Shown here one piece after another: positions 1-64,000 of a stretch of DNA of 64,000 nucleotides (positions within the stretch are counted from its first letter, which is position 1; the number at the start of each line of letters is the position of its first letter). Location: NCBI RefSeq assembly GCF_000403785.1, contig NZ_APHJ01000025.1, positions 1 through 64,000 of the forward strand, given 5' to 3'. Below the pieces are notes generated by a model. That model saw nothing but the letters and a program-made list of their open reading frames with translations. It was not told the origin of the DNA and searched no databases. This stretch comes from Gillisia sp. CAL575 (GTDB lineage Bacteria > Bacteroidota > Bacteroidia > Flavobacteriales > Flavobacteriaceae). Made by a program: the position numbers and the translations under genes.

Positions 1-215
1 CCTGCCATATCCATGGCTAGAGTGCCAGTTCCTGCCACAATAAAAGCTTGTCCTTTTGGGGACATCCAAACCTCTCTCATTAACTCAAGACTATTGCCAA
101 AAACCTCTATAAAATCTGGAGATACATGACTAGTAGTTGCCATGCCCATTGCTTGTAAAACTTCTGGTTCAAATTCAATAGGGCCAGGAATCATTAGTAA
201 TTTTCTGCCTTTCAT
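1..215 (-). CDS. class V aminotransferase, 5' part only
   Basis: The reverse strand reads from an ATG at 215 off the left edge, giving about 71 residues. The N-terminus has the class V pattern of alanine-glyoxylate/serine-pyruvate aminotransferases: MIPGPIEFEPEVLQAM, then TSHVSPDF, then the glycine-rich IVAGTGTLAMD segment that helps hold pyridoxal phosphate. Such enzymes transfer an amino group between alanine or serine and glyoxylate or pyruvate in the cytoplasm. The catalytic lysine lies outside the window, so the substrate cannot be decided. Confidence 0.8.
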   Translation of the reverse strand, partial: MKGRKLLMIPGPIEFEPEVLQAMGMATTSHVSPDFIEVFGNSLELMREVWMSPKGQAFIVAGTGTLAMDMA

Positions 216-324
216 TTATCCTCTATTTATTTCTTCAAATTAAGTTTGCTAACAATTAACACCTTCAAATTTAAGGCTAATATCTATTTCTCCAATATTA
301 GGTTTGCTAATTTAAGGGAAAAGT

Positions 325-738
325 ATGTATGATTATCACGCTAATAAAACCAACGAGCATTATTGCAGAAGATGGGTTTCTATGCGTGTTTTAGAGGAGA
401 TAAGTAAGAATGAAAAAGATCATATTTTTGATATTTAGATCTCCGATTATAAGGATGATGGAGGGAAATATCTGATTTTAGCATCTGCAACCAAAGATCC
501 TTTTAAAGAAAATAGTTATAGGAGTATAAGTGATGGTTTGCTTATAAATAAGCAGTTACAGCGCAAACTTAATTTTCTGGTTAATCCAAAAATTCTATCC
601 ATTAAAGTGGGGGTAACTTGTGAGCATTGTGCAATTAAAGATTGTAAAGTAAGACAATCACCACCTATCATTTTGGAAAAGGAAGACAGGAACAAAAAAA
701 TTAAACTGATCGTAGATAAACCGTCTAATACAGATTAG
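325..738 (+). pseudogene. remnant of a transcriptional regulator, C-terminal part with in-frame stop
   Basis: One reading frame runs from 325 to 738 and is broken by a TAG at 436-438. The readable parts (HYCRRWVSMRVLEE before the stop; VTCEHCAIKDCKVRQSPPI near the end) have the C-x2-C-x4-C arrangement that I associate with the C-terminal domain of HTH/ImmA-type regulators of Bacteroidota. The frame is closed by TAA at 313, so no N-terminal HTH domain remains. I read it as a decayed gene. The family assignment is from memory of the motif and is tentative. Confidence 0.5.
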
Positions 739-850
739 ACAATTTAATTTACTTAATAATTATTCTAAGGGCTATTTGAATTTTCATAAATCTAATTAGG
801 GAGTTGCATGAGCTAAAAATTATTGATGTATTTTTTCCTATTTATAAAAG

Positions 851-1828
851 TTAAGCAAAGCCTTTCTCAAGCCATGTAAATATTTGGGTGTAGACATTTT
901 CTCTTACTGTCTTTTTTGAAAGAATCAGATCATGCATACCGTTTTCGATCTCCAGAATACTTACTTCGCCATTTAATTTTTGGGCATTTTCTTTAATTTG
1001 ATCCACCTTCAAAACAGCATCTCCAGATTTGAATTTATCAGACCAGGATTTTTCGTAAACAGAATTATCGCTATGCATCACCAATGCTGGAACTTTTATA
1101 ATGGATTTTTTTCGAATATTTAATTGTGCTCTTTTTATTGCTCTAATAAATCCCAGATTTACATTCGGAATTTCATATGGTTTCCAAATAAGCGAATAAA
1201 TCCATTCTCCATATTTTTCTTTATGCAGACTATATCCATATAGTTTTGTAAACCCGCCTGAAATAGGAATGTTTGGTAAATAGTTACCAATAAAAGAAAG
1301 TAATGGGATGCCTACTGATCTTTCAAACTTATTTAAATTGAATTCATAAAAAGGGCTGTTACAAATCAATCCATGAAACAAATTGCTATCTGGGTGATTG
1401 ACAGCATAATTTGTGGTAATTAAGCCTCCCGTGGAATGCCCCAGTAAAATTACCTTGTTGATGGTTTCAGATTTAATAATCTTTAAGGCAAGGTCTAATT
1501 CTTCATCATATTCTAAAATGGAACGTACATTATTAAATTTTTGATGCTTCAAATAGGATCTGCCATACTTTCTCAGATCCAGCGCATAAAAATTATATCC
1601 TTGCTGATTGAACCTCAAAGCCAATTCTTTCTGAAAGAAATAATCGTTAAAACCATGAATACACAGGATTGCTTTCTCTGATTTTATATCAGTAACTCGT
1701 CGTACTAACGTAGCAATTACCTCCCCTTCGTAATCATGGGAAAGTTTCAGATTTAACTTTCCAAACCCATCACCAAGAATATCAGGAGTGTATTCTTTAA
1801 ACCCGCCCATAGATCTATTTTCTTGCAT
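851..1828 (-). CDS. alpha/beta hydrolase (serine aminopeptidase/lysophospholipase-like)
   Basis: This is a 325-residue cytoplasmic alpha/beta hydrolase of the S33/monoacylglycerol lipase-like type. The oxyanion-hole region is at about 57-60 (IHGF). The nucleophile elbow GHSTGG at about 130-135 places the catalytic Ser near 132. The acid is probably in the MHSDNS segment and the His in ENGMHD near residue 299. There is no signal peptide. ATG at 1828 is used; a second Met lies six codons further in. The substrate, likely a carboxylic ester or acylglycerol, cannot be told from sequence. It stands alone between decayed sequences. Confidence 0.82.
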   Translation of the reverse strand: MQENRSMGGFKEYTPDILGDGFGKLNLKLSHDYEGEVIATLVRRVTDIKSEKAILCIHGFNDYFFQKELALRFNQQGYNFYALDLRKYGRSYLKHQKFNNVRSILEYDEELDLALKIIKSETINKVILLGHSTGGLITTNYAVNHPDSNLFHGLICNSPFYEFNLNKFERSVGIPLLSFIGNYLPNIPISGGFTKLYGYSLHKEKYGEWIYSLIWKPYEIPNVNLGFIRAIKRAQLNIRKKSIIKVPALVMHSDNSVYEKSWSDKFKSGDAVLKVDQIKENAQKLNGEVSILEIENGMHDLILSKKTVRENVYTQIFTWLEKGFA

Positions 1829-1879
1829 TTGATTTAATCTGTTACTGCTGTGAAAGATTTTTTCTGATTTTTTTAGAAT

Positions 1880-2011
1880 TTATAAATTTTTAGTTGAAGT
1901 AATAAAAAACATAGCAGTAAAGGTTACAAAAATAATAATCAATATGATATTGATTTCTGAAGAATTGGTTACAATATCTCCCCCGTAATACGCTATGCCA
2001 AAAGTTCCCAT
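1880..2011 (-). CDS. possible small membrane protein (43 aa)
   Basis: A 43-codon frame starts at ATG 2011 and ends at TAA 1880. It has a short polar N-terminus (MGTFGIAYYGGDIVTNSSE) followed by one strongly hydrophobic helix of about 20 residues and the end TSTKNL. A single-span layout is plausible for a small membrane protein. Nothing else supports it, and it starts right beside the repeat unit at 2012. An overlapping 69-codon frame on the same strand reads through repeat DNA and is less protein-like. Confidence 0.3.
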   Translation of the reverse strand: MGTFGIAYYGGDIVTNSSEINIILIIIFVTFTAMFFITSTKNL

Positions 2012-2114
2012 GGTCTTTGCGTCTTAAAACAAAAAATCTGCTCAGGTAAAAATACCTAGCAGATTTTTGTATTTTAATCCACACAGAGCTACGCTTCATA
2101 GTGTACGCGGAGGG
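2012..2114. repeat. direct repeat unit A: terminator hairpin plus RNA-gene 3' end-like segment
   Basis: About 100 bp that recur, with roughly 80% identity by eye, at 2172-2278. Each unit has GCGTCTT, an A-rich run, a hairpin with AAAAATCTGCT arms (2032-2068 here), CTTCATAGTG and GCGGAGGG or TCGGAGGG. Read on the minus strand this is the order RNA 3' end, then hairpin with a T-run, as expected downstream of a tmRNA or tRNA. The following 2107-2126 still folds like a degenerate T-arm. I infer an old attachment-site remnant. Confidence 0.6.
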
Positions 2115-2171
2115 TTTTTAGAACCCTTGTGCTCCCTATTAGGAAATACATCTATGCTTAACCGTTCCTTC

Positions 2172-2278
2172 GGTCCGGGCGTCTTTAAAAACAAAAAATC
2201 TGCTCAGGTGAAAATATCTGGCAGATTTTTATTTTTTTAATCCGCAGCATAGCTGCGCTTCATAGTGGAGTCGGAGGG
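2172..2278. repeat. direct repeat unit B, ending in a copy of the ssrA 3' end
   Basis: The second copy of the ~100-bp unit has a hairpin at 2194-2230 with AAAAATCTGC/GCAGATTTTT arms. On the minus strand it is followed by TTTTTTGTTTTT, a good rho-independent terminator. The unit ends with AGTGGAGTCGGAGGG (2264-2278), identical to the 3' end of the tmRNA gene at 17407-17421. The simplest reading is that this is the original downstream flank and terminator of ssrA, pushed away from ssrA by the intervening island. Confidence 0.65.
2264..2278 (+). repeat. attL-like core, 15-bp copy of the ssrA 3' end
   Basis: AGTGGAGTCGGAGGG is identical to 17407-17421 and in the same orientation. It covers the tmRNA acceptor 3' strand and the start of the T-arm. 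It marks the inferred left limit of the island. Confidence 0.6.
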
Positions 2279-2338
2279 AACGACGATAGTTTCAACTTTC
2301 CAGCATTTATAAGCCATAAGCAGAGTTCTGATTTTATT

Positions 2339-2360
2339 GGTCACCGAATTGGTCTCGCTT
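2339..2360 (+). repeat. 22-bp island-end repeat, left copy
   Basis: A GGTCACCG...GGTCTCGCTT sequence that recurs at 17288-17309 with one A/T difference. It lies 60 bp inside the left core, while the right copy lies 97 bp inside the right core. In the circular form both would flank the joined core in the same orientation, as integrase arm-binding sites do. That role is inferred. Confidence 0.55.
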
Positions 2361-2498
2361 TAACAAAGTTTAACGTTTGAATTGTCTTAATGAGTTTAAA
2401 AGGAAGCAAAACGCGTCAAATTATATTGCGGATGGTTCTATATACTGATCGGATTTAACCATGTCTTCAGGGCGGATATTTGAAGTTTTTAGGTATTC

Positions 2499-2547
2499 CT
2501 TTACACAAAAGTAAAATGTGTAAAGAAAATCTATTTGTCTTTACACA
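2499..2547 (+). promoter_or_regulatory. three TTTACACA boxes before the PhoU-like gene
   Basis: CTTTACACA stands at 2499-2507 and 2539-2547, and its exact reverse complement TGTGTAAAG at 2517-2525. The first two form a 9-bp inverted repeat with a 9-bp spacer. The third runs up to the TTG start of the phoU-like frame. The arrangement could be an operator, or a hairpin at the ribosome-binding region. I know of no regulator with this site. Confidence 0.4.
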
Positions 2548-3081
2548 TTGGAAAGAGTGCACATAAGTAGATTTCTCGTAATCATTAAGATTTCGAGGCT
2601 TTTGAATTTGACTATTGAGCATGAGTATGAGGAGTTTTTGACTTTACAAAGACGGATGGGGGATGATCTACGATTTATAATGGCTCTTGGCAAAATAATA
2701 TATGAACTGAAATATATTAATGACTACGCTTTAGGTATTTCCAGAATTACGGTGGAGTTCGACTTAGCTCCCGATATGAAACTATTGAAGACACTTCGAC
2801 TGAATGAAATGTTTTCTTTTGTTATCTCTATGTTAGAGGATATTCGGGACGTCTACCTTGACAAAGATAGCCAGCGGGCCCATAAGGTGTTTAAGAAAGA
2901 ACGAAAAGAAAATGAAATTAGTTACAACACCAATTCTATTATATCTTATTTACTCAAAAATGAAGGAGATATTATCGAACAATCTTTGTTGCTTTTGAGT
3001 GTTATCGAAAACGTTGAAAGAGTAGGAGACCTAATTACCAATATTGCTCAGAAAATCATCTTTTTTAGAGAGGCTGTATAA
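2548..3081 (+). CDS. PhoU-like phosphate regulator, N-terminally truncated
   Basis: The 177 residues match the PhoU pattern from mid first helical bundle to the end: EYEEFLTLQRRMGDDLRFIMALGKI, then INDYALGI, and near the C-terminus VERVGDLITNIAQKIIFFREA, equivalent to the ERxGDxxxNIAE repeat. PhoU proteins tune Pst transport and PhoR/PhoB signalling in response to phosphate. The family is usually 210-230 residues. Here the first ~45 residues are missing and the start is a weak TTG. No pst or phoBR gene is near. It could be a shortened functional regulator or a decaying gene. It converges with the phosphoesterase operon, which supports a phosphate theme. Confidence 0.65.
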   Translation: MERVHISRFLVIIKISRLLNLTIEHEYEEFLTLQRRMGDDLRFIMALGKIIYELKYINDYALGISRITVEFDLAPDMKLLKTLRLNEMFSFVISMLEDIRDVYLDKDSQRAHKVFKKERKENEISYNTNSIISYLLKNEGDIIEQSLLLLSVIENVERVGDLITNIAQKIIFFREAV

Positions 3082-3154
3082 ATTCCAATTCCAAATTATT
3101 GGTATAATCTCCACTGCCTTTTTTCCTATTCGATGCCCTTCCGAATGATAAAAT

Positions 3155-3553
3155 TTAAACCCCTAGCGGCTCCTCAATAGTTAATGCAGTTTTACTATTA
3201 ATCAGTTTTGTAGCAATTCTACTGAATAGTTCTCCTGCTTTGTCGGTAAATATTACTTTTATCCCGTAATGTCGTGCTTCTTCAACCAACACCCAGTCGG
3301 GATATTTTCCGCATAATAAATACTCTGTTTCAGGTGTTATTTCAGGCTGTAAATTCGCTTCCCACTTATTCAAATTGTCTTTATAATTTATTGGGAAAAA
3401 TTCACCGGAAAGAACAACATTCTTAGTTTGCAATAAACTATTATTCTCCTTTGAAAAACCCTTCAGAAATAATGGTGCTGGAGCTTCCTGAAAAAACAGT
3501 TTTTTAATACTGATTTTATCTAAGATTTGTAGGTTAATCCTGTTCAATTTCAT
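3155..3553 (-). CDS. small protein with a BRCT-like segment
   Basis: This is a 132-residue soluble protein, last in the minus-strand operon, 128 bp after the glycerophosphodiesterase gene. Residues of about 45-115 look like a BRCT fold: VVLSGEF, then TEYLLCGKYPDWVLVEEARHYGIKVIF, the pattern of a strand, a hydrophobic 'lvcG...kv..A...gI.ii' core and a following helix. BRCT domains bind phosphopeptides or DNA ends, but stand-alone bacterial copies outside DNA ligase and PolIII epsilon have no settled role. The resemblance is by eye and moderate. Confidence 0.45.
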   Translation of the reverse strand: MKLNRINLQILDKISIKKLFFQEAPAPLFLKGFSKENNSLLQTKNVVLSGEFFPINYKDNLNKWEANLQPEITPETEYLLCGKYPDWVLVEEARHYGIKVIFTDKAGELFSRIATKLINSKTALTIEEPLGV

Positions 3554-3681
3554 TGCTTAATCCTTATTTATTTTACTGATGTAAATTTATAAAATAGGGG
3601 GGAAAGCGGTATTACATGTATATTATGAAAATATAAAATCACTGTTCATAATTTCAGCTGCGACCAAATAGCTTTTGACTT

Positions 3682-4620
3682 TTAGTCAACATTCTTTCTC
3701 ATTTCAATTACCTTTTCAGGATAATCAGATATAATACCGTCTACATTAAGATCTATCATTTTCCGGATGTCCTCTTTTTCATTAACTGTCCACGGAATTA
3801 ATTCCATTTCCATATAATTGATTGAATCCACAAACTGCTCATCTATTACTTGGTTAAAATTTGGACTATAGATTTCAGGGATGAATTGTAAAACGGATAA
3901 ATTTTGATCAATACCTTCACGGTACACGAGGTATGCAAGATTAGTTTCAGGATATTCTTCATTCATCAAATTAAGGATGTTAGGGTCAAAGGATTGAATA
4001 TAAATCTTATCTGAAATGCCTTTTTCTTCAATAATTTCCATTACCAGGTTTCCGAATTCTTCAGGCTGAGGCTGATATTTACCGTAGTCAGCTTCAACCG
4101 ACTTTAATTCAATATTGTATTTCACTGGTGGCAGGCCTTCAGCGGCAATGAATGTCTCTACGCTGTCAATAACTTCAGAAAGTAAGGGTTTATAGGTCTT
4201 GATTTTTTGTTGGTCAGGAAAAAGAAAGTTACCCCTTGATCCTACATCAAACCGCCGGATACTGTCATAGTTCATTTCATATAAATTGTAGGAACGCTCA
4301 TCTGTTTTTTTTATGGAATCGCCGGATGGGTTATTAACAAACAGGGAGGACATATAGGGTTCATGAGAAACTACTACCTGTTTGTCTTTTGAAATAACTA
4401 CATCCAATTCTAAAACATCCACCCCTTTTTTCACAGCACTAATGAATGCTGGAATGCTGTTTTCAGGAAAATTTCCCCGATCTCCTCTATGTCCCTGAAC
4501 CTGTACAATAGAAGTAAGAGAAACTTCATTGGTCCCTAAATCATTTTTTTCTAAATCTGATTTACAGGAATATAATCCAGTAAATAATAAACAAGTGAGG
4601 GTTATTGGTAATGTTTTCAT
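3682..4620 (-). CDS. glycerophosphodiester phosphodiesterase lipoprotein
   Basis: 312 residues. A signal peptide ends in the lipobox LYSC (Cys19), so the mature enzyme is probably membrane-anchored and periplasmic or surface-exposed. The GDPD signature is complete: HRG at 44-46, PENS at 52-55, LELDV at 70-74 and the second catalytic His in VVSHEP near 86. A later LNLMNEEYP and a C-terminal ISDYPE segment also fit. It hydrolyses glycerophosphodiesters to glycerol-3-phosphate and an alcohol. It lies 75 bp after the phosphoesterase gene on the same strand and probably completes a pathway that frees phosphate or glycerophosphate from imported or surface-bound organophosphates. Confidence 0.9.
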   Translation of the reverse strand: MKTLPITLTCLLFTGLYSCKSDLEKNDLGTNEVSLTSIVQVQGHRGDRGNFPENSIPAFISAVKKGVDVLELDVVISKDKQVVVSHEPYMSSLFVNNPSGDSIKKTDERSYNLYEMNYDSIRRFDVGSRGNFLFPDQQKIKTYKPLLSEVIDSVETFIAAEGLPPVKYNIELKSVEADYGKYQPQPEEFGNLVMEIIEEKGISDKIYIQSFDPNILNLMNEEYPETNLAYLVYREGIDQNLSVLQFIPEIYSPNFNQVIDEQFVDSINYMEMELIPWTVNEKEDIRKMIDLNVDGIISDYPEKVIEMRKNVD

Positions 4621-4695
4621 GCTGTAAATTTTGATTAATAATTAAAGCCTGCTTAGCAAAAATACTGAAGCAGGCCTTAAAAAATGAAAATGGAT

Positions 4696-6270
4696 TTATT
4701 TTGCTTCTTCCAGTCTATAGCTGCTGGTCGCCGTATGAACCTTTCCAAACATATCTTTGGCTTTTATTTCAATAGAATGTTCTCCCGTTGGCAGGTTCGT
4801 CGGGATATTACCACGCCATAAATGCTCGCTATTTATAGGGTTGGAAGATCTCCTTCCGGACATAAGTTCCTCTGTTGTATCCCATTCGTAAACCATTTCC
4901 ACATAAGAAGGATCAGGCTCCACAACATAATCCATCTCTTTCCATTCCCCCTCATCTATCCGGTACATTACTTCATCACCTTCGGTTCCCATAAAGAAAT
5001 TAGCATAGATTCCTGCCTTAGTTCTTCTGCCTTTGGCAACTACTTTTGGAACAAAAACTTCCATTTGATAATCTGCCGGTTTCCCTGCAACTTTATAATC
5101 TATATTGTAATTATTCCCGGTGAAATTAATAAATGCATAGCCTTTTGGAGTTCCATCTCTCATAGTGGAAACCGGAACATTGGCTTCATCTAATTTTCCT
5201 GAATACCAATCTCCGGATGTTGTACCAACATTGTAATGATGATGTGGTCTATTCTGATGCCATCCTTCTTCTTTTCCGAAGAAATCCTGCCGTTGGATAT
5301 GGGTATGGGCAGAAAGTGAAAGTGTGTTGGGGAAATCTTTTAAAAGCTCAAATAGCCTTTCTCTGTCTTCATCACGAAAAGTATCTACATCACCGGGTTC
5401 GCTTAATGGAATATGCATTGCTATAACTACCAAATGATCTTTAGGAACATTTTTTAAGTCGTTTTCTATAAACTGAAGTTGATCTTCCCGAAAACCTCCC
5501 CAGTAACTTTCCCCATCTCTGGGATCTGGATATAATACATCATCCAAAACCAGAAAATGTACCTTCCCATAATTGAATGCATAATTGGCAGGACCAAAAT
5601 GGGCTTCATAGGTTTCATCTGATAGGGAATCTTTTTCAACATCAAAATTTATATCGTGATTTCCCAACAAATTATACCAGGGAATACCAACTCTTTTCAC
5701 AGCTTTTATATACGGATTAAATAGGTCCAGATCATTCCCCACCAAATCGCCTAGGCTTAATCCAAAAGGAACATTTTCTATTCCTTCAACTTCAGCTACA
5801 ATTCCCTCAGCAAAAAAATCTACTTCTTGTTGAGTATACGGCTGTGGATCACCAAAAATAAGGGCAGTAAAATCTTCTTTTTCTTCAGAAGGAATTAAAG
5901 CAAAATTAACCGACTTCGGCAAATTGCCAGTGGGGGAGATACCTTTAAATTTTAATTCGGGTGATCCCCCTGGTTTATAAATATAGAAGAATTGCGGCAG
6001 GTTATCTTCATTTTTACCGATATTGTATCCTGAAGGTTTTATGATTGCTATTATATTATCTTTACCAACCTGTAATTCGTATTTTCCTTCCTGATTTGTG
6101 AGAACAACCTCAATTCCATTTGTAACAGCAATTTCCGAAATTCCATTTTCTCGGCGGTCCTTTTTTCCATTTTGATTGCTATCCTCATAAACATAACCCC
6201 AGGCTTTTTCCTGGGAAGAAAGATTCAGGCTTAGTAAACCAAGTATAGTAAATGCAAGTATTTTCTTCAT
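4696..6270 (-). CDS. secreted calcineurin-like phosphoesterase with N- and C-terminal accessory domains
   Basis: 524 residues with an N-terminal signal peptide (cleavage near residue 19). Residues 23-125 form a beta-sandwich-like N-domain (MetallophosN type). The two-metal phosphoesterase core follows: GDPQ at 140-143, GDLVGND at 174-180, GNHD at 203-206, His in AMHIPL near 286, and HTH at 322-324. All metal ligands are visible. A C-terminal region from about 380 matches the beta-rich MetallophosC type. The enzyme cleaves phosphomono- or diesters outside the inner membrane. It starts 17 bp after susD, so it is almost certainly co-transcribed with the SusC/SusD pair. The exact substrate is unknown. 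Confidence 0.9.
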   Translation of the reverse strand: MKKILAFTILGLLSLNLSSQEKAWGYVYEDSNQNGKKDRRENGISEIAVTNGIEVVLTNQEGKYELQVGKDNIIAIIKPSGYNIGKNEDNLPQFFYIYKPGGSPELKFKGISPTGNLPKSVNFALIPSEEKEDFTALIFGDPQPYTQQEVDFFAEGIVAEVEGIENVPFGLSLGDLVGNDLDLFNPYIKAVKRVGIPWYNLLGNHDINFDVEKDSLSDETYEAHFGPANYAFNYGKVHFLVLDDVLYPDPRDGESYWGGFREDQLQFIENDLKNVPKDHLVVIAMHIPLSEPGDVDTFRDEDRERLFELLKDFPNTLSLSAHTHIQRQDFFGKEEGWHQNRPHHHYNVGTTSGDWYSGKLDEANVPVSTMRDGTPKGYAFINFTGNNYNIDYKVAGKPADYQMEVFVPKVVAKGRRTKAGIYANFFMGTEGDEVMYRIDEGEWKEMDYVVEPDPSYVEMVYEWDTTEELMSGRRSSNPINSEHLWRGNIPTNLPTGEHSIEIKAKDMFGKVHTATSSYRLEEAK

Positions 6271-6287
6271 TATTGTTTTTTTATTTA

Positions 6288-7727
6288 CTAATTATCCCAC
6301 CAAACTTTGGTGTTTATATTATCACTCCCACCAAGCATTTCAACTGCTTCCAGGTAATTTTCCCGGTTATTAACCTGGATGTCCTGAGGATAAGGAAATC
6401 TAACCGGCATTTTGGCATCATTTACCATAGCATCAGTTTTAGGTAATTCAGGCAAGCCTGTTCTTCTATATTCAAACCACTGTTGATAATCAGTAAAGTA
6501 AAGTGCGAAATATTTTTGAAGCATAATTCGCTCTAGTGTCCCGTTATACTGAGCCAGTTCATTTTCAAAATAATCTTCAGGAACTTCTGTCTCCATTTGT
6601 TCTATTGCAGCATTTACTCCATTTAAATAATGGGTTTCAGCATCTCCTGTGTAGCCTTTTTGTGCCAACTCCGCTTTTATAAACTCAACCTCAGCATAGG
6701 TGAGCAAAAATATTTGCATAGGATTTTCTACCTGTTCTATATTAAAGGTAGATGCATTAAATTCAAATTGAGACTCCGGACCCTCGTATGCACTGGGAAT
6801 TCCTTTGTAGCCGATTGGATTGTTATCCAAATCAGTAGCCATAGTACCTATAACAGATCTTCTTGGGTCTTCAAGCTCATTTAAGTTATCTACAAAAAAC
6901 TCTGTTAACTTTACACTTAACCTGAAATCCTGGGGCCTACCCCAGGGTGATACGTTGGGAGTCACCCCGGTAACCTGTAAAATTGCAGACTCTTCTGTAT
7001 TCTCAAAAACCGGATACGAAGTCGGATTGTTGATCATTGTGGTTAATTGCTGAAAGGTATTTAATTCTACCTGTCCTGAAACTCTTAACAATAATCGCAT
7101 CCGTAAGGAATTAGTAAACTTTTGCCATTTACTAACATCGTTTTGAAAAAGGATATCTTCAGCATATGGCATAGTAACCTCAGTATCATAAAGCTCATTT
7201 GCACGTTCCAGATTTGCCAGAATGGTTTCATAAATAAAAGGCTGTGAATCAAAAGCTGGATAAAGATTTCCACTTTCTCCCTGCACTGCCTCGGTCATAG
7301 GAACGGGGCCAAAAATATCGGTTAAATTAGAATATACCCAAGCGTCTAATGTTAGTGCAATTGCTTCATAATTTACATCCCCGGCTTCTTCCGCAGCAGT
7401 TCTCATCTCGTTAATATTATTCAACCATCGATAATAATTGTACCAGGATGAATTTCCTATATTAGGACTTACGTCATAGCGGTGCAATCCTCCAGACACA
7501 CTTGGAAACGGTAATGAAACCTGCATAAGATCAAAAGTGATGCTTGAGCTGCGGTTGGCATTATGTGTTGCTAATCCGTAAATAATTGGATTAATTAGGG
7601 TTCCCGGACTTATTGCTGATATTCGATTGGGGTCTTCGTTAATTTCTTCGAAATTAGAAGTACAGGCAAAAAATAGAAAGCTTGCTAAAATAGCAGTACT
7701 TAGATATTTTAAATTTTTCATTTTCAT
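6288..7727 (-). CDS. SusD/RagB-type nutrient-binding lipoprotein (SusD-like_2 class)
   Basis: 479 residues, with a lipoprotein signal ending in FFAC (Cys22). The sequence after it (EEINEDPNRISAISPGTLINPIIYGLA) and the region NYYRWLNNINEMRTAAEE...DAWVYSNLTDIFGPVPMTEA are typical of the SusD_2 class. These are lids on the SusC channel that capture ligand at the cell surface. The start is 4 bp after the susC stop, giving tight coupling. With a phosphoesterase and a GDPD downstream instead of glycoside hydrolases, the ligand is more likely a phosphorylated organic compound than a glycan. That is an inference from context. Confidence 0.92.
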   Translation of the reverse strand: MKMKNLKYLSTAILASFLFFACTSNFEEINEDPNRISAISPGTLINPIIYGLATHNANRSSSITFDLMQVSLPFPSVSGGLHRYDVSPNIGNSSWYNYYRWLNNINEMRTAAEEAGDVNYEAIALTLDAWVYSNLTDIFGPVPMTEAVQGESGNLYPAFDSQPFIYETILANLERANELYDTEVTMPYAEDILFQNDVSKWQKFTNSLRMRLLLRVSGQVELNTFQQLTTMINNPTSYPVFENTEESAILQVTGVTPNVSPWGRPQDFRLSVKLTEFFVDNLNELEDPRRSVIGTMATDLDNNPIGYKGIPSAYEGPESQFEFNASTFNIEQVENPMQIFLLTYAEVEFIKAELAQKGYTGDAETHYLNGVNAAIEQMETEVPEDYFENELAQYNGTLERIMLQKYFALYFTDYQQWFEYRRTGLPELPKTDAMVNDAKMPVRFPYPQDIQVNNRENYLEAVEMLGGSDNINTKVWWDN

Positions 7728-7731
7728 TTTA

Positions 7732-10700
7732 TTATAAATTCACTTGTAAATTAAATCCATAGGTTGTTGGAGAAGGCATTTGCCCCATCTCCACTCCGGG
7801 TAAAATGGTATCGCCATTTAAAGCAGCTGTTTCAGGATCGTATATTGGAAAATCTGAGAATACTGCCAGATTTCTACCAAACAGAGAAACATTTATATTC
7901 TGGATGCTGCTATTTTGAAACCACTGCTTCGGGAATTTATATTGTAAACTCACTTCCCTCAGTTTTAAATAGGACGCGTCAAATGAATTGGATTCTACAT
8001 TGGCCCTTCTGTAAAAACGATTATACCAATCCGGTGTGATGGCTTCAGTAGTATTTGGCGAGAAAGAACCATCCTCGTTTAGAACTACACCTTCTCCTAC
8101 GATCACACCTTCTTCCCTGCCTCTAAAAGTGGATTTCAATTTTCCCTGCTGTACCAATTTATGGTGAGTTTGAGAGTAAATAATTCCCCCATATTGACCA
8201 TCAAGTAAAACGTTTAGGGAAATATTCTTATAATTAAAATTATTTTGTAAACCTCCTCGCCAATCCGGACTAGCATCCCCTATATACATAATATCATCTG
8301 GATAAGCCGGCAGACCTCCATCATCATAAACTATTTCTCCTTCAGGAGAACGGACGAATCCTGCTCCATATATCGCAGTTGCAGTACCGCCAACTTTGGC
8401 AATGATTCGTGCCTGTCCTCCTGAACCTATTTCCTGTTGCCCATCTATACCATCGGCCAGTTCTAACACTTTATTCCAATTTCTTGCCCAAGTGAGATTA
8501 GTTGTCCATTTAAATTTATCAGTATTGATGATCTTTGCATTTACTGCTAGTTCTATTCCGCGATTTCTGACCTCTCCAGAATTTAATACTCCCGAACTGT
8601 ATCCTGTGGTAATATCTAATGGTACCGAAATAATCTGGTTTTTAGTGGAGGTTTGATAGACCGTCGCATCAAGGTTAATCCTGTTATTAAGAAGTCGGGC
8701 TTCCACTCCTGTTTCATAACTGGTTGTGATTTCCGGCTTAAAATTGGCATTGTATAGATTGGTAGGCACCACCGCTGAGCTGGGGAATGCATTCTGGCTA
8801 TAATATTTGCTTGTTCTATAAGGATCAGTATCGTTCCCAACCTGAGCATAAGAGAATCGATATTTCAAATAATCTACAGGGCCTGAGAAATTAAAAATTT
8901 CAGAAAGAATTATACTTGTATTTACTGAAGGGTAAAAGAATGAATTGTTTTGGGTAGGCAGAGTACTTGACCAGTCATTTCGACCTGTTAGGTCTAGAAA
9001 AACTCTATCTTTAAATGAAAAAGATGCCAAACCATAAAAACTGTTTATCTTTTTATTTCTATCATAAGTATTAACGATTGGATTATTAACTCCATTTGCA
9101 AGTTTGTAAACATTTGGTACTACCAACCCATCTACTGATGCATCGGTCCGTCGGTATTGATAATCCATTGCATTTCCACCTCCTGAAATTGAATAAGAAA
9201 TGTTTTTGCTGATTTCATCTTCATAAGTTAGCAGGAAATCAGCGTTAACTTCCTGTTTCCAAATATCCTGTGTTTTATAATATCCACGGGAATATCTGTT
9301 AATGCTATAGGGACGTCTTTGTTCCCTATCCTGAAAGTAAGTGTTTAAGGATGTTCTCAACATCAAATTTAATTTTGGTGCCAGTTGAACATTAGAAAAA
9401 ATACTTCCTACCAATTGATTACTGGCCAATGGATTTGTGGCTTCGTAGGCAATTAAATATGGATTATCAATATAAGAGCTAAAAGGTTGAATTTGCTGAA
9501 GATTTTCCTGTCCATCCTGCCAAATAGGTCTCAACCAATCAAGATTTACATTTGGATTCTGGAATATCATAAAGTATGCAATAGATCCATTATTGTAACC
9601 GGTTCCAGGAAGGTTATCGCTACTTCTATTATTATAATTTAAGGTTGATCCCACCTCTATGTTTTCAGAAACTTTATACCTGGCGTTCACTGAAGCGGTA
9701 ATACGTTCAAAACCTGTATTAGGCATAATCCATTCGTTGAGCTGATGCCCAACGGAAACCCGCATCGAACCATTCTCACCACCCCCCTGAAGGGTCACGT
9801 TATTATTAGTGGTAAAACCAGTACGCCAGTAATCCTTTCGGTTATCCTTATTAGGTCTCCATAACTGGCGCTCAAGGGACTGCCCGCCAACTTCTGGATC
9901 ATATTGAAAGTAATATTGTCCATCAAAACGAGGCCCCCAGGCACTACTGGTTCCACCGGTACTATTTCCGTCTTCAGAACCTCCATATGAATAGTAGGGT
10001 TCACCGGCATCATTAAAAGATTTACCCGTTCCCTGTCCATATTCATATTGAAAATCCGGCCAACGTTGGATCACATCTAGGGTGGTACTGGTATTATATG
10101 AAATTCCTAAACTTTTTTGATCTGTACCGGTTTTGGTGGTAATTATCAATGCGCCATTTGCGGCCCGACTCCCATAAAGTGCGGTAGCTCCCGGCCCTTT
10201 TAAAACCGAAACACTTTCTATATCTTCAAGATTAAGGTCTGAAATTCCATTTCCGAAATCTACAGGCGAATCGCCTCCCATATATGCACTGGAAGATCCT
10301 GAAGTAGTCATTTCAGTATTGATTGGTACCCCATCAACTACAATAAGTGCGTAGTTACCATTAGGATTTAGTGAATTATTACCACGCAATGTTATTTGTT
10401 GCGAATTGATTGGACCTGAACCGGTTGAAACAATATTTAAACCGGATACTTTTCCTTTTAAACCTGCGGACCAGTTATTGGGAACCGTCTGGGAAAGATT
10501 CTCAGCGGCAACAGTTTCCTGTGAGAAACCTAATCTTTTTTCTTCTCTTTTTATTCCTAAGGCTGTAACGACAACCTCATTCAGAGAATTAAGATTTTCG
10601 TTTAGTTGTACTTCAATAAAATCTTCATTTTTTACTGCAATTTCCCTGGTTTCAAAGCCCATAAAGGAAATTTCCAGAACTGGAGCTTGACTTGTAACAG

Positions 10701-10956
10701 AAAGACTAAATTCTCCATCGAAATTTGTTTGGGTACCATTATTTGTTCCCTTTATAACTACCGTAGCTCCTGGAAGTGGCAGTCCTTCTCCATCTAAGAC
10801 TCTTCCCCGAACAACCTGCTGATTATTTTGGAAGGAAATTGGATTCATCTCGTTTATTTTAAACGCATATGCCTGAGGTAAGCTTAAAAGAAAGCAGATT
10901 ATAAACACCTGCTTTTTTAATAAAAATCTGATTAAAAATTGTATGTTAGTATTCAT
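7732..10956 (-). CDS. SusC/RagA-type TonB-dependent outer-membrane transporter
   Basis: 1074 residues. A signal peptide covers about 1-32. A carboxypeptidase-D-regulatory-like domain (VVRGRVLDGEGLPLPGATVVIKGT) spans about 47-130. The TonB box region is LNEVVVTALG, the plug is at about 135-275 (KVSGLNIV, LIVVDGVPI, DIESVSVLKGPGATALYGSRAANGALIITTK), and a 22-strand beta-barrel runs to the C-terminus. It imports large ligands across the outer membrane using TonB energy. It is the first gene of the operon. The length is normal for the family and no frameshift is seen. Confidence 0.95.
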   Translation of the reverse strand: MNTNIQFLIRFLLKKQVFIICFLLSLPQAYAFKINEMNPISFQNNQQVVRGRVLDGEGLPLPGATVVIKGTNNGTQTNFDGEFSLSVTSQAPVLEISFMGFETREIAVKNEDFIEVQLNENLNSLNEVVVTALGIKREEKRLGFSQETVAAENLSQTVPNNWSAGLKGKVSGLNIVSTGSGPINSQQITLRGNNSLNPNGNYALIVVDGVPINTEMTTSGSSSAYMGGDSPVDFGNGISDLNLEDIESVSVLKGPGATALYGSRAANGALIITTKTGTDQKSLGISYNTSTTLDVIQRWPDFQYEYGQGTGKSFNDAGEPYYSYGGSEDGNSTGGTSSAWGPRFDGQYYFQYDPEVGGQSLERQLWRPNKDNRKDYWRTGFTTNNNVTLQGGGENGSMRVSVGHQLNEWIMPNTGFERITASVNARYKVSENIEVGSTLNYNNRSSDNLPGTGYNNGSIAYFMIFQNPNVNLDWLRPIWQDGQENLQQIQPFSSYIDNPYLIAYEATNPLASNQLVGSIFSNVQLAPKLNLMLRTSLNTYFQDREQRRPYSINRYSRGYYKTQDIWKQEVNADFLLTYEDEISKNISYSISGGGNAMDYQYRRTDASVDGLVVPNVYKLANGVNNPIVNTYDRNKKINSFYGLASFSFKDRVFLDLTGRNDWSSTLPTQNNSFFYPSVNTSIILSEIFNFSGPVDYLKYRFSYAQVGNDTDPYRTSKYYSQNAFPSSAVVPTNLYNANFKPEITTSYETGVEARLLNNRINLDATVYQTSTKNQIISVPLDITTGYSSGVLNSGEVRNRGIELAVNAKIINTDKFKWTTNLTWARNWNKVLELADGIDGQQEIGSGGQARIIAKVGGTATAIYGAGFVRSPEGEIVYDDGGLPAYPDDIMYIGDASPDWRGGLQNNFNYKNISLNVLLDGQYGGIIYSQTHHKLVQQGKLKSTFRGREEGVIVGEGVVLNEDGSFSPNTTEAITPDWYNRFYRRANVESNSFDASYLKLREVSLQYKFPKQWFQNSSIQNINVSLFGRNLAVFSDFPIYDPETAALNGDTILPGVEMGQMPSPTTYGFNLQVNL

Positions 10957-11002
10957 TACAATTTGGCTATAAAATTAATTTTTTTAGTCTAAGTTTTGGC
11001 TA

Positions 11003-11037
11003 AGCCCATTCTGGTGCAACAGAATGGGCTGTTTTTT
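11003..11037 (+). terminator. strong hairpin upstream of susC, T-run on the plus strand
   Basis: The 11-bp arms AGCCCATTCTG (11003-11013) and CAGAATGGGCT (11020-11030) are followed on the plus strand by GTTTTTTT. Read as a plus-strand terminator it has no obvious gene upstream. Read on the minus strand it lies only 47 bp before the susC start, within the likely 5' leader. It may be a relic, an antisense terminator or a leader structure. Confidence 0.55.
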
Positions 11038-11698
11038 TGGCTAATTCATGGCTAGAGATCTAATCTTATATGTAGGGGTTTTAATTATGCTGTAGGTTCT
11101 TTGTAATCGTAGATTTTAATTTTAAAATGCTTTTACAAATAAAAGGGATTACAATGGAGTACCTTCCTTTTCTTACTTTAAGAATGGTTTAAGTAAACAT
11201 TAAATCCAGGAATAAAGGGGTTTTCCAGGGTTTTTAGCGCTGTTTTGATAGAATATTATTATATAATTGAGGTATTTCCTCCTCAAAATAAAATCTCATA
11301 ACCTTAACATAAAGGATGGGGTACAAAGTTTAAGCTATAGTTAAATTTTTATGCCTTAATACCTTAACTATTTTAATAAAAACTATTTACTTATTGTATC
11401 CGGAGCGTTTTCCATTTTTCCCTTCTTTTTCTTGCTTCTGAATATTTTTCCTTGCATTCAATTCATTTACTTCCCGCAGTGCCGTCGCTGTTACCATTTT
11501 CCGTTGCATCCTTTACGGAATTTAGAATTAGGATAGGCCGTAGGTTCTCCCTTTCTTCAAAAGCACAAGTATTTTCAGGCCGGCTAACTTCTTAATTCCG
11601 TTTCTTCTTATTACGCTACTTCTAGTCACTTTGTAGAAACTATAAATTTTACATTATTAGCCAAGATTACCACACAAACTCCAGTAATCAGTGAAGGG
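11038..11698. other. 660-bp stretch without a clear gene
   Basis: This AT-rich DNA lies between susC and the small frame at 11699. It must contain the promoter of the susCD operon, but I cannot fix its elements. The only coding trace is a 40-codon minus-strand frame listed separately. Confidence 0.5.
11387..11509 (-). CDS. possible 40-residue basic peptide, likely a gene remnant
   Basis: A minus-strand frame from ATG 11509 to TAA 11387 encodes a very polar, lysine- and asparagine-rich chain (MQRKMVTATALREVNELNARK, then repeated EK/GK). It resembles the tail of a larger charged protein such as a mobilization or plasmid protein, but I recognise no family. A stop lies just before the ATG. Probably a fragment. 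Confidence 0.25.
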   Translation of the reverse strand: MQRKMVTATALREVNELNARKNIQKQEKEGKNGKRSGYNK

Positions 11699-11908
11699 AT
11701 GTATGCTTATTTTGACAATAATGCAAGTTACTTTTTAACTGGTGCCAAATATGATGGAGTAGCTGATATGATCCAGTACTCAGCTGATATATCTTTCAGT
11801 ACTTTATATCGAGGTGTTATTGAGGATATACAGGATAGAACATTCTATATCAGAAATAAAAACATTTCTGATATAGAAACTCAATTAAGCAATCCGAAAT
11901 ACAATTAA
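11699..11908 (+). CDS. hypothetical short protein, possibly a 5'-truncated gene
   Basis: The 69 residues (MYAYFDNNASYFLTGAKYDGVADMIQYSADISFSTLYRGVIEDIQ...) have normal protein composition. The open frame continues upstream of the ATG (FVETINFTLLAKITTQTPVISEG) without a start codon, which suggests a lost N-terminus. It precedes the M50-like gene by 87 bp on the same strand. I recognise no domain. Confidence 0.35.
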   Translation: MYAYFDNNASYFLTGAKYDGVADMIQYSADISFSTLYRGVIEDIQDRTFYIRNKNISDIETQLSNPKYN

Positions 11909-11995
11909 AAAAAATCAATATTGAGTTATGGAAGTTCGAAAAAGCTTCCATAACTTTTCTATTCTTAAAATGTGATTACAATTAGACAACAATAA

Positions 11996-12694
11996 ATGGT
12001 TAGAAAATTTTTAAAATTTGTTTTCGCTTTCATTCTATTTGTTATAATTGGAACACACACCCATGAATTAGGTCATCTGTTTGTAGCTGAACTATTAGGA
12101 TATAAAACTACCTTACATTTCGCTAGTATTGACTATGATAGTTCCAAATTGAATAATGAATTGGATAGTATTTATATTCAAAATAAAATTGAAATTGAAG
12201 CTGGTAAATATTTTGAGGAGAAGGAGTTGTTCGAAAGAAAATTAGAGAAATTAAATTATGATAGTTTCCTAGTTACCTTAGGTGGCCCATTACAGACAAT
12301 ACTTACTGGTTTTTTTGGCTTATTATTGATTTCAACACGATCGAAAAAAATTAAAAAGAGTGGTTTTAGTTCAATCGACTGGATCTCAGTTTTTCTATCT
12401 TTATTCTGGCTTCGTGAAATTTATGTTTTATTTCATTCCTTTTTGTATGAAATGGTTTTTAAAGAAGGTAATTATTTCGGGGGTGATGAGAGATACATTT
12501 CAGAATACTTCGGTTTACACCCTAGCGTAGTTCCTATTGGCCTTGCTTTGATTGGATTTGCTGTAGCTACTTATATACTATTTTACTATATCCCTAAAAA
12601 ATATCAATCCGTATTTATAATGTCAGGTTGCTTGGGAGGTATTGTGGGTATTGCTGTATGGTATTTTCTTTTGGGTCCAATACTTTTACCTTAA
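11996..12694 (+). CDS. M50-like (site-2-protease type) membrane metallopeptidase
   Basis: 232 residues. The first membrane helix ends in HTHELGH, putting the zinc motif HExxH at 23-27 in the membrane, as in M50 proteases. A loop of about 45 residues follows, then VTLGGPLQTILTGFFGLLL near 95-115 (the GGP turn facing the active site), and then FGGDERYISEYFGL near 160-173, whose Asp could be the third ligand. Two more helices close the protein. Such enzymes cut membrane-anchored substrates or small inner-membrane proteins. It is shorter than typical M50 proteins and has no PDZ or CBS domain. The substrate is unknown, and it sits in the island's accessory part. Confidence 0.65.
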   Translation: MVRKFLKFVFAFILFVIIGTHTHELGHLFVAELLGYKTTLHFASIDYDSSKLNNELDSIYIQNKIEIEAGKYFEEKELFERKLEKLNYDSFLVTLGGPLQTILTGFFGLLLISTRSKKIKKSGFSSIDWISVFLSLFWLREIYVLFHSFLYEMVFKEGNYFGGDERYISEYFGLHPSVVPIGLALIGFAVATYILFYYIPKKYQSVFIMSGCLGGIVGIAVWYFLLGPILLP

Positions 12695-12734
12695 TATTAT
12701 TATCAATTATTAGTAGTATATATATAAAACTACA

Positions 12735-12830
12735 TTAAAAACCCAAATAGTTTTCCGTGAAATAGGTAATAGGTTTTTCCCAAACTAATTGATATAATTC
12801 TTCTCTGGTAAATTCTATTTTGATAGCCAT
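12735..12830 (-). pseudogene. N-terminal fragment of a TREELYxLVW-type DNA-binding protein
   Basis: A 31-codon frame encodes MAIKIEFTREELYQLVWEKP followed by a divergent tail. The TREELY(E/Q)LVW..P opening is, to my knowledge, the conserved start of a family of small HTH-like proteins that continue with a GLSDVGLAK-type helix. That continuation is absent here, so I read it as a truncated copy. Confidence 0.4.
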
Positions 12831-13096
12831 GATAATCTACTTTTTAAATTAATTACATGCTAGTTAAATTTTGATAAGTAATTTAGATGAGAATTTAATA
12901 TTTTTACTATTTAGTTGATGATCGCGGTTAAGGAGCGGCTAACACCTAGTAGATGTACGTGTCTGCAACTGCTTATAAGAACAGCGTAATCTGATATGAA
13001 TCTCCAAGCAAAATCTCGGTATTTCTGGAATTTGTTTCAGTATTTTTATTTCGACTAAGTTTACAATGTATCCGTGTCATCTATAAAACCGACTAC

Positions 13097-14182
13097 TTAA
13101 GAATTTTCTAACACCTCCATCAACCTAAAATTAAGATACAGTTTTTCTTTTCCAACCTTTTCTGAGGTTAAGAATCCCGCTCCTTCTAATTCATTTAAAT
13201 AATTTCCTACAGTTTTTGGGGTTCCTAAATCAGCGTCTATTAAATACTGACGTTTTGTGTAGGGAAGTTTAAAGAGTATTTCTATTAAATCTTTAGAATA
13301 AACTTTTGGTAGATCCGACTTTACTTCTTCAGTAAAGGTTATCATCAATTGATTTACTTGATTTAATAAAGTTAATCCCTTATTTGCTGTAAATAAGATC
13401 ATTTCTAGCATATATAAGATCCATTCTTCCCAATCTCCCTTTTCGGTTACATTACGTAATTTATTGTAGTATTCTTTTTTATTTTTAATGATATATTCAC
13501 TTAGATATATTGCAGGAATATCTAAAAGTTTTTCAATTTTTAAATAGAGGAGAAGTAGAATACGTCCTGTTCGCCCATTTCCATCAGTAAATGGATGTAT
13601 CGCTTCAAACTGATAGTGGATTAAAGCCATTTTTATTAATGGATCAATGGTATCTCTTTCATTGATAAATTTTTCAAGATTAGCTAATTTATCTCTCAGA
13701 ATGGTTTCTCCCGAAGGCGGAGTATATATGATTTCCCCTTCTGTGTTTTTAAGAGTAGTGCCAGGCGTAGTTCTTATACCAGCTGTGTTTTTCTTTATAC
13801 TTTGTACAATCTCAATACACAAATTGGTAGTGATAAAAGGTCTTTTTTCAATAGACTCTAAGCCTTGCCATAATGCCTCTTTATAACTTATAACCTCCTT
13901 TGTAGCGGAGTTGTTATATTTTTTATCTGCAACAATAGCTTTATACAAATCGTCATTTGTTGTGATTATATTTTCTATTTCAGAACTCGCTTTGGCTTCT
14001 TGTAAATGGATAGTATCTAGAAACAATGTTGGATTAGGTAAGCTGATGAGCATACCATTCAATTGTGCTAATGCTCTACTGGCTTCGATTGTTTTTCGAA
14101 GCACTTTGGTGGTTTCTAATATACCATCTGGTGGTAGTAAGGGTAAATTATTATATGGCTTACTTCTATTAAAATTTGTCAT
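13097..14182 (-). CDS. Fic family AMP-transferase with C-terminal winged helix
   Basis: 361 residues. The Fic_N-type N-terminus carries the inhibitory motif SSEIEN at 66-71, matching (S/T)xxxE(G/N), the class II (N-terminal) arrangement. The Fic core holds the full catalytic motif HPFTDGNGRTGR at 196-207. Residues of about 290-360 look like a winged helix (KRQYLIDADLGTPKTVGNYLNELEGAGFL). Fic enzymes usually transfer AMP from ATP to protein hydroxyls. With both the active motif and the inhibitory Glu intact it should be a self-restrained enzyme. No separate antitoxin is adjacent. The winged helix and the repeated palindromes upstream suggest autoregulation. Confidence 0.9.
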   Translation of the reverse strand: MTNFNRSKPYNNLPLLPPDGILETTKVLRKTIEASRALAQLNGMLISLPNPTLFLDTIHLQEAKASSEIENIITTNDDLYKAIVADKKYNNSATKEVISYKEALWQGLESIEKRPFITTNLCIEIVQSIKKNTAGIRTTPGTTLKNTEGEIIYTPPSGETILRDKLANLEKFINERDTIDPLIKMALIHYQFEAIHPFTDGNGRTGRILLLLYLKIEKLLDIPAIYLSEYIIKNKKEYYNKLRNVTEKGDWEEWILYMLEMILFTANKGLTLLNQVNQLMITFTEEVKSDLPKVYSKDLIEILFKLPYTKRQYLIDADLGTPKTVGNYLNELEGAGFLTSEKVGKEKLYLNFRLMEVLENS

Positions 14183-14192
14183 TAGTATAAGA

Positions 14193-14280
14193 GTAAAATT
14201 TACTTTCGTTCCCTAAACAAGGGTAAATATAGCTAAAATTTACCTTCGTTTGGATGATAGGAGTAAATATTACCTTTGTT
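14193..14280 (-). promoter_or_regulatory. three 18-bp repeats with palindromic cores upstream of fic
   Basis: GTAAAATTTACTTTCGTT (14193-14210), CTAAAATTTACCTTCGTT (14233-14250) and GTAAATATTACCTTTGTT (14263-14280) share a palindromic GTAAAWWTTAC core and a YTTYGTT tail. The offsets are 40 and 30 bp. The nearest site starts 10 bp from the fic start. This looks like a multi-site operator, probably bound by the Fic protein's own winged helix or by an unlinked regulator. Confidence 0.6.
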
Positions 14281-15108
14281 GAAACTTGAAACCCGCTCCA
14301 GCACATTTCCACTCCACTACATTTCGGGAAAAGCGCTTCACTAAAATGTCTTGAACCCAATTCCAAAATCCTGATGAACCATTTAAGTATCAATTTCTAT
14401 TTTGATGCAATAGGGTAGAAGGAAGATTCTTTTTTCGTCTTGATTTTGCAATTGAGTTCGCTAGATCCTGCTGCATTGGAAATTTATATTTTCAATATTT
14501 AGTGATCAATATTATCTGAAACTTATTCTCTTCAAAGTCTCTCGGTACCTTTCCAATATAAAATAAAAAATTCAAAATTAAACGGACTGCATAAACCACG
14601 TTGTTATTTATAAGTCCTTTATTAATTCTGAATTTTTAAAATCAGCTATTGGAAAGGTAACAGCGAGGGCTCTATAGGAAGTAAATTAGATATGCAGACT
14701 TTATAGAATTTTGATAACGTTAATGAAGTTTATAACAATGTTATTTTCCTTTTCTGGAAAGGAAAACGCTCAAGATATAAAAAGTAAATGTTGGATTTTA
14801 ATATTCCAAATAGCTGCAAAATACCACAAATAATATGGCTTGAAAATTGACGTTTTTAAGTGAGTTTTTAGATTGTTTGCAGTTTTTAAGGTTCTCATTA
14901 AAAGAGCGATAGCGAATAAAAATGAGTAGCAAGAGGGTAACACGCTACGCGATGTTATAACACTCATTTTTGTATGCAAATACCTAATAATCAGTTAATT
15001 GTGACGATAAAATAATTTAGGTATGTTTTCATTTTTGCGACAAAATTAGAGAAACAGTCCGCCTAATACTATAAACACTGGTATGAGTTATCCTAATTTC
15101 CTAAAATA
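14281..15108. other. about 830 bp without a supported gene
   Basis: AT-rich sequence with many stops in all frames. It holds one long imperfect inverted repeat (14541-14666, listed separately), a short minus-strand frame that is not protein-like, and the promoter region of the mobilization gene at 15109. Confidence 0.5.
14541..14666. repeat. long imperfect inverted repeat, MITE-like
   Basis: The left arm (14541-14582) and right arm (14622-14666) are largely complementary: TACCTTTCCAATA against TATTGGAAAGGTAA, and AAAAAATTCAAAATTAA against TTAATTCTGAATTTTTA, flanked by CTCGG and GCGAG. The loop is about 40 bp with a small CGGAC/GTCC pairing of its own. There are no coding frames. It could be a miniature transposable element or an RNA with a long stem. 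Confidence 0.4.
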
Positions 15109-15444
15109 ATGACCATGAGTAAGAGATTTTCAAGAATTAATTTTCATGCCCAAACCGTGGAACGGTTTAAAAAATATGCCATACAGAATGATACCAATTA
15201 CACCGAAACAATGGAAGCTATTCTGGACTTTTTTGAGAAGTATCGTATCAATCCCTTTGTGCCATTTGATGATTCCGTTCAGAGTTTGAAAGTGCTGATA
15301 AATAAAAGAATGGATGCAGTAGAAAGTATCTTGAGAAAAATGGAAGCGGAGCAAACCATACCAACCAAACAAATGTTGGATCGGTTGTTTAAATGGGAAG
15401 AAAGTAAAAAGCCATTAATTCTTGAGAAAAAACAAAATAATTAA
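15109..15444 (+). CDS. BfmA/BtgA-type mobilization protein
   Basis: 111 residues. It opens with KRFSRINFHAQTVERFKKYA, a ribbon-helix-helix-like start, followed by YTETMEAILDFFEKY and VQSLKVLINKRMDAVESILRKMEAEQTIPTKQMLDRLF. This order is what I know from the BfmA/BtgA family of Bacteroidota mobilizable elements, which act as accessory relaxosome proteins at oriT. The relaxase gene that normally follows is absent; 445 bp of non-coding DNA come next. The element therefore seems to have lost its relaxase. ATG at 15109 is used, but Met3 is equally possible. Confidence 0.75.
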   Translation: MTMSKRFSRINFHAQTVERFKKYAIQNDTNYTETMEAILDFFEKYRINPFVPFDDSVQSLKVLINKRMDAVESILRKMEAEQTIPTKQMLDRLFKWEESKKPLILEKKQNN

Positions 15445-15888
15445 AGTTTTAAAAATTTGTAAAACACTACAAAACAGACTAAATTTCACGAAATGGATTA
15501 ACCATTTGCAAACGGAAATTTAAGGCTTTTTAAGCGAGTTTTTCTTTTCTAAAGTACAAATACGGGTTGAAGAAGAAAAGCTTTAAATTTTGAGCTAAAA
15601 ATTGCTTTAAAAATGACATCTTTAACTAACTCATTCCATACTTTTTTCAGTTTACCAAATAAATAAAAAAATAATGGCCTGCCTGCCCTTCGGTTTTATA
15701 TGTTTATTTGTTTTATATAGTTTATATTTAGATACCAGTGCTTGTCCACTGATGGGACGGTGCCGGTACAGGACTTGTACACACATGGGACAGTAGCGTA
15801 CCATTGCCAGTCCAAATAGGGTACAACTGATGGGACTACTAATTGAATTCAAATAGTTTCAAATTAAATGATTAACATGAGCTAATTT
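15445..15888. other. non-coding stretch between mobilization and integrase genes
   Basis: 444 bp with no supported frame, including the three 18-bp repeats at 15741-15836. It occupies the place where a relaxase gene or an oriT would be expected. Confidence 0.5.
15741..15836 (+). repeat. three 18-bp GATGGGAC repeats, possible oriT or integrase arm sites
   Basis: CTTGTCCACTGATGGGAC (15741-15758), CTTGTACACACATGGGAC (15774-15791) and GGGTACAACTGATGGGAC (15819-15836) repeat in the same orientation at 33- and 45-bp offsets. The surrounding DNA is GC-richer than its neighbours. The place between a mobilization gene and the integrase 3' end suggests protein-binding iterons. Confidence 0.5.
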
Positions 15889-17148
15889 TTACTTTTTGGC
15901 ATTCTTTTTATTGGTAATGTTTTTTTCTGCTTTTTCCGCTAATTTTATTTTCAGTTCATTCATATCATCACTGATTTTTCGATCTACGATTTTTGCATAA
16001 TGTTGTGTTGTTCTCAAATCTTTGTGTCCAAGCATTTTGCTAACAGATTCTATAGGAACTCCATTAGTAAGAGTAATGGTAGTTGCAAAGGTGTGTCTGG
16101 CAAGATGAGTATTAAGCGGTTTGGATATTCCGCACATTACAGCGATTTCTTTTAAAAAAGCATTGGATTTCTGATTACTTAAAACTGGTAGTACGCAACT
16201 TCCAGCTTTTACTTCGGGATGGTCTTTATATTGTTCAATTATTTTTTCAGCTATAGGAAGTAGGGGAATGCTACTTAAAGATTTCGTTTTTGTTCTCTTA
16301 ATGCGTATCCAGTTATCGCCGTCGATTCCTTTTGTGATATCTGCGCTGCTAAGTTTCTTCACGTCAGAATAAGCGAGCCCAGTGTAACAACTGAAGACAA
16401 ACATGTCTCTGACCAGTTTTAAACGATCTAAATGAAGGTCCTTATCAATTAATTTCTGGACTTCTTCTTCATTTAGGTATTCGCGTTCCACCGCATCAAA
16501 CTGAACTTTGTAATTGTAAAAAGGATCTCGATCCATCCACTGATTTGCTAAGGCAATACGAATGATCTTTTTAAAATTGTTCACATATTTCAATGCTGAA
16601 TTATGATTACACTCTCTTTTGGTTTTTAAAAAATATTCGAATTTTGTGATGAACTGATGGTCTATATCTTTCATTCGATAATCATCAGCTTTATATCTTT
16701 CATTTAAAAATTGCTCGACGTGATTATAACATGTCCAATAACGTTTTGCGGTGCTTTTAGAAATACTTTTACCGGAAAGCCGATCCATTTGTTCATTATG
16801 TTCCTTAAAGATCTCTAAAGTCATTTTGGATTGTTGTTTGGTCTCGCCTTTCAATTCTTTTATCATTCTGGAAGCGGTAATAGGTTCTTCATTATCTGAT
16901 AATACCTGATGAATTTTATTAAGCTTGTGGCGAATATTGTTGATGTGGGTATTGATTTCTTTTTCAATAGCATTATTGCCCATCACTTTTTCCATTTTCA
17001 CATTCCAAAATTCGGATTGGATTCTACGGGAAATACTGTGTTCCTTTCTTTTTCTGTTGACGGTAAGCCTTAGATATATTGGCAATAAGCCGCGTTTATC
17101 TATCTTTTTATTAACGGTGTGAAAGTGGGTGTGAAAATCAGTTTTCAT
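15889..17148 (-). CDS. tyrosine recombinase (integrase) of the Bacteroidota element type
   Basis: About 419 residues from ATG 17148. The frame is open to 17247, but the family's arm-binding domain begins at MKTDFHTHFHTVNKKIDKRGLLPIYLRL, so the inner start is preferred. Order: arm-type DNA-binding domain, SAM-like core-binding domain, catalytic domain. The catalytic His-x-x-Arg is in NTHLARHTFATT, and the later His and Tyr in MLGHKDLRTTQHYAKI. The first catalytic Arg position reads YTGLAYSDV, with Ala where other families have Arg. This is familiar from Bacteroidota integrases such as IntDOT. It sits 260 bp from ssrA, oriented away from it, as integrases beside their attachment site often are. 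Confidence 0.92.
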   Translation of the reverse strand: MKTDFHTHFHTVNKKIDKRGLLPIYLRLTVNRKRKEHSISRRIQSEFWNVKMEKVMGNNAIEKEINTHINNIRHKLNKIHQVLSDNEEPITASRMIKELKGETKQQSKMTLEIFKEHNEQMDRLSGKSISKSTAKRYWTCYNHVEQFLNERYKADDYRMKDIDHQFITKFEYFLKTKRECNHNSALKYVNNFKKIIRIALANQWMDRDPFYNYKVQFDAVEREYLNEEEVQKLIDKDLHLDRLKLVRDMFVFSCYTGLAYSDVKKLSSADITKGIDGDNWIRIKRTKTKSLSSIPLLPIAEKIIEQYKDHPEVKAGSCVLPVLSNQKSNAFLKEIAVMCGISKPLNTHLARHTFATTITLTNGVPIESVSKMLGHKDLRTTQHYAKIVDRKISDDMNELKIKLAEKAEKNITNKKNAKK

Positions 17149-17256
17149 AATTTTAAAAAATTTAGGTCTCGATTGGTTACTGAAAGTAGCTAAAAAGAGA
17201 ATACGAATGAAAACTTTAACTTTCCCTAAGGAATTGAAAAACAGCATTTTGTGAGC

Positions 17257-17309
17257 TTAGCGAGACCTATTTTTTAAAAATAAAATAGGTCACCGTATTG
17301 GTCTCGCTT
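17257..17309 (+). repeat. right island-end repeats: direct copy plus inverted copy
   Basis: 17288-17309 repeats 2339-2360 with one mismatch. Its GGTCTCGCT end is also present inverted at 17259-17267 (AGCGAGACC), and between them is the palindrome CCTATTTT/AAAATAGG. Three copies of one short word around a palindrome beside the integrase start fit integrase or excisionase binding sites. Inference only. Confidence 0.5.
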
Positions 17310-17351
17310 AGTGGGCATTTATATGATATTAAACGGTATCAATAAAAATGA

Positions 17352-17391
17352 AAAACCCCGTAAATCCTAGGATTCCGGGGTTTTTGATACC
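17352..17391 (-). terminator. hairpin downstream of ssrA
   Basis: Arms AAAAACCCCG and CGGGGTTTTT enclose a CCTAGG-containing loop. It lies just past the ssrA 3' end. On the inferred history this terminator belongs to the island end, while the older ssrA terminator is at 2194-2230. Confidence 0.75.
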
Positions 17392-17406
17392 GATTATTAA
17401 GTAAAA

Positions 17407-17421
17407 AGTGGAGTCGGAGGG
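17407..17421 (+). repeat. attR-like core inside the ssrA 3' end
   Basis: The 15 bp are identical to 2264-2278. They cover the acceptor 3' strand and the first T-arm bases of tmRNA, so insertion leaves the RNA gene intact. Confidence 0.6.
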
Positions 17422-17807
17422 TTTCGAACCCTCGTCCAAACAAGCAATTAACATAGCTTTCTTCACGCTTAGTTTTCAATTAGTTGTCGATGCAAGACCG
17501 GCCGAAAACCACCAACCTTACACGTATTCTCAATTGAGCTTCGGAATTACATCAAGACCCTGCAATTCCTATATTTACTTTGTCGATACCTCTGCTGTGA
17601 ACGCCGTAAATCAAGGCTTTCACGAGGCATCTCGGCTCCCTACCTGGTAGGGATAAAGATAATCCTACTGTAATTCGGATTATGCAGCCAAGGCGTAGTT
17701 ATTCTCGCCGTTTAAAAAAGTGTGAAATATGAGATTTACGAGCTATATCCCAGCGCTCGACGTGCTTACCATCCAATTAGACTCGCTGTCAAATCCAAGT
17801 CGACCCC
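17409..17807 (-). ncRNA. ssrA: transfer-messenger RNA
   Basis: The minus strand begins GGGGTCGACTTGGATTTGAC at 17807 and ends CGACTCC plus discriminator A at 17409. The 5' GGGGTCG pairs with the 3' CGACTCC, and the T-arm GAGGGTTCGAAACCCTC precedes the 3' strand. The CCA end is not encoded. The tag reading frame at 17680-17709 encodes GENNYALAA followed by TAA. tmRNA rescues stalled ribosomes and tags the nascent chain for proteolysis. Length about 399 nt. The 3' end serves as the apparent integration site of the neighbouring island and is restored by the 15-bp core. Confidence 0.95.
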
Positions 17808-17948
17808 ATAAAATAATGAACTTTTGTGCGTTTCCCGCATCTGCGGGACTGGGCTATCCGCTTCAATCCAGTATAATTTCAAAAAAAATTAAACTGGGAT
17901 TTTCACTTCTATCCCTAACGCGGCTGCAAAGATACAGATTAAAATTTA

Positions 17949-17956
17949 TATCTTTG
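17949..17956 (+). promoter_or_regulatory. -7 promoter element of the dehydrogenase gene
   Basis: TATCTTTG matches the Bacteroidota TAnnTTTG element and lies 37 bp before the start codon. I see no good TTG at the usual distance upstream. Confidence 0.45.
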
Positions 17957-17993
17957 GAACACATGTAATAAACTACAAAAGATATTCCAACAT

Positions 17994-19199
17994 ATGATAA
18001 AATTTGCTTTGATCAAAGAGCGTAAAACTCCGCCAGATAGAAGAGTGGTTTTTTCTCCAAATAAACTTAAAGAGATCGTTCAGAAATTTCCAGAGGCAAG
18101 TTTTAAAATTGAATCATCAGATATCAGGATCTTTAAAGATTCGGAGTATGAAGAAGCAGGATTTATAGTGTCTCAAGACATTACAGATTGTGATGTTTTA
18201 CTTGGAGTTAAAGAGGTGCCAATCGCAAATTTGTTACCTAATAAAAAATACTTTTTCTTTTCTCATACTATAAAGAAACAACCTTATAATAGAGATCTTT
18301 TAAAGGCTATCTTAAAGGATAATATTGAATTATTAGACCACGAAGTAATAGTAAAGGAGAATGGCCATAGATTAATAGGTTTTGGTAGATATGCTGGTTT
18401 AGTTGGTGCTTATAATTGTTTTAGAGCATTAGGAATAAGAGATCAATTATATAATCTGCCCAAGGTTGAGGTTTTGCCAGATCTAAAATCTGTTCTAAAA
18501 GAACTAGATAAGATAAAAGTTCCAAATCTAAAAATACTTCTTACAGGTTCAGGAAAAGTAGCCCATGGTGCCAAAGAAATATTAGATCATTTACAAATCA
18601 AACAAGTACCTGTTTCAGAATACTTGGAGAATGAATTCCTAGAGCCTGTTTATTGTTTGATAGATGTACGCGATTATAATATTCATAACAGCGGAAAGAA
18701 TACTACAAATAGACATTTCTATAAGCATCCTGAAGAATACAGATCTAATTTCATGAGATTTGCAGCTGTTAGTGATGTTTTTATTGCCGGTCATTTCTAT
18801 GGAGATGGAGCTCCGGTCTTTTTTACTCAGGAGCAAGCCAATTCTCCTGACTTCAAAATAAAGCTCATTGCAGATGTGTCTTGTGATATTGGTATTCCTA
18901 TTGCTAGCACTATAAGACCTTCTACAATTGCAGATCCTATCTATGGATATGATCCTAAAACAGGGGGAGAGGTAGATTTTAGAAAGGAAGGTGCTATTAC
19001 TGTTATGGCAGTGGATAATTTACCATGCGAATTGCCTAAAGATGCGAGTGAAGGATTTGGAGAAATGTTTATGAAAAATGTAATTCCTGCATTTTTCAAT
19101 GGAGATAACGATGGGATCTTAAAGCGTGCAAGAATGACGAAAGAAGGCGAATTAACAGAGCGATTTAGATACCTTCAGGATTATGTAGACGGTAAATAA
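17994..19199 (+). CDS. saccharopine/alanine dehydrogenase-like NAD(P) oxidoreductase
   Basis: 401 residues of the AlaDH/PNT-LYS1 type. The N-terminus FALIKERKTPPDRRVVFSP matches the substrate-binding domain opening. The NAD domain contains ILLTGSGKVAHGAKEIL near 183-198, and the active-site region has DVSCDIGIPIASTIRPSTIADPIYGYDP. The latter resembles yeast-type saccharopine dehydrogenase (L-lysine-forming) more than classic alanine dehydrogenase. It reversibly joins or splits an amino acid and a 2-oxo acid with NAD(H). The true substrate is not certain. A -7 element TATCTTTG lies at 17949-17956. Confidence 0.75.
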   Translation: MIKFALIKERKTPPDRRVVFSPNKLKEIVQKFPEASFKIESSDIRIFKDSEYEEAGFIVSQDITDCDVLLGVKEVPIANLLPNKKYFFFSHTIKKQPYNRDLLKAILKDNIELLDHEVIVKENGHRLIGFGRYAGLVGAYNCFRALGIRDQLYNLPKVEVLPDLKSVLKELDKIKVPNLKILLTGSGKVAHGAKEILDHLQIKQVPVSEYLENEFLEPVYCLIDVRDYNIHNSGKNTTNRHFYKHPEEYRSNFMRFAAVSDVFIAGHFYGDGAPVFFTQEQANSPDFKIKLIADVSCDIGIPIASTIRPSTIADPIYGYDPKTGGEVDFRKEGAITVMAVDNLPCELPKDASEGFGEMFMKNVIPAFFNGDNDGILKRARMTKEGELTERFRYLQDYVDGK

Positions 19200-19220
19200 A
19201 ATTTGAATAACACTTAATAA

Positions 19221-19250
19221 AAAAAGCCCGCAATTAGTTGCGGGCTTTTT
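19221..19250. terminator. bidirectional terminator
   Basis: AAAAAGCCCGCAA and TTGCGGGCTTTTT form a perfect hairpin between the convergent dehydrogenase and channel genes, with T-runs on both strands. Confidence 0.9.
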
Positions 19251-19267
19251 AGATAATTACTTAATGT

Positions 19268-20584
19268 TTATAAATTAAGTGTTGGGTCATTTGGATCTCT
19301 TCTATTATTAGAATCACTAATATCTGGATTTGGTTTATTAGGATTAGCAGGATCGTTAATGTCGTGTTGAGGTTTGGAAGGATTCACTTGGTTTCTTGAA
19401 ATAGGTTCCGCAGATTTATCTTCCTTAAACTTTTGAATTACCTCTCTAAAGTGTTCCCCAGCGGCTTCTCTACCACCTAATCCATAGCTTAATGCAAAAG
19501 CAACCGCAAGTGCTCCAAGAATAAGTCCGAAAGCAAGTTCTACTATTTCATTTGCAATTCCCATGGTTCTTAACGCAATAGCTATAAACAGTGCTAAAGA
19601 AGCATACCTTACAATACTAGCGATAAATTTATTGTTACTAGACTTTGTCATTGTATTATAGATCATTACAGATATGTAATTTCCTATTGCAAGGATTATA
19701 AGTCCGAATATAATTTGTCCAGTTACTTCAAGGATCTGATTTAAGATCTCTGTTAATCTATCTAATCCTAAAATTTCTACTGCGGTAATAACCCCAAAGA
19801 AAACCAAGAAGAAATAAATAAGGTTTGCTACAATTTTAGATAGAGATTGATTGGCTCCAATCATATTTTGAATTTGAATCTTTTCGGCAAGAGTATCTAG
19901 ACCTAAGCTTTTAAAAAGATCTTCCAAGAAATCTGCAAGGAATTTTCCTCCCCAAATAAATAAAGTAAGAATTAAGGCTGCAATTATTATCTCACCAAGC
20001 ATTTCAGTGAAACCGTAAAGAATATTATTCGCTGGTTCAGAAATAGCATCTAATTGAAGTGCATTAAAAGCTTGTATCAAGAAGGGGATAAAGATGATTA
20101 TAAAAACTACTTTTTTAAGGATATTTATAAGTTTATCTGTATCCTTAAAGCCCGTTTTATCTACCATTCTATCCAAGAAGCTTCCTCCAATACTCACTAA
20201 ATTGGAAACAAACTTAGCTAAGATATATCCAATAAATCCTATTAGAATAGCACCTATGATATTTGGGACAAAAGAAAGAAACTCATCTACCATGTTTTCT
20301 AAAGGAGTGAGTACTTGATCTATTCCTAGTATTTCTAGGACAATTAGAATCACGATGATCATAATTAGATAATAAAAAATATTTCCTAAAAATACATTGG
20401 TGTCTGCTACATCTGCGCGGCCAAAAACACGTTCATCCCAATTGGTTTTTTTAAGTAGTCTAACTACTAAGGCTTTAATTCCTTTTGCAATAAGCCATCC
20501 TACAAGAAGCACAAGGATTGCTCCTAAAAGATCAGGTAAAAAGTTAGATACCTGATTGGCGAAATTTTCTAGTTGATTTTCCAT
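19268..20584 (-). CDS. MscS-like mechanosensitive channel family protein
   Basis: 438 residues with about eight or more hydrophobic helices. The repeated 'conserved TM helix' motif starts LPDLLGAILVLLVGWLIAKGIKALV and recurs as VPNIIGAILIGFIGYILAKFV and near residues 280-310 (QIIFGLIILAIGNYISVMI). The region GLILGALAVAFALSYGLGGREAAGEHF resembles the pore-lining helix and beta-domain entry of MscS proteins but ends early, so the large beta domain is missing. The last ~45 residues are a Pro/Asn/Asp-rich tail (NPSKP, DPANPNKPNPD). It probably releases solutes or ions under membrane tension. It neighbours an osmolyte transporter operon. Confidence 0.8.
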   Translation of the reverse strand: MENQLENFANQVSNFLPDLLGAILVLLVGWLIAKGIKALVVRLLKKTNWDERVFGRADVADTNVFLGNIFYYLIMIIVILIVLEILGIDQVLTPLENMVDEFLSFVPNIIGAILIGFIGYILAKFVSNLVSIGGSFLDRMVDKTGFKDTDKLINILKKVVFIIIFIPFLIQAFNALQLDAISEPANNILYGFTEMLGEIIIAALILTLFIWGGKFLADFLEDLFKSLGLDTLAEKIQIQNMIGANQSLSKIVANLIYFFLVFFGVITAVEILGLDRLTEILNQILEVTGQIIFGLIILAIGNYISVMIYNTMTKSSNNKFIASIVRYASLALFIAIALRTMGIANEIVELAFGLILGALAVAFALSYGLGGREAAGEHFREVIQKFKEDKSAEPISRNQVNPSKPQHDINDPANPNKPNPDISDSNNRRDPNDPTLNL

Positions 20585-20917
20585 TTATAATCTAAATATT
20601 AAAGGTTAGATTATGAAATTAAGAAATCAAGGAGCTTTTATCATACTAGTTAACATCAATTTATGTGTTTTACTTATAATATGGTAATAACTGTGTGATA
20701 AGTGTTAATAAGTATTGAATTCAGTAATTTATTAACTTAATTCGCCTATTTGAAGAAATCCTTTGTTATAATTTCAAATCGGCTTAAAGCTGATCCTTGC
20801 CATATGCTAATCTTGTCAATTTAAGAGTGCATAGGATCTAAATTACTAAGTTGGCAGATTAAATTAAATACTATATAAACCATAAAAATTATATGACCAA
20901 TAAAATTAGCTCTTAAA
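20585..20917. other. intergenic stretch, no gene seen
   Basis: 333 bp of AT-rich DNA upstream of the minus-strand channel gene. It presumably contains that gene's promoter. No frame or structure stands out before the terminator at 20918. Confidence 0.5.
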
Positions 20918-20950
20918 AAAAAGCTTGTAACCTATAGGTACAAGCTTTTT
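20918..20950. terminator. terminator of the porin-BCCT-Usp operon
   Basis: AAAAAGCTTGTA and TACAAGCTTTTT pair around a 9-nt loop, 18 bp past the stop codon of the universal stress gene. T-runs exist on both strands. Confidence 0.85.
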
Positions 20951-20967
20951 ATATGAAGTATGTTATT

Positions 20968-21825
20968 TTACTTGGTAATCCATAATGGTACCTCAAGATC
21001 TTGATTAAAAAGTTCTTCGGTTACGCTACCAACAAGTAGTGACGAAAAAGTATTTCCGCCTTTATCTCCTAGAATTATTAAATCCACTTTAGAAGTTTGT
21101 GCCTTTATTTGTAATTTTTCAGCAACTCCAGTGTCCTTTCCTGGAATGATCTCAAGTTCTAATTCTCTTTTTAAATGGAGTTTTTTAATGAATTTTTCAT
21201 ACCGCTCCCTTAAATGTTTTTCAATTTTAATATCGAGATTTTCTTTAGGTATATAAGGTGAGAATTGAATAGGCATATTATAAACGTGCACCGCTTTTGC
21301 ATTTGCATTGGTGCTGTTCTGTAATATTTCTGTGAGTTCAAATACTTTTTTGGAAGCGCTCGAAAAATCTGCTCCTGCCCAAATGTTTGTGATTTCAGGT
21401 TTCGCGTTTTTTGGAATAGATAGAATATTACATTTAAGCATTCTAAGTAATTTTCCACTTACTACTCCAGTGCCTCTCACTTTATTCTTGTTTCCAATAA
21501 TTGCTAGTTGAATCTCGTATTTATTAACAATATAATTTATTAGAGATTCTGAATAAGGATCTTCAGAAATAAGCACTTCCCATTCTACAGGAGCCTTAAA
21601 TTTCTTTTCTACCTTTTCATTTAATTCATCTCCAATTAAATCATCTAGATTTAAATCTTTCAGTTGTTCTTCAAATAATGCTGATATCTCATACTTCTTT
21701 ATATTATGAACAAAATACACCTTTTCTACTTTAAGGCTTTCAGCAATAAATGAAGCATAGTTTATTAAAGTATCATCAATATCGGATAAGTCGAGCGCAA
21801 CTAAAATGTTTTTTATATTGTACAT
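20968..21825 (-). CDS. universal stress protein with two UspA domains
   Basis: 285 residues as two fused Usp domains (about 1-140 and 145-285). Each starts with a short beta-strand (ILVALDLSDID; NIWAGADFSSAS) and ends in the nucleotide-loop region. The second has GDKGGNTFSSLLVGSVTEEL, close to the G-x2-G-x9-GS ATP-binding pattern; the first is GNKNKVRGTGVVSGKLLRML. Cytoplasmic stress and energy sensing proteins of this type are often coupled to transporters. It follows the BCCT gene by 6 bp, so it may sense or adjust osmolyte uptake. Confidence 0.9.
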   Translation of the reverse strand: MYNIKNILVALDLSDIDDTLINYASFIAESLKVEKVYFVHNIKKYEISALFEEQLKDLNLDDLIGDELNEKVEKKFKAPVEWEVLISEDPYSESLINYIVNKYEIQLAIIGNKNKVRGTGVVSGKLLRMLKCNILSIPKNAKPEITNIWAGADFSSASKKVFELTEILQNSTNANAKAVHVYNMPIQFSPYIPKENLDIKIEKHLRERYEKFIKKLHLKRELELEIIPGKDTGVAEKLQIKAQTSKVDLIILGDKGGNTFSSLLVGSVTEELFNQDLEVPLWITK

Positions 21826-21831
21826 AGCGAA

Positions 21832-23457
21832 CTATTTTAAGGTGTTTGGCTGATTGGTATTTCTTTTCTTTACGATTTCGGAAACTATTTCTTCATAATT
21901 CTCAAGTTCTTTCTGGGATTCCCGTTTTTGTAGTTTCTTCATGTCTTCGCTTAATCCTTTATAGAGTGAAAAGCACATAACTATTAAGATGATTGCAAAG
22001 GGCAATCCGGTTACAATAGTGGCTGTTTGAAGTGCTTGTAAGCCACCCCCTATTAAAAGAACCGAAGCGATACCACCTTCAGCAAGAGCCCAAAAGATTC
22101 TTTGACCCACAGGTGCATCTATTTTTCCGCCAGAAGTTAGATTATCTACCACCAAAGATCCAGAATCTGAAGAGGTAACAAAAAACCCTGCAATTAAGAT
22201 TATTGCTATAATATTAAGGATAAATGCGAAAGGATAATCTTCCAAAAAGACAAATAGCGCAGTGGCAACATTATCATTCACTGCATTTACAATAGTGTCG
22301 TTTCCAAGAAGCGCCTCATGTATTGCGGTACTTCCAAATGCAGAGATCCAGAAAAAAGTCACTAGAGAGGGCACTAATAAAACTCCTAAGATAAATTCAC
22401 GCACGGTTCGTCCTTTAGAAATACGTGCAATAAACATTCCTACAAAAGGCGACCAGGCAATCCACCATCCCCAGTAAAAAACGGTCCAAGCATTTTGCCA
22501 ATTAGAACCAGTATAACTTTCTGTCCAGGTTGCAATTTCTAGAAAACCAGATAAATAATTACCTGTATTTTGCACGAAGGATTTAAAAATAAAGATCGTT
22601 GGTCCTAAGATTAAAACTATCAGAAGAAAGAATACCGCTATTCTCATATTCCATTCACTCAAAACTCTCACCCCTTTATCTACTCCCAAAACAACCGAAA
22701 TAGTAGCGACTAAGGTTATTCCAGCAATTAGAAGAATTTGAGTTTGCACTCCGCTATCTACTCCAAAAAGGTGATTTAATCCTGCTGCAATTTGTTGTAC
22801 CCCCATTCCTAAGGACGTGGCAAGTCCAAATAAAGTAGCTAGTACAGCGAATATATCTATAGCATCTCCAATTTTGCCGTAGATTCTATCTCCTAAAAAT
22901 GGATAAAATATAGATCTTATAGTAAGGGGAAGACCGCGGGAATAAGTAAAATATGCCAACGAAAGGCCAACTAATGCGTACACCGCCCATGCATGAAATC
23001 CCCAATGTAAAAAAGTGAATTTCATTGCTTCTTTAGCTGCTTCCGCAGAGCCACCTTCAGCCATTGGTGGACTTAAGAAATGATAGACAGGTTCAGAAAT
23101 ACTCCAGAACAGTAAACCAATTCCCATTCCCGCACTAAAAAGCATCGCGAACCATGACATAGTTTTAAATTCTGGTTTGGCTGATTGTCCGCCAATTCTT
23201 AATTGCCCGAATTTGCTAAAAGCGAGATAGATCATGAATATTAAAAATATATTCACACTTAGTATAAAGAACCATCCAGCTTTGTTTGCAACAAATTCCT
23301 GAGTGGCGGTAAAATATCCCTCTGCTCTTTCTTTAAAAAGAAGTGTTAAGGTGATTATTAATATGATGATTATTGCTGAGGTGAAAAATACAGGGCCATT
23401 CACTTCTAATCCAAAAATGGATTTTCTTTCATCACTTCTTATAATTTTCTTAGCCAT
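21832..23457 (-). CDS. BCCT-family osmolyte transporter
   Basis: 541 residues with about twelve membrane helices. Family hallmarks are LLFWSISEPVYHF, FTFLHWGFHAWAVYALVGLSLAYF, the Gly-rich LGMGVQQIAAGL and the Trp-rich FYWGWWIAWSPFVGMFIARISKGRTVREF. It takes up betaine, carnitine, choline or a related quaternary ammonium compound with Na+ or H+. It sits between an outer-membrane porin-like gene (69 bp upstream) and a Usp gene (6 bp downstream) in one operon, consistent with osmoprotection. The substrate cannot be narrowed further. Confidence 0.93.
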   Translation of the reverse strand: MAKKIIRSDERKSIFGLEVNGPVFFTSAIIIILIITLTLLFKERAEGYFTATQEFVANKAGWFFILSVNIFLIFMIYLAFSKFGQLRIGGQSAKPEFKTMSWFAMLFSAGMGIGLLFWSISEPVYHFLSPPMAEGGSAEAAKEAMKFTFLHWGFHAWAVYALVGLSLAYFTYSRGLPLTIRSIFYPFLGDRIYGKIGDAIDIFAVLATLFGLATSLGMGVQQIAAGLNHLFGVDSGVQTQILLIAGITLVATISVVLGVDKGVRVLSEWNMRIAVFFLLIVLILGPTIFIFKSFVQNTGNYLSGFLEIATWTESYTGSNWQNAWTVFYWGWWIAWSPFVGMFIARISKGRTVREFILGVLLVPSLVTFFWISAFGSTAIHEALLGNDTIVNAVNDNVATALFVFLEDYPFAFILNIIAIILIAGFFVTSSDSGSLVVDNLTSGGKIDAPVGQRIFWALAEGGIASVLLIGGGLQALQTATIVTGLPFAIILIVMCFSLYKGLSEDMKKLQKRESQKELENYEEIVSEIVKKRNTNQPNTLK

Positions 23458-23526
23458 ATAACTGGTTTTTTAATTGATAGGGAATTAATTCTTTTAGAAT
23501 TTTCTAGTATAAATCAAAGATTGTTA

Positions 23527-24678
23527 TTAGAAATAATAACCGATATTAATATTGAATCTCGCTTCCCATTTCGCATCTGGGTTTCCGCTAGAGAAATCGT
23601 CTACAAAATTTCCGCCCAACCAGGAATGATTATATCCTGCTGCATAATCTACATAAGTATAAACATTTCCTGCACTTACAAGTACTCCAGTTACGTTCAT
23701 ATAAGAGTCTTCAAAACCACGGGTTTTCTTTTGCATGTATCCAAAATCATTATAAAATTGCAAGTTGGAAATTGGTCCCCATTCAACCGGAATATTTCTA
23801 GATATTGCTAAGGAATACATATTAAAATGTGCTGCAACTTGATAAGGCGCACCGTAGGCAGCCATAATCACTATATCTCTAGATTCTCCTTCAGCATTTT
23901 CAGGATCATGGGAAGCAGCAATAAATTGAGCTTTTGCATTCCATTTTCCCTTGGTAAACTCATAATGAGCTGCAATAGCAGAATGAGCACCAAGTTCTTC
24001 AGTGTCGAGATTGTAAAGTTTCCCGTATTCAGCAGAAAAACCCAGTCTATGCGCTGCTTCATCTCCAAATTTATAGATGAATTTTCCATTGACCTGATTA
24101 ATTTCTTTGTTCCTGCCTGTAATATCATAAGAGTATCTATTAGGAGAAGTTTCTGTATTGTTTCCAAATTTAAGTTCCTCTGCATTCTTAAAAAACGCGA
24201 TTTGGTATTCAAATTTTTCTCCAGTATGCATATATTTTATACCCATATCGTGGTCATCTTCCATTCCCACATAATAGGTGAGATTGAAGAACCAATTATG
24301 TGAGTTATATTGTTGAATTCCGAAAGGGACTTGGGTGAGGCCAATATGAATTTGATCTAATTCATTGAATTTGTAACCTAGCCAACCTTGTTTTAAGAAT
24401 CCACCTCCGAACCCGTCTGAATATAACCGATATTCAGCATTAAGAAATATTCCTTTATATGCAGCTTCAGCATTTACTCTAAACATATCATATCCAAAAT
24501 CACCACCACGTTTTTTCTGTCCGTCTTTCCAGGAGGAGAGATTATAATTAAACCGAAGGGCTCCTCCCAGCTTTAATTCTGGGGTGTCCTGTGAAGCCGC
24601 GGGTAATGCAACAGAAAATGCTATTAGAAGAAAGAAAAGTTTTTTTGAAAAAATGAAATGAGTAATCTTATCTATCAT
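23527..24678 (-). CDS. outer-membrane porin-like beta-barrel protein
   Basis: About 383 residues from ATG 24678. The frame is open to 24732, but the signal peptide IDKITHFIFSKKLFFLLIAFSVALPAASQ supports the inner start. The mature part consists of alternating hydrophobic/polar strands with many aromatic girdle residues and ends in NINIGYYF, a terminal-Phe beta-signal. Trp- and Tyr-rich segments (GWLGYKFNELDQIHIGLTQVPFGIQQYNSHNWFFNL) recall phosphate-selective-porin-like barrels of Bacteroidota. It is first in the operon with the BCCT transporter, so it probably provides outer-membrane passage for the same osmolyte. Confidence 0.75.
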   Translation of the reverse strand: MIDKITHFIFSKKLFFLLIAFSVALPAASQDTPELKLGGALRFNYNLSSWKDGQKKRGGDFGYDMFRVNAEAAYKGIFLNAEYRLYSDGFGGGFLKQGWLGYKFNELDQIHIGLTQVPFGIQQYNSHNWFFNLTYYVGMEDDHDMGIKYMHTGEKFEYQIAFFKNAEELKFGNNTETSPNRYSYDITGRNKEINQVNGKFIYKFGDEAAHRLGFSAEYGKLYNLDTEELGAHSAIAAHYEFTKGKWNAKAQFIAASHDPENAEGESRDIVIMAAYGAPYQVAAHFNMYSLAISRNIPVEWGPISNLQFYNDFGYMQKKTRGFEDSYMNVTGVLVSAGNVYTYVDYAAGYNHSWLGGNFVDDFSSGNPDAKWEARFNINIGYYF

Positions 24679-24855
24679 GTAGGGAATTAAAAGGTTAGCT
24701 AAATTTTTTGGATTGTAAGGGGAAAATCCCAAGTTTGGTAATATACAAATTCAATTAAGTTTTATGAGTACCTTTGGGAAACCTATAACAAACAAAACTT
24801 GTAGGATTATTAGATGTAACTAATTATTTATCGGTTACTTAGATATATAAAATAG

Positions 24856-24891
24856 AAAAACTCCTACTTGTACTTGTAGTAAGAGTTTTTT
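24856..24891. terminator. terminator downstream of kdsA
   Basis: AAAAACTC...GAGTTTTT hairpin with internal CTAC/GTAG pairing, 18 bp past the kdsA stop on the minus strand. T-runs lie on both strands. Confidence 0.7.
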
Positions 24892-24908
24892 AATAATAAA
24901 GAATTAAT

Positions 24909-25727
24909 TTAAAGTGAGTTTATAGTTTTTCTAATTGCAGTAAGGTTTGTAAGTAATGTTTCGAGATATTTAAGATCCAACATATTAGCACCATCGCTTT
25001 TTGCATTGGCAGGATCAAAATGAGTTTCAATAAATAATCCATCTACATTGTTCACTATCCCCGCACGAGCAATTGTTTCTATCATATCTGGTCTTCCTCC
25101 AGTTACTCCGCTAGTTTGATTAGGTTGTTGTAAAGAATGTGTAACATCTAAAACTGTAGGAGCAAATTCTCTCATGGTTGGAATTCCTCTAAAATCTACA
25201 ATCATGTCCTGATAACCGAACATAGTTCCTCGATCGGTGATCATTACTTGTTCATTATTACAATCGGTCACCTTAGTTACCGCATGTTTCATGCTTTCCG
25301 GGCTCATAAATTGTCCCTTCTTTAAATTCACCACTTTGCCAGTATTGGCAGCTGCAACAACAAGATCTGTTTGTCTAACAAGAAAAGCCGGAATCTGAAG
25401 AATATCTACATATTCTGCTGCCATTGCGGCATCGGAGATTTCATGAATATCTGTTACCGTGGGAACTTTAAAAGTTTCAGAAACCTTTCTTAAGATCTTT
25501 AAAGCTTTTTCATCACCAATTCCTGTAAAACTGTCTATTCTACTTCTATTCGCTTTTTTGAAGGAGCCTTTAAAAATATATGGAATTTCTAATTTGTTAG
25601 TGATTTCCATCACTTTTTCGGCAATTCTTAGGGCCATTTCTTCGCTTTCAATAGCGCAAGGGCCAGCAAGTAAAAAGAAGTTGTTAGAGTTGATATATTG
25701 TAATTGTGGAATTTTATCTAGTTTCAT
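24909..25727 (-). CDS. kdsA: 3-deoxy-8-phosphooctulonate synthase
   Basis: 272 residues. It condenses phosphoenolpyruvate with arabinose-5-phosphate to give KDO-8-phosphate for lipopolysaccharide. Typical segments are all present: LLAGPCAIES, FKGSFKKANRSRIDSFTG, DILQIPAFLVRQTDL, NLKKGQFMSPESM, DRGTMFGYQDMIVDFRG, DVTHSLQQPNQTSGVTGGRPDMIE and LFIETHFDPANAKSDGANML. Length and motifs are normal. On its strand a -7 element TATCTTTG lies at 25752-25745, about 18 bp before the start. Confidence 0.97.
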   Translation of the reverse strand: MKLDKIPQLQYINSNNFFLLAGPCAIESEEMALRIAEKVMEITNKLEIPYIFKGSFKKANRSRIDSFTGIGDEKALKILRKVSETFKVPTVTDIHEISDAAMAAEYVDILQIPAFLVRQTDLVVAAANTGKVVNLKKGQFMSPESMKHAVTKVTDCNNEQVMITDRGTMFGYQDMIVDFRGIPTMREFAPTVLDVTHSLQQPNQTSGVTGGRPDMIETIARAGIVNNVDGLFIETHFDPANAKSDGANMLDLKYLETLLTNLTAIRKTINSL

Positions 25728-25752
25728 GATGCATAATTAGAGCGCAAAGATA

Positions 25753-26047
25753 ATGATATAGAAATTTAATGCACTTCATATAAGCCAGGAATTCCGAGAT
25801 GCTGCAAAAGTTATTGTTGAAATCAAATAATTTTTGAGCTGGATTCAGCAAGAAGCTAAATTTGAAAATTCTAGTAAAATTAGAATCAGCACTTTTATGT
25901 ATTAGAATCTATGAAAGACTGTTTTCTTACTTGATTCTTTCAGTAAGAAGCTTGAGTTTTCTAAAAAGCAGCAGATTAGAATATTAGTATATTGCCTTTT
26001 AATTTAAGAATATTTGTTAACTATAGTATTTTCGATAAAAATAGGAG
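25753..26047. other. intergenic region between divergent kdsA and typA
   Basis: About 295 bp with no reading frame of note. It should carry both promoters. Only the two -7 elements (minus strand 25745-25752, plus strand 26048-26055) are clear. Confidence 0.5.
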
Positions 26048-26055
26048 TACCTTTG
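26048..26055 (+). promoter_or_regulatory. -7 promoter element of typA
   Basis: TACCTTTG fits TAnnTTTG and lies 25 bp before the ATG, implying a short leader of about 20 nt. Confidence 0.55.
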
Positions 26056-26080
26056 CAGCCTTAAAAATGAGGCGTTTATT

Positions 26081-27880
26081 ATGAAAGCTACTAAAAATAT
26101 TGCGATTATCGCACACGTTGATCACGGGAAAACTACCCTGGTTGATAAAATTATGTACCATTGTCAACTTTTTCGTGATAACGAAAATACTGGCGATCTT
26201 ATCTTAGATAACAATGATCTCGAAAGAGAACGTGGTATTACAATTACTTCTAAAAACGTTTCTGTAGTATACAAAGACACAAAAATTAATATTATTGATA
26301 CTCCTGGTCACGCCGATTTTGGTGGAGAGGTAGAGCGAGTATTAAATATGGCAGATGGAGTTCTTCTATTAGTAGATGCTTTTGAAGGGCCAATGCCACA
26401 AACGAGATTTGTACTTCAGAAAGCGATCGACCTAGGTCTTAAGCCTTGTGTTGTTATTAATAAAGTTGATAAAGAGAACTGTACTCCAGATGAAGTTCAT
26501 GAGAAAGTTTTCGACTTGATGTTTGAATTAGGAGCTGAAGAATGGCAACTAGATTTTCCAACAGTTTACGGTTCTGCTAAGAACAACTGGATGAGTGACG
26601 ATTGGAAAGATCAAACTGATAATATCGAACCATTGTTAGATATGGTTTTAGAACATATTAAATCTCCAGTAATTGAAGAAGGAACAACTCAAATGTTGAT
26701 CACTTCTTTAGATTTTTCATCTTTTACAGGACGAATTGCAATTGGAAGATTACAAAGAGGAAAGTTAAAAGAAGGTATGTCTGTATCTTTGGTTAAGCGT
26801 GATGGAAGCATCAAGAAAACCAAGATTAAGGAGCTTCATACTTTTGAAGGTTTAGGAAGAAGAAAGATAGACGAAGTTGAGGCAGGAGATATTTGTGCTA
26901 TTGTTGGACTTGAAGGATTTGAAATTGGTGATACTGTTGCCGATCTTGAAAATCCTGAAGGGTTAAAAACGATCGCGATAGATGAGCCTACCATGAGTAT
27001 GCTTTTTACAATTAACGATTCTCCATTCTTTGGACAAGACGGTAAATTTGTAACATCTAGACATATTAGAGAACGTTTGGCTAAGGAACTTGAAAAGAAC
27101 CTTGCATTAAAAGTTGAACCTACAGATAGTGCCGATAAATTTATGGTATTTGGTCGTGGAGTACTTCACTTGTCTGTTCTTATTGAAACAATGAGAAGAG
27201 AAGGTTATGAACTTCAAATTGGTCAGCCACAAGTTATTATCAAAGAAATTGATGGTGTTAAATGTGAACCAGTAGAAGAAATGACTATAGATCTTCCGGA
27301 AGTTGTTTCTGGGAAAGCTGTGGAAATGGTATCTATGAGAAAAGGAGAGATGACAAGTATGGAAGCTAAAGGTGACCGTATGACTATCCAATTCATGATC
27401 CCATCTCGTGGAATTATTGGTTTAAGAAACAACTTGCTTACTGCAACTGCAGGTGAAGCAATTATGTCTCACCGTTTTAAAGAATACCAGCCGTTAAAAG
27501 GTGGTATTCCAGAGCGTCAGAATGGATCTTTAGTTTCTATGGAAAGAGGAAAAGCAATTCCTTATTCTATTGATAAATTACAAGATAGAGGTAAGTTCTT
27601 TGTAGATCCAGGAGAAGATATCTATGAAGGTCAGGTTATTGGTGAGAATTCTCGTCAGGATGATATGGCTGTGAATATTACTAAGACTAAGAAAATGTCT
27701 AACGTACGTTCTTCTGGAGCAGATGATAAGGCGAAAATTGTTCCGGCAATAAAATTCTCTTTAGAAGAAGCTTTAGAATACATTCAGAAAGATGAGTATG
27801 TAGAGGTTACTCCAAAACATATTCGTTTACGTAAGATCTATCTTTCAGAAAATGAGCGTAAGAGAAATAAAATAAACTAA
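26081..27880 (+). CDS. typA: ribosome-associated GTPase BipA/TypA
   Basis: 599 residues. Translational GTPase with G1 AHVDHGKT at 11-18, switch [12 protein letters not shown]3 [13 protein letters not shown]4 NKVD and G5-like GSAKN. EF-G-like domains II, III and V follow, then the BipA-specific C-terminal domain ([39 protein letters not shown]). It binds the 70S ribosome and assists assembly or translation under stress and cold. Full length. Confidence 0.97.
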
Positions 27881-27900
27881 TACTGAAAAGTGTTTATATT

Positions 27901-27932
27901 AAAATCCCGAACTGAAAAGTTCGGGATTTTTT
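27901..27932 (+). terminator. typA terminator
   Basis: AAAATCCCGAACT and AGTTCGGGATTTTTT pair around GAAA, 20 bp past the typA stop, followed by a T-run. Confidence 0.92.
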
Positions 27933-27957
27933 GTTTTATAGAATTTTTAGAGGAATG

Positions 27958-28018
27958 TCATCCTTAATTTGCCGAAGGATTTTATTATAGTGCGTCATCC
28001 TGAATTTATTTCAGGATC
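27958..28018. repeat. REP-like palindromes (ATCCTT/AAGGAT and ATCCTGAA/TTCAGGAT)
   Basis: Two short inverted repeats, 27960-27980 and 27998-28018. The second is GTCATCCTGAATTTATTTCAGGAT, written here in two parts (GTCATCCTGAA plus TTTATTTCAGGAT). Words of this kind recur between Bacteroidota genes and reappear at 28480-28510. Confidence 0.5.
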
Positions 28019-28076
28019 TTGGAAAAGTAAGAATTCTTTGTTATCAGAAATTCTTCAAGCATTCAATTAAAAACTT

Positions 28077-28253
28077 TTATTTGGATTTGTTATACTTCTG
28101 AATGACAATAATTGTAGCAACGATGATAGCAATAATTAAAAATACGATGAGATAAAATACCCAGTTATAGTTAGGGTAGAATTTTAGAATAACACCTAAT
28201 AGTATTATCAGGGACACACCAATTAAAGTGAAACCTGTTTTTTTAATTTCCAT
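28077..28253 (-). CDS. small two-helix membrane protein (58 aa)
   Basis: An ATG at 28253 opens a 58-residue frame. It has a lysine-containing N-terminus (MEIKKTGF), a first hydrophobic helix TLIGVSLIILLGVIL, a short loop KFYPNYNW, a second helix VFYLIVFLIIAIIVATIIVI, and a positively charged end QKYNKSK. The regular helix-loop-helix layout and charge pattern make a real small inner-membrane protein likely. Such two-helix proteins are common and mostly uncharacterised. No partner gene is apparent; it lies alone between typA and ftsE. Confidence 0.6.
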   Translation of the reverse strand: MEIKKTGFTLIGVSLIILLGVILKFYPNYNWVFYLIVFLIIAIIVATIIVIQKYNKSK

Positions 28254-28364
28254 AGATTGCTGTAATTATTCTTGTATATTGAATTGACTAGTATTTTTAT
28301 TCAGTTACCATCGCTATCGGGAGAGGGATTTCTTATTAACTGAGATTCTTCAATCCACTTCGTT

Positions 28365-28510
28365 TATTTCAGAATGACATTTATACTTTTGTCATTCCGA
28401 CAAAGGAGGAATCTCTAAAAAAATATAGTTTCATTGAGATTTCTCAATCGCAAAAAAAAAGCTCATTCGAAATGACACTGAAACATTTGTCATCCAGGAT
28501 TAATTTCAGG
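28365..28510. repeat. REP-like inverted repeats before ftsE 3' end
   Basis: AATGACA and TGTCATT pair across 28372-28396. GTCATTCC, CAAAGGAGGAATCTC and TCATCC...TCAGGAT words follow. They are the same kind of palindromes as at 27958-28018 and probably belong to a dispersed repeat family. Confidence 0.45.
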
Positions 28511-28556
28511 ATATAAGAAATAAATAGAAGTTGAAAAAAGTTCGGCTTGGCGGATT

Positions 28557-29240
28557 TTACAATGACTTCTGTACCACCTCAAAAACACGTTCTCCATCAC
28601 ACTTTAATGTTTTGGAAGGATACTTCAGTAATAAGGCGTAATCATGGGTAGCCATTAAAAAGGTATTTCCATTCTTGCTTATTTCCTGTAATACTTCCAT
28701 AACTTCTACAGAGGTTTGTGGATCTAAGTTTCCTGTAGGTTCATCTGCAAGAATTAATTCAGGATCATTTAAAAGAGCACGGGCAATAGCAATTCTCTGT
28801 TGTTCTCCTCCAGATAGTTGATAAGGGAATTTAAAACCTTTGGTTTTCATTCCTACCTTATCTAAAACCTCATCTATTCTGCGTTCCATAGATTGTTTTT
28901 CCTTCCAGCCTGTAGCTTTCAAAACAAAATTTAGATTCTCACGAATATTTCTATCATTAAGCAACTTAAAGTCCTGAAATACAACTCCTAATTTTCTTCT
29001 AAGAAACGGGATGTCCTTTTCTTTTAAAGTGCGAAGATTATAATCTACAATACTACCTTCACCCTCTGTAAGTGGAAGATCGCCATATAGCGTCTTCATA
29101 AAACTACTTTTCCCCGTTCCCGTCTTCCCAATTAGATATACAAAATCCCCTTTGTGAATGGTTACATCTACTTCAGATAAAATTAAACTCTCTCGCTGAT
29201 AGATTGCTGCATTTTTTAATTCTAGGACAATGTTAGACAT
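28557..29240 (-). CDS. ftsE: cell-division ABC ATPase FtsE
   Basis: 227 residues, a single ABC domain: Walker A GKTGTGKS at 38-45, Q-loop VFQDFKLL, signature LSGGEQQR, Walker B LILADEP and the switch His in MATHDYALL. The sequence, with YGDLPLTEGEG and DFKLLNDRNIRENL, fits FtsE, which pairs with FtsX to activate septal peptidoglycan hydrolases. ftsX is not adjacent here, as is usual in Flavobacteria. It stands alone on the minus strand, divergent from the TPR gene. Confidence 0.88.
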   Translation of the reverse strand: MSNIVLELKNAAIYQRESLILSEVDVTIHKGDFVYLIGKTGTGKSSFMKTLYGDLPLTEGEGSIVDYNLRTLKEKDIPFLRRKLGVVFQDFKLLNDRNIRENLNFVLKATGWKEKQSMERRIDEVLDKVGMKTKGFKFPYQLSGGEQQRIAIARALLNDPELILADEPTGNLDPQTSVEVMEVLQEISKNGNTFLMATHDYALLLKYPSKTLKCDGERVFEVVQKSL

Positions 29241-29344
29241 ATGGTATGATTGTGGTTATGTAGGTTAAAATTATTGGTAAATATACAGTTTTAAGAAAGC
29301 GTCAAAACACTTTTTTTCATATTAACATAATTATCACATCGATG

Positions 29345-29377
29345 TTGCGTTATGAAATAAGTGTTTAAGTATCTTTG
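29345..29377 (+). promoter_or_regulatory. promoter of the TPR protein gene
   Basis: TTG at 29345-29347 and TATCTTTG at 29370-29377, spaced by 22 bp, match the Bacteroidota -33/-7 pattern. The -7 element covers an upstream TTG codon of the open frame, so translation from that TTG is impossible on this transcript. ATG 29402 is the start. Confidence 0.6.
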
Positions 29378-29401
29378 ATTCATCAACCTAAAAAAAAATT
29401 A

Positions 29402-32400
29402 ATGACACGATATTCCGCATCCCTTTTTGTTGGTTTCTTCTTATTTTTTTCTTCCCTATTTGCACAGCAATCTGCAATTAATACAAACGATCTGGTAAAG
29501 TTCAATAAAGCCTTAGAACTTTATAATAATGAGCAGTTTTTACCAGCCCAAACTTTGTTTGATGAAGTGAAAGATGAAGCCGAAGACGAAAAAATAGTTT
29601 CAGACTGTGCTTATTACATTGCAAATGCTGCCGTAAGACTTGGACAACCTGGAGCAGATAAATTAATGGAAGATTTCGTAGAGCGTTATCCAACTTCTAC
29701 AAAAAGAAATACCGCATTTATAGACGTTGCAGATTATTACTTTCAAACCGCGAAATATTCTTATGCCAGGAAATGGTATGATAAGGTGGATGAGAAAGGA
29801 ATGAGCAGGGCAGATAAGGAACGCTACTATTTTAACAATGGTTACGCTTATTTCGCTTCTAATAATTTTGAAGAAGCGGCGACTTACTTAAATAAAGTTC
29901 GTGATTCTAAGGAATATGGTTCTCAAGCCAAGTATTACTTAGGATATATGGCTTATGAAGGTGATGATTATGAGCAGGCTAATACACTATTTGAAGAAGT
30001 AAAAGGAGAAGACAGATATTCTGAAAACCTTTCTTATTTCCAGAGTGATATGAATTTTAAACTTGGAAATTTCGAAAAAGCGATCGCTTTAGGGTTAGAA
30101 CAACTGCCAACCGCAGATAGAGGAGAGATCTCTCAGCTTAATAAAATTATTGGAGAAAGTTACTTCAACCTTGAGAAATATGCAGAAGCCATTCCTTATT
30201 TAAAAGAATATAAAGGGCTACGTGGAAAATGGACGAATACAGATTATTACCAATTGGGCTATGCTTATTACAAGCAAGGTGATTATGAAAGTGCAATTTC
30301 AGAATTCAATAAAATTATTGATGGCGATAACAGTATTGCTCAAAATGCGTATTATCATTTGGCACAGTCTTATTTGAGTTCGGGTAAAAAACAGGAAGCA
30401 CTTAATGCCTTTAAGAATGCAAGCGAGATGGACTTTGATGCCAAATTGCAAGAGGATGCGTTTTTAAATTATGCTAAATTGAGTTACGAGGTTGGGAATA
30501 GTTATATGAGTCCTTCTGAAGTGATCATCAATTACTTAAATAAATATCCAAATACATCAGTAAAATCTGAAATGGAGACTTTGCTAATAGATTCTTTCAT
30601 CACTTCTAAAAATTACGAAAAAGCGATGGAACTGTTGGAAACCAATAAAAATTTCAGCGATAAAGGAGCTTATCAAAAAGTGGCTTATTTCTACGGACTT
30701 GAATTATATGAGAATGACGATTATAGAAATGCAAGTATCAATTTTGAAAAAGCATTAAAAAACAGAGTGAATCCGGAAATCTCTGCAAAAGCAGTTTTTT
30801 GGAAAGCAGAGAGCGATTTCAACCTTAATAGAATGCAGGAAGCATTAAGAGGTTATCAGGAGTTTAGTTCTATGAGTGGCAGTGCAGGTTTAGCTGAAAA
30901 AAATAATCTGGATTATAATATTGCCTACGCATATTTTAAACAAAAGGAATATGGAAAAGCGATAGATTTCTTTAATAGATACGCCAATAATTCTGAAAAG
31001 GATAAGGCTAGAAGAAATGATGCTTACACTAGATTAGGAGACACCTATTTTGTTACCAGTAAATACTGGCCTGCAATGGAAGCTTATACAAAGGCTATAG
31101 ACATGAATCTTGGAAATACAGATTATGCGGCTTATCAAAAAGCTATTAGTTATGGTTTTGTAAATAGAAACGAAGACAAGGTTCAAGAGTTAAGTAGTTT
31201 CGCAAATAAATATCCACGCTCTTCTTATAGAGATGATGCGATGTTCGAATTAGGGAATACTTATGTAGCTATGAATAATACTGCAAAAGGAATTGAAAGT
31301 TATAATAAATTAATTCGTGATGTGCCGGGAAGTGCTTTTGTGCCTCAGGCTATGTTAAAGCAAGGTCTTATTTATTTTAATGGAGACCAGGCAAATAAGG
31401 CTTTGGAACGTTTTAAGAAAGTAGTTTCAGATTTTCCAAATACACCAGAATCCTTGCAAGCGGTAACAACTGCCAGGTTAATATATATAGACCTTGGGAA
31501 GACAGATGAATATGCTGCTTGGGTAAGAAATGTAGATTTTGTTGAAGTTACAGATGCAGATCTTGACAATACTACTTTTGAAGCTGCAGAAAAGCAATAC
31601 TTAAATAATAATACAGCTGCTGCCAAAACCGGATTCGAGAAATATCTTCAAACTTTTCCAAACGGGTTAAATTCTTTAAAAAGTAATTTCTATCTAGCTC
31701 AGCTTTATTTTAGAGACGATCAAAAAGATAAATCTATTTCTAATTACAAGTTTGTGGTAAACAAACCAAGAAGTGAGTTTTCTGAGCAATCCTTGGCGAG
31801 ATTATCTCAAATCTACTTAGAGAAAAGGAACTATCAAGATGCTTTGCCATTACTTCAACGATTAGAAAATGAAGCAGATTTTGATCAGAATGTAATTTAC
31901 GCGCAGTCTAATCTTATGAAATCTTTTTATGAACTTAAAGATTATGGCAAAGCGGTTTCTTATGCTGAAAAAGTTCTTAAAAATTCTTCTATAGAAAACA
32001 ACGTGAAATCTGATGCACAGGTTATCATTGCCAGATCTGCATTTAGTACAGGAGATGAAAATAAGGCGAAAAATGCTTATGCTGAAGTACTTAAAATCGC
32101 AACTGGAGAATTAGCTGCAGAAGCACTTTATTATGATGCATATTTTAAAAATAAAGCTTCAAACTTTAAAGCTTCTAATGAATCTGTTCAGAAATTAGCA
32201 AAAGATTATTCTGGCTATAAATTCTATGGAGCAAAAGGATTAGTAGTGATGGCTAAGAATTTTTATGCTTTGAAAGATGCTTACCAAGCCACATTTATTT
32301 TGGATAACGTAATTAAGAATTTTAAGGAATATCCAGATGTTGTTAAGGAAGCACAAACTGAACTGAGTAAAATTAAAGCGATGGAAGCTAAAACCAACGC

Positions 32401-32422
32401 ATCTGTAGACACTAGAAATTAA
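29402..32422 (+). CDS. large secreted TPR-repeat protein
   Basis: About 1006 residues from ATG 29402, with a signal peptide TRYSASLFVGFFLFFSSLFAQ. The mature protein is almost entirely tetratricopeptide repeats, roughly 20 or more, many with the YxxAxxYFxK or AIxxFNKII pattern (AEAIPYLKEYKG, YYKQGDYESAISEFNKII, ALERFKKVVSDFPNTPE). It is likely a periplasmic or outer-membrane-associated scaffold. It precedes a beta-barrel gene by 31 bp, so the two probably act together, for instance in envelope assembly near the divisome gene ftsE. No enzymatic domain seen. Confidence 0.85.
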   Translation: MTRYSASLFVGFFLFFSSLFAQQSAINTNDLVKFNKALELYNNEQFLPAQTLFDEVKDEAEDEKIVSDCAYYIANAAVRLGQPGADKLMEDFVERYPTSTKRNTAFIDVADYYFQTAKYSYARKWYDKVDEKGMSRADKERYYFNNGYAYFASNNFEEAATYLNKVRDSKEYGSQAKYYLGYMAYEGDDYEQANTLFEEVKGEDRYSENLSYFQSDMNFKLGNFEKAIALGLEQLPTADRGEISQLNKIIGESYFNLEKYAEAIPYLKEYKGLRGKWTNTDYYQLGYAYYKQGDYESAISEFNKIIDGDNSIAQNAYYHLAQSYLSSGKKQEALNAFKNASEMDFDAKLQEDAFLNYAKLSYEVGNSYMSPSEVIINYLNKYPNTSVKSEMETLLIDSFITSKNYEKAMELLETNKNFSDKGAYQKVAYFYGLELYENDDYRNASINFEKALKNRVNPEISAKAVFWKAESDFNLNRMQEALRGYQEFSSMSGSAGLAEKNNLDYNIAYAYFKQKEYGKAIDFFNRYANNSEKDKARRNDAYTRLGDTYFVTSKYWPAMEAYTKAIDMNLGNTDYAAYQKAISYGFVNRNEDKVQELSSFANKYPRSSYRDDAMFELGNTYVAMNNTAKGIESYNKLIRDVPGSAFVPQAMLKQGLIYFNGDQANKALERFKKVVSDFPNTPESLQAVTTARLIYIDLGKTDEYAAWVRNVDFVEVTDADLDNTTFEAAEKQYLNNNTAAAKTGFEKYLQTFPNGLNSLKSNFYLAQLYFRDDQKDKSISNYKFVVNKPRSEFSEQSLARLSQIYLEKRNYQDALPLLQRLENEADFDQNVIYAQSNLMKSFYELKDYGKAVSYAEKVLKNSSIENNVKSDAQVIIARSAFSTGDENKAKNAYAEVLKIATGELAAEALYYDAYFKNKASNFKASNESVQKLAKDYSGYKFYGAKGLVVMAKNFYALKDAYQATFILDNVIKNFKEYPDVVKEAQTELSKIKAMEAKTNASVDTRN

Positions 32423-32453
32423 TATTATCAAACTAACATTTAAGTACCTCAAT

Positions 32454-34184
32454 ATGCAAACCCCTTTAATTAAAAGAAGTCTGTTTTTATTGTCATTTTT
32501 ATTTACCGGAATTTTAGTGGCTCAGGATAAACCTTTGGGTAACGAAACGGTGATCATTGTGAAACCTTATACCCCATCTGTGAACGATGCTTTTAAAATT
32601 AAGGAAACTCCGGTTTTAGGTGATTCTGTAAGTTTAGAAAAGAAACCTATTAAATACAGTATTTTCTCTGTGCCTGTAGCTTCCACCTTCACACCTTCAA
32701 AAGGACGGGCAACGAAAGTTGAAAAGGATAAAAGAATAAAATTATACGATAATTATATTACGCTTGGATTTGGTACCTATTCTAATGTTTTGGCTGAGTT
32801 TTATAGCAATTTAGAAATTAGTAAAAGCGATAATTTTGGCGTGTACCTTACTCATAATTCGTCTCAAGGCGGAATAGAAGATGTGAGATTGAATGATGAG
32901 TTTTATGACACGGAACTTAATTTGAACTACAGTTCCAGAAACAAGAATAGTTCTTGGAATACAGAGCTGGGATTGCAGCATCAATTGTTCAATTGGTATG
33001 GATTACCTGAGCAAACAAGATTGACAAATGAACGAATTAACTCAATAGATCCTCAGCAAAATTATTTTTCAGGAAATCTTGGCGGAGAATTAGAATTGTA
33101 TGATTCATTCCTAAATAAGGCTTCGGCGAACTATAGATATTTTGGAGATTCTTATGATTCTGCTGAACATAATTTTAAAGCCGATGGAGCTTTTGAAGTC
33201 AACATTGCAGATGAATTAATAAGCACGAAAGTTTTTGCAGATGTATTAAGCGGGAAATTCGATAAAGGATATAACGATCCAAATGAGTTGAAGTATTCAC
33301 AAATGATCTTTGGGATTACTCCAAGCTTATTGATTTTAAGGGATGATCTTACCTTAAATTTAGGGGCATCTTTCGTGTATGGATTAGATACAGAAAATAG
33401 CGATAATAGTTTCTATATTTATCCACAAGTAACTGCAAGCTATAGATTAGCTGGAGACTATTTTATCCCTTATGCAGGATTAGAAGGAGGTTTAACTCAG
33501 AATACTTATTATAAGTATGCGCAACAGAATCCATACGTTTCTCCAACCTTAAATATCACACCTACAGATAAATCTTTTGATGCCTATGTGGGTGCAAAAG
33601 GTAAACTCACTAATAGCATTGGTTATAATCTTAAAGGAGGATATACTTCAGAAATCAATAAAGCATTATATCTGGCAAATTTGAGTAATACATCTAGTTC
33701 AGAGGATTATGCCTACGGAAATTCATTTGGAGTTGTATACGATGATGTAAATACGTTATCATTCTCTGGAGAGATCAATGTAGATGTGAATAGGGATTTT
33801 AAATTAGGATTAAACGGTTCTTTCTTCAGCTATAATTCTGAATTTGAATCTGAAGCATGGAACTTGCCAGAAATGAAAGCATCTTTATTAATGGATTATC
33901 AGATAAATGAAAAATGGTTTGCTGGTGCTAACTTCTTTTATACAGGAGAAAGAAAAGATAGAGAAGAAATAATAAACCAGGGTGGTGCATTAGGAGGTAG
34001 AACAATTACTTTAGATGGATTTACAGATTTAAACGCAAATGTTGGATATAGATTTAATGATCAACTTTCTATTTTTGCAAAGGGTAATAATTTATTAGGA
34101 GATAACTACCAACGTTGGTCTAATTTTCCGGTTCAAGGGATTCAGGTAATGGCTGGTGCAACTTATAAATTCGATTATAATTAG
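32454..34184 (+). CDS. outer-membrane beta-barrel protein (TonB-receptor-like barrel without plug)
   Basis: 576 residues with a signal peptide ending LVAQ near residue 23. A short N-terminal region has VIIVKPYTPSVNDAFKIKETP. From about residue 95 amphipathic strands alternate to the C-terminus, whose last part (NANVGYRFNDQLSIFAKGNNLLGDNYQRW, QVMAGATYKFDYN) matches the end of TonB-dependent receptors. The plug domain and TonB box are absent, so it is probably not an active transporter but a structural barrel partner of the TPR protein encoded just upstream. Confidence 0.75.
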   Translation: MQTPLIKRSLFLLSFLFTGILVAQDKPLGNETVIIVKPYTPSVNDAFKIKETPVLGDSVSLEKKPIKYSIFSVPVASTFTPSKGRATKVEKDKRIKLYDNYITLGFGTYSNVLAEFYSNLEISKSDNFGVYLTHNSSQGGIEDVRLNDEFYDTELNLNYSSRNKNSSWNTELGLQHQLFNWYGLPEQTRLTNERINSIDPQQNYFSGNLGGELELYDSFLNKASANYRYFGDSYDSAEHNFKADGAFEVNIADELISTKVFADVLSGKFDKGYNDPNELKYSQMIFGITPSLLILRDDLTLNLGASFVYGLDTENSDNSFYIYPQVTASYRLAGDYFIPYAGLEGGLTQNTYYKYAQQNPYVSPTLNITPTDKSFDAYVGAKGKLTNSIGYNLKGGYTSEINKALYLANLSNTSSSEDYAYGNSFGVVYDDVNTLSFSGEINVDVNRDFKLGLNGSFFSYNSEFESEAWNLPEMKASLLMDYQINEKWFAGANFFYTGERKDREEIINQGGALGGRTITLDGFTDLNANVGYRFNDQLSIFAKGNNLLGDNYQRWSNFPVQGIQVMAGATYKFDYN

Positions 34185-34202
34185 CAGATAATTAATCACA
34201 TT

Positions 34203-34237
34203 AAAAGGGCTATTCTTTAAGAATAGCCCTTTTTTTA
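34203..34237 (+). terminator. terminator of the TPR-barrel operon
   Basis: AAAAGGGCTATTC and GAATAGCCCTTTTTTT hairpin, 19 bp past the barrel gene stop. Confidence 0.92.
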
Positions 34238-34411
34238 TTTTTGTAATTTGTTATTATGTAGGGTGTTAGTCATTTGAACTATCGATTTATACCTTTGTCC
34301 GATTTAATAATTCCTTATTAATTTAAAAAGTTTATTTTTGAACCCCATAAAGCAGAAAATAAAACACATTCAATAATATTTTATCCTATTAAACACAAAT
34401 ACCCTAGCTAG

Positions 34412-35536
34412 ATGAATAAGTTTAAGAGAAGCGATAGATCCCGCCCTTATCTGAATATTTTGGATTTTATGATTCAGGAAAAGGCATTCTTAGCGCTAAT
34501 AATTATTGGAATTGTTTTAGCTGGAATCTTCACCGGCAACAGCCAAGCGGCAATGTGGCTTGGTTTCTTTTTTGCGGCTTACGCAACAGTTGCAAATGAT
34601 AGTATCCAGTCTTTAGGTACTTTTATAGAAAGTAATAAAACCAGGAGATGGTGGGTATTATGGCTTTATATTGGAGGGATTTTTCTAGCTACAGTTATCT
34701 TTAGCTGGGTTTATTTTGATGGGGATGTGACCTTTCAAAGACTTTTAAAACCCGATGGAACAACAAAATACCCTCATCCAGAAAATTTTAGTTTTTTCCA
34801 GATTATAGCTCCTTTGGTATTATTGATCCTTACTAGATTAAGAATGCCTGTTTCTACTACGTTCCTAATATTATCTGTATTTAGTGCAGATACATCAGGG
34901 ATAACATCTGTAGTGATGAAGAGTTTGTCGGGTTACGCTATGGCATTTATTTTATCTTTTGCCGTTTGGTATTTTTCCTATAATTTAATAAAGACGTTCT
35001 TTAAAAGCAGAAAGTTCCATAAAGGATGGAGTGTTGCACAGTGGATTGTAAGTGGATCTTTATGGGCAGTTTGGGTTATGCAAGACGGTGCCAATATCGC
35101 TGTGTATTTACCTAGACAACAAACTCTTACTCAGTTTATAATCTTTGCAACTACCATTTTTGCCGGACTTGGATTGCTGTTTTATTTACGAGGAGATAAA
35201 ATACAGAAAGTTGTAAGTGAAAAATCTAGGATCTCCGATATTCGTGCAGCTACTCTAGTAGATTTAACCTATGTTATTCTGCTTATCTATAAGCTTTTCA
35301 TAAGCACCGTGCCTATGAGTACAACCTGGTTGTTCTTAGGTATTATTGGAGGTCGTGAGATCGCGATTAGCCTTGCAAGAACTAAAAAAGGGAAGAAACA
35401 TCGTAAGAAAGCCGGTAAGATGATATTTAAAGATTTTGCTTATGCAATTATCGGGCTTACTATTTCTATTGCTTTAGCAGCTGCCGCTAACCCAAGTATT
35501 AGAGAGGCTATTTTAGAAGCGGTTGGTTTAAGATAA
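34412..35536 (+). CDS. divergent PiT-type phosphate transporter homologue
   Basis: 374 residues with about ten membrane helices. Two half-repeats carry worn versions of the PiT signature. The first has TVANDSIQSLGTF near 59-71 (compare GANDxxNAxG) and RLRMPVSTTF near 142-151 (compare LPVSTTH). The second has MQDGANIAVYLPR near 227 and VPMSTTWLFLGIIGGREIA near 299. This points to a Na+ or H+ coupled phosphate or anion carrier in the inner membrane. The second His of STTH is replaced in both halves, so the ion is uncertain. It is monocistronic between two terminators. Confidence 0.65.
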   Translation: MNKFKRSDRSRPYLNILDFMIQEKAFLALIIIGIVLAGIFTGNSQAAMWLGFFFAAYATVANDSIQSLGTFIESNKTRRWWVLWLYIGGIFLATVIFSWVYFDGDVTFQRLLKPDGTTKYPHPENFSFFQIIAPLVLLILTRLRMPVSTTFLILSVFSADTSGITSVVMKSLSGYAMAFILSFAVWYFSYNLIKTFFKSRKFHKGWSVAQWIVSGSLWAVWVMQDGANIAVYLPRQQTLTQFIIFATTIFAGLGLLFYLRGDKIQKVVSEKSRISDIRAATLVDLTYVILLIYKLFISTVPMSTTWLFLGIIGGREIAISLARTKKGKKHRKKAGKMIFKDFAYAIIGLTISIALAAAANPSIREAILEAVGLR

Positions 35537-35556
35537 CTCCCATATTCATACAATTT

Positions 35557-35590
35557 AAAAGATCGGGATTTTTAATCTCGATCTTTTTTT
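35557..35590 (+). terminator. terminator of the PiT-like gene
   Basis: AAAAGATCGgGAT and ATCtCGATCTTTTTTT hairpin, about 20 bp downstream of the stop. Confidence 0.88.
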
Positions 35591-35710
35591 GCATTTATAT
35601 TTTATGAGTTGGGAATATATGCTCGTTTGAAAAGATATTTCTACGGAAACCTTCATTATAAATTGAGCTTAATTAAATCACATTGGCTATTTTTATGAAA
35701 AATATTAAAT

Positions 35711-37342
35711 ATGCTTAACAAACTATCATTTTTAGGAATCTTGCTCATTCTTCTTATCTCTTGTAATTCTGAAGTAAAAAAGCAAGCGGACCTGCTGGTT
35801 TATAATGGAAATATTTATACTGTAGATTCCACTTTTTCCAAGGTTGAAGCTTTCGTAGTTATAGACGGCAAATTTCTAGAAACAGGAACTGCTGAAGCAC
35901 TTCAGGAAAAATATGATTTTAAAGAAAAATTGGATGCAGAGGGGAAAACTATTCTTCCTGGGCTAATAGATGCGCATGCTCATTTCTATAGAATGGGATT
36001 ACAGCAACAAAAAGTAGATTTAACAGGAACCAATAGTTTTGATGAAGTTTTGGATAGAATAATTGCATTTCAGAAAGAGCGAAATGTGAATTTTATAACT
36101 GGTAGAGGTTGGGATCAGAATGATTGGGAAGTAAAGGAATTTCCTTCCAAGGAGAAATTAGATAGTTTATTCCCTGATACTCCCGTTGCGATTACCAGAA
36201 TAGATGGTCATGCTTTATTAGTAAATCAAGCAGCTTTAGATAAGGCAGGAATTACTTTAAAGACTAAAGCTGAAGGTGGTGCTATTGAAGTTAAGAATGG
36301 AAAGCTTACAGGAATTCTAATAGATAACCCTATGAGTCTTGTTTACGATTCTGTTGAAGAACCTTCAAAAAAGGAGCAGATTCAGGCGTTAATGGATGCT
36401 CAAAAAATCTCATTTAGTTATGGATTAACTACTGTGGTGGATGCTGGAATAGATAAAAAAACAATTCAGCTAATAGACAGTTTACAAAAGGCTGGGAGTT
36501 TAAAGACTCGTATCTATGCGATGGTAAGTAATACAAAGGAAAACCTCGATTTTTACCTTGGAAAGGAGCCTGTTAAAACAGATAGATTAAACGTGCGTTC
36601 TGTGAAGTTTTATGGTGATGGTGCATTAGGATCTAGAGGAGCTGCCTTGAAAGAACCATATTCAGATCTTGAAGGACATTATGGTGCATTGTTATCTCCA
36701 GTGGCAGAGTTTAAGAAAACAGCACAAAGAATAGCAGATTCCAAATTTCAAATGAATACTCATGCCATCGGAGATTCTGCTAACAGATTAGTGCTCGAAA
36801 CTTATGATGAATTATTAAAGGGAAAGAAAGATCGAAGATGGAGAGTAGAACATGCTCAGGTAATAGATTCCGCAGACTTTAAATACTTCAGCAAAAACAT
36901 AATACCATCGGTACAGCCAACTCATGCCACCAGTGATATGTATTGGGCAGAAGATAGGCTAGGAGCCAAAAGAATTAAGGGTGCCTATGCTTTTAAGAAA
37001 CTACTAGATCAGGCTGAAATCATTGCCTTGGGAACAGATTTTCCAGTAGAAGAAGTAAGTCCTTTTTATACATTTTATGCTTCTACAGCTAGAAAAGATC
37101 TCAAAAACTATCCAGAGGCTGGTTATAGAATGGAACAGGCACTATCTAGAGAGGAAACCTTGAAAGGAATGACTATTTGGGCAGCGTATAGCAATTTTGA
37201 GGAAGGTGAAAAAGGAAGTATTGAGACAGGTAAATTTGCCGATTTCATAATCCTCGATAAGAATATAATGGAAGTGAATGAGAATGAAATTCCGAATATC
37301 AAGGTATTAAAAACATATGTGAATGGAGAAAAAGTGTATTAA
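35711..37342 (+). CDS. amidohydrolase-family lipoprotein (YtcJ-like)
   Basis: 543 residues. Lipoprotein signal with Cys18 (LLISC). The composite beta-sandwich start is DLLVYNGNIYTVDSTFSKVEAFVV, and the metal-binding HAH lies at 89-91 (LIDAHAHF). Later ligands are in MNTHAIGDSAN, VEHAQVID and LGTDFPVE. It belongs to the amidohydrolase_3 group with YtcJ-like enzymes, zinc-dependent hydrolases of amide or formamide bonds. The lipid anchor suggests a periplasmic or surface location. The natural substrate is unknown. It stands alone. Confidence 0.88.
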   Translation: MLNKLSFLGILLILLISCNSEVKKQADLLVYNGNIYTVDSTFSKVEAFVVIDGKFLETGTAEALQEKYDFKEKLDAEGKTILPGLIDAHAHFYRMGLQQQKVDLTGTNSFDEVLDRIIAFQKERNVNFITGRGWDQNDWEVKEFPSKEKLDSLFPDTPVAITRIDGHALLVNQAALDKAGITLKTKAEGGAIEVKNGKLTGILIDNPMSLVYDSVEEPSKKEQIQALMDAQKISFSYGLTTVVDAGIDKKTIQLIDSLQKAGSLKTRIYAMVSNTKENLDFYLGKEPVKTDRLNVRSVKFYGDGALGSRGAALKEPYSDLEGHYGALLSPVAEFKKTAQRIADSKFQMNTHAIGDSANRLVLETYDELLKGKKDRRWRVEHAQVIDSADFKYFSKNIIPSVQPTHATSDMYWAEDRLGAKRIKGAYAFKKLLDQAEIIALGTDFPVEEVSPFYTFYASTARKDLKNYPEAGYRMEQALSREETLKGMTIWAAYSNFEEGEKGSIETGKFADFIILDKNIMEVNENEIPNIKVLKTYVNGEKVY

Positions 37343-37378
37343 TTTTCTAATATTCAATTTGCAGATAATGTATAGTGC

Positions 37379-37450
37379 TTGTTAGACAAGGCTTGTTTGA
37401 GTCATAAATTAGATGACAATTTTTGAGCCTCGAAAGGTTTAGTCTAACAA
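37379..37450. repeat. short inverted repeat in the convergent intergenic region
   Basis: TTGTTAGAC (37379-37387) and GTCTAACAA (37442-37450) are exact complements separated by 54 bp. No T-run follows. Between the amidohydrolase stop and the metalloprotease stop nothing else stands out. Confidence 0.3.
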
Positions 37451-37563
37451 CATTTTGAAATTCATAATAACAATGATGTTATCCTGAATTGAAATTATTA
37501 AAATAAGTATTTCGGAAAGAATACTACTTAATATATTATTTCTTGATGTTCGTGCAATCTTAA

Positions 37564-38340
37564 TTATCTACCACCATTGGCAACAAGGTCGTTCACACAA
37601 AGATCGTCTAGTTCTGGGATTCTATTTTCAACCATGTCTATAATACTTGATCCAAATTCTATATTAGATGCCATTAAACAGGCATTTACATTGCAATGCG
37701 CAGCGTTTTCTGGGTCTAAATGGTCTACTTGCATAGGTGATCCTACATTTACTAACCCGAATAAATGACCAAATTCATGATTAAGAACAGCAGTTTCTAC
37801 ATCGCTTTTAGATACAGAACTAGAATTACTTGCTATTTTCTCTAAAGTTTTACCGTAGAGAACTACAGATGTATTTCTAAAGGCAGAACCCAATACTACT
37901 TTCCCATCTTCATCATTTTCATTGCTTCCATCAGCTACATAAATAAATACAGCGATTTCATCACCCGCATTATAAATTGAACGCTCATCTGCCTCTAATT
38001 TGGCAATTTCTTCAATAGAAAAAGGAGCTAAATTAGAGCTTGCTACCGCTCGAATGTTAACATTCACCCCATCTGGCTTATATGTGTGTTTTTGTAAGAA
38101 TTGCTTTAAATTATTAATAGCAGCATCTGTCGGCTTAAATCCTGTCACATAGACTATCTCAATAGTTAATGAGGTGAATTTAGCATCGCTTAAAAGATCA
38201 TTTGCAGAAGCTCCTAAAGATCTTAAATTTGCGCTTTTATCAACCCGTGGCGTTTCGTTATCTGTATTTGTTGAGTCTTTGGAACATGCAACTATTAAAA
38301 GAAGAGCAATAATCGGCAGTACTATTTTTTGGATCTTCAT
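37564..38340 (-). CDS. zinc metalloprotease-like lipoprotein
   Basis: 258 residues with a lipobox at Cys19 (IVAC). The zinc motif HEFGH is at 188-192 in NHEFGHLFGLVNVGSPM, with the metzincin-like Gly-Leu after it. Where classic metzincins have the third His (HExxHxxGxxH) this protein has Asn198. The third ligand may be His207 or His215, both in the VDHLDPENAAHCNVNACLM stretch. That stretch also has two Cys that could form a disulfide and a Met at 223 in Met-turn position. Probably a periplasmic or surface protease of a Bacteroidota-specific group. Confidence 0.7.
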   Translation of the reverse strand: MKIQKIVLPIIALLLIVACSKDSTNTDNETPRVDKSANLRSLGASANDLLSDAKFTSLTIEIVYVTGFKPTDAAINNLKQFLQKHTYKPDGVNVNIRAVASSNLAPFSIEEIAKLEADERSIYNAGDEIAVFIYVADGSNENDEDGKVVLGSAFRNTSVVLYGKTLEKIASNSSSVSKSDVETAVLNHEFGHLFGLVNVGSPMQVDHLDPENAAHCNVNACLMASNIEFGSSIIDMVENRIPELDDLCVNDLVANGGR

Positions 38341-38428
38341 GATATATTTTGAATAAAGAATTATTTAAATTTAATTATAATTAGCCTAACTAAGATAACA
38401 AGGCTTCCAAATATTTACGTGCTTCTGC

Positions 38429-39166
38429 CTATAAAGGTTTTAAAATTGCCAAATAATCATAATGTTCGCCTTTCTTTAAAAGTTCACAGCTAAAATTATT
38501 TCCTTCTGCAGCAAGTGCTAAGCTGCTATAGTCTAAGTATAACCAAGAAAATTCGCTAGATCGTTCTCCTTTATAACTAATACTGAACTCTAATTCTCCA
38601 TAATAAGGAGCATCTGGATCTATCCAAATTCCACCATCTTCATCTGGATCAAATAGATAACTAAGGTCTGAGGAGTCAATTATAATCTGACCATTCTTAG
38701 AAAGAAGGCTTTTTGAATGTTGAAAAAAACGATCTAGATTTTCCAATTTTCCAATAATTCCTGTACCATTCATTAATAAAAGAATAGTGTCAAATTTTTC
38801 ATTTTCTAAATTGAAATAGTCAATCTTCCTTGCGTCCTTAATTCCTCGCGCTTTGCAAATTTCCAATGCACCCTCAGAAATATCTATAGCGGTGACCTCT
38901 AAATTTTTGTCTTTCTGAAGAAATAAAGCATGGCTTCCAGCGCCGCATCCAACATCAAGAATTCTTCCTGAAGCCTTTTCTAAGGCAGCTTGTTCTAAGG
39001 GTGGCATCTCTTTGAAATTTCGAAATAAATATGGGACTAAGATCTCATCATCATCAAAATCTGGAGAGTGCACCAAGATTGGGGTTTCATCTTGCTGCTG
39101 ATAATATGCTGAGATAGCCTTACCAAACACATCTATTGCAGCCTTGTTGCTTACTTGCTTCTTCAT
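38429..39166 (-). CDS. SAM-dependent class I methyltransferase
   Basis: About 245 residues from ATG 39166. The open frame reaches 39277, but that would run through the divergent gene's start, and the protein-like sequence begins MKKQVSNKAAIDVFGKAISAYY. SAM-binding motif I is RILDVGCGAGSHALFL, followed by VTAIDISEGALEIC, DTILLLMNGTGIIGKL and a closing beta-rich part. The acceptor is unknown. It is divergent from a cysteine-cluster protein gene, with only 12 bp between the start codons. Confidence 0.85.
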   Translation of the reverse strand: MKKQVSNKAAIDVFGKAISAYYQQQDETPILVHSPDFDDDEILVPYLFRNFKEMPPLEQAALEKASGRILDVGCGAGSHALFLQKDKNLEVTAIDISEGALEICKARGIKDARKIDYFNLENEKFDTILLLMNGTGIIGKLENLDRFFQHSKSLLSKNGQIIIDSSDLSYLFDPDEDGGIWIDPDAPYYGELEFSISYKGERSSEFSWLYLDYSSLALAAEGNNFSCELLKKGEHYDYLAILKPL

Positions 39167-39173
39167 ATCTTTG
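39144..39173 (+). promoter_or_regulatory. promoter of the YkgJ-type gene, likely giving a leaderless mRNA
   Basis: TTG at 39144-39146, 19 bp, TATCTTTG at 39166-39173: a textbook Bacteroidota promoter. The ATG follows at 39179, 5 bp after the -7 element, so transcription should start at or next to the start codon. The promoter lies inside the first codons of the divergent methyltransferase gene. Confidence 0.65.
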
Positions 39174-39178
39174 TGCTT

Positions 39179-39676
39179 ATGGAAGAAATTTTGAAAGATC
39201 TCCCGAAAAAGGCCAAAGATAAGCATAACGAGAATAAAAAGTTCTTTGCAAAACTGCGTAAAAAGCCGCCAAAACATTTGGACTTACAAATGCAAGAATT
39301 GCATGAAGAAGAGTTTAAGCGCACAGATTGTCTTAGCTGTGCTAATTGTTGTAAAACAACAGGTCCTTTATTTACCAATAAAGATATAGAACGAATCGCA
39401 AAGCATTTCCGCCAAAAACCAGTTCAATTTATTGAAACTTACTTAAGGGTAGATGAGGATAATGATCATGTATTACAACAGGTTCCCTGTACTTTCTTAG
39501 GTGAAGATAATTATTGTTCTATTTATGAAGTACGTCCAAAAGCTTGCAGAGAATATCCACATACCGATAGAAAAGATTTTCATAAAATATCAAACATTAC
39601 CTTAAATAATACCGCTATATGCCCTGCCGCTTATAATATTGTAGAGGAGATGAAGAGAAGGATCAAATTAAAATAG
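39179..39676 (+). CDS. YkgJ-family cysteine-cluster protein
   Basis: About 165 residues from ATG 39179. Cysteines are arranged as CLSCANCC near 51-58, then VPCTFLGEDNYCSIYEVRPKACREYP, and a last Cys in TAICPAAYNI. This is the zinc- or iron-sulfur-chelating (CxxCxxCC...C...C...C) pattern of the YkgJ family, whose biochemical role is unsettled. The N-terminal ~45 residues are highly charged. The upstream in-frame Met at 39155 is not used if the promoter at 39144-39173 is right. Confidence 0.85.
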   Translation: MEEILKDLPKKAKDKHNENKKFFAKLRKKPPKHLDLQMQELHEEEFKRTDCLSCANCCKTTGPLFTNKDIERIAKHFRQKPVQFIETYLRVDEDNDHVLQQVPCTFLGEDNYCSIYEVRPKACREYPHTDRKDFHKISNITLNNTAICPAAYNIVEEMKRRIKLK

Positions 39677-39750
39677 AGCGGAGTTTTTTAAATTTTTAAA
39701 GGAGTGAAGATTTAATAAAGCATTCGAAAATCCGTGACATTTTTTAAATA

Positions 39751-41016
39751 TTAGTTATAAAGTAAATACTTTTCTCTTTTGTTTTTAAATGTTGATAGAC
39801 CTTCTTGCCAGGTAGCTTTAATTTCTTCTGATGTCATTCCTGTTTCAATTTGCTTTTGCAATTCTGTGCCACCAGCAAGTTTCGTGAAAAATGAATTAAA
39901 GAAATTTTTCTGATCTTCAGTATTCTCATATGCGTTAATGAGCCATTTTAAATTGATCTCATTAAGACTATGAATATTGCTAAGGTCTTCTCCATAACAA
40001 AGTTTTCCTAAATGTTTCGGGTTTTTAGCTCCATCTAAAGATTGTGGTGTATAAGAGTAGTTAAAGCTTTCCTTGTTTAAAAAAGGAGAACCATAAACTT
40101 GAAATTGTTTGTTGGTTCCTCTTCCTGCATTCACATTTGTGCCTTCAAAAAAGCATAAACTAGGGTATAAATTAATAGCTTTGGAATTGGGTAAATTTGG
40201 TGAGGGTTTTACAGGAAGATCATAATTAAGATCATGTGTATAATTCTCCATTTTAATAACTTGTAGGTCACACTGAATTCCATTTTTCAACCATTTCTCG
40301 CCGTTAATCATCTTTGCATATTCACCCATGGTTAATCCATGAACCACTGGAATTGGATGCATTCCTACAAAACTACTATGAGCTGGATTTAAAATTGGGC
40401 CATCAATATAATCTCCATTAGGATTAGGTCTATCCAGAATAATAAGTTGAATATTATTTTCTGCACTAGCTTCCATCACATAGTGTAAAGATGAAATGTA
40501 GGTATAGAATCTGGCGCCTACATCTTGGAGATCAAAAATTAGAACATCAATATCCTTTAATTGCTCTGGCTTTGGTTTTTTATTGTCTCCGTAAAGCGAA
40601 ATAATTGGAAGTCCGGTTTTTAAATCTTTACCGTCTTTAATCGTTTCTCCCGCATCTGCAGTACCACGAAAACCATGTTCTGGCGAAAAAATTCGTAAAA
40701 CATCGAGATTTAAAGAAACCAAAGAATCAACCACGTGAGTGTAAGTTGAATTTTCATTTTCTGTTGAATTTTTCAGGATCAAACTACTTTGATTTCCAAC
40801 AATTCCAATTTTTTTGTTTTTTAGAAGCGGGAGGTAAACTTCCATGTTATTGGCTCCAAGAACTAATTTCGCCGAGTTAGTTTCAGCAGAAATAATGGAA
40901 TCTTTTTCCTTAGTACTATCCGTGTTTTCTGAGTTGATTTGCCCTGAACTCCTTCCGCAGGAAACTGTAAGCATAAGAACGAATAAAAATGTATTTTTGA
41001 AGAATCTATAAACCAT
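39751..41016 (-). CDS. DUF1343 lipoprotein, NamZ-like exo-beta-N-acetylmuramidase
   Basis: 421 residues with a lipobox at Cys20 (TVSC). The DUF1343 core is clear: KKIGIVGNQSSL, FSPEHGFRGTADAGE, DLQDVGARFYTYISSLHYVMEA, ILDRPNPNGDYIDGP and SPNLPN. Family members were shown to be exo-acting beta-N-acetylmuramidases (NamZ) that remove MurNAc from peptidoglycan fragments. Here the protein is probably anchored on the periplasmic side and recycles cell-wall fragments. It is divergent from a LolC/E-like permease gene, 9 bp between start codons. Confidence 0.88.
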   Translation of the reverse strand: MVYRFFKNTFLFVLMLTVSCGRSSGQINSENTDSTKEKDSIISAETNSAKLVLGANNMEVYLPLLKNKKIGIVGNQSSLILKNSTENENSTYTHVVDSLVSLNLDVLRIFSPEHGFRGTADAGETIKDGKDLKTGLPIISLYGDNKKPKPEQLKDIDVLIFDLQDVGARFYTYISSLHYVMEASAENNIQLIILDRPNPNGDYIDGPILNPAHSSFVGMHPIPVVHGLTMGEYAKMINGEKWLKNGIQCDLQVIKMENYTHDLNYDLPVKPSPNLPNSKAINLYPSLCFFEGTNVNAGRGTNKQFQVYGSPFLNKESFNYSYTPQSLDGAKNPKHLGKLCYGEDLSNIHSLNEINLKWLINAYENTEDQKNFFNSFFTKLAGGTELQKQIETGMTSEEIKATWQEGLSTFKNKREKYLLYN

Positions 41017-41025
41017 GAATTTATC

Positions 41026-42261
41026 TTGAATTTCGAATTTTTTATAGCCAAACGGCTTATAAGGGCAAAGAAGTATAAAAGTAGTATTTCTGCACCGATT
41101 ATAAAAATTGCAATTTCAGCAATAGCTATTGGCGTGATCATGATGCTGGTTTCTTTTGCTACAGGAATGGGACTTCAGGTCAAAATACGTGAAAAAATAG
41201 CGACTTTTAATGGTCATATCACCATTCAGAGTTACGATAATAATAGTTCTCAAGTGTCATTAATGCCTGTTTCCCTTGAGCAGGATTTTTATCCAGAATT
41301 TAAATCTGTTGATGGTATTACACATGTTCAGGCAGTTGCGACAAAGGCTGGTATAATTAGAACTGAAACCGATTTTGAAGGGGTTGTGGTAAAAGGAGTC
41401 GGGGCAGATTTTAAATGGGAAAACTTTACCGATTTTTTGGTAGCAGGAGAATTGCCAGATTATACAGATAAGCTAAATGAAGATGTCCTTATTTCTCAAT
41501 ATATCTCAAATAGATTAGGTTTTAAAGTTGGCGATAAAATTATCACCTATTTTCTTAGAGAAGATGCCAGCAAACCACCATTGCTAAGAGCTTTTATAAT
41601 TAAAGGAATCTATAATTCAGGATTTAAAGAGTTTGATGAACTTTATATGTTATCAGATATTAGACATATTCAGCGAATAAATGGCTGGAAAAAAAATCAG
41701 GTAGGAGGATTTGAAGTTTTTATAGAAGATTTTAATGATCTAGATGCAAAGGGCGCCGAGGTTTATGATAATACCAATTCTTTTCTAGATACTCAAACGA
41801 TAAAGCAGAAGTATGCCTCTATTTTCGAATGGCTTTCTTTATTCGATTTTAATATTGCACTCATTATAGGTATAATGATCTTAGTTGCTGGAATAAATAT
41901 GATTACTGCACTCCTAGTTCTAATTCTCGAACGCACACAGATGATTGGGATATTAAAGGCACTTGGAGGTAGTGATTGGAGTATTAGAAAGATCTTTTTG
42001 TATAATGCATCCTATTTAATTCTATTAGGCTTGTTCTGGGGAAACCTTATAGGACTAGGCCTGCTTTTCATTCAGAAGTATTTTAAACTGTTCCCATTAA
42101 ATCCAGAAACCTATTATGTGACAGAAGTTCCTGTATATATTGGTTGGGAATATATTCTAGGTGTTAATATTGGGACTTTGATCTTATGTCTTCTTATGTT
42201 ATTGATCCCTTCCATAATAATCACAAAGATCTCACCTGTAAAAGCAATGAAATTTGACTAG
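41026..42261 (+). CDS. LolC/LolE-like ABC transporter permease
   Basis: 411 residues. One N-terminal membrane helix (IIKIAISAIAIGVIMMLVSFATG) is followed by a large periplasmic domain of about 220 residues, then three helices near 280-400 (ALIIGIMILVAGINMITALLVLILERTQMIGILKALGGSDWSIRKIFL), the FtsX/MacB-type domain. This matches lipoprotein-releasing LolC/E proteins. The start is TTG at 41026, because the family begins with NFEFFIAKRL just after it and no ATG is available. A -7 element TATTTTTG lies at 40992-40999. The ATPase partner is not in the window. Confidence 0.85.
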   Translation: MNFEFFIAKRLIRAKKYKSSISAPIIKIAISAIAIGVIMMLVSFATGMGLQVKIREKIATFNGHITIQSYDNNSSQVSLMPVSLEQDFYPEFKSVDGITHVQAVATKAGIIRTETDFEGVVVKGVGADFKWENFTDFLVAGELPDYTDKLNEDVLISQYISNRLGFKVGDKIITYFLREDASKPPLLRAFIIKGIYNSGFKEFDELYMLSDIRHIQRINGWKKNQVGGFEVFIEDFNDLDAKGAEVYDNTNSFLDTQTIKQKYASIFEWLSLFDFNIALIIGIMILVAGINMITALLVLILERTQMIGILKALGGSDWSIRKIFLYNASYLILLGLFWGNLIGLGLLFIQKYFKLFPLNPETYYVTEVPVYIGWEYILGVNIGTLILCLLMLLIPSIIITKISPVKAMKFD

Positions 42262-42298
42262 CTTTTGAAAGAAGTGATTTACAGATTTCCTTAAAACC

Positions 42299-42329
42299 TT
42301 GCAAAGTGATATTTTGAAGAGTACCTTTG
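42299..42329 (+). promoter_or_regulatory. promoter of the cystathionine-synthase-like gene
   Basis: TTG at 42299-42301, 20 bp, TACCTTTG at 42322-42329. The ATG is 18 bp further on. Confidence 0.65.
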
Positions 42330-42347
42330 CGCCTTCAAAAATAAAAT

Positions 42348-43328
42348 ATGGAATACGCTGAAAATATATTAGGAACCATTGGGAATACGCCATTGGTGAA
42401 AATGAATAAGCTTACTGCAGAGATCGATGCATTAGTGCTAGCGAAATATGAAACTTTTAACCCGGGGAATTCTGCAAAGGATAGAATGGCAGTTAAAATG
42501 ATCGAAGATGCTGAAGCTAGTGGAAAACTTCAACCAGGAGGAACTATAATAGAAGGAACATCCGGGAATACAGGAATGGGATTGGCACTTGTTGCAATTA
42601 TCAAGGGTTATAAAATGATTTGCGTGCTAAGTGATAAGCAGAGCAAGGAAAAGATGGATATTCTTAGAGCTGTTGGAAGTGAAGTTGTTGTGTGTCCAAC
42701 AGATGTAGACCCAACAGATCCAAGATCTTATTATTCAACCTCAAAGCGTTTAGCTGCCGAAACTCCAAATTCTTGGTATGTAAATCAATATGATAATCCG
42801 TCTAATGCACAAGCTCATTATGAAAGTACAGGTCCAGAAATTTGGAAACAAACAGATGGTAAAATTACACATTTTGTGGTTGGAGTAGGGACTGGTGGAA
42901 CCATTTCTGGTGTTGCAAAATATTTAAAAGAGCAAAATCCAAACATCAAGATCTGGGGAATAGATACTTATGGATCTGTATTTAAAAAATATCATGAAAC
43001 TGGGATCTTCGACGAGAATGAAATATATTCTTATGTTACTGAAGGAATTGGGGAAGATATTCTTCCTGAAAATGTGGATTTTTCATTAATAGATGGTTTC
43101 ACGAAAGTAACCGATAAAGATGCCGCAGTCTATACACGTAGATTGGCAAAAGAAGAAGGAATGTTCCTTGGAAATAGTGCTGGAGCTGCTGTAAAAGGTC
43201 TTCTTCAGTTAAAAGAGCATTTTAAGAAAGATGATGTAGTTGTAGTTTTATTCCATGATCATGGAAGTAGATATGTAGGCAAAATGTTTAATGACGAATG
43301 GATGAAGAAAATGGGATATATAGAATAG
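42348..43328 (+). CDS. PLP-dependent cysteine synthase / cystathionine beta-synthase-like enzyme
   Basis: 326 residues of the fold-type II PLP family. The cofactor Lys is in FNPGNSAKDR (Lys44). The substrate loop is EGTSGNTGMGLA and the phosphate cradle is VGTGGTISGVAKYL. The sequence, with SDKQSKEKMDILRAVGSEVVVCPTDVDPTDPRSYY and YVTEGIGEDILPENVDF, is closer to the catalytic core of cystathionine beta-synthases than to CysK, but the regulatory CBS domains are missing. It makes cysteine or cystathionine from serine derivatives. Cytoplasmic and monocistronic. Confidence 0.88.
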   Translation: MEYAENILGTIGNTPLVKMNKLTAEIDALVLAKYETFNPGNSAKDRMAVKMIEDAEASGKLQPGGTIIEGTSGNTGMGLALVAIIKGYKMICVLSDKQSKEKMDILRAVGSEVVVCPTDVDPTDPRSYYSTSKRLAAETPNSWYVNQYDNPSNAQAHYESTGPEIWKQTDGKITHFVVGVGTGGTISGVAKYLKEQNPNIKIWGIDTYGSVFKKYHETGIFDENEIYSYVTEGIGEDILPENVDFSLIDGFTKVTDKDAAVYTRRLAKEEGMFLGNSAGAAVKGLLQLKEHFKKDDVVVVLFHDHGSRYVGKMFNDEWMKKMGYIE

Positions 43329-43351
43329 ACCAATTTTTAGAAACATTAGGG

Positions 43352-43497
43352 AGCCTGAAAAGTTTAAATCTTTTACGTCCAGCTATTCCAATAACTATCG
43401 GAATAGTTTCCCTTCTAGTAGAGTTAATCTCGAATTAGTTGAGATTCTGAAGTAAATTCAGGACGACAGATTTTTAAACTTGTCAGGCTTTTTTTTA
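43352..43497 (+). terminator. branched stem-loop ending in a T-run (terminator or structured RNA)
   Basis: An outer stem pairs AGCCTGA/AAGTTTAAA with TTTAAACTT/TCAGGCT and ends in T8. Inside it CGTCC pairs with GGACG. Three further hairpins follow: CTATTCC/GGAATAG, AATCTC/GAGATT and CTGAA/TTCAG. It lies 24 bp past the cystathionine-synthase-like stop and serves as its terminator. The size and branching are unusual for a terminator. Confidence 0.65.
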
Positions 43498-43503
43498 TTT
43501 CAA

Positions 43504-44067
43504 TTACTCTGCTCCCCATGGAGTACCAGGAATTCCGATTGGTTTATTAAGATCGAAACTAACGGTAAATTGTGCTCTATCGCTTCCTAATCTCTTTAGG
43601 TTATAAGAAAATGTGTCTTCAGATAATGTCATCCACCATACATTGGTTGCTGCTGCAGGGATTAGTTTAGCAGTTTCTTTATCTGCGGGGAAAAACTGAA
43701 TCCCCTTTAAACCAGAATTTGTACTTAAACCTCCATATTGCGTAATAGAGTCTTCACTCCCGTCTTCGTGTCTATGATCATGCTTCAATTTTATTCTATC
43801 TCCTTCTAGAGTCAAAACCCAAGTACGGGATTTATTCGCTCCCACATAGAACGGGATTTTAATGGTTCTATCATCACATTCCCAAACATACATGATTAGT
43901 TTTTTTCCAGAAAAACTATCATTTTTTATAGAATCATCTAGCGTGCCTTGAAATGCTTTTCCGCAGTGTTGCTTTAAATTATTCCAAAATATTTGGGCTG
44001 AATTTTTTTCTTGCGCATGAATATTTTCAGCAAGGAGAAATAGCAATAGAAGATAAATGTATTTCAT
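43504..44067 (-). CDS. secreted protein of unknown function
   Basis: About 187 residues from ATG 44067. The frame is open to 44133, but the signal peptide KYIYLLLLFLLAENIHAQ follows this Met. The mature protein starts NSAQIFWNNLKQHCGKAFQGTL, contains YVWECDDRTIKIPFYVG with a possible Cys pair, then KLKHDHRHEDGSEDSITQYGG and a C-terminal FSYNLKRLGSDRAQFTVSFDL. The charged HDHRHEDG run could bind metal. I recognise no domain. Similar-looking small secreted proteins are common in Flavobacteriaceae. Confidence 0.75.
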   Translation of the reverse strand: MKYIYLLLLFLLAENIHAQEKNSAQIFWNNLKQHCGKAFQGTLDDSIKNDSFSGKKLIMYVWECDDRTIKIPFYVGANKSRTWVLTLEGDRIKLKHDHRHEDGSEDSITQYGGLSTNSGLKGIQFFPADKETAKLIPAAATNVWWMTLSEDTFSYNLKRLGSDRAQFTVSFDLNKPIGIPGTPWGAE

Positions 44068-44171
44068 AAAATAAATTTTTCTAAATATAATAATTTGAAC
44101 TCTTATAAGTTTATTAAAATGGATTGCCAGCATTCATAAATAAATTACTTTTCACTGTAAATTAAAATCTT

Positions 44172-44888
44172 ATGAGATCAATTTTAATTGTATTTGGCTT
44201 ACTGTTTTTAATGATGAGTTGTAGCAGCTCTTCTGAAGCTTTAAAACCTGAAGAAAGTGAAGAAAATGAGATTCAAAATAGCCCGAATAATTTAAGCTAT
44301 TTGGCTCTTGGTGATTCTTACACCATTGGGGAAAGCGTTTCTCAAGATATGCGTTGGCCTGTGCAACTTGTTAAACAGTTAAGAAACAAAGGAGAAGAAA
44401 TAAATGCGCCACGAATTATTGCTAAAACTGGTTGGACCACAGATAATTTGCTAAATGCAATTGATGCTAATCTTGGTAATGAAAAATACGATCTTGTATC
44501 TGTTCTAATTGGAGTAAATAATCAATATCAGAATAAATCATTGGAGGATTATGAAGAAGATCTCAATACTATTTTTACAGAAGCAATAGCTGCTTCGAAA
44601 ACGGGTAAAGAGGGTGTGTTTGTAGTTAGTATTCCAGATTATGGAGCTACTCCATTTGGAGCCTCTAATGCTGAAGAAATAGGTAGAGAAATTATAGAAT
44701 TTAATATTATTCTAGAAAAAGTCGCCAATCAATTTGATCTCTCTTTTTATAATATTACTCCGATTTCAAAAAAAGCAAAATCTGATAGATCTCTCGTAGC
44801 AAATGATGGACTACATCCAAGTGGGAAAATGTATGCTCTTTGGGTAGATTTATTTTTTGATGAGGTATTGGAAAAATTGCAAAATTAA
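44172..44888 (+). CDS. SGNH/GDSL-type hydrolase lipoprotein
   Basis: 238 residues. Lipobox at Cys17 (MMSC) followed by a Ser/Glu-rich linker. Block I is LALGDSYTIG with Ser49, the Gly/Asn oxyanion residues lie in KTGWTT and IGVNNQY near 114-119, and the catalytic Asp-x-x-His is in NDGLHPSG near 213-220. Esterase or lipase, possibly a deacetylase of surface polysaccharide or a lysophospholipase, anchored in the periplasm or at the surface. The substrate is not decidable. Confidence 0.9.
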   Translation: MRSILIVFGLLFLMMSCSSSSEALKPEESEENEIQNSPNNLSYLALGDSYTIGESVSQDMRWPVQLVKQLRNKGEEINAPRIIAKTGWTTDNLLNAIDANLGNEKYDLVSVLIGVNNQYQNKSLEDYEEDLNTIFTEAIAASKTGKEGVFVVSIPDYGATPFGASNAEEIGREIIEFNIILEKVANQFDLSFYNITPISKKAKSDRSLVANDGLHPSGKMYALWVDLFFDEVLEKLQN

Positions 44889-44955
44889 TTACTATTCTTA
44901 ATTTTTAACAGATTAAGCATCAATAAGATAAATGTAAATGTTTTACATTTATTTG

Positions 44956-46239
44956 ATGCAAGAAGATTTTCTACATTATATCTGGAAATTTAAAAAATTT
45001 GATTTTGGTAAATCTAAAACTACCAATAACTCAGAGATATCCATATTAAATTTCGGAATTCATAATTATAACTCTGGTCCCGATTTTTTTAATGCTAAGA
45101 TTGAAATAGATCAGCAAGTTTGGGCCGGTAATGTGGAAATTCATTTAAAATCTTCAGACTGGTATCTTCATAGGCATGAAACAGATCCTAATTACGATAA
45201 TGTAATATTGCATGTAGTTTGGGAAGATGATGTGGAAATCTTTAGAAAAGACAATTCTGCTATCCCCACTTTAGAATTAAAGAATCTAGTGCATCCTGAT
45301 TCTCTAAATAAGTATAAATCTTTACTGTTGAATGGGTCAAGAAAATGGATCAATTGCGAAAAGGATTTTCATCTTTTCGATGATTTCACAATGAATAATT
45401 GGTTAGAGCGTGTTTATTTTGAAAGGCTAGAGAAAAAGTCTATCAGGATTATGGAAATGCTGAAATCTACAGAGAACAATTGGGAAGAAGTACTTTTTAT
45501 ACTGCTATTTAGGAATTTTGGGCTTAAAATAAATGCAGATTCTTTTGAAAGCATTGCTAACAGTATCCATTTTAAAGTGATTCAAAAAGTTAGGAATAAC
45601 TCTTTTAAAATGGAAGCTTTAATTTACGGTCAGGCTGGACTACTCAATGAAAATATAGATCAAGCTTATTTCGCTTCTTTAAAAGATGAATATCAATTTC
45701 TGAAGAAAAAATTCATTCTGGATAATTCGTCTGTAATACTCCCTCAATATTTTAGATTGAGACCAGATAATTTCCCAACTATCAGGCTCTCGCAATTAGC
45801 GCAGCTATACACAAATGTTCCAAAATTATTTTCAAGGATAATTGATAGTAGAAGTAAAGAAGAAATTTATAAACTTTTTAGTTCTGCTACCTCAGAATTT
45901 TGGGAAACTCATTATACTTTCAAAAAAGATCATAAGGAACGTAAAAAGAAGCTTACTCAAAGTTTAATAGATCTTTTAATTATAAATACAATCGTTCCAT
46001 TTAAGTATTGCTACCTAAAGGAGACTGGAGAGAAGGATACTTCTGAAGCTCTTAATATAATCACACAAATAAAGCACGAAAAAAATTCTATTGTAGATAA
46101 TTTTAATGGGTTGAGATCTCATACGGCCACTAATTCATGTCATTCTCAAGCATTAGTTCAGCTCAAAAGCGAATATTGTGATAAAAATGCATGTTTAAAA
46201 TGTGTGCTTGGGGTAAAACTTATACAGGGATTGGTATAG
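44956..46239 (+). CDS. DUF2851 family protein
   Basis: About 427 residues from ATG 44956 (an upstream Met at 44938 is less family-like). The N-terminal half has the DUF2851 pattern: DFLHYIWKFKKFD, NSGPDFFNAKIEIDQQVWAGNVEIHLKSSDWYLHRHETDPNYDNVILHVVWEDD. Its conserved Asp/Glu/His residues recall a nuclease-like core, but no activity is known to me. A Cys cluster ends the protein (SEYCDKNACLKCVLG), perhaps binding metal. It is followed by PspC and K+-channel genes on the same strand. Confidence 0.85.
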   Translation: MQEDFLHYIWKFKKFDFGKSKTTNNSEISILNFGIHNYNSGPDFFNAKIEIDQQVWAGNVEIHLKSSDWYLHRHETDPNYDNVILHVVWEDDVEIFRKDNSAIPTLELKNLVHPDSLNKYKSLLLNGSRKWINCEKDFHLFDDFTMNNWLERVYFERLEKKSIRIMEMLKSTENNWEEVLFILLFRNFGLKINADSFESIANSIHFKVIQKVRNNSFKMEALIYGQAGLLNENIDQAYFASLKDEYQFLKKKFILDNSSVILPQYFRLRPDNFPTIRLSQLAQLYTNVPKLFSRIIDSRSKEEIYKLFSSATSEFWETHYTFKKDHKERKKKLTQSLIDLLIINTIVPFKYCYLKETGEKDTSEALNIITQIKHEKNSIVDNFNGLRSHTATNSCHSQALVQLKSEYCDKNACLKCVLGVKLIQGLV

Positions 46240-46260
46240 AATAATAGTTATATTTGAAAT

Positions 46261-46491
46261 GTGTTAAAACTTGTATATTCTATTAGGCATTATTTTGAGA
46301 GAAACGGCTTTTATGTTTCTTCACGATTAGCAGATAAACTTGGTATTCGTGCAAAGACGATTAGGCTATTTTTTATCTATCTTTCCTTCGCAACCCTAGG
46401 ATTAGGATTTGCATTTTATCTAACGTTTGCCTTTTGGCTTAAATTAAAAGATCTGGTCTATACTAAACGGACTTCGGTTTTTGATCTATGA
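46261..46491 (+). CDS. PspC-domain small membrane protein
   Basis: 76 residues from GTG 46261; an ATG just before it is out of frame and closes at once. The PspC pattern is KLVYSIRHYFERNGFYVSSRLADKLGIRAKTIRLFFIYLSFATLGLGFAFYLTFAFWL: an amphipathic start, the xxLGIRxxxIRLxFI core and one or two membrane helices. PspC proteins take part in envelope-stress responses. The stop overlaps the start of the K+ channel gene by 4 bp, so translation is probably coupled. Confidence 0.8.
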   Translation: MLKLVYSIRHYFERNGFYVSSRLADKLGIRAKTIRLFFIYLSFATLGLGFAFYLTFAFWLKLKDLVYTKRTSVFDL

Positions 46492-47498
46492 GATATCTAA
46501 TAAATTCTAAAGTTTATGGTGCATTAGCTCTTGTATTCATAGTGTTTCTTTCGGGCGTTTTCGGTTTTAAATATCTTTCAGATTACACTTGGATAGACGC
46601 GATCTATATGACCGTAATTACCGTTGCTACCGTGGGTTATGGTGAGGTTAGACCTCTTGATCCTGCAGAAAAAATGTTTACTTCGGTGCTTATCTTGTCC
46701 AGTGTATTTATCTTAGGATATGCCTTTTCAGTGATCACAGAGCATATTTTCAGCAAAAATAATATTGGGAACTTAAGGGAGAAACGAGTTCAGAAAAAAG
46801 TAAAGACAATGAAAAATCATGTTGTGGTTTGTGGTTACGGAAGAAATGGAAAACAAGCTATTCAAAAATTAATGGCCTACAAACAGCCTTTTGTAATTAT
46901 AGAACTTAACGAAGAGATTGTAGATAAATATTCTGAAGATCATTTGTTGTTTATTCATGGAAATGCAAGTGAAGATGAGGTGCTTATAAAAGCGGGAATT
47001 AGAAATGCAAGCACATTAATTTGTGCCTTACCAAGGGATGCAGATAATCTTTTTATAGTGCTTTCTGCAAGACAAATAAATCCGAAACTTAAAATTATTA
47101 GTCGGGCTACAGAGGAATCCAGCTATCAGAAATTAAAATTGGCTGGAGCAGATAATGTGATCATGCCAGATAAGATAGGGGGAGACCATATGGCATCTTT
47201 AGTCGTGGTTCCAGATTTAGTAGAGTTTTTAGATAACCTCTCGGTTTCTGGGGAGCATGATAGTATAAATGTTGAACAGGTTCCTTTCGAGAAAATATGT
47301 ACAGATGGCAAGGAATTAGCTATTATGGATTTAGATCTTCGTAAGAATACAGGATGCTCTATTATTGGATATAAATCTCCAGAGGGAGAGTATATTGTAA
47401 ATCCAGAACCTGCAATGGTCTTAAAAAAGAATTCGAAACTAATCTTGATTGGCAGACCGAATCAAATAGATAAGTTGAAGCAACTATACCACGTTTAG
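46488..47498 (+). CDS. potassium channel with TrkA-N and TrkA-C domains
   Basis: 336 residues. Two membrane helices flank the pore loop with selectivity filter TVGYGE at 48-53. Then an RCK/TrkA-N domain with the Rossmann motif VVVCGYGRNGKQAI near 113-126, and a C-terminal TrkA-C domain (SIIGYKSPEGEYIVNPEPAMVLKKNSKLILIGR). A ligand-gated tetrameric K+ channel of the MthK/Kch layout in the inner membrane. It overlaps pspC by 4 bp. Confidence 0.92.
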   Translation: MRYLINSKVYGALALVFIVFLSGVFGFKYLSDYTWIDAIYMTVITVATVGYGEVRPLDPAEKMFTSVLILSSVFILGYAFSVITEHIFSKNNIGNLREKRVQKKVKTMKNHVVVCGYGRNGKQAIQKLMAYKQPFVIIELNEEIVDKYSEDHLLFIHGNASEDEVLIKAGIRNASTLICALPRDADNLFIVLSARQINPKLKIISRATEESSYQKLKLAGADNVIMPDKIGGDHMASLVVVPDLVEFLDNLSVSGEHDSINVEQVPFEKICTDGKELAIMDLDLRKNTGCSIIGYKSPEGEYIVNPEPAMVLKKNSKLILIGRPNQIDKLKQLYHV

Positions 47499-47603
47499 TA
47501 ATTATTTAACATTTTAACGAGTAAAAATTTGAAATACTGAAATTTTTATTCATCTTGCCATCTCAATTTTTTCAACCTTTAAATTCATAAACTCTAAGTA
47601 ATA

Positions 47604-49229
47604 ATGAAGAAAATTTTATTTTCCTTATTTGCAATCATTACTCCATTACTAACTTTCGCTCAGGAACAAACTACATCAGAGGCAATAGACGAGAATTTTC
47701 GTGCATATACCAGCTGGTTTGTAGATCTTATTTTCTACGAAATTCCCTTTTCAGAAACTTTTCAAATTCCGTGGGTGCTTATAGTATTGGTTGGTGGTGC
47801 TTTGTATCTTACTGTTTATTTTAAGTTTATTAATGTCACTGGATTTATCACTGCGTTTAGGGTTGTGAGAGGTCAATATGAAGATATAGAAAAGCATGGT
47901 GCAAGCACCTTATACGGTGATGTTACACCAAATGAAGGTGAAAATATTATTGAAACAATAAGGGATGATGGTGCAGATGGAGAGGTTTCGCACTTTCAGG
48001 CCTTAACTGCTGCTTTATCTGCAACAGTTGGATTAGGTAACATCGCAGGTGTTGCTGTAGCTCTTTCTATCGGAGGACCAGGAGCAACTTTCTGGATGAT
48101 CTTAGCCGGATTTTTAGGAATGGCTTCAAAATTTGCAGAGTGTACGCTAGGTGTTAAATATAGAGATGTTGGAGAAGATGGTACTGTGTACGGAGGTCCA
48201 ATGTACTACCTAAGTAAAGGACTTAAAGAAAAAGGATTTGGAAAAATAGGAAAAGTTTTAGCCGTTGTATTCGCTGTTTTTGTTATTGGTGGATCATTTG
48301 GTGGAGGAAATATGTTTCAGGCCAATCAAGCTGCTGCACAATTTGTTCAGCTTTTTGAATTGACTGGAGGTAATGCAGGCTTTTATTTCGGTCTAGTTAT
48401 GGCAGGTTTAGTAGCTGTAGTAATTATTGGCGGAATTAAAAGAATTGCAAGTGTTACAGAGAAAGTAGTGCCATTTATGGCTGGAATATATGTTCTTGCT
48501 TCGCTTATAATTTTAGCAGCTAACTGGCATTTAATAGATGATGCCTTTGCTTTAATATATGAAGGTGCATTTTCTGGTTTAGGTATCGCAGGTGGATTAG
48601 TTGGAGTTATGATACAAGGAATTCGTCGTGGAGCCTTTTCTAACGAAGCAGGTGTTGGATCTGCCGCAATTGCTCACTCTGCAGTTAGAACTAAATATCC
48701 AGCGAGTGAAGGGATTGTAGCCTTATTAGAGCCTTTTGTAGATACTGTAATTATATGTACAATGACTGCTTTAGTAATTATTATAACAAACCTAGAAGGT
48801 GGATTCATGACATACGGAGTGCCAATTACAGAAGGTGTAGAGCTTACTGCTGTTGCATTTGATTCTGTAATACCTCATTTCTCTATAGTTCTGACGATAG
48901 CGGTAATTCTATTTGCATTTTCTACGATGATCTCTTGGTCCTATTACGGAATGCAAGGTTGGGTTTACTTATTCGGAAAAGGGAAAGTGACAGATCTAGT
49001 TTACAAGGCATTGTTTTTAGTGTTTGTAGTAATTGGTGCTTCTATTAGTTTAGGTGCAGTAATAGATTTTTCTGATGCTATGATTTTTGCAATGGTGGTT
49101 CCAAATATTATTGGGGTATTGTTTTTAACTCCTGTGATTAAGAAAGAACTTACAAAGTATTTAAAGGCTATTAAGATTAAAACGGAAGCTATAGAAGATG
49201 GAGCAGATGATCTTCAGAAAAAGATGTAA
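47604..49229 (+). CDS. AGCS-family alanine/glycine:cation symporter
   Basis: 541 residues with about eleven membrane helices. Family motifs include HFQALTAALSATVGLGNIAGVAVALSIGGPGATFWM, KFAECTLGVKYR, GGPMYYLSKGL and RRGAFSNEAGVGSAAIAHSA. It imports alanine or glycine with Na+ or H+. The first ~20 residues resemble a signal peptide (FSLFAIITPLLTFAQ), so this version has an extra N-terminal helix and a short periplasmic segment before the canonical core. Confidence 0.93.
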   Translation: MKKILFSLFAIITPLLTFAQEQTTSEAIDENFRAYTSWFVDLIFYEIPFSETFQIPWVLIVLVGGALYLTVYFKFINVTGFITAFRVVRGQYEDIEKHGASTLYGDVTPNEGENIIETIRDDGADGEVSHFQALTAALSATVGLGNIAGVAVALSIGGPGATFWMILAGFLGMASKFAECTLGVKYRDVGEDGTVYGGPMYYLSKGLKEKGFGKIGKVLAVVFAVFVIGGSFGGGNMFQANQAAAQFVQLFELTGGNAGFYFGLVMAGLVAVVIIGGIKRIASVTEKVVPFMAGIYVLASLIILAANWHLIDDAFALIYEGAFSGLGIAGGLVGVMIQGIRRGAFSNEAGVGSAAIAHSAVRTKYPASEGIVALLEPFVDTVIICTMTALVIIITNLEGGFMTYGVPITEGVELTAVAFDSVIPHFSIVLTIAVILFAFSTMISWSYYGMQGWVYLFGKGKVTDLVYKALFLVFVVIGASISLGAVIDFSDAMIFAMVVPNIIGVLFLTPVIKKELTKYLKAIKIKTEAIEDGADDLQKKM

Positions 49230-49250
49230 TTAATAAAATATTTAGAATAT

Positions 49251-49286
49251 AAACCCCACATTACTTTTAATAGAAATGTGGGGTTT
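49251..49286 (+). terminator. terminator of the symporter gene
   Basis: AAACCCCACATT and AATGTGGGGTTT pair around a 12-nt loop, 22 bp past the stop. The T-run is short. Confidence 0.75.
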
Positions 49287-49369
49287 ATCGTTGGTATTAT
49301 TTCAATTAAATGATACTTCTAAAAAAATGACTTAATTTAATACTTCTATTTAAGTAGAAAGCATTAAGC

Positions 49370-50242
49370 ATGAGTGATTTGAGTTCGTATTTTATATTTA
49401 GTAAAAGTCAAAGGAATGGGATCCTTTTACTAGTGTTGCTGATTGTTATATTTCAGTGGATCTATTTTTTTGTAGATTTTAATACTGAGAATAAGATTCC
49501 GGAGGAAGATTCAATCAGAATAGCTCATTTTCAGAAACAAATAGACTCCTTAAAACATGTTACTCTTGCTGATGCTGAGTTTAAAATCTATCCTTTCAAT
49601 CCCAATTTAATTACAGATTATAAAGGTTATACTCTAGGAATGTCTGTAGAAGAAATAGATAGGTTGCTTCAATTTAGGAAGACAAATAAATGGGTGAATT
49701 CTCCAGAAGAATTTCAAAAAGTCACTTTGGTTTCAGATAGTCTTCTAAATAAAATTTCTCCCTATTTCAAATTTCCAGATTGGGTTAAAAATGCTTCTAA
49801 GAATAGGAAATCGGACTTTAACACATCCTCTGCTTCCTTAATTTTAAAGGATCTAAATGTAGCAACATTGGATGAGCTAGTTGGGGTTAAAGGAATTGGA
49901 GAGATTTTAGCAACTAGGATCATAAAATATAGATCCAAAATAGGGGGTTTCTTTTCAGATATTCAGTTAAAGGATATTTATGGTTTAAATCTTGAAGCAA
50001 GAAAAGAACTATTGAATAATTTTTCTGTAATTACAAAACCCGAAAGGTTTATTTATAATATTAATCAAGCGTCTGTTTTAGAAATAGCGTCGGTTCCATA
50101 TCTAGATTATGAGTTGGCTAGAGAGATCGTTAATTATAGATTGCTCCATGAAAGAATAGCTACATTTGAAGAATTGGCAAAAATTAAGGGTTTTCCTTCA
50201 GAAAAAATTGATAGAATAGCGTTATATTTGACCTTAGAATAG
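49370..50242 (+). CDS. membrane-anchored helix-hairpin-helix protein (ComEA-like)
   Basis: 290 residues. One N-terminal membrane helix at about 18-35 (ILLLVLLIVIFQWIYFFV) is followed by three helix-hairpin-helix units: one around 85-135, one with LNVATLDELVGVKGIGEILATRIIKYRSKIGGF near 160-195, and one with NINQASVLEIASVPYLDYELAREIVNYRLLHERIATFEEL near 232-270. HhH repeats bind DNA backbone without sequence preference. ComEA proteins receive DNA in natural competence. Here the role in DNA uptake is possible but not shown by neighbours. Confidence 0.8.
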   Translation: MSDLSSYFIFSKSQRNGILLLVLLIVIFQWIYFFVDFNTENKIPEEDSIRIAHFQKQIDSLKHVTLADAEFKIYPFNPNLITDYKGYTLGMSVEEIDRLLQFRKTNKWVNSPEEFQKVTLVSDSLLNKISPYFKFPDWVKNASKNRKSDFNTSSASLILKDLNVATLDELVGVKGIGEILATRIIKYRSKIGGFFSDIQLKDIYGLNLEARKELLNNFSVITKPERFIYNINQASVLEIASVPYLDYELAREIVNYRLLHERIATFEELAKIKGFPSEKIDRIALYLTLE

Positions 50243-50382
50243 GAATTCGGAATTAGGTAAGAATTTAATTAGTGTGCATTGTGATTTCCTATGAGTTTGT
50301 TGAGATATATTTCCGAAGAATAAATACCGACTTTACCTTATCTTTAGTTTTATATTTACCCTAATATTTAGAATTATACTTT

Positions 50383-51552
50383 ATGAATAGCATGTATTTT
50401 ACCGAAGAGCACGAACTTTTTAGAAAGAGTTTTCAAGAATTTTTGAAAAAAGAAGTAGTTCCTCATATAGAGAAATGGGAAAAGACTGGAACCATAGAAC
50501 GTTTTATATGGGAAAAGTTTGGAGAGATGGGATATTTTGGATTAACATATCCAGAAAAATATGGCGGACTGGAGTTAGATCTATTTTATACTGTTATATT
50601 TCTAGAAGAGCTACAGAAGATTAATTCTGGAGGTTTTGCTGCAGCAATGTGGGCTCATTCTTATTTAGCAATGACACATTTAAATGTTGAAGGTAGTGAG
50701 GAAATAAAAAAGAATTATTTAGAACCGAGTATTGCTGGAGAAAAAATAGGTTGTTTATGTATTACTGAACCATTTGGAGGTTCTGATGTTGCAGCTATGA
50801 GAACGACTGCAGTTAAAAAGGGAGATAAATATGTGATCAATGGTTCTAAGACCTTTATTACAAATGGGGTTTATTCAGACTATTTGGTTGTTGCTGCTAA
50901 GACCAGTCCAGATAAAGGGGGAAAAGGAATGAGTATTTTTCTTATGGATAGAGATACGCCTGGGATTTCTTCTACTAAATTAGATAAGCTAGGTTGGAGA
51001 GCATCAGATACTGCTGAAATAGCTTTTGATAATGTAGAGATTCCTGTAGCAAATTTAATGGGGGATGAAGACAAAGGTTTCAATTATATAATGCAGCATT
51101 TCGCCTTTGAAAGGTTAATTATGGGAGTGAATGCTCATGCACGAGCAGAATTTGCGTTGGATTATGCTATCAATTATATGGGTGAACGCATGGCATTTGG
51201 AAAAACTATAGATAAATTTCAGGCATTAAGGCACAATGTGGCAGAAATGGCAAGCGAAGTAGAAATGTGTAAGGAATTTAATTATTCTATCGTGAAAAGA
51301 ATGATAGATGGAGTTTATGTAGTTAAAGAAGCAAGTATGTCTAAACTACTTTCCACAAAAATGGCAGATAAGGTGATTTACGATTGTTTGCAATTATTAG
51401 GTGGTTATGGGTATATGGAAGAATATCCAATGGCACGATTGCTAAGAGATAGTAGGTTAGGGCCAATTGGAGGTGGAACTTCAGAAATTTTGAGAGAAAT
51501 TATCGCTAAAATGGTCATCGACAAAAAAGAATATAAGCCTGCTGCTCACTAG
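50383..51552 (+). CDS. acyl-CoA dehydrogenase
   Basis: 389 residues with the three-domain acyl-CoA dehydrogenase fold. The FAD-binding middle part has CLCITEPFGGSDVAAMRTTA and YVINGSKTFITNG. The C-terminal helical domain has MAFGKTIDKFQALRHNVAEMA and LLGGYGYMEEYPMARLLRDSRLGPIGGGTSEI. It oxidises an acyl-CoA to the trans-2-enoyl-CoA, passing electrons to ETF. Chain-length or branched-chain preference cannot be judged. It stands before rpsU without an evident operon partner. Confidence 0.93.
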   Translation: MNSMYFTEEHELFRKSFQEFLKKEVVPHIEKWEKTGTIERFIWEKFGEMGYFGLTYPEKYGGLELDLFYTVIFLEELQKINSGGFAAAMWAHSYLAMTHLNVEGSEEIKKNYLEPSIAGEKIGCLCITEPFGGSDVAAMRTTAVKKGDKYVINGSKTFITNGVYSDYLVVAAKTSPDKGGKGMSIFLMDRDTPGISSTKLDKLGWRASDTAEIAFDNVEIPVANLMGDEDKGFNYIMQHFAFERLIMGVNAHARAEFALDYAINYMGERMAFGKTIDKFQALRHNVAEMASEVEMCKEFNYSIVKRMIDGVYVVKEASMSKLLSTKMADKVIYDCLQLLGGYGYMEEYPMARLLRDSRLGPIGGGTSEILREIIAKMVIDKKEYKPAAH

Positions 51553-51598
51553 TAAAAGCGAGTTATATATTTATAAAATAAAATTATTTAAATAAAGG

Positions 51599-51628
51599 TT
51601 GCAAGGTTAATGAAATCAATTATCTTTG
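51599..51628 (+). promoter_or_regulatory. rpsU promoter
   Basis: TTG at 51599-51601, 19 bp, TATCTTTG at 51621-51628: an ideal Bacteroidota promoter giving a leader of about 27 nt that contains the Shine-Dalgarno sequence. Confidence 0.75.
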
Positions 51629-51645
51629 CGCTTTAATTTCTAACG

Positions 51646-51657
51646 AAAGGAGGTGAT
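51646..51657 (+). promoter_or_regulatory. full-length Shine-Dalgarno sequence of rpsU
   Basis: AAAGGAGGTGAT is complementary over 12 nt to the 3' end of 16S rRNA as known in bacteria (ATCACCTCCTTT). It is spaced 3 nt from the ATG. The other genes in this window have A-rich leaders without such a site. Confidence 0.85.
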
Positions 51658-51660
51658 ACT

Positions 51661-51855
51661 ATGTTAATTATACCAGTTAAAGACGGAGAGAATATCGATA
51701 GAGCGCTAAAGCGTTTCAAACGTAAATTTGATAGAACAGGAACAATGCGTCAGCTAAGAAGCAGACAGGCATTTTCTAAGCCTTCTGTTGTGAATAGAGC
51801 CCAATTACAAAAAGCTCAGTACATTCAGAACTTAAGAGATAAGGAAGAAATCTAG
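51661..51855 (+). CDS. rpsU: 30S ribosomal protein bS21
   Basis: 64 residues, basic, of the normal length and sequence: MLIIPVKDGENIDRALKRFKRKFDRTGTMRQLRSRQAF. bS21 sits at the 30S platform by the 16S rRNA 3' tail. In Bacteroidota ribosomes it helps hide the anti-Shine-Dalgarno sequence, which explains why most genes of the phylum lack Shine-Dalgarno sites. This gene is an exception, with the full site at 51646-51657. That suggests it is translated best by ribosomes lacking bS21, a direct feedback. Confidence 0.95.
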   Translation: MLIIPVKDGENIDRALKRFKRKFDRTGTMRQLRSRQAFSKPSVVNRAQLQKAQYIQNLRDKEEI

Positions 51856-51959
51856 AAATTAATTTAGAGGTGAAACTTCTAAAATCTAGTTTCGATAAGT
51901 CTTCTTTCTATTGAATAGAAAACTAAATCGAACCCGTTAAAGGGTATCCAAGATAAACT

Positions 51960-52008
51960 ACTGTTGGTGAGTCAAAGTTTTATAACTTTGTTTACCAACA
52001 GTTTTTTT
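51960..52008 (+). terminator. rpsU terminator, first copy of a 49-bp direct repeat
   Basis: Outer arms CTGTTGGT and ACCAACAG, inner arms CAAAGTT and AACTTTG, then T7. Base for base identical to 53607-53655. It lies about 105 bp after rpsU. Confidence 0.92.
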
Positions 52009-52189
52009 GTCTAAATTTTATTCATTTTGGAACAATCAATTCTAAGCTTATTTCCAATAATTATTTTTATACTATATCTATTAAATTAAAGTTTTCAACA
52101 CGAAAACGTTTTCGTTAATGATAATTTATATAGTTTTTAACTATTCTGAGGTTTTTATCATAATTTAAGGAAAATTAAACCCCAAAATT
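52009..52189. other. amylase upstream region
   Basis: 181 bp between the first terminator copy and the amylase start. It contains the palindromic operator at 52100-52115. A clear TAnnTTTG element is not seen. Confidence 0.5.
52100..52115 (+). promoter_or_regulatory. LacI-type palindromic operator upstream of the amylase gene
   Basis: ACGAAAACGTTTTCGT is a perfect 16-bp palindrome with a central CG, the layout of LacI/GalR-family operators, 74 bp before the amylase ATG. A LacI-type maltose or starch regulator elsewhere in the genome is the likely binder. Confidence 0.65.
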
Positions 52190-53578
52190 ATGAAAATCAC
52201 AAAATTATTTTACATTCTTTCTTTTTTAATGTTTTTTACCAGTTGTGAGAAGGAGCAATTCTCGGACTTTCCAGTTACCAATAAAAATGCACTAGAGAAG
52301 GATTCAAAATATATCCCAGATACTCAAAACAACTCTAAAGTTACCATTGGTTCAAAAGTTATGATGCAAGCTTTCTATTGGGATGTTCCCGCAGGTGGAA
52401 CTTGGTGGGAAACTGTTGCCACTAAAATTCCAGCCTGGAGTAATGTTGGAATAGACGCTATTTGGCTTCCTCCAGTATCCAAAGCTCAGAATGGCCCATT
52501 CTCTATGGGTTATGATCCATTTGATTATTATGATTTTGGAGAATATAACCAAATGGGTTCGACAGAAACTAGATTTGGTTCCAAAGCAGAATTACAGTCT
52601 TTAATTTCTACGGCTCATGCAAATAATATAAGTGTTATTGCAGATATTGTTATTAATCATAATAGCGGTGGGGATTTAGAGAGTAATATATTTACTGGAA
52701 CAGAGACATATACTAACTATATACCTGCATCTGGATTATTTAATAGAACTCAATACGATTTTCATCCAAACGATTTTCATGGAAATGATTCTGGCGCATT
52801 TGGAGGATTTGCAGATTTATGTCATGATAAAACATATGTTCAAGACTGGTTGTGGAATAATCCTAATTCTGTAGCTAAATACTATAAGGAAGTAATGGGG
52901 TTTGATGGATGGAGATTCGACTATGTAAAAGGATTCGAACCATGGGTAGTTAATAATTGGATTAATGCAGTTGGAGGATTTTCAGTTGGTGAATACTGGG
53001 ATGGTAATGCAGCAACTTTAGAAGGATGGGCTAATTCTGCAAATTCATCGGCTTTCGATTTTGCTTGTTATTATAGAATGAAGGATGCCTTTGAAGGTAA
53101 TGACCTAACAATCCTGGAAACCGGAGACATGCTTTGGAAGCGAAGTCCTACGAGAGCTGTGACTTTTGTGACCAATCATGATACCGATGAAATTATTAAC
53201 GGAAAACTTTTGGCTTATGCTTATATATTAACGCATGAGGGATATCCTACCCTCTTTTATCAGGATTATGAGGAATATTTAGATAAGGATAAGCTGAATA
53301 ATTTAGTTTGGATTCATAATAATAAAGCAGGGGGTTCTACTTCAATTTTGTATTCTGATACAGATGAGTATGTAGCTAAAAGAAATGGGGCTCCAGGATT
53401 AATTGTATATATAAATAACAGTAATTCTTGGTTACAACGCTGGGTATCTACCGGGTGGAATAATACTTTAATAAAGGATTACACTGGTAATTCTAATTGG
53501 GAGCCATATACACAAAGTAATGGTTGGGTACAAATTCAGGTTCCACCAAAAAGTTATTCTATTTGGTCTGCGAAATAA
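52190..53578 (+). CDS. alpha-amylase lipoprotein, GH13, archaeal (Thermococcales)-like
   Basis: 462 residues. Lipobox at Cys19 (FTSC), then a ~35-residue linker and the GH13 barrel. Conserved regions: DIVINH at 152-157; GWRFDYVKG at 240-248 with the nucleophile Asp244; GEYWD with acid Glu268; TNHDTD with Asp331. Long stretches (VMMQAFYWDVPAGGTWW, YDFHPNDFHGNDSGAFGG, LFYQDYEEYLDKDKLNNLVWIH) read very like the extracellular amylases of Pyrococcus and Thermococcus (subfamily GH13_7), down to the C-terminal PPKSYSIWSA end. It hydrolyses alpha-1,4-glucans at the cell surface. Two identical terminators flank it, suggesting a cassette insertion. Confidence 0.93.
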   Translation: MKITKLFYILSFLMFFTSCEKEQFSDFPVTNKNALEKDSKYIPDTQNNSKVTIGSKVMMQAFYWDVPAGGTWWETVATKIPAWSNVGIDAIWLPPVSKAQNGPFSMGYDPFDYYDFGEYNQMGSTETRFGSKAELQSLISTAHANNISVIADIVINHNSGGDLESNIFTGTETYTNYIPASGLFNRTQYDFHPNDFHGNDSGAFGGFADLCHDKTYVQDWLWNNPNSVAKYYKEVMGFDGWRFDYVKGFEPWVVNNWINAVGGFSVGEYWDGNAATLEGWANSANSSAFDFACYYRMKDAFEGNDLTILETGDMLWKRSPTRAVTFVTNHDTDEIINGKLLAYAYILTHEGYPTLFYQDYEEYLDKDKLNNLVWIHNNKAGGSTSILYSDTDEYVAKRNGAPGLIVYINNSNSWLQRWVSTGWNNTLIKDYTGNSNWEPYTQSNGWVQIQVPPKSYSIWSAK

Positions 53579-53606
53579 ACAGTAAAATTTACTTTATAGA
53601 TCTAAA

Positions 53607-53655
53607 ACTGTTGGTGAGTCAAAGTTTTATAACTTTGTTTACCAACAGTTTTTTT
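53607..53655 (+). terminator. amylase terminator, second copy of the 49-bp direct repeat
   Basis: Identical to 51960-52008. It ends in a T-run that touches the xerC start codon. The right inner arm contains TAACTTTG (53630-53637), a possible -7 element. Confidence 0.92.
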
Positions 53656-53656
53656 T

Positions 53657-54544
53657 ATGTCTATATCTCACTTCATAGAATATCTTCAATTAGAGAAAAA
53701 ATTTTCTCCGCATACAGTAATGGCGTATGAAGCAGATCTGTGCTCATTTAGAGAATTTATCTTTAAGGAGTTCGATCAAAAAGATTTAATTTATGTAAAC
53801 TATCCTCAAATTAGAAACTGGGTTGTGAGTTTAGTGAATTCTGGAATCACTAATAGAAGTGTAAATCGAAAAGTAGCTTCCTTAAAAGCTTATTATAAAT
53901 ATTTGGTTAAAACAAACCAGCTAGTTGCAACTCCATTAGTCAGTCACAAGGCGCTTAAGACAAAGAAAACTGTTCAAATCCCCTTTTCTGAAAAGGAAAT
54001 AACAGATGTTATTCTTAGTATAGAGCCAGATTCTTTTAAAACATCTCGAGATCTTACAATAGTCACAATGTTTTATGCTACTGGCGTTCGGCGCTCCGAA
54101 CTAGTAGGCTTAAGACTGCAGGATTTAGATCTGGATAACAGGATGATCAAAGTTTTGGGTAAAAGAAAAAAAGAGCGTTATATTCCTTTATTGCCCGAAT
54201 TAATAAAACAACTTAATTTATACCTTGATTTTAGAGCGTCACTATTTTCTGGGAACGCGACTGAATTGTTTCTAACAGAGAAGGGTGATAAAATATATGA
54301 AACTCTTGTTTATAGGATTATAAATAATTACTTTAGTGAAGCATCCAGCAAGGTGAAAAAGAGTCCGCATATATTGAGGCATTCCTTTGCGACTCATTTA
54401 TTAAGCCATGGTGCAAATTTAAACTCTGTTAAAGAGTTGTTAGGTCATTCCAGTTTAGCGTCTACACAAGTCTATACTCATAGTAATATAGCAGAATTAA
54501 GTAAGGTGTACAGGAGTTCTCATCCTCGCGAAAATAAAAAATGA
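53657..54544 (+). CDS. XerC/XerD-type tyrosine recombinase
   Basis: 295 residues, the usual Xer length. N-terminal core-binding domain (SISHFIEYLQLEKKFSPHTVMAYEADLCSF), then the catalytic Arg in YATGVRRSELVGLRLQDLDL, the His-x-x-Arg in HILRHSFATHLL and the nucleophile Tyr in LGHSSLASTQVYTHSN. It resolves chromosome dimers at dif. The neighbourhood rpsU-xer-hpf is common in Flavobacteria, interrupted here by the amylase gene. The ATG directly follows the terminator T-run, so there is almost no leader. Confidence 0.9.
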   Translation: MSISHFIEYLQLEKKFSPHTVMAYEADLCSFREFIFKEFDQKDLIYVNYPQIRNWVVSLVNSGITNRSVNRKVASLKAYYKYLVKTNQLVATPLVSHKALKTKKTVQIPFSEKEITDVILSIEPDSFKTSRDLTIVTMFYATGVRRSELVGLRLQDLDLDNRMIKVLGKRKKERYIPLLPELIKQLNLYLDFRASLFSGNATELFLTEKGDKIYETLVYRIINNYFSEASSKVKKSPHILRHSFATHLLSHGANLNSVKELLGHSSLASTQVYTHSNIAELSKVYRSSHPRENKK

Positions 54545-54579
54545 TCGAGAAACTATTGTTTAATTAAATTTTATAGGAG

Positions 54580-54882
54580 ATGAAAGTAAATGTGCAATCA
54601 GTAAACTTTAATGCAGATCAGAAATTGATCGATTTCATTCAAACCAGATTAGATAAATTGGAACATTTCTACGATAAGATAATTTATGCCGATGTGTTCT
54701 TAAAAGTTCAAAAGACAAGCGAGAAAGAAAATAAGATTACAGAAATTTTATTAAGTATTCCTGGAGGAGATGTGATAGTAAAAAAGAAGTGTAAAAAATT
54801 CGAAGAGTGTGTAGATGAATCAATTAGCGCATTACAACGTCAGCTATTAAAAAAGAAAGAAAAATTGAGTGCTCATGTTTAG
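54580..54882 (+). CDS. hpf: ribosome hibernation factor, short HPF/RaiA type
   Basis: 100 residues: MKVNVQSVNFNADQKLIDFIQTRLDKLEHFYDKI, VFLKVQKTSEKENKITEILLSIPGGDVIVKKKCKKFEECVDESISALQRQL. It shows the beta-alpha-beta-beta-beta-alpha pattern of short HPF/YfiA. It binds the decoding region of idle 30S subunits in slow growth. It follows xerC by 35 bp and is probably co-transcribed. Confidence 0.9.
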   Translation: MKVNVQSVNFNADQKLIDFIQTRLDKLEHFYDKIIYADVFLKVQKTSEKENKITEILLSIPGGDVIVKKKCKKFEECVDESISALQRQLLKKKEKLSAHV

Positions 54883-54904
54883 TAAATTTTTCTTCAAATT
54901 ATTT

Positions 54905-54933
54905 TTGTGAAATAAATAAAATGTATACATTTG
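54905..54933 (+). promoter_or_regulatory. promoter of the tRNA-tuf cluster
   Basis: TTG at 54905-54907, 18 bp, TACATTTG at 54926-54933, 49 bp before tRNA-Thr. Confidence 0.6.
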
Positions 54934-54982
54934 CAGTCCGTTAGAAATAGCGGACTTTTTTATGCTTTAAAAGTGTAAAAAT

Positions 54983-55056
54983 GCCGATGTAGCTCAGCTG
55001 GCTAGAGCAGCTGATTTGTAATCAGCAGGTCGTGGGTTCGAGTCCCTCCATCGGCT
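54983..55056 (+). tRNA. tRNA-Thr(TGT)
   Basis: 74 nt cloverleaf. Acceptor GCCGATG pairs with CATCGGC. The anticodon loop TTTGTAA reads TGT for ACA. CCA is not encoded. Confidence 0.95.
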
Positions 55057-55291
55057 CTTTGAAAAATTGAAATCACAAATTGAAAATAAGAATTTACGGG
55101 TTTGTAAATTTTATTTTTCAGGATAAAAAGTTTATTCTGAGCCTAATAGAGTGTATGCTTTATTTTATTTCAGAAAAACTTGATAAATGTTTTGATTTAA
55201 GGAGTAAATTTCATTAAATTTGCGCCTTCAAAAAGCAAACCATTTAAGTGTAGATTTTAATGGTTCTATGAAATTTTGAAAAAGTAATATT

Positions 55292-55373
<82 letters not shown>

Positions 55374-55428
55374 CAAATCACTTTAATGTGATAGATCCAA
55401 CAAAACATCAAGTTGATGTTTTAATTTT

Positions 55429-55501
55429 GCGAAAGTAGCTCAGTTGGTAGAGCGTCAGCCTTCCAAGCTGAATGTCGCCGGTTCGAACCCGGTCTTTCGC
55501 T
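55429..55501 (+). tRNA. tRNA-Gly(TCC)
   Basis: 73 nt. Acceptor GCGAAAG pairs with CTTTCGC. The anticodon loop CTTCCAA reads TCC for GGA. Its 3' end is repeated in tandem just downstream. Confidence 0.95.
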
Positions 55502-55615
55502 CAAAGTGGAGTGTAGTCACGCAGAAAAGCGTGATCTTTCGCTCAAAGTGGAATGTCATTGCGCAGAAAAGCGTGATATTTCTCTCTAAGAAAAAGATGT
55601 CGAGCATTTGCGTGA
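55493..55615 (+). repeat. 42-bp tandem repeat starting in the tRNA-Gly 3' end
   Basis: Units 55493-55534 and 55535-55576 differ at few positions. A third, decayed unit spans 55577-55615. Each begins TCTTTCGCTCAAAG (tRNA acceptor end) and ends in GCAGAAAAGCGTGA. TCACGC/GCGTGA makes a hairpin in unit 1. Confidence 0.7.
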
Positions 55616-55697
55616 CTTCTAGCTCTAGGACAACAACGGTTTTAAAAACTGTTCTTTATCTCCAACAGGCGTAGGCTTGTGGGGGATAGCCTTTTTT

Positions 55698-55769
55698 GCC
55701 GACGTAGCTCAGGGGTAGAGCGTTTCCTTGGTAAGGAAGAGGTCACGAGTTCAATTCTCGTCGTTGGCT
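55698..55769 (+). tRNA. tRNA-Thr(GGT)
   Basis: 72 nt. Acceptor GCCGACG pairs with CGTTGGC (one G-T pair). The anticodon loop TTGGTAA reads GGT for ACC. Confidence 0.95.
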
Positions 55770-55827
55770 CTTAATTTTGTTTAAAATTGAACACTAATAT
55801 ATAACTAAGAATAAATAATCATTAATT

Positions 55828-57015
55828 ATGGCAAAGGAAACTTTTGATCGTTCCAAACCGCACTTAAACATAGGTACGATAGGACACGTAGATCACGGAA
55901 AAACTACCTTAACTGCAGCGATTACTAAAGTAATGGCTGACGCTGGATATTCAGCAGCTATGTCTTTTGATCAGATTGACAACGCTCCAGAAGAAAAAGA
56001 AAGAGGTATTACAATTAACTCTTCACACGTAGAATACTCTACAAAAGAGCGTCACTACGCACACGTAGATTGTCCTGGTCACGCCGATTACGTGAAGAAC
56101 ATGGTTACTGGTGCTGCTCAAATGGACGGTGCTATCTTGGTAGTTGCGGCTACTGATGGACCAATGCCACAAACTCGTGAGCACATCCTTTTAGGACGCC
56201 AGGTTGGTATTCCTAGAATTGTTGTATTCATGAACAAAGTGGATATGGTTGATGATGAAGAATTATTAGAATTAGTTGAAATGGAAGTAAGAGATTTACT
56301 TTCTTTCTACGAATATGATGGGGATAATGGACCTGTAATTGCTGGTTCTGCTTTAGGAGCACTTAACGGTGAAGAGAAGTGGGTGAATACAGTTCTAGAA
56401 TTAATGGAAGCTGTGGATACTTGGATCGAACTTCCAGTTCGTGATGTTGAAAAGCCTTTCTTAATGCCTATCGAAGATGTATTCTCTATTACTGGTCGTG
56501 GTACTGTTGCAACTGGTAGAATTGAAACTGGAATAGCTAATACAGGAGATCCTGTAGAAATTATTGGTATGGGTGCTCAGAAATTGACATCTACTATTAC
56601 TGGTATTGAAATGTTCCGTCAAATCCTTAACAGAGGTGAAGCTGGAGATAACGCAGGTATTCTTTTAAGAGGTATTGAGAAGTCAATGATCTCTAGAGGA
56701 ATGGTAATTGTTAAGCCAGGATCTGTAACTCCTCACGCTAAGTTTAAAGCAGAGGTTTATATCTTGAAAAAAGAAGAAGGTGGACGTCATACTCCATTCC
56801 ATAATAACTACCGTCCTCAGTTTTACGTTCGTACTACTGATGTTACAGGAACTATCAACTTACCAGAAGGTGTTGAGATGGTTATGCCTGGAGATAACTT
56901 AACTATCCATGTTGAGTTGTTACAAACTATCGCGATGAACGTAGGTTTACGTTTTGCAATTCGTGAAGGTGGTAGAACTGTTGGAGCTGGTCAGGTTACA
57001 GAAATTTTAGACTAA
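55828..57015 (+). CDS. tuf: elongation factor Tu
   Basis: 395 residues, full length. G1 [10 protein letters not shown] at 19-28, switch [16 protein letters not shown]3 [13 protein letters not shown]4 NKVD, G5-like GSALG, then beta-barrel domains II and III. It delivers aminoacyl-tRNA to the ribosome. It lies between tRNA-Thr and tRNA-Trp, the standard arrangement with secE downstream. Confidence 0.98.
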
Positions 57016-57024
57016 GAATCACAC

Positions 57025-57070
57025 ATAAGTTTATAGGTATCCTGCTTTTTAGTTGGATACCTAAACTTAT
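57025..57070 (+). terminator. hairpin between tuf and tRNA-Trp
   Basis: ATAAGTTTA...GGTATCC pairs with GGATACC...TAAACTTAT around a T-rich loop. There is no T-run after it, so it is more likely a processing or stabilising stem at the tuf 3' end than a full terminator. Confidence 0.6.
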
Positions 57071-57074
57071 ATTT

Positions 57075-57147
57075 ACGGGTTTAGCTCAGTTGGTAGAGCA
57101 CTGGTCTCCAAAACCAGGTGTCGTGAGTTCGAGTCTCTCAACCCGTG
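57075..57147 (+). tRNA. tRNA-Trp(CCA)
   Basis: 73 nt. Acceptor ACGGGTT pairs with AACCCGT. The anticodon loop CTCCAAA reads CCA for TGG. Discriminator G. Confidence 0.95.
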
Positions 57148-57281
57148 CTTGATAATTAAGAGTCCCGGAATAGGTACTGTTTTTTAAAATATATAATCAC
57201 ATAATAATAATTTAAATTCTTTTTTTTGAATTTATCCTGAGGAAAGAATAATTAGAGTTTGTGTAAATAGATAATAAAACC

Positions 57282-57479
57282 ATGGCAGGAATCGTCAATT
57301 ATATTTCAGAGTCTTATAACGAATTGAGAAATCACGTTACATGGCCAAGTTGGGCTGAGGCTCAAAAGTTAACAGTAGTTGTAGCTGTTTTTTCAATTAT
57401 TTTCTCATTAGCTATTTGGGGTGTAGACACCGTTTTTAGTTCAGCTATTGAACAATATTTTGAATGGATTAAATCTTAA
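57282..57479 (+). CDS. secE: preprotein translocase subunit SecE
   Basis: 65 residues: an amphipathic helix (YISESYNELRNHVTWPSWAEAQKLTVVV) followed by a single membrane helix (FSIIFSLAIWGVDTVFS). This is the minimal SecE form that clamps SecY. First gene of the secE-nusG-rpl run; nusG follows 11 bp later. Confidence 0.95.
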   Translation: MAGIVNYISESYNELRNHVTWPSWAEAQKLTVVVAVFSIIFSLAIWGVDTVFSSAIEQYFEWIKS

Positions 57480-57490
57480 ATTTTAAGACT

Positions 57491-58042
57491 ATGGCAGAGG
57501 TTAAGGATAAAAAATGGTACGTGGTTCGCGCCGTAAGTGGTCAAGAAAATAAGGTTAAGGAATATATTGAAAGAGAGATTTCTCATCACGGTTTAGAAGA
57601 TTTTATTGGTGAGGTGCTGGTTCCAACAGAGAAGGTGATTCAGATTAGAAATGGTAAGAAAATTTCTAAAGAACGTGTTTATTTTCCTGGTTATATAATG
57701 GTACTTGCAAATTTGGGGGGAGAGATTCCTCATATCATCAAAACTATTAATGGTGTTATTGGCTTTCTTGGTGAAACAAAAGGAGGAGATCCTGTTCCAT
57801 TAAGAAGAGCTGAAGTAAATAGAATGTTAGGTAAGGTAGATGAATTATCTGTGAAGGCAGATAATGTTGCAATACCATTTACTATTAACGAAACTATTAA
57901 AGTAATCGATGGTCCTTTTAACGGTTTCAATGGAACTGTAGAAAAGATCAATGAAGAAAAGCGTAAGCTTGAGGTAATGGTTAAGATCTTCGGAAGAAAG
58001 ACTCCATTAGAATTGAGTTATATGCAAGTAGAAAAGGTATAA
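57491..58042 (+). CDS. nusG: transcription termination/antitermination factor NusG
   Basis: 183 residues. NGN domain start KKWYVVRAVSGQENKVKEYIE, the VYFPGYIMV strand, and a C-terminal KOW domain VIDGPFNGFNGTVEKINEEKRKLEVMVKIFGR. It binds RNA polymerase and links it to Rho or the ribosome. Normal length, in the conserved operon. Confidence 0.97.
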   Translation: MAEVKDKKWYVVRAVSGQENKVKEYIEREISHHGLEDFIGEVLVPTEKVIQIRNGKKISKERVYFPGYIMVLANLGGEIPHIIKTINGVIGFLGETKGGDPVPLRRAEVNRMLGKVDELSVKADNVAIPFTINETIKVIDGPFNGFNGTVEKINEEKRKLEVMVKIFGRKTPLELSYMQVEKV

Positions 58043-58065
58043 AGAATTACTGTTACATATATTTT

Positions 58066-58100
58066 TGATAGTTTTTAAAGCTTCCACTCTAAAACTATCA
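58066..58100 (+). promoter_or_regulatory. hairpin in the nusG-rplK spacer
   Basis: TGATAGTTTT and AAAACTATCA are perfect 10-bp arms with a 15-nt loop, 16 bp before rplK. No T-run follows. A leader structure for the ribosomal-protein part of the operon is possible. Confidence 0.45.
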
Positions 58101-58116
58101 ACTAAAAACAATAATA

Positions 58117-58554
58117 ATGGCAAAAGAAATAAGTAAAGTTGTTAAGCTACAAGTTCGCGGAGGTGCTGCTAACCCATCACCACCAGTTGGACCTGCTTTA
58201 GGTGCTGCCGGAGTTAACATCATGGAGTTTTGTAAGCAGTTTAATGCTAGAACTCAAGATAAGCCAGGTAAAGTATTACCTGTTGTAATTACAGTATTCA
58301 AAGATAAGTCTTTTGATTTTGTAATTAAAACTCCACCAGCTGCTGTGCAGATATTAGAAGCGGCAAAATCAAAAAAAGGATCGGGTGAACCTAATCGTAA
58401 AAAAATTGCTAGTGTATCTTGGGATCAAGTAAGAGCAATTGCTGAGGATAAAATGCAAGATTTAAATGCATTTAATGTAGAATCGGCTATGAAAATGATT
58501 GCAGGAACTGCTCGCTCTATGGGTGTAACTGTAAAAGGGCAAGCGCCGTTTTAA
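58117..58554 (+). CDS. rplK: 50S ribosomal protein uL11
   Basis: 145 residues. The N-terminal domain has [36 protein letters not shown] and the rRNA-binding C-domain has [43 protein letters not shown]. It forms the L7/L12-stalk base and GTPase centre. Full length. Confidence 0.98.
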
Positions 58555-58572
58555 TCCAAAATAGATAGAAAA

Positions 58573-59271
58573 ATGGCAAAAGTAACTAAAAAGCAAAAAG
58601 AAGCTCAATCTAAAATCGAAAACGGGAAACAGTATTCGGTAGCAGAAGCTTCAGCTTTGATAAAAGAAATTACCAACTCAAATTTTGATCCTTCCGTAGA
58701 TTTAGCAGTTCGTTTGAATGTAGATCCACGTAAAGCTAATCAAATGGTGAGAGGAGTTGTAACTCTTCCACACGGTACTGGTAAAGATGTAAAGGTATTA
58801 GCATTAGTAACTCCAGATAAGGAAGCTGAAGCTAAAGAAGCTGGAGCAGACTTTGTAGGTTTAGATGAATACCTTGAGAAAATTAAAGGTGGTTGGACAG
58901 ATGTTGATGTAATTATCACCATGCCAAGTGTAATGGGGAAATTAGGACCTTTAGGTAGAGTTTTAGGACCAAGAGGATTAATGCCTAACCCAAAAACAGG
59001 TACAGTAACTATGGATGTTGCTAAAGCAATTTCTGAGGTGAAAGCTGGTAAAATTGACTTTAAAGTTGATAAAACTGGTATTGTACATGCAGGTATTGGA
59101 AAAGCATCTTTTGATGCTGATAAGATTGCTGGAAACGCAAGAGAATTATTAACTACTTTGGTTAAATTGAAACCAGTGGCTTCTAAGGGTATATATATTA
59201 AGAGTATATATATGTCTTCTACAATGAGCCCAAGTGTTGAAGTTGATACTAAAAGGTTCACTGAGCAATAA
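58573..59271 (+). CDS. rplA: 50S ribosomal protein uL1
   Basis: 232 residues, with [30 protein letters not shown] and [16 protein letters not shown]. It builds the L1 stalk at the E site and in many bacteria represses its own operon. It starts 19 bp after rplK. A long antisense frame inside it is a shadow. Confidence 0.98.
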
Positions 59272-59282
59272 TATTATAGATT

Positions 59283-59804
59283 ATGACAAGAGAAGAAAAA
59301 TCATTAGTAATTGAAGATTTAACTGCGCAGTTAACAAATAATTCTATTATTTACCTTGCAGATATCTCAGGTTTAAACGCCTTGAGTACTACAAGTTTAC
59401 GTAGAGCTTGTTACAAAGCGAACGTACAACTTGCGGTAGTTAAAAATACGTTACTTGCTAAAGCTATGGAAGCTTCCGATAAAGATTTCGGTGATCTTCC
59501 AACAGTTTTAAAAGGTAACACCTCAATAATGCTTTCAGAAACTGGAAATGCTCCAGCGAAAGTAATTAAAGAATTCAGAAAAAAGACCCAAATACCTTTA
59601 CTTAAAGGAGCTTTTATAGCAGAAGCTATTTATGTTGGTGATGACTACTTAGAGACCTTGGTTAACATCAAGTCTAAAGAAGAAGTTATTGGAGATATTA
59701 TCGGATTGTTACAATCACCTGCTAAGAATGTTATTTCAGCATTAAAATCAAGTGGTGGTAAATTAGCCGGAATTCTTAAAACTCTTTCTGAGAAGGAAGA
59801 TTAA
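59283..59804 (+). CDS. rplJ: 50S ribosomal protein uL10
   Basis: 173 residues: REEKSLVIEDLTAQLTNNSIIYLADISGLNALSTTSLRR, VVKNTLLAKAM, and a C-terminal helix (GGKLAGILKTLSEKED) that binds L7/L12 dimers. It follows rplA by only 11 bp, so the long structured leader seen before rplJ in Escherichia coli is absent here. Confidence 0.97.
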   Translation: MTREEKSLVIEDLTAQLTNNSIIYLADISGLNALSTTSLRRACYKANVQLAVVKNTLLAKAMEASDKDFGDLPTVLKGNTSIMLSETGNAPAKVIKEFRKKTQIPLLKGAFIAEAIYVGDDYLETLVNIKSKEEVIGDIIGLLQSPAKNVISALKSSGGKLAGILKTLSEKED

Positions 59805-59860
59805 GCACGTACGCACTTTTTAACAATTATAAATTAAAGAACATTTTAAAACGATAGAAA

Positions 59861-60235
59861 ATGGCAGATTTAAAAGATTTCGCAGAACAATTGGTTAACC
59901 TTACTGTAAAAGAAGTAAATGAGTTGGCTACTATATTAAAAGATGAGTATGGTATCGAGCCTGCAGCTGCTGCTGTAACTATGGCTGGTCCAGCTGGTGG
60001 TGGTGATGATGCTGCTGAAGAGCAAACAGAATTCGATGTAATTCTTAAAGCTGCAGGTGGATCTAAATTAGCAGTAGTTAAATTAGTAAAAGAACTTACT
60101 GGATTAGGTCTTAAAGATGCTAAGGAATTAGTTGATGGAGCTCCAAAAGCAGTAAAAGAAGCAGTTTCTAAAGATGAAGCTGAAGCATTAAAAGCACAAT
60201 TAGAAGAAGCAGGAGCCGAGGTTGAGCTTAAATAA
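59861..60235 (+). CDS. rplL: 50S ribosomal protein bL12 (L7/L12)
   Basis: 124 residues. N-terminal dimerisation helix pair ([31 protein letters not shown]), an Ala/Gly hinge, and the C-domain [41 protein letters not shown]. It recruits translation GTPases. Confidence 0.98.
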
Positions 60236-60258
60236 GCTTACCACAAGCAATATATTTA

Positions 60259-60300
60259 GGTTTAGACCTCGGGACTAGCTCCCGAAGGTCTAAACCCTTT
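60259..60300 (+). terminator. attenuator-like hairpin between rplL and rpoB
   Basis: GGTTTAGACC/GGTCTAAACC and inner TCGGGA/TCCCGA make a 16-bp stem, followed only by CTTTT. A weak terminator here would lower rpoBC expression relative to rplL, as in other bacteria. Confidence 0.8.
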
Positions 60301-60366
60301 TGCGTATATGAAGCTTACGCCTTATAACGCACACATATTTTATATAAATTATAATTCCGTCCATTG

Positions 60367-63300
60367 ATGTTAGCAACGCAAACTGAAAGATTGAATTTCT
60401 CTTCTGTAAAGAACAAGCCTGATTATCCAGACTTTTTGGATGTCCAAATTAAGTCGTTTCAGGACTTCTTTCAATTAGAAACAAAATCAGAAGAAAGAGG
60501 AGATGAAGGTCTCTATAACACTTTCCTGGAAAACTTTCCTATTACAGATACCCGCAATCAATTCGTTTTAGAATTCCTGGATTATTTTGTGGATCCACCA
60601 AGATATTCCATTCAGGAATGTATCGAGCGTGGTTTGACTTATAGCGTGCCTTTAAAAGCCCGTTTAAAATTATATTGTACAGATCCAGAACACGAAGATT
60701 TCGAAACTATTGTTCAGGATGTATATTTAGGGACCATTCCTTATATGACTCCTAGTGGGACATTTTGTATTAATGGAGCAGAGCGAGTAGTTGTTTCTCA
60801 GTTGCACCGTTCACCTGGTGTTTTCTTTGGTCAGTCTTTCCATGCAAATGGAACAAAATTATATTCTGCACGAGTTATTCCTTTCAAAGGGTCTTGGATA
60901 GAATTTGCTACCGATATTAATAACGTGATGTACGCGTATATCGATAGAAAGAAAAAATTACCTGTTACTACACTTTTCCGTGCAATTGGTTTTGAAAGAG
61001 ATAAGGATATCCTTGAGATCTTTGACCTTGCAGAAGAAGTAAAAGTTTCTAAAACAGGACTTAAAAAATATCTTGGTCGTAAACTTGCGGCAAGAGTACT
61101 AAATACATGGTATGAAGATTTCGTAGATGAAGATACTGGTGAAGTTGTATCTATTGAGCGAAATGAGATTGTATTAGACCGTGATACAGAATTAAATAAA
61201 GACCATATCGAGGAGATCCTTGAAACTGGTAATAAAACTATTTTGCTTCATAAGGAAGATAACTCTACTGGAGATTATGCAATTATTCATAATACATTGC
61301 AAAAAGATCCAACAAACTCTGAAAAAGAAGCTGTTGAGCATATCTACCGTCAATTACGTAATGCAGAACCGCCAGATGAGGAAACTGCACGTGGAATTAT
61401 AGATAAATTGTTCTTCTCAGATCAACGTTACTCTTTAGGGGAAGTAGGTCGTTATAGAATGAATAAGAAATTACAGTTGGATATCGGAATGGATAAGCAA
61501 GTGCTTACCAAAGAAGATATTATTACCATCGTAAAATATTTAATAGAGTTAATAAACTCTAAAGCAGAGATAGATGATATCGATCACTTATCTAACCGTC
61601 GTGTTAGAACAGTAGGAGAACAACTTTCTCAGCAGTTTGGTGTTGGTTTGGCACGTATGGCACGTACTATTCGTGAGCGTATGAACGTTCGTGATAATGA
61701 AGTGTTTACTCCTATAGATTTGATTAATGCAAAGACTTTGTCTTCTGTAATTAATTCCTTCTTTGGAACAAACCAGTTATCTCAATTTATGGATCAAACG
61801 AATCCATTAGCAGAGATCACACACAAACGTAGATTATCTGCATTAGGACCAGGTGGACTTTCAAGAGAAAGAGCAGGGTTTGAGGTACGTGATGTTCACT
61901 ATACACACTACGGAAGACTTTGTCCTATTGAAACTCCTGAAGGACCAAACATTGGGCTTATATCTTCACTTTCTGTATTTGCAAAAGTGAATGGAATGGG
62001 ATTCATTGAAACTCCTTACCGAAAGGTGGATAATGCTAAAATTGATTTTTCTGAAGAGCCTATTTACTTAAGTGCTGAGGAAGAAGAGAATAAAAAGATT
62101 GCACAAGCCAACATTCCTTTAAAAGAAGATGGTACTATAAATACAGATAAGGTTATTGCACGTATGGAAGGTGACTTCCCAGTAGTAGATCCAAAAGAGA
62201 TCCACTATATTGATGTTGCACCAAACCAAATCTCTTCAATTTCTGCTTCATTAATTCCATTTTTGGAACATGATGATGCCAACAGAGCATTGATGGGATC
62301 AAACATGATGCGTCAGGCGGTTCCTTTATTAAGAGCAGAATCTCCTATTGTTGGTACAGGTCTAGAAAGACAAGTAGCTACAGATTCTCGTGTGTTGATC
62401 AATGCCGAAGGACCAGGAGAAGTTGAATATGTAGATGCACAAAAAATTACCATTAAGTACGACCGATCAGAGGAAGAAAGAATGGTGAGTTTTGAAAGTG
62501 ATTCTAAAACTTACAATCTTATTAAGTTTAGAAAAACTAACCAAGGTACTTCTATTAACTTAAGACCAATCGTAAGTGTTGGGGATAGAGTTTCTAAAGG
62601 TCAGGTACTTTGTCAAGGATACGCTACAGAAGCTGGGGAACTAGCTTTAGGTAGAAACATGAAGGTTGCCTTCATGCCTTGGAAAGGTTACAACTTTGAG
62701 GATGCAATTGTAATTTCTGAAAGAGTTGTTAGAGAAGATGTATTTACATCTATTCATATAGATGAATATTCATTAGAAGTTAGAGATACCAAATTAGGTA
62801 ACGAAGAATTAACTAATGATATTCCAAACGTTTCTGAAGAAGCCACTAAGGACTTGGATGAAAATGGTATGATTAGAATTGGAGCTGAAGTGAAGCCTGG
62901 TGATATTCTTATTGGAAAGATCACTCCTAAAGGAGAAAGTGATCCAACTCCAGAAGAAAAATTATTACGTGCGATCTTTGGAGACAAAGCTGGTGATGTA
63001 AAAGATGCTTCGTTAAAAGCACACCCATCTTTAAGAGGGGTTGTAATTAATAAGAAACTTTTTGCTAGAGCTGTAAAAGATAAACGTAAAAGAGTACAAG
63101 ATAAAGAGGATGTTAATGCATTAGAGAAAAACTATGATGCAAAATTTAATGTTCTTAAAGCTGAGTTGATAGATAAGTTATTTACAATCGTTGGAGGTAA
63201 GACTGCACAAGGAGTAATTAACGACTTAGGGGAAGAAGTAATGCCAAAAGGTAAGAAATACACTCTTAAGATGTTAAACTCTGTAGATGATTATACTCAC

Positions 63301-64000
63301 CTTACTCAAGGAACTTGGACTACCGACGATCACTTGAACGATCTGGTTGCAGATTTAATCCACAACTACAAGATCAAGGAAAATGATCTTCAAGGTAATT
63401 TAAGACGAGAGAAATTTACAGTATCTGTTGGAGATGAATTACCTGCAGGAATTATCAAATTAGCAAAAATATATGTTGCTAAGAAGAGAAAACTGAAGGT
63501 TGGTGATAAAATGGCAGGTCGTCACGGTAACAAAGGTATTGTTGCACGTATCGTTCGTCAGGAAGATATGCCTTTCTTAGAAGATGGAACGCCTGTAGAT
63601 ATAGTATTGAATCCACTTGGGGTGCCTTCCCGTATGAACATTGGTCAAATTTATGAGACTGTGTTAGGATGGGCAGGACAAAAATTAGGTAGAAAATATG
63701 CTACTCCAATTTTTGATGGTGCTACATTAGACCAGATCAATGAATTAACTGATCAAGCAGGTGTGCCGAGATTTGGACATACTTACCTTTATGATGGTGG
63801 TACTGGAGATAGATTTGATCAGCCTGCAACTGTTGGTATTATTTATATGTTGAAATTAGGACATATGATTGATGATAAGATGCACGCACGTTCTATAGGA
63901 CCATACTCTCTTATTACGCAACAACCATTAGGTGGTAAAGCGCAATTTGGAGGTCAACGTTTTGGTGAGATGGAAGTTTGGGCATTAGAGGCTTATGGAG
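60367..64000 (+). CDS. rpoB: RNA polymerase beta subunit, 3' end outside the window
   Basis: 1211 codons are visible from ATG 60367 to the right edge without a stop. Opening: [34 protein letters not shown]. The rifampicin region is wild-type in layout: [44 protein letters not shown], with the Asp, His and Ser that mutate in resistance all present. Later blocks include [22 protein letters not shown], a long insert with [23 protein letters not shown], and [15 protein letters not shown]. It catalyses RNA synthesis with the beta' subunit, whose gene should follow. Confidence 0.98.

Follow-up and report, generated by a model that had tools for sequence, protein, structure and literature searches.

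Bacteroidota harbor integrative mobilizable elements with BfmA/BtgA proteins (NF041200). In tRNA and tmRNA islands of the Islander type, a tyrosine integrase adjoins the target, the island end makes the gene whole again, and a displaced, directly oriented gene fragment lies at the far end; tmRNA is a preferred target (PMC4383910). Integrase-driven excision and integration have been proven experimentally for the 10K genomic island of Riemerella anatipestifer (PMC6764341), and Flavobacterium has phosphate-induced SusCD clusters that include phosphodiesterases (PMC8115612); our statements on these three papers follow excerpts of their text. We analyzed a window of 64,000 nucleotides from Gillisia sp. 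CAL575, in which positions 2264-17421 are a 15.1-kb genomic island placed in the 3' end of ssrA by a tyrosine integrase. Islands of this type at ssrA and tRNA genes are already known, and compared with the excerpted Islander description (PMC4383910) there is no essential difference; it is the cargo that is unusual. The 10K island is likewise small, from a related bacterium and located behind a tRNA gene, but it targets tRNA-Arg with a 53-bp attachment site (PMC6764341, excerpt), whereas the Gillisia island uses ssrA and a 15-bp core.

Direct sequence comparison identified this exact 15-bp core, AGTGGAGTCGGAGGG, at both island limits (2264-2278 and 17407-17421). To the left the two copies share 0 additional bases, and their identity ends after 15. 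The chance expectation for same-strand core copies in 64 kb is about 1e-5, and the core-to-core spacing is 15,143 bp. The copy at 17407-17421 is the end of the target gene ssrA (tmRNA; 17408-17807, minus strand; tag GENNYALAA; identified by ARAGORN and Rfam RF00023). Intact ssrA at one limit together with a displaced, directly oriented piece of its 3' end at the far limit is the arrangement by which tDNA islands are recognized. Inside the limits, a plus-strand repeat, GGTCACCG(A/T)ATTGGTCTCGCTT, is found at 2339-2360 and 17288-17309 with 21/22 identity; these arm-type repeats are putative arm sites of the integrase, and extra copies of GGTCTCG occur at 17165 (+) and 17257 (-). The tyrosine integrase itself (15889-17247, minus strand) contains the Pfam domains Arm-DNA-bind_5, Phage_int_SAM_5 and Phage_integrase, and in 24 of 26 named loci a homologue lies behind ssrA at a distance of 161-257 bp. 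The far ~115 bp of the island (2264-2379) are present in two other genomes, with 82% identity to Flavivirga locus L166 and 75% to locus L119 of G162, in both cases beginning at the core. Scans for promoter-like sites (65 versus 61.3 by chance) and terminator-like sites (8 versus 10.9) were uninformative.

Four genomes of the same genus (G001, G002, G003 and G008) have an uninterrupted ssrA, on which ground a native, non-mobile operon was rejected. In G002 the intact gene is followed immediately by a hairpin of the type seen at 2194-2230; in G003 the sequence that follows is TATGAAGCG, identical to that of the window. The original prediction had described an ssrA-integrated element at 2264-17421 with a 15-bp repeat of the tmRNA end at both limits, a 22-bp one-mismatch repeat inside them and an integrase beside ssrA, and had proposed comparison with empty sites in relatives. 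Core, arms and conserved far end agree with that description, and the uninterrupted sites, including the hairpin in G002, bear it out.

The island end rebuilds the last 15 bp of ssrA and supplies its own terminator-like hairpin (17351-17385, found by reading the sequence) directly past the rebuilt gene. The displaced 15-bp ssrA end has remained at the far limit, where the island borders on an older series of structured units, each of ~160 bp. In an excised circle the joined core would read ...CCCTCCGACTCCAC... with both arms. A hairpin of the 17351-17385 type follows ssrA in 24/24 related integrase flanks, brought with the restored ssrA end. The island is one of a family of elements that are specific for ssrA and carry differing, exchangeable cargo: related elements carry other genes, and the Gillisia cargo was absent from all 26 related integrase loci within the up to 10 kb covered behind the integrase (less than 5 kb in six loci). 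A prophage was considered and rejected, as all 29 phage records matching the integrase showed less than 60% identity, with 38% the best among the matches listed.

With the integrative mobilizable elements mentioned above the island shares an integrase and a BfmA/BtgA-family gene (15109-15444, plus strand; NF041200, 60.1 bits, cut-off 24), and because of the latter it is probably a mobilizable element. A BfmA/BtgA gene also adjoins the integrase in L166 and L167. However, no relaxase was recognized among 12 island ORFs scanned; it may have been lost, or the element may be mobilized in trans. This result and the fragmentary backbone suggest that the island has probably decayed. Non-coding backbone common to other ssrA islands (14607-14957; blastn matches to L148, L161-L167 and L172) includes a conserved stretch before BfmA, 14910-14957, that is a candidate transfer origin region as judged from the sequence. 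A second, inverted backbone copy (11385-11602) is 77% identical to L148 directly behind its integrase and is paired with 14653-14804 by inverted repeats I1/I2, as if two related elements had been combined. The island also encodes a Fic-family protein (13097-14182, minus strand; Fic, Fic_N, SoFic-like_C) with a 46% identical relative in L166, and a weak M50-peptidase-like membrane protein (11996-12694, plus strand; Pfam E 0.043, below cut-off). The gene at 15109-15444 had been missed in the original prediction.

The cargo comprises four minus-strand genes separated by 4, 17 and 75 bp, encoding a SusC/RagA TonB-linked outer membrane protein (7732-10956; TIGR04056, 621 bits), a SusD-like lipoprotein (6288-7727; SusD-like_2, PF12771, 464 bits), a secreted calcineurin-like phosphoesterase (4696-6270; MetallophosN, Metallophos, MetallophosC) and a GDPD lipoprotein (3682-4620; PF03009, E 5e-34). 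A Pfam scan found no STN domain at the SusC N-terminus. The PDB relatives of the SusD-like protein are SusD homologues, including BT_2263, which we take to be a peptide importer. The phosphoesterase motifs FGDPQ, SLGDL, GNHD, HIP and SAHTH are unchanged in 10/10 aligned homologues, and a PDB sequence search gave no relative of this enzyme. Its origin from a plasmid was rejected, with three plasmid records matching at no more than 29% identity. The region upstream of SusC (10950-11048) is 75% identical to positions 1667-1770 of L066, and similarity to G004 upstream of SusC ends at about the FecR stop codon.

Two further genes lie toward the far end of the island. One (3155-3553, minus strand) encodes a weak LigA-BRCT-like protein that matches the end of the LigA profile (E 3.7e-4), gives no Pfam match and is outside the conserved operon. 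The other, at the far end (2548-3081, plus strand), encodes a PhoU (PF01895) without ~52 N-terminal residues, covering positions 53-207 of 212 of TIGR02135 and scoring 94.4 bits where the cut-off is 130.25. An intact PhoU is encoded elsewhere on the contig. That the fragment is a fresh duplicate of the host phoU was rejected, identity being 45%. The original prediction had placed SusC, SusD, a two-metal phosphoesterase, GDPD and the BRCT-like protein in one operon beside a truncated PhoU. The strand and gaps confirm the first four as one operon and the profile coverage confirms the truncation, but the BRCT-like protein keeps only its LigA match and not its place in the operon.

The SusC-SusD-phosphoesterase(-GDPD) arrangement recurs in other genomes, where SusD adjoins the phosphoesterase in 7/9 and GDPD in 5/9, and ssrA is absent within the ~20 kb examined in 8/9. 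It is thus a module of greater age, which in most of the other genomes has no ssrA nearby. ECF sigma/FecR genes adjoin it in 6/6 cases elsewhere and are absent from the Gillisia island; with these genes lost, the operon would have to be under other control. As a finding that would speak against an ssrA-targeted unit, the original prediction had named relatives in which the operon occupies the same site and the 15-bp repeat or the integrase is missing. G004 comes close: its operon is 8 kb from ssrA and inverted, with only an integrase remnant alongside, and the operon may therefore have reached the ssrA site by another route. G004 also has a partial second operon copy ~8 kb from an integrase adjoining tRNA-Arg.

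As in the PUSI/PUSII clusters of Flavobacterium johnsoniae, SusCD genes adjoin phosphodiesterases in the Gillisia island. According to the excerpted description (PMC8115612), the PUS clusters differ in having ECF sigma or FecR regulators inside, SusD domains pf07980/pf14322 in PusD1/2 instead of SusD-like_2, and PUSI enzymes of pf00149 and pf16670 instead of MetallophosN/C and GDPD. In the proposed function, SusD would bind and SusC would import a phosphodiester-bearing compound, e.g., glycerophosphodiesters or phosphoglycans, which the two exported enzymes would cleave to phosphate or phosphate esters; the substrate of the operon and its phosphate control are what we infer. Taken as a whole, an ssrA island placed by a tyrosine integrase and carrying a SusCD-phosphoesterase-GDPD cargo, with phosphodiester uptake as its working function, is the explanation that we consider probable. 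Points against it are the BT_2263 relative of the SusD-like protein, the different SusD domains of the known Pus proteins, the lack of the cargo in the 26 related integrase loci over the stretches covered, and the inverted operon near ssrA in G004.

The island could be a merger of three parts, namely an old ssrA element with integrase, BfmA and Fic, another element related to it, and an operon that arrived separately, and we judge the chances of this to be about even. The inverted backbone copies (11385-11602 versus 14607-14804) point in this direction, as do the GC content of 37% in the operon versus 32% in the integrase-Fic part and the occurrence of the operon elsewhere without nearby ssrA, including the partial copy near the tRNA-Arg integrase. 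On the other hand, both island ends still match one element family, and the whole may therefore now move as one unit. A functional, self-contained phosphorus-scavenging mobile unit with PhoU regulating the operon, as originally proposed, is very unlikely. One island does hold PhoU, phosphoesterase, GDPD and SusCD together; however, the PhoU is a fragment encoded on the opposite strand, neither PhoU nor the BRCT-like gene accompanies the operon in any of the nine other genomes (0/9), related elements hold other genes, and the sigma/FecR genes have been lost from the operon. What stands of the phosphorus reading is the SusCD pair adjoining phosphoesterase and GDPD in a conserved module.

GDPD and phosphoesterase are also able to remove glycerophosphate side groups, and the operon might serve the use of carbon or phosphoglycans (e.g., teichoic-acid-like polymers) instead of phosphorus scavenging. 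We find this doubtful, since profile scans recognized no carbohydrate enzyme in the operon. SusCD loci serve mainly glycans, but all six Pus SusCD clusters in the excerpted account occur with phosphatases, phosphodiesterases or related genes (PMC8115612). With phosphodiester uptake as the preferred assignment, an uptake operon of the organic-phosphorus type can reside in an ssrA island.

In E. coli, 178-bp tandem repeats with the rtT RNA, each with the tyrT 3' end, follow tyrT. Beyond the far limit of the Gillisia island, tandem ~160-bp structured units were found that the original prediction had missed; the hairpin that it named at 2194-2230 is part of unit 1. Compared by description, these units resemble the tyrT repeats in tandem arrangement, similar length, position behind an RNA gene and presence of the gene's 3' end, but belong to other genes and another family. 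Unit 1 (2101-2264, minus strand) scores 167.7 bits with model R1 and 110.1 bits with R2 and has a fold z of -5.0, and the degenerate unit 2 (1950-2100, minus strand) scores 69.9 bits with R1 (1959-2100) and 54 bits with R2. R1, built from nine same-genus units only, detects units in 35 of 249 genomes at E 1e-8. R2, built from 35 sequences (33 of 50 matches, excluding near-duplicate and partial ones, plus 2), finds them in 59/249 family genomes, a count that is partly circular because most R2 source sequences come from genomes later searched. In our view these bordering units matter more than the island itself: a covarying ~160-nt fold that occurs at three RNA genes in many genera and lacks an Rfam match at threshold represents a new family of RNA trailers or else a new kind of minimal mobile element.

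Units follow the uninterrupted ssrA in G001, G002, G003 and G008, and in G007 a different ~26-kb island stops ahead of the same ~160-bp unit. They begin at the 3' end of ssrA, tRNA-Ser(UGA) or tRNA-Ala(GGC) in 36/54 loci; among the 18 non-abutting loci, three have ssrA upstream past an insert, one has tRNA-Ser one unit off, and 14 remain. Twenty extra unit loci were hand-picked from matches above 60 bits. The units have a common, strongly covarying fold, although the covariation structure was drawn from the same alignment as that counted and is therefore favored over slid controls; filtering by length and for duplicates left 45 of 50 units. No gathering-score match to Rfam was obtained for the window and 12 unit loci, only weaker, sub-threshold matches. 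Among the papers listed for ssrA/tRNA tandem repeats and structured RNAs, which include general structured-RNA surveys, none is devoted to such units from Flavobacteria as judged by the listing.

It is quite conceivable that the units are not mobile and that ssrA and a few tRNAs simply have them at the 3' end as structured trailers or terminators of an ordinary kind. An intrinsic-terminator-like hairpin lies inside, the gap between gene end and unit is 0 in 34 of the 40 rows with an RNA gene no more than 3 nt from a fully matched unit, and G-U cells outnumber A-C cells (60 to 28) in the unit alignment, an excess that folding of the sense strand would produce. A trailer fits less well with a fold that runs ~50 nt beyond the terminator hairpin, with tandem arrays of differing unit order (G003, G007), with positions beyond islands, and with the near-copy of the gene end that closes the unit in 28/40 rows (12/40 match fewer than 12 of 15 positions). 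Own gene ends score 12.5, and same-type ends of other genomes 11.2 in the case of tmRNA, a modest excess. More tentatively, the units could be new structured, non-autonomous mini-elements at the 3' ends of ssrA, tRNA-Ser(UGA) and tRNA-Ala(GGC), each finishing with a duplicate of the end of its gene. Since their sequence drifts while the fold is kept, such elements might recombine via the folded strand, like integron attC sites; alternatively, ssrA integrases might move them in trans. If so, the units would lay down rows of attachment sites where islands accumulate like cassettes, as suggested by G137, in which units are set 4.4 and 4.2 kb apart, and the 2-kb length and integrase filters of Islander would have hidden them, as far as the excerpt describes these filters (PMC4383910). 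GIY-YIG genes as unit movers gained little support: small GIY-YIG-like ORFs were noticed by eye behind ssrA in G004 and G006, but in the Gillisia genome itself only one of six GIY-YIG loci had a tRNA (tRNA-Arg) within the stretch examined.

The island limits originally predicted, 2264-17421, are correct. The window corresponds to G000:C24:1-64000 in a genome of 3.64 Mb and 53 contigs. The ssrA gene, encoding tmRNA, occupies 17408-17807 of the minus strand. Exact copies of its 15-bp end (the core) stand at 2264-2278 and 17407-17421, with a spacing of 15,143 bp; about 1e-5 copies of this core would be expected by chance in 64 kb. Inside each limit lies a 22-bp arm repeat with 21 identical positions. 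The left flank contains a broken regulator remnant at 300-740, the C-terminal portion of an HTH protein whose intact form occurs in the same-genus genome G009 (L022 11869-13347).

We compared the ssrA 3' flank of relatives. The gene was found in 13 of the 16 same-genus genomes searched, and for nearly all of them the match stops at the tmRNA end, with varying sequence downstream. In G001, G002, G003 and G008 the ssrA end is directly followed by a unit of about 160 bp, like the one beyond the far limit of the window island; the G003 unit shares its first nine bases with the window unit, and in G002 the ssrA end leads at once into the type of hairpin that the original prediction had named. Genome G007 has another island, of about 26 kb, between ssrA and the same unit, and G009 carries the same integrase behind ssrA, 75% identical and with one stop. 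Small GIY-YIG-like ORFs were seen by eye directly behind ssrA in G004 (L029, about 5990-6260) and G006 (L006); one small GIY-YIG locus in the own genome (L143) adjoins tRNA-Arg.

In a scan of named genomes, relatives of the integrase with 55-87% identity turned up at 26 loci, in Salinimicrobium, Christiangramia, Salegentibacter, Zunongwangia, Psychroflexus, Winogradskyella, Flavivirga and other genera. The tmRNA end lies 161-257 bp before the integrase match in 24 of the 26 loci, and a terminator-like hairpin of the same type immediately follows ssrA in 24 of 24 flanks. At locus L171, on a 12.9-kb contig, no tmRNA was found in the 8.6 kb ahead of the integrase. At L149 the core is present before the integrase but is preceded by sequence other than ssrA (about 9740), which is probably a second island, i.e., an accretion of islands. 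The far 115 bp or so of the window island, beginning at the core, match an 8.5-kb Flavivirga element (L166, 82%) and G162 (L119, 75%). The island also carries a BfmA/BtgA mobilization gene, which adjoins the integrase in L166 and L167 too. None of its 12 scanned ORFs was recognised as a relaxase. The island belongs to a known kind of element, and its cargo is unusual. Stretches of its backbone are present as two inverted copies, at 11385-11602 and 14607-14804, which suggests that the island is composite.

The cargo genes for SusC, SusD, phosphoesterase and GDPD are tightly clustered. At E 1e-60 or better, phosphoesterase relatives occur in 8 of the 120 genomes scanned from the family and in 4 of the 16 from the genus, the own genome being counted in both sets. 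Around the phosphoesterase in nine other genomes, SusD is alongside in seven and GDPD in five. The PhoU and BRCT-like genes, which had been predicted to be part of one phosphorus unit, are each beside it in none of the nine. In eight of these nine genomes ssrA is absent from the roughly 20 kb around the phosphoesterase. Genome G004 has the operon 8 kb from ssrA, inverted and with an integrase remnant, as well as a partial second copy with the phosphoesterase and GDPD genes (L067, C2:1228000-1247900), about 8 kb from an integrase adjoining tRNA-Arg. SusD, phosphoesterase and GDPD were found in none of the 26 integrase loci, for which coverage behind the integrase reached 10 kb at most (less than 5 kb in six). 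A second phosphoesterase in the own genome, 37% identical, lies near another SusC-like gene (L076, G000:C20:427045-428553).

The phosphoesterase motifs FGDPQ, SLGDL, GNHD, HIP and SAHTH, which we take to be metal-site motifs, are kept in all ten aligned homologues. Published SusCD clusters with phosphodiesterases in Flavobacterium (Pus) are phosphate-induced, and PUSI contains an ECF sigma factor and PUSII a FecR-like protein; the SusD type described there is unlike that of the window operon (PMC8115612). Given these clusters and the kept motifs, and with the SusD type differing, phosphodiester uptake is the likeliest role of the operon. The phosphorus role originally proposed is partly supported, but phosphate scavenging in particular is a further step that we infer.

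Regulators were compared by Pfam in six genomes whose SusC region is intact. FecR was confirmed in five (G004, G005, G045, G068 and G131). Five likewise have a confirmed ECF-type sigma factor (G004, G005, G028, G068 and G131), one or both regulators being beside the operon in all six. Neither was matched among the 12 ORFs scanned in the window island. Upstream of SusC, homology to G004 spans 10950-11048 and ends at about the FecR stop codon. The first domain of the window SusC starts at residue 49, versus 120-133 in five of the six genomes and 65 in G028, and the protein has no STN domain, whereas Pfam detects one in G004 and G131. The island PhoU is a fragment; an intact two-domain PhoU, 45% identical, is encoded at C24:112926-113492.

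Beyond the far core lie two tandem units of about 160 bp, at 2101-2264 and 1950-2100 on the minus strand. A model built from nine same-genus units (R1) scored above 90 bits at 16 places, spread over 9 of the 16 genomes of the genus. In eight of these nine the units are downstream of ssrA, directly or past an insert; in the ninth, G012, ssrA was not found in the assembly. Among 249 family genomes, R1 matched 35 at E 1e-8 and a broader model (R2) matched 59 at E 1e-6. R2 also matched 3 of the 296 genomes scanned across the phylum; a single one of these lies outside the family (52.7 bits), and there too the match is beside tmRNA. At 36 of 54 distinct loci checked, the unit starts at most 3 nt from the end of an RNA gene (28 tmRNA, 5 tRNA-Ser(UGA) and 3 tRNA-Ala(GGC)). 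The gap is 0 in 34 of 40 rows compared, and in 28 rows the unit ends in a copy of the last 15 nt of the RNA gene it abuts, matching at 12 or more positions; the other 12 rows do not.

Across 35 units, 89.0% of cells pair versus 71.9% in shuffles, and 32 of 36 pairs have changes on both sides. The covariation score of 0.538, versus 0.218 in shuffles, was reached by 0 of 500 shuffles and compares with at most 0.149 for slid versions of the fold, the structure being drawn from the alignment on which it was scored and sequence kinship inflating the shuffle test. The excess of G-U cells (60) over A-C cells (28) favours the ssrA-sense strand as the folding strand. Rfam gave no family at threshold for units in the window or at 12 further loci, and the literature searched on ssrA/tRNA tandem repeats and structured RNAs held no description of them. 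The units may be new RNA trailers or, slightly less probably, new mini-elements. In G137 (L179 1131-10238), ssrA is followed by a unit, 4.4 kb of unrelated genes, another unit, 4.2 kb and a third unit. The first two of these are 97% identical to each other, and the row is cassette-like. Units are also separated by inserts in G007 and G012.
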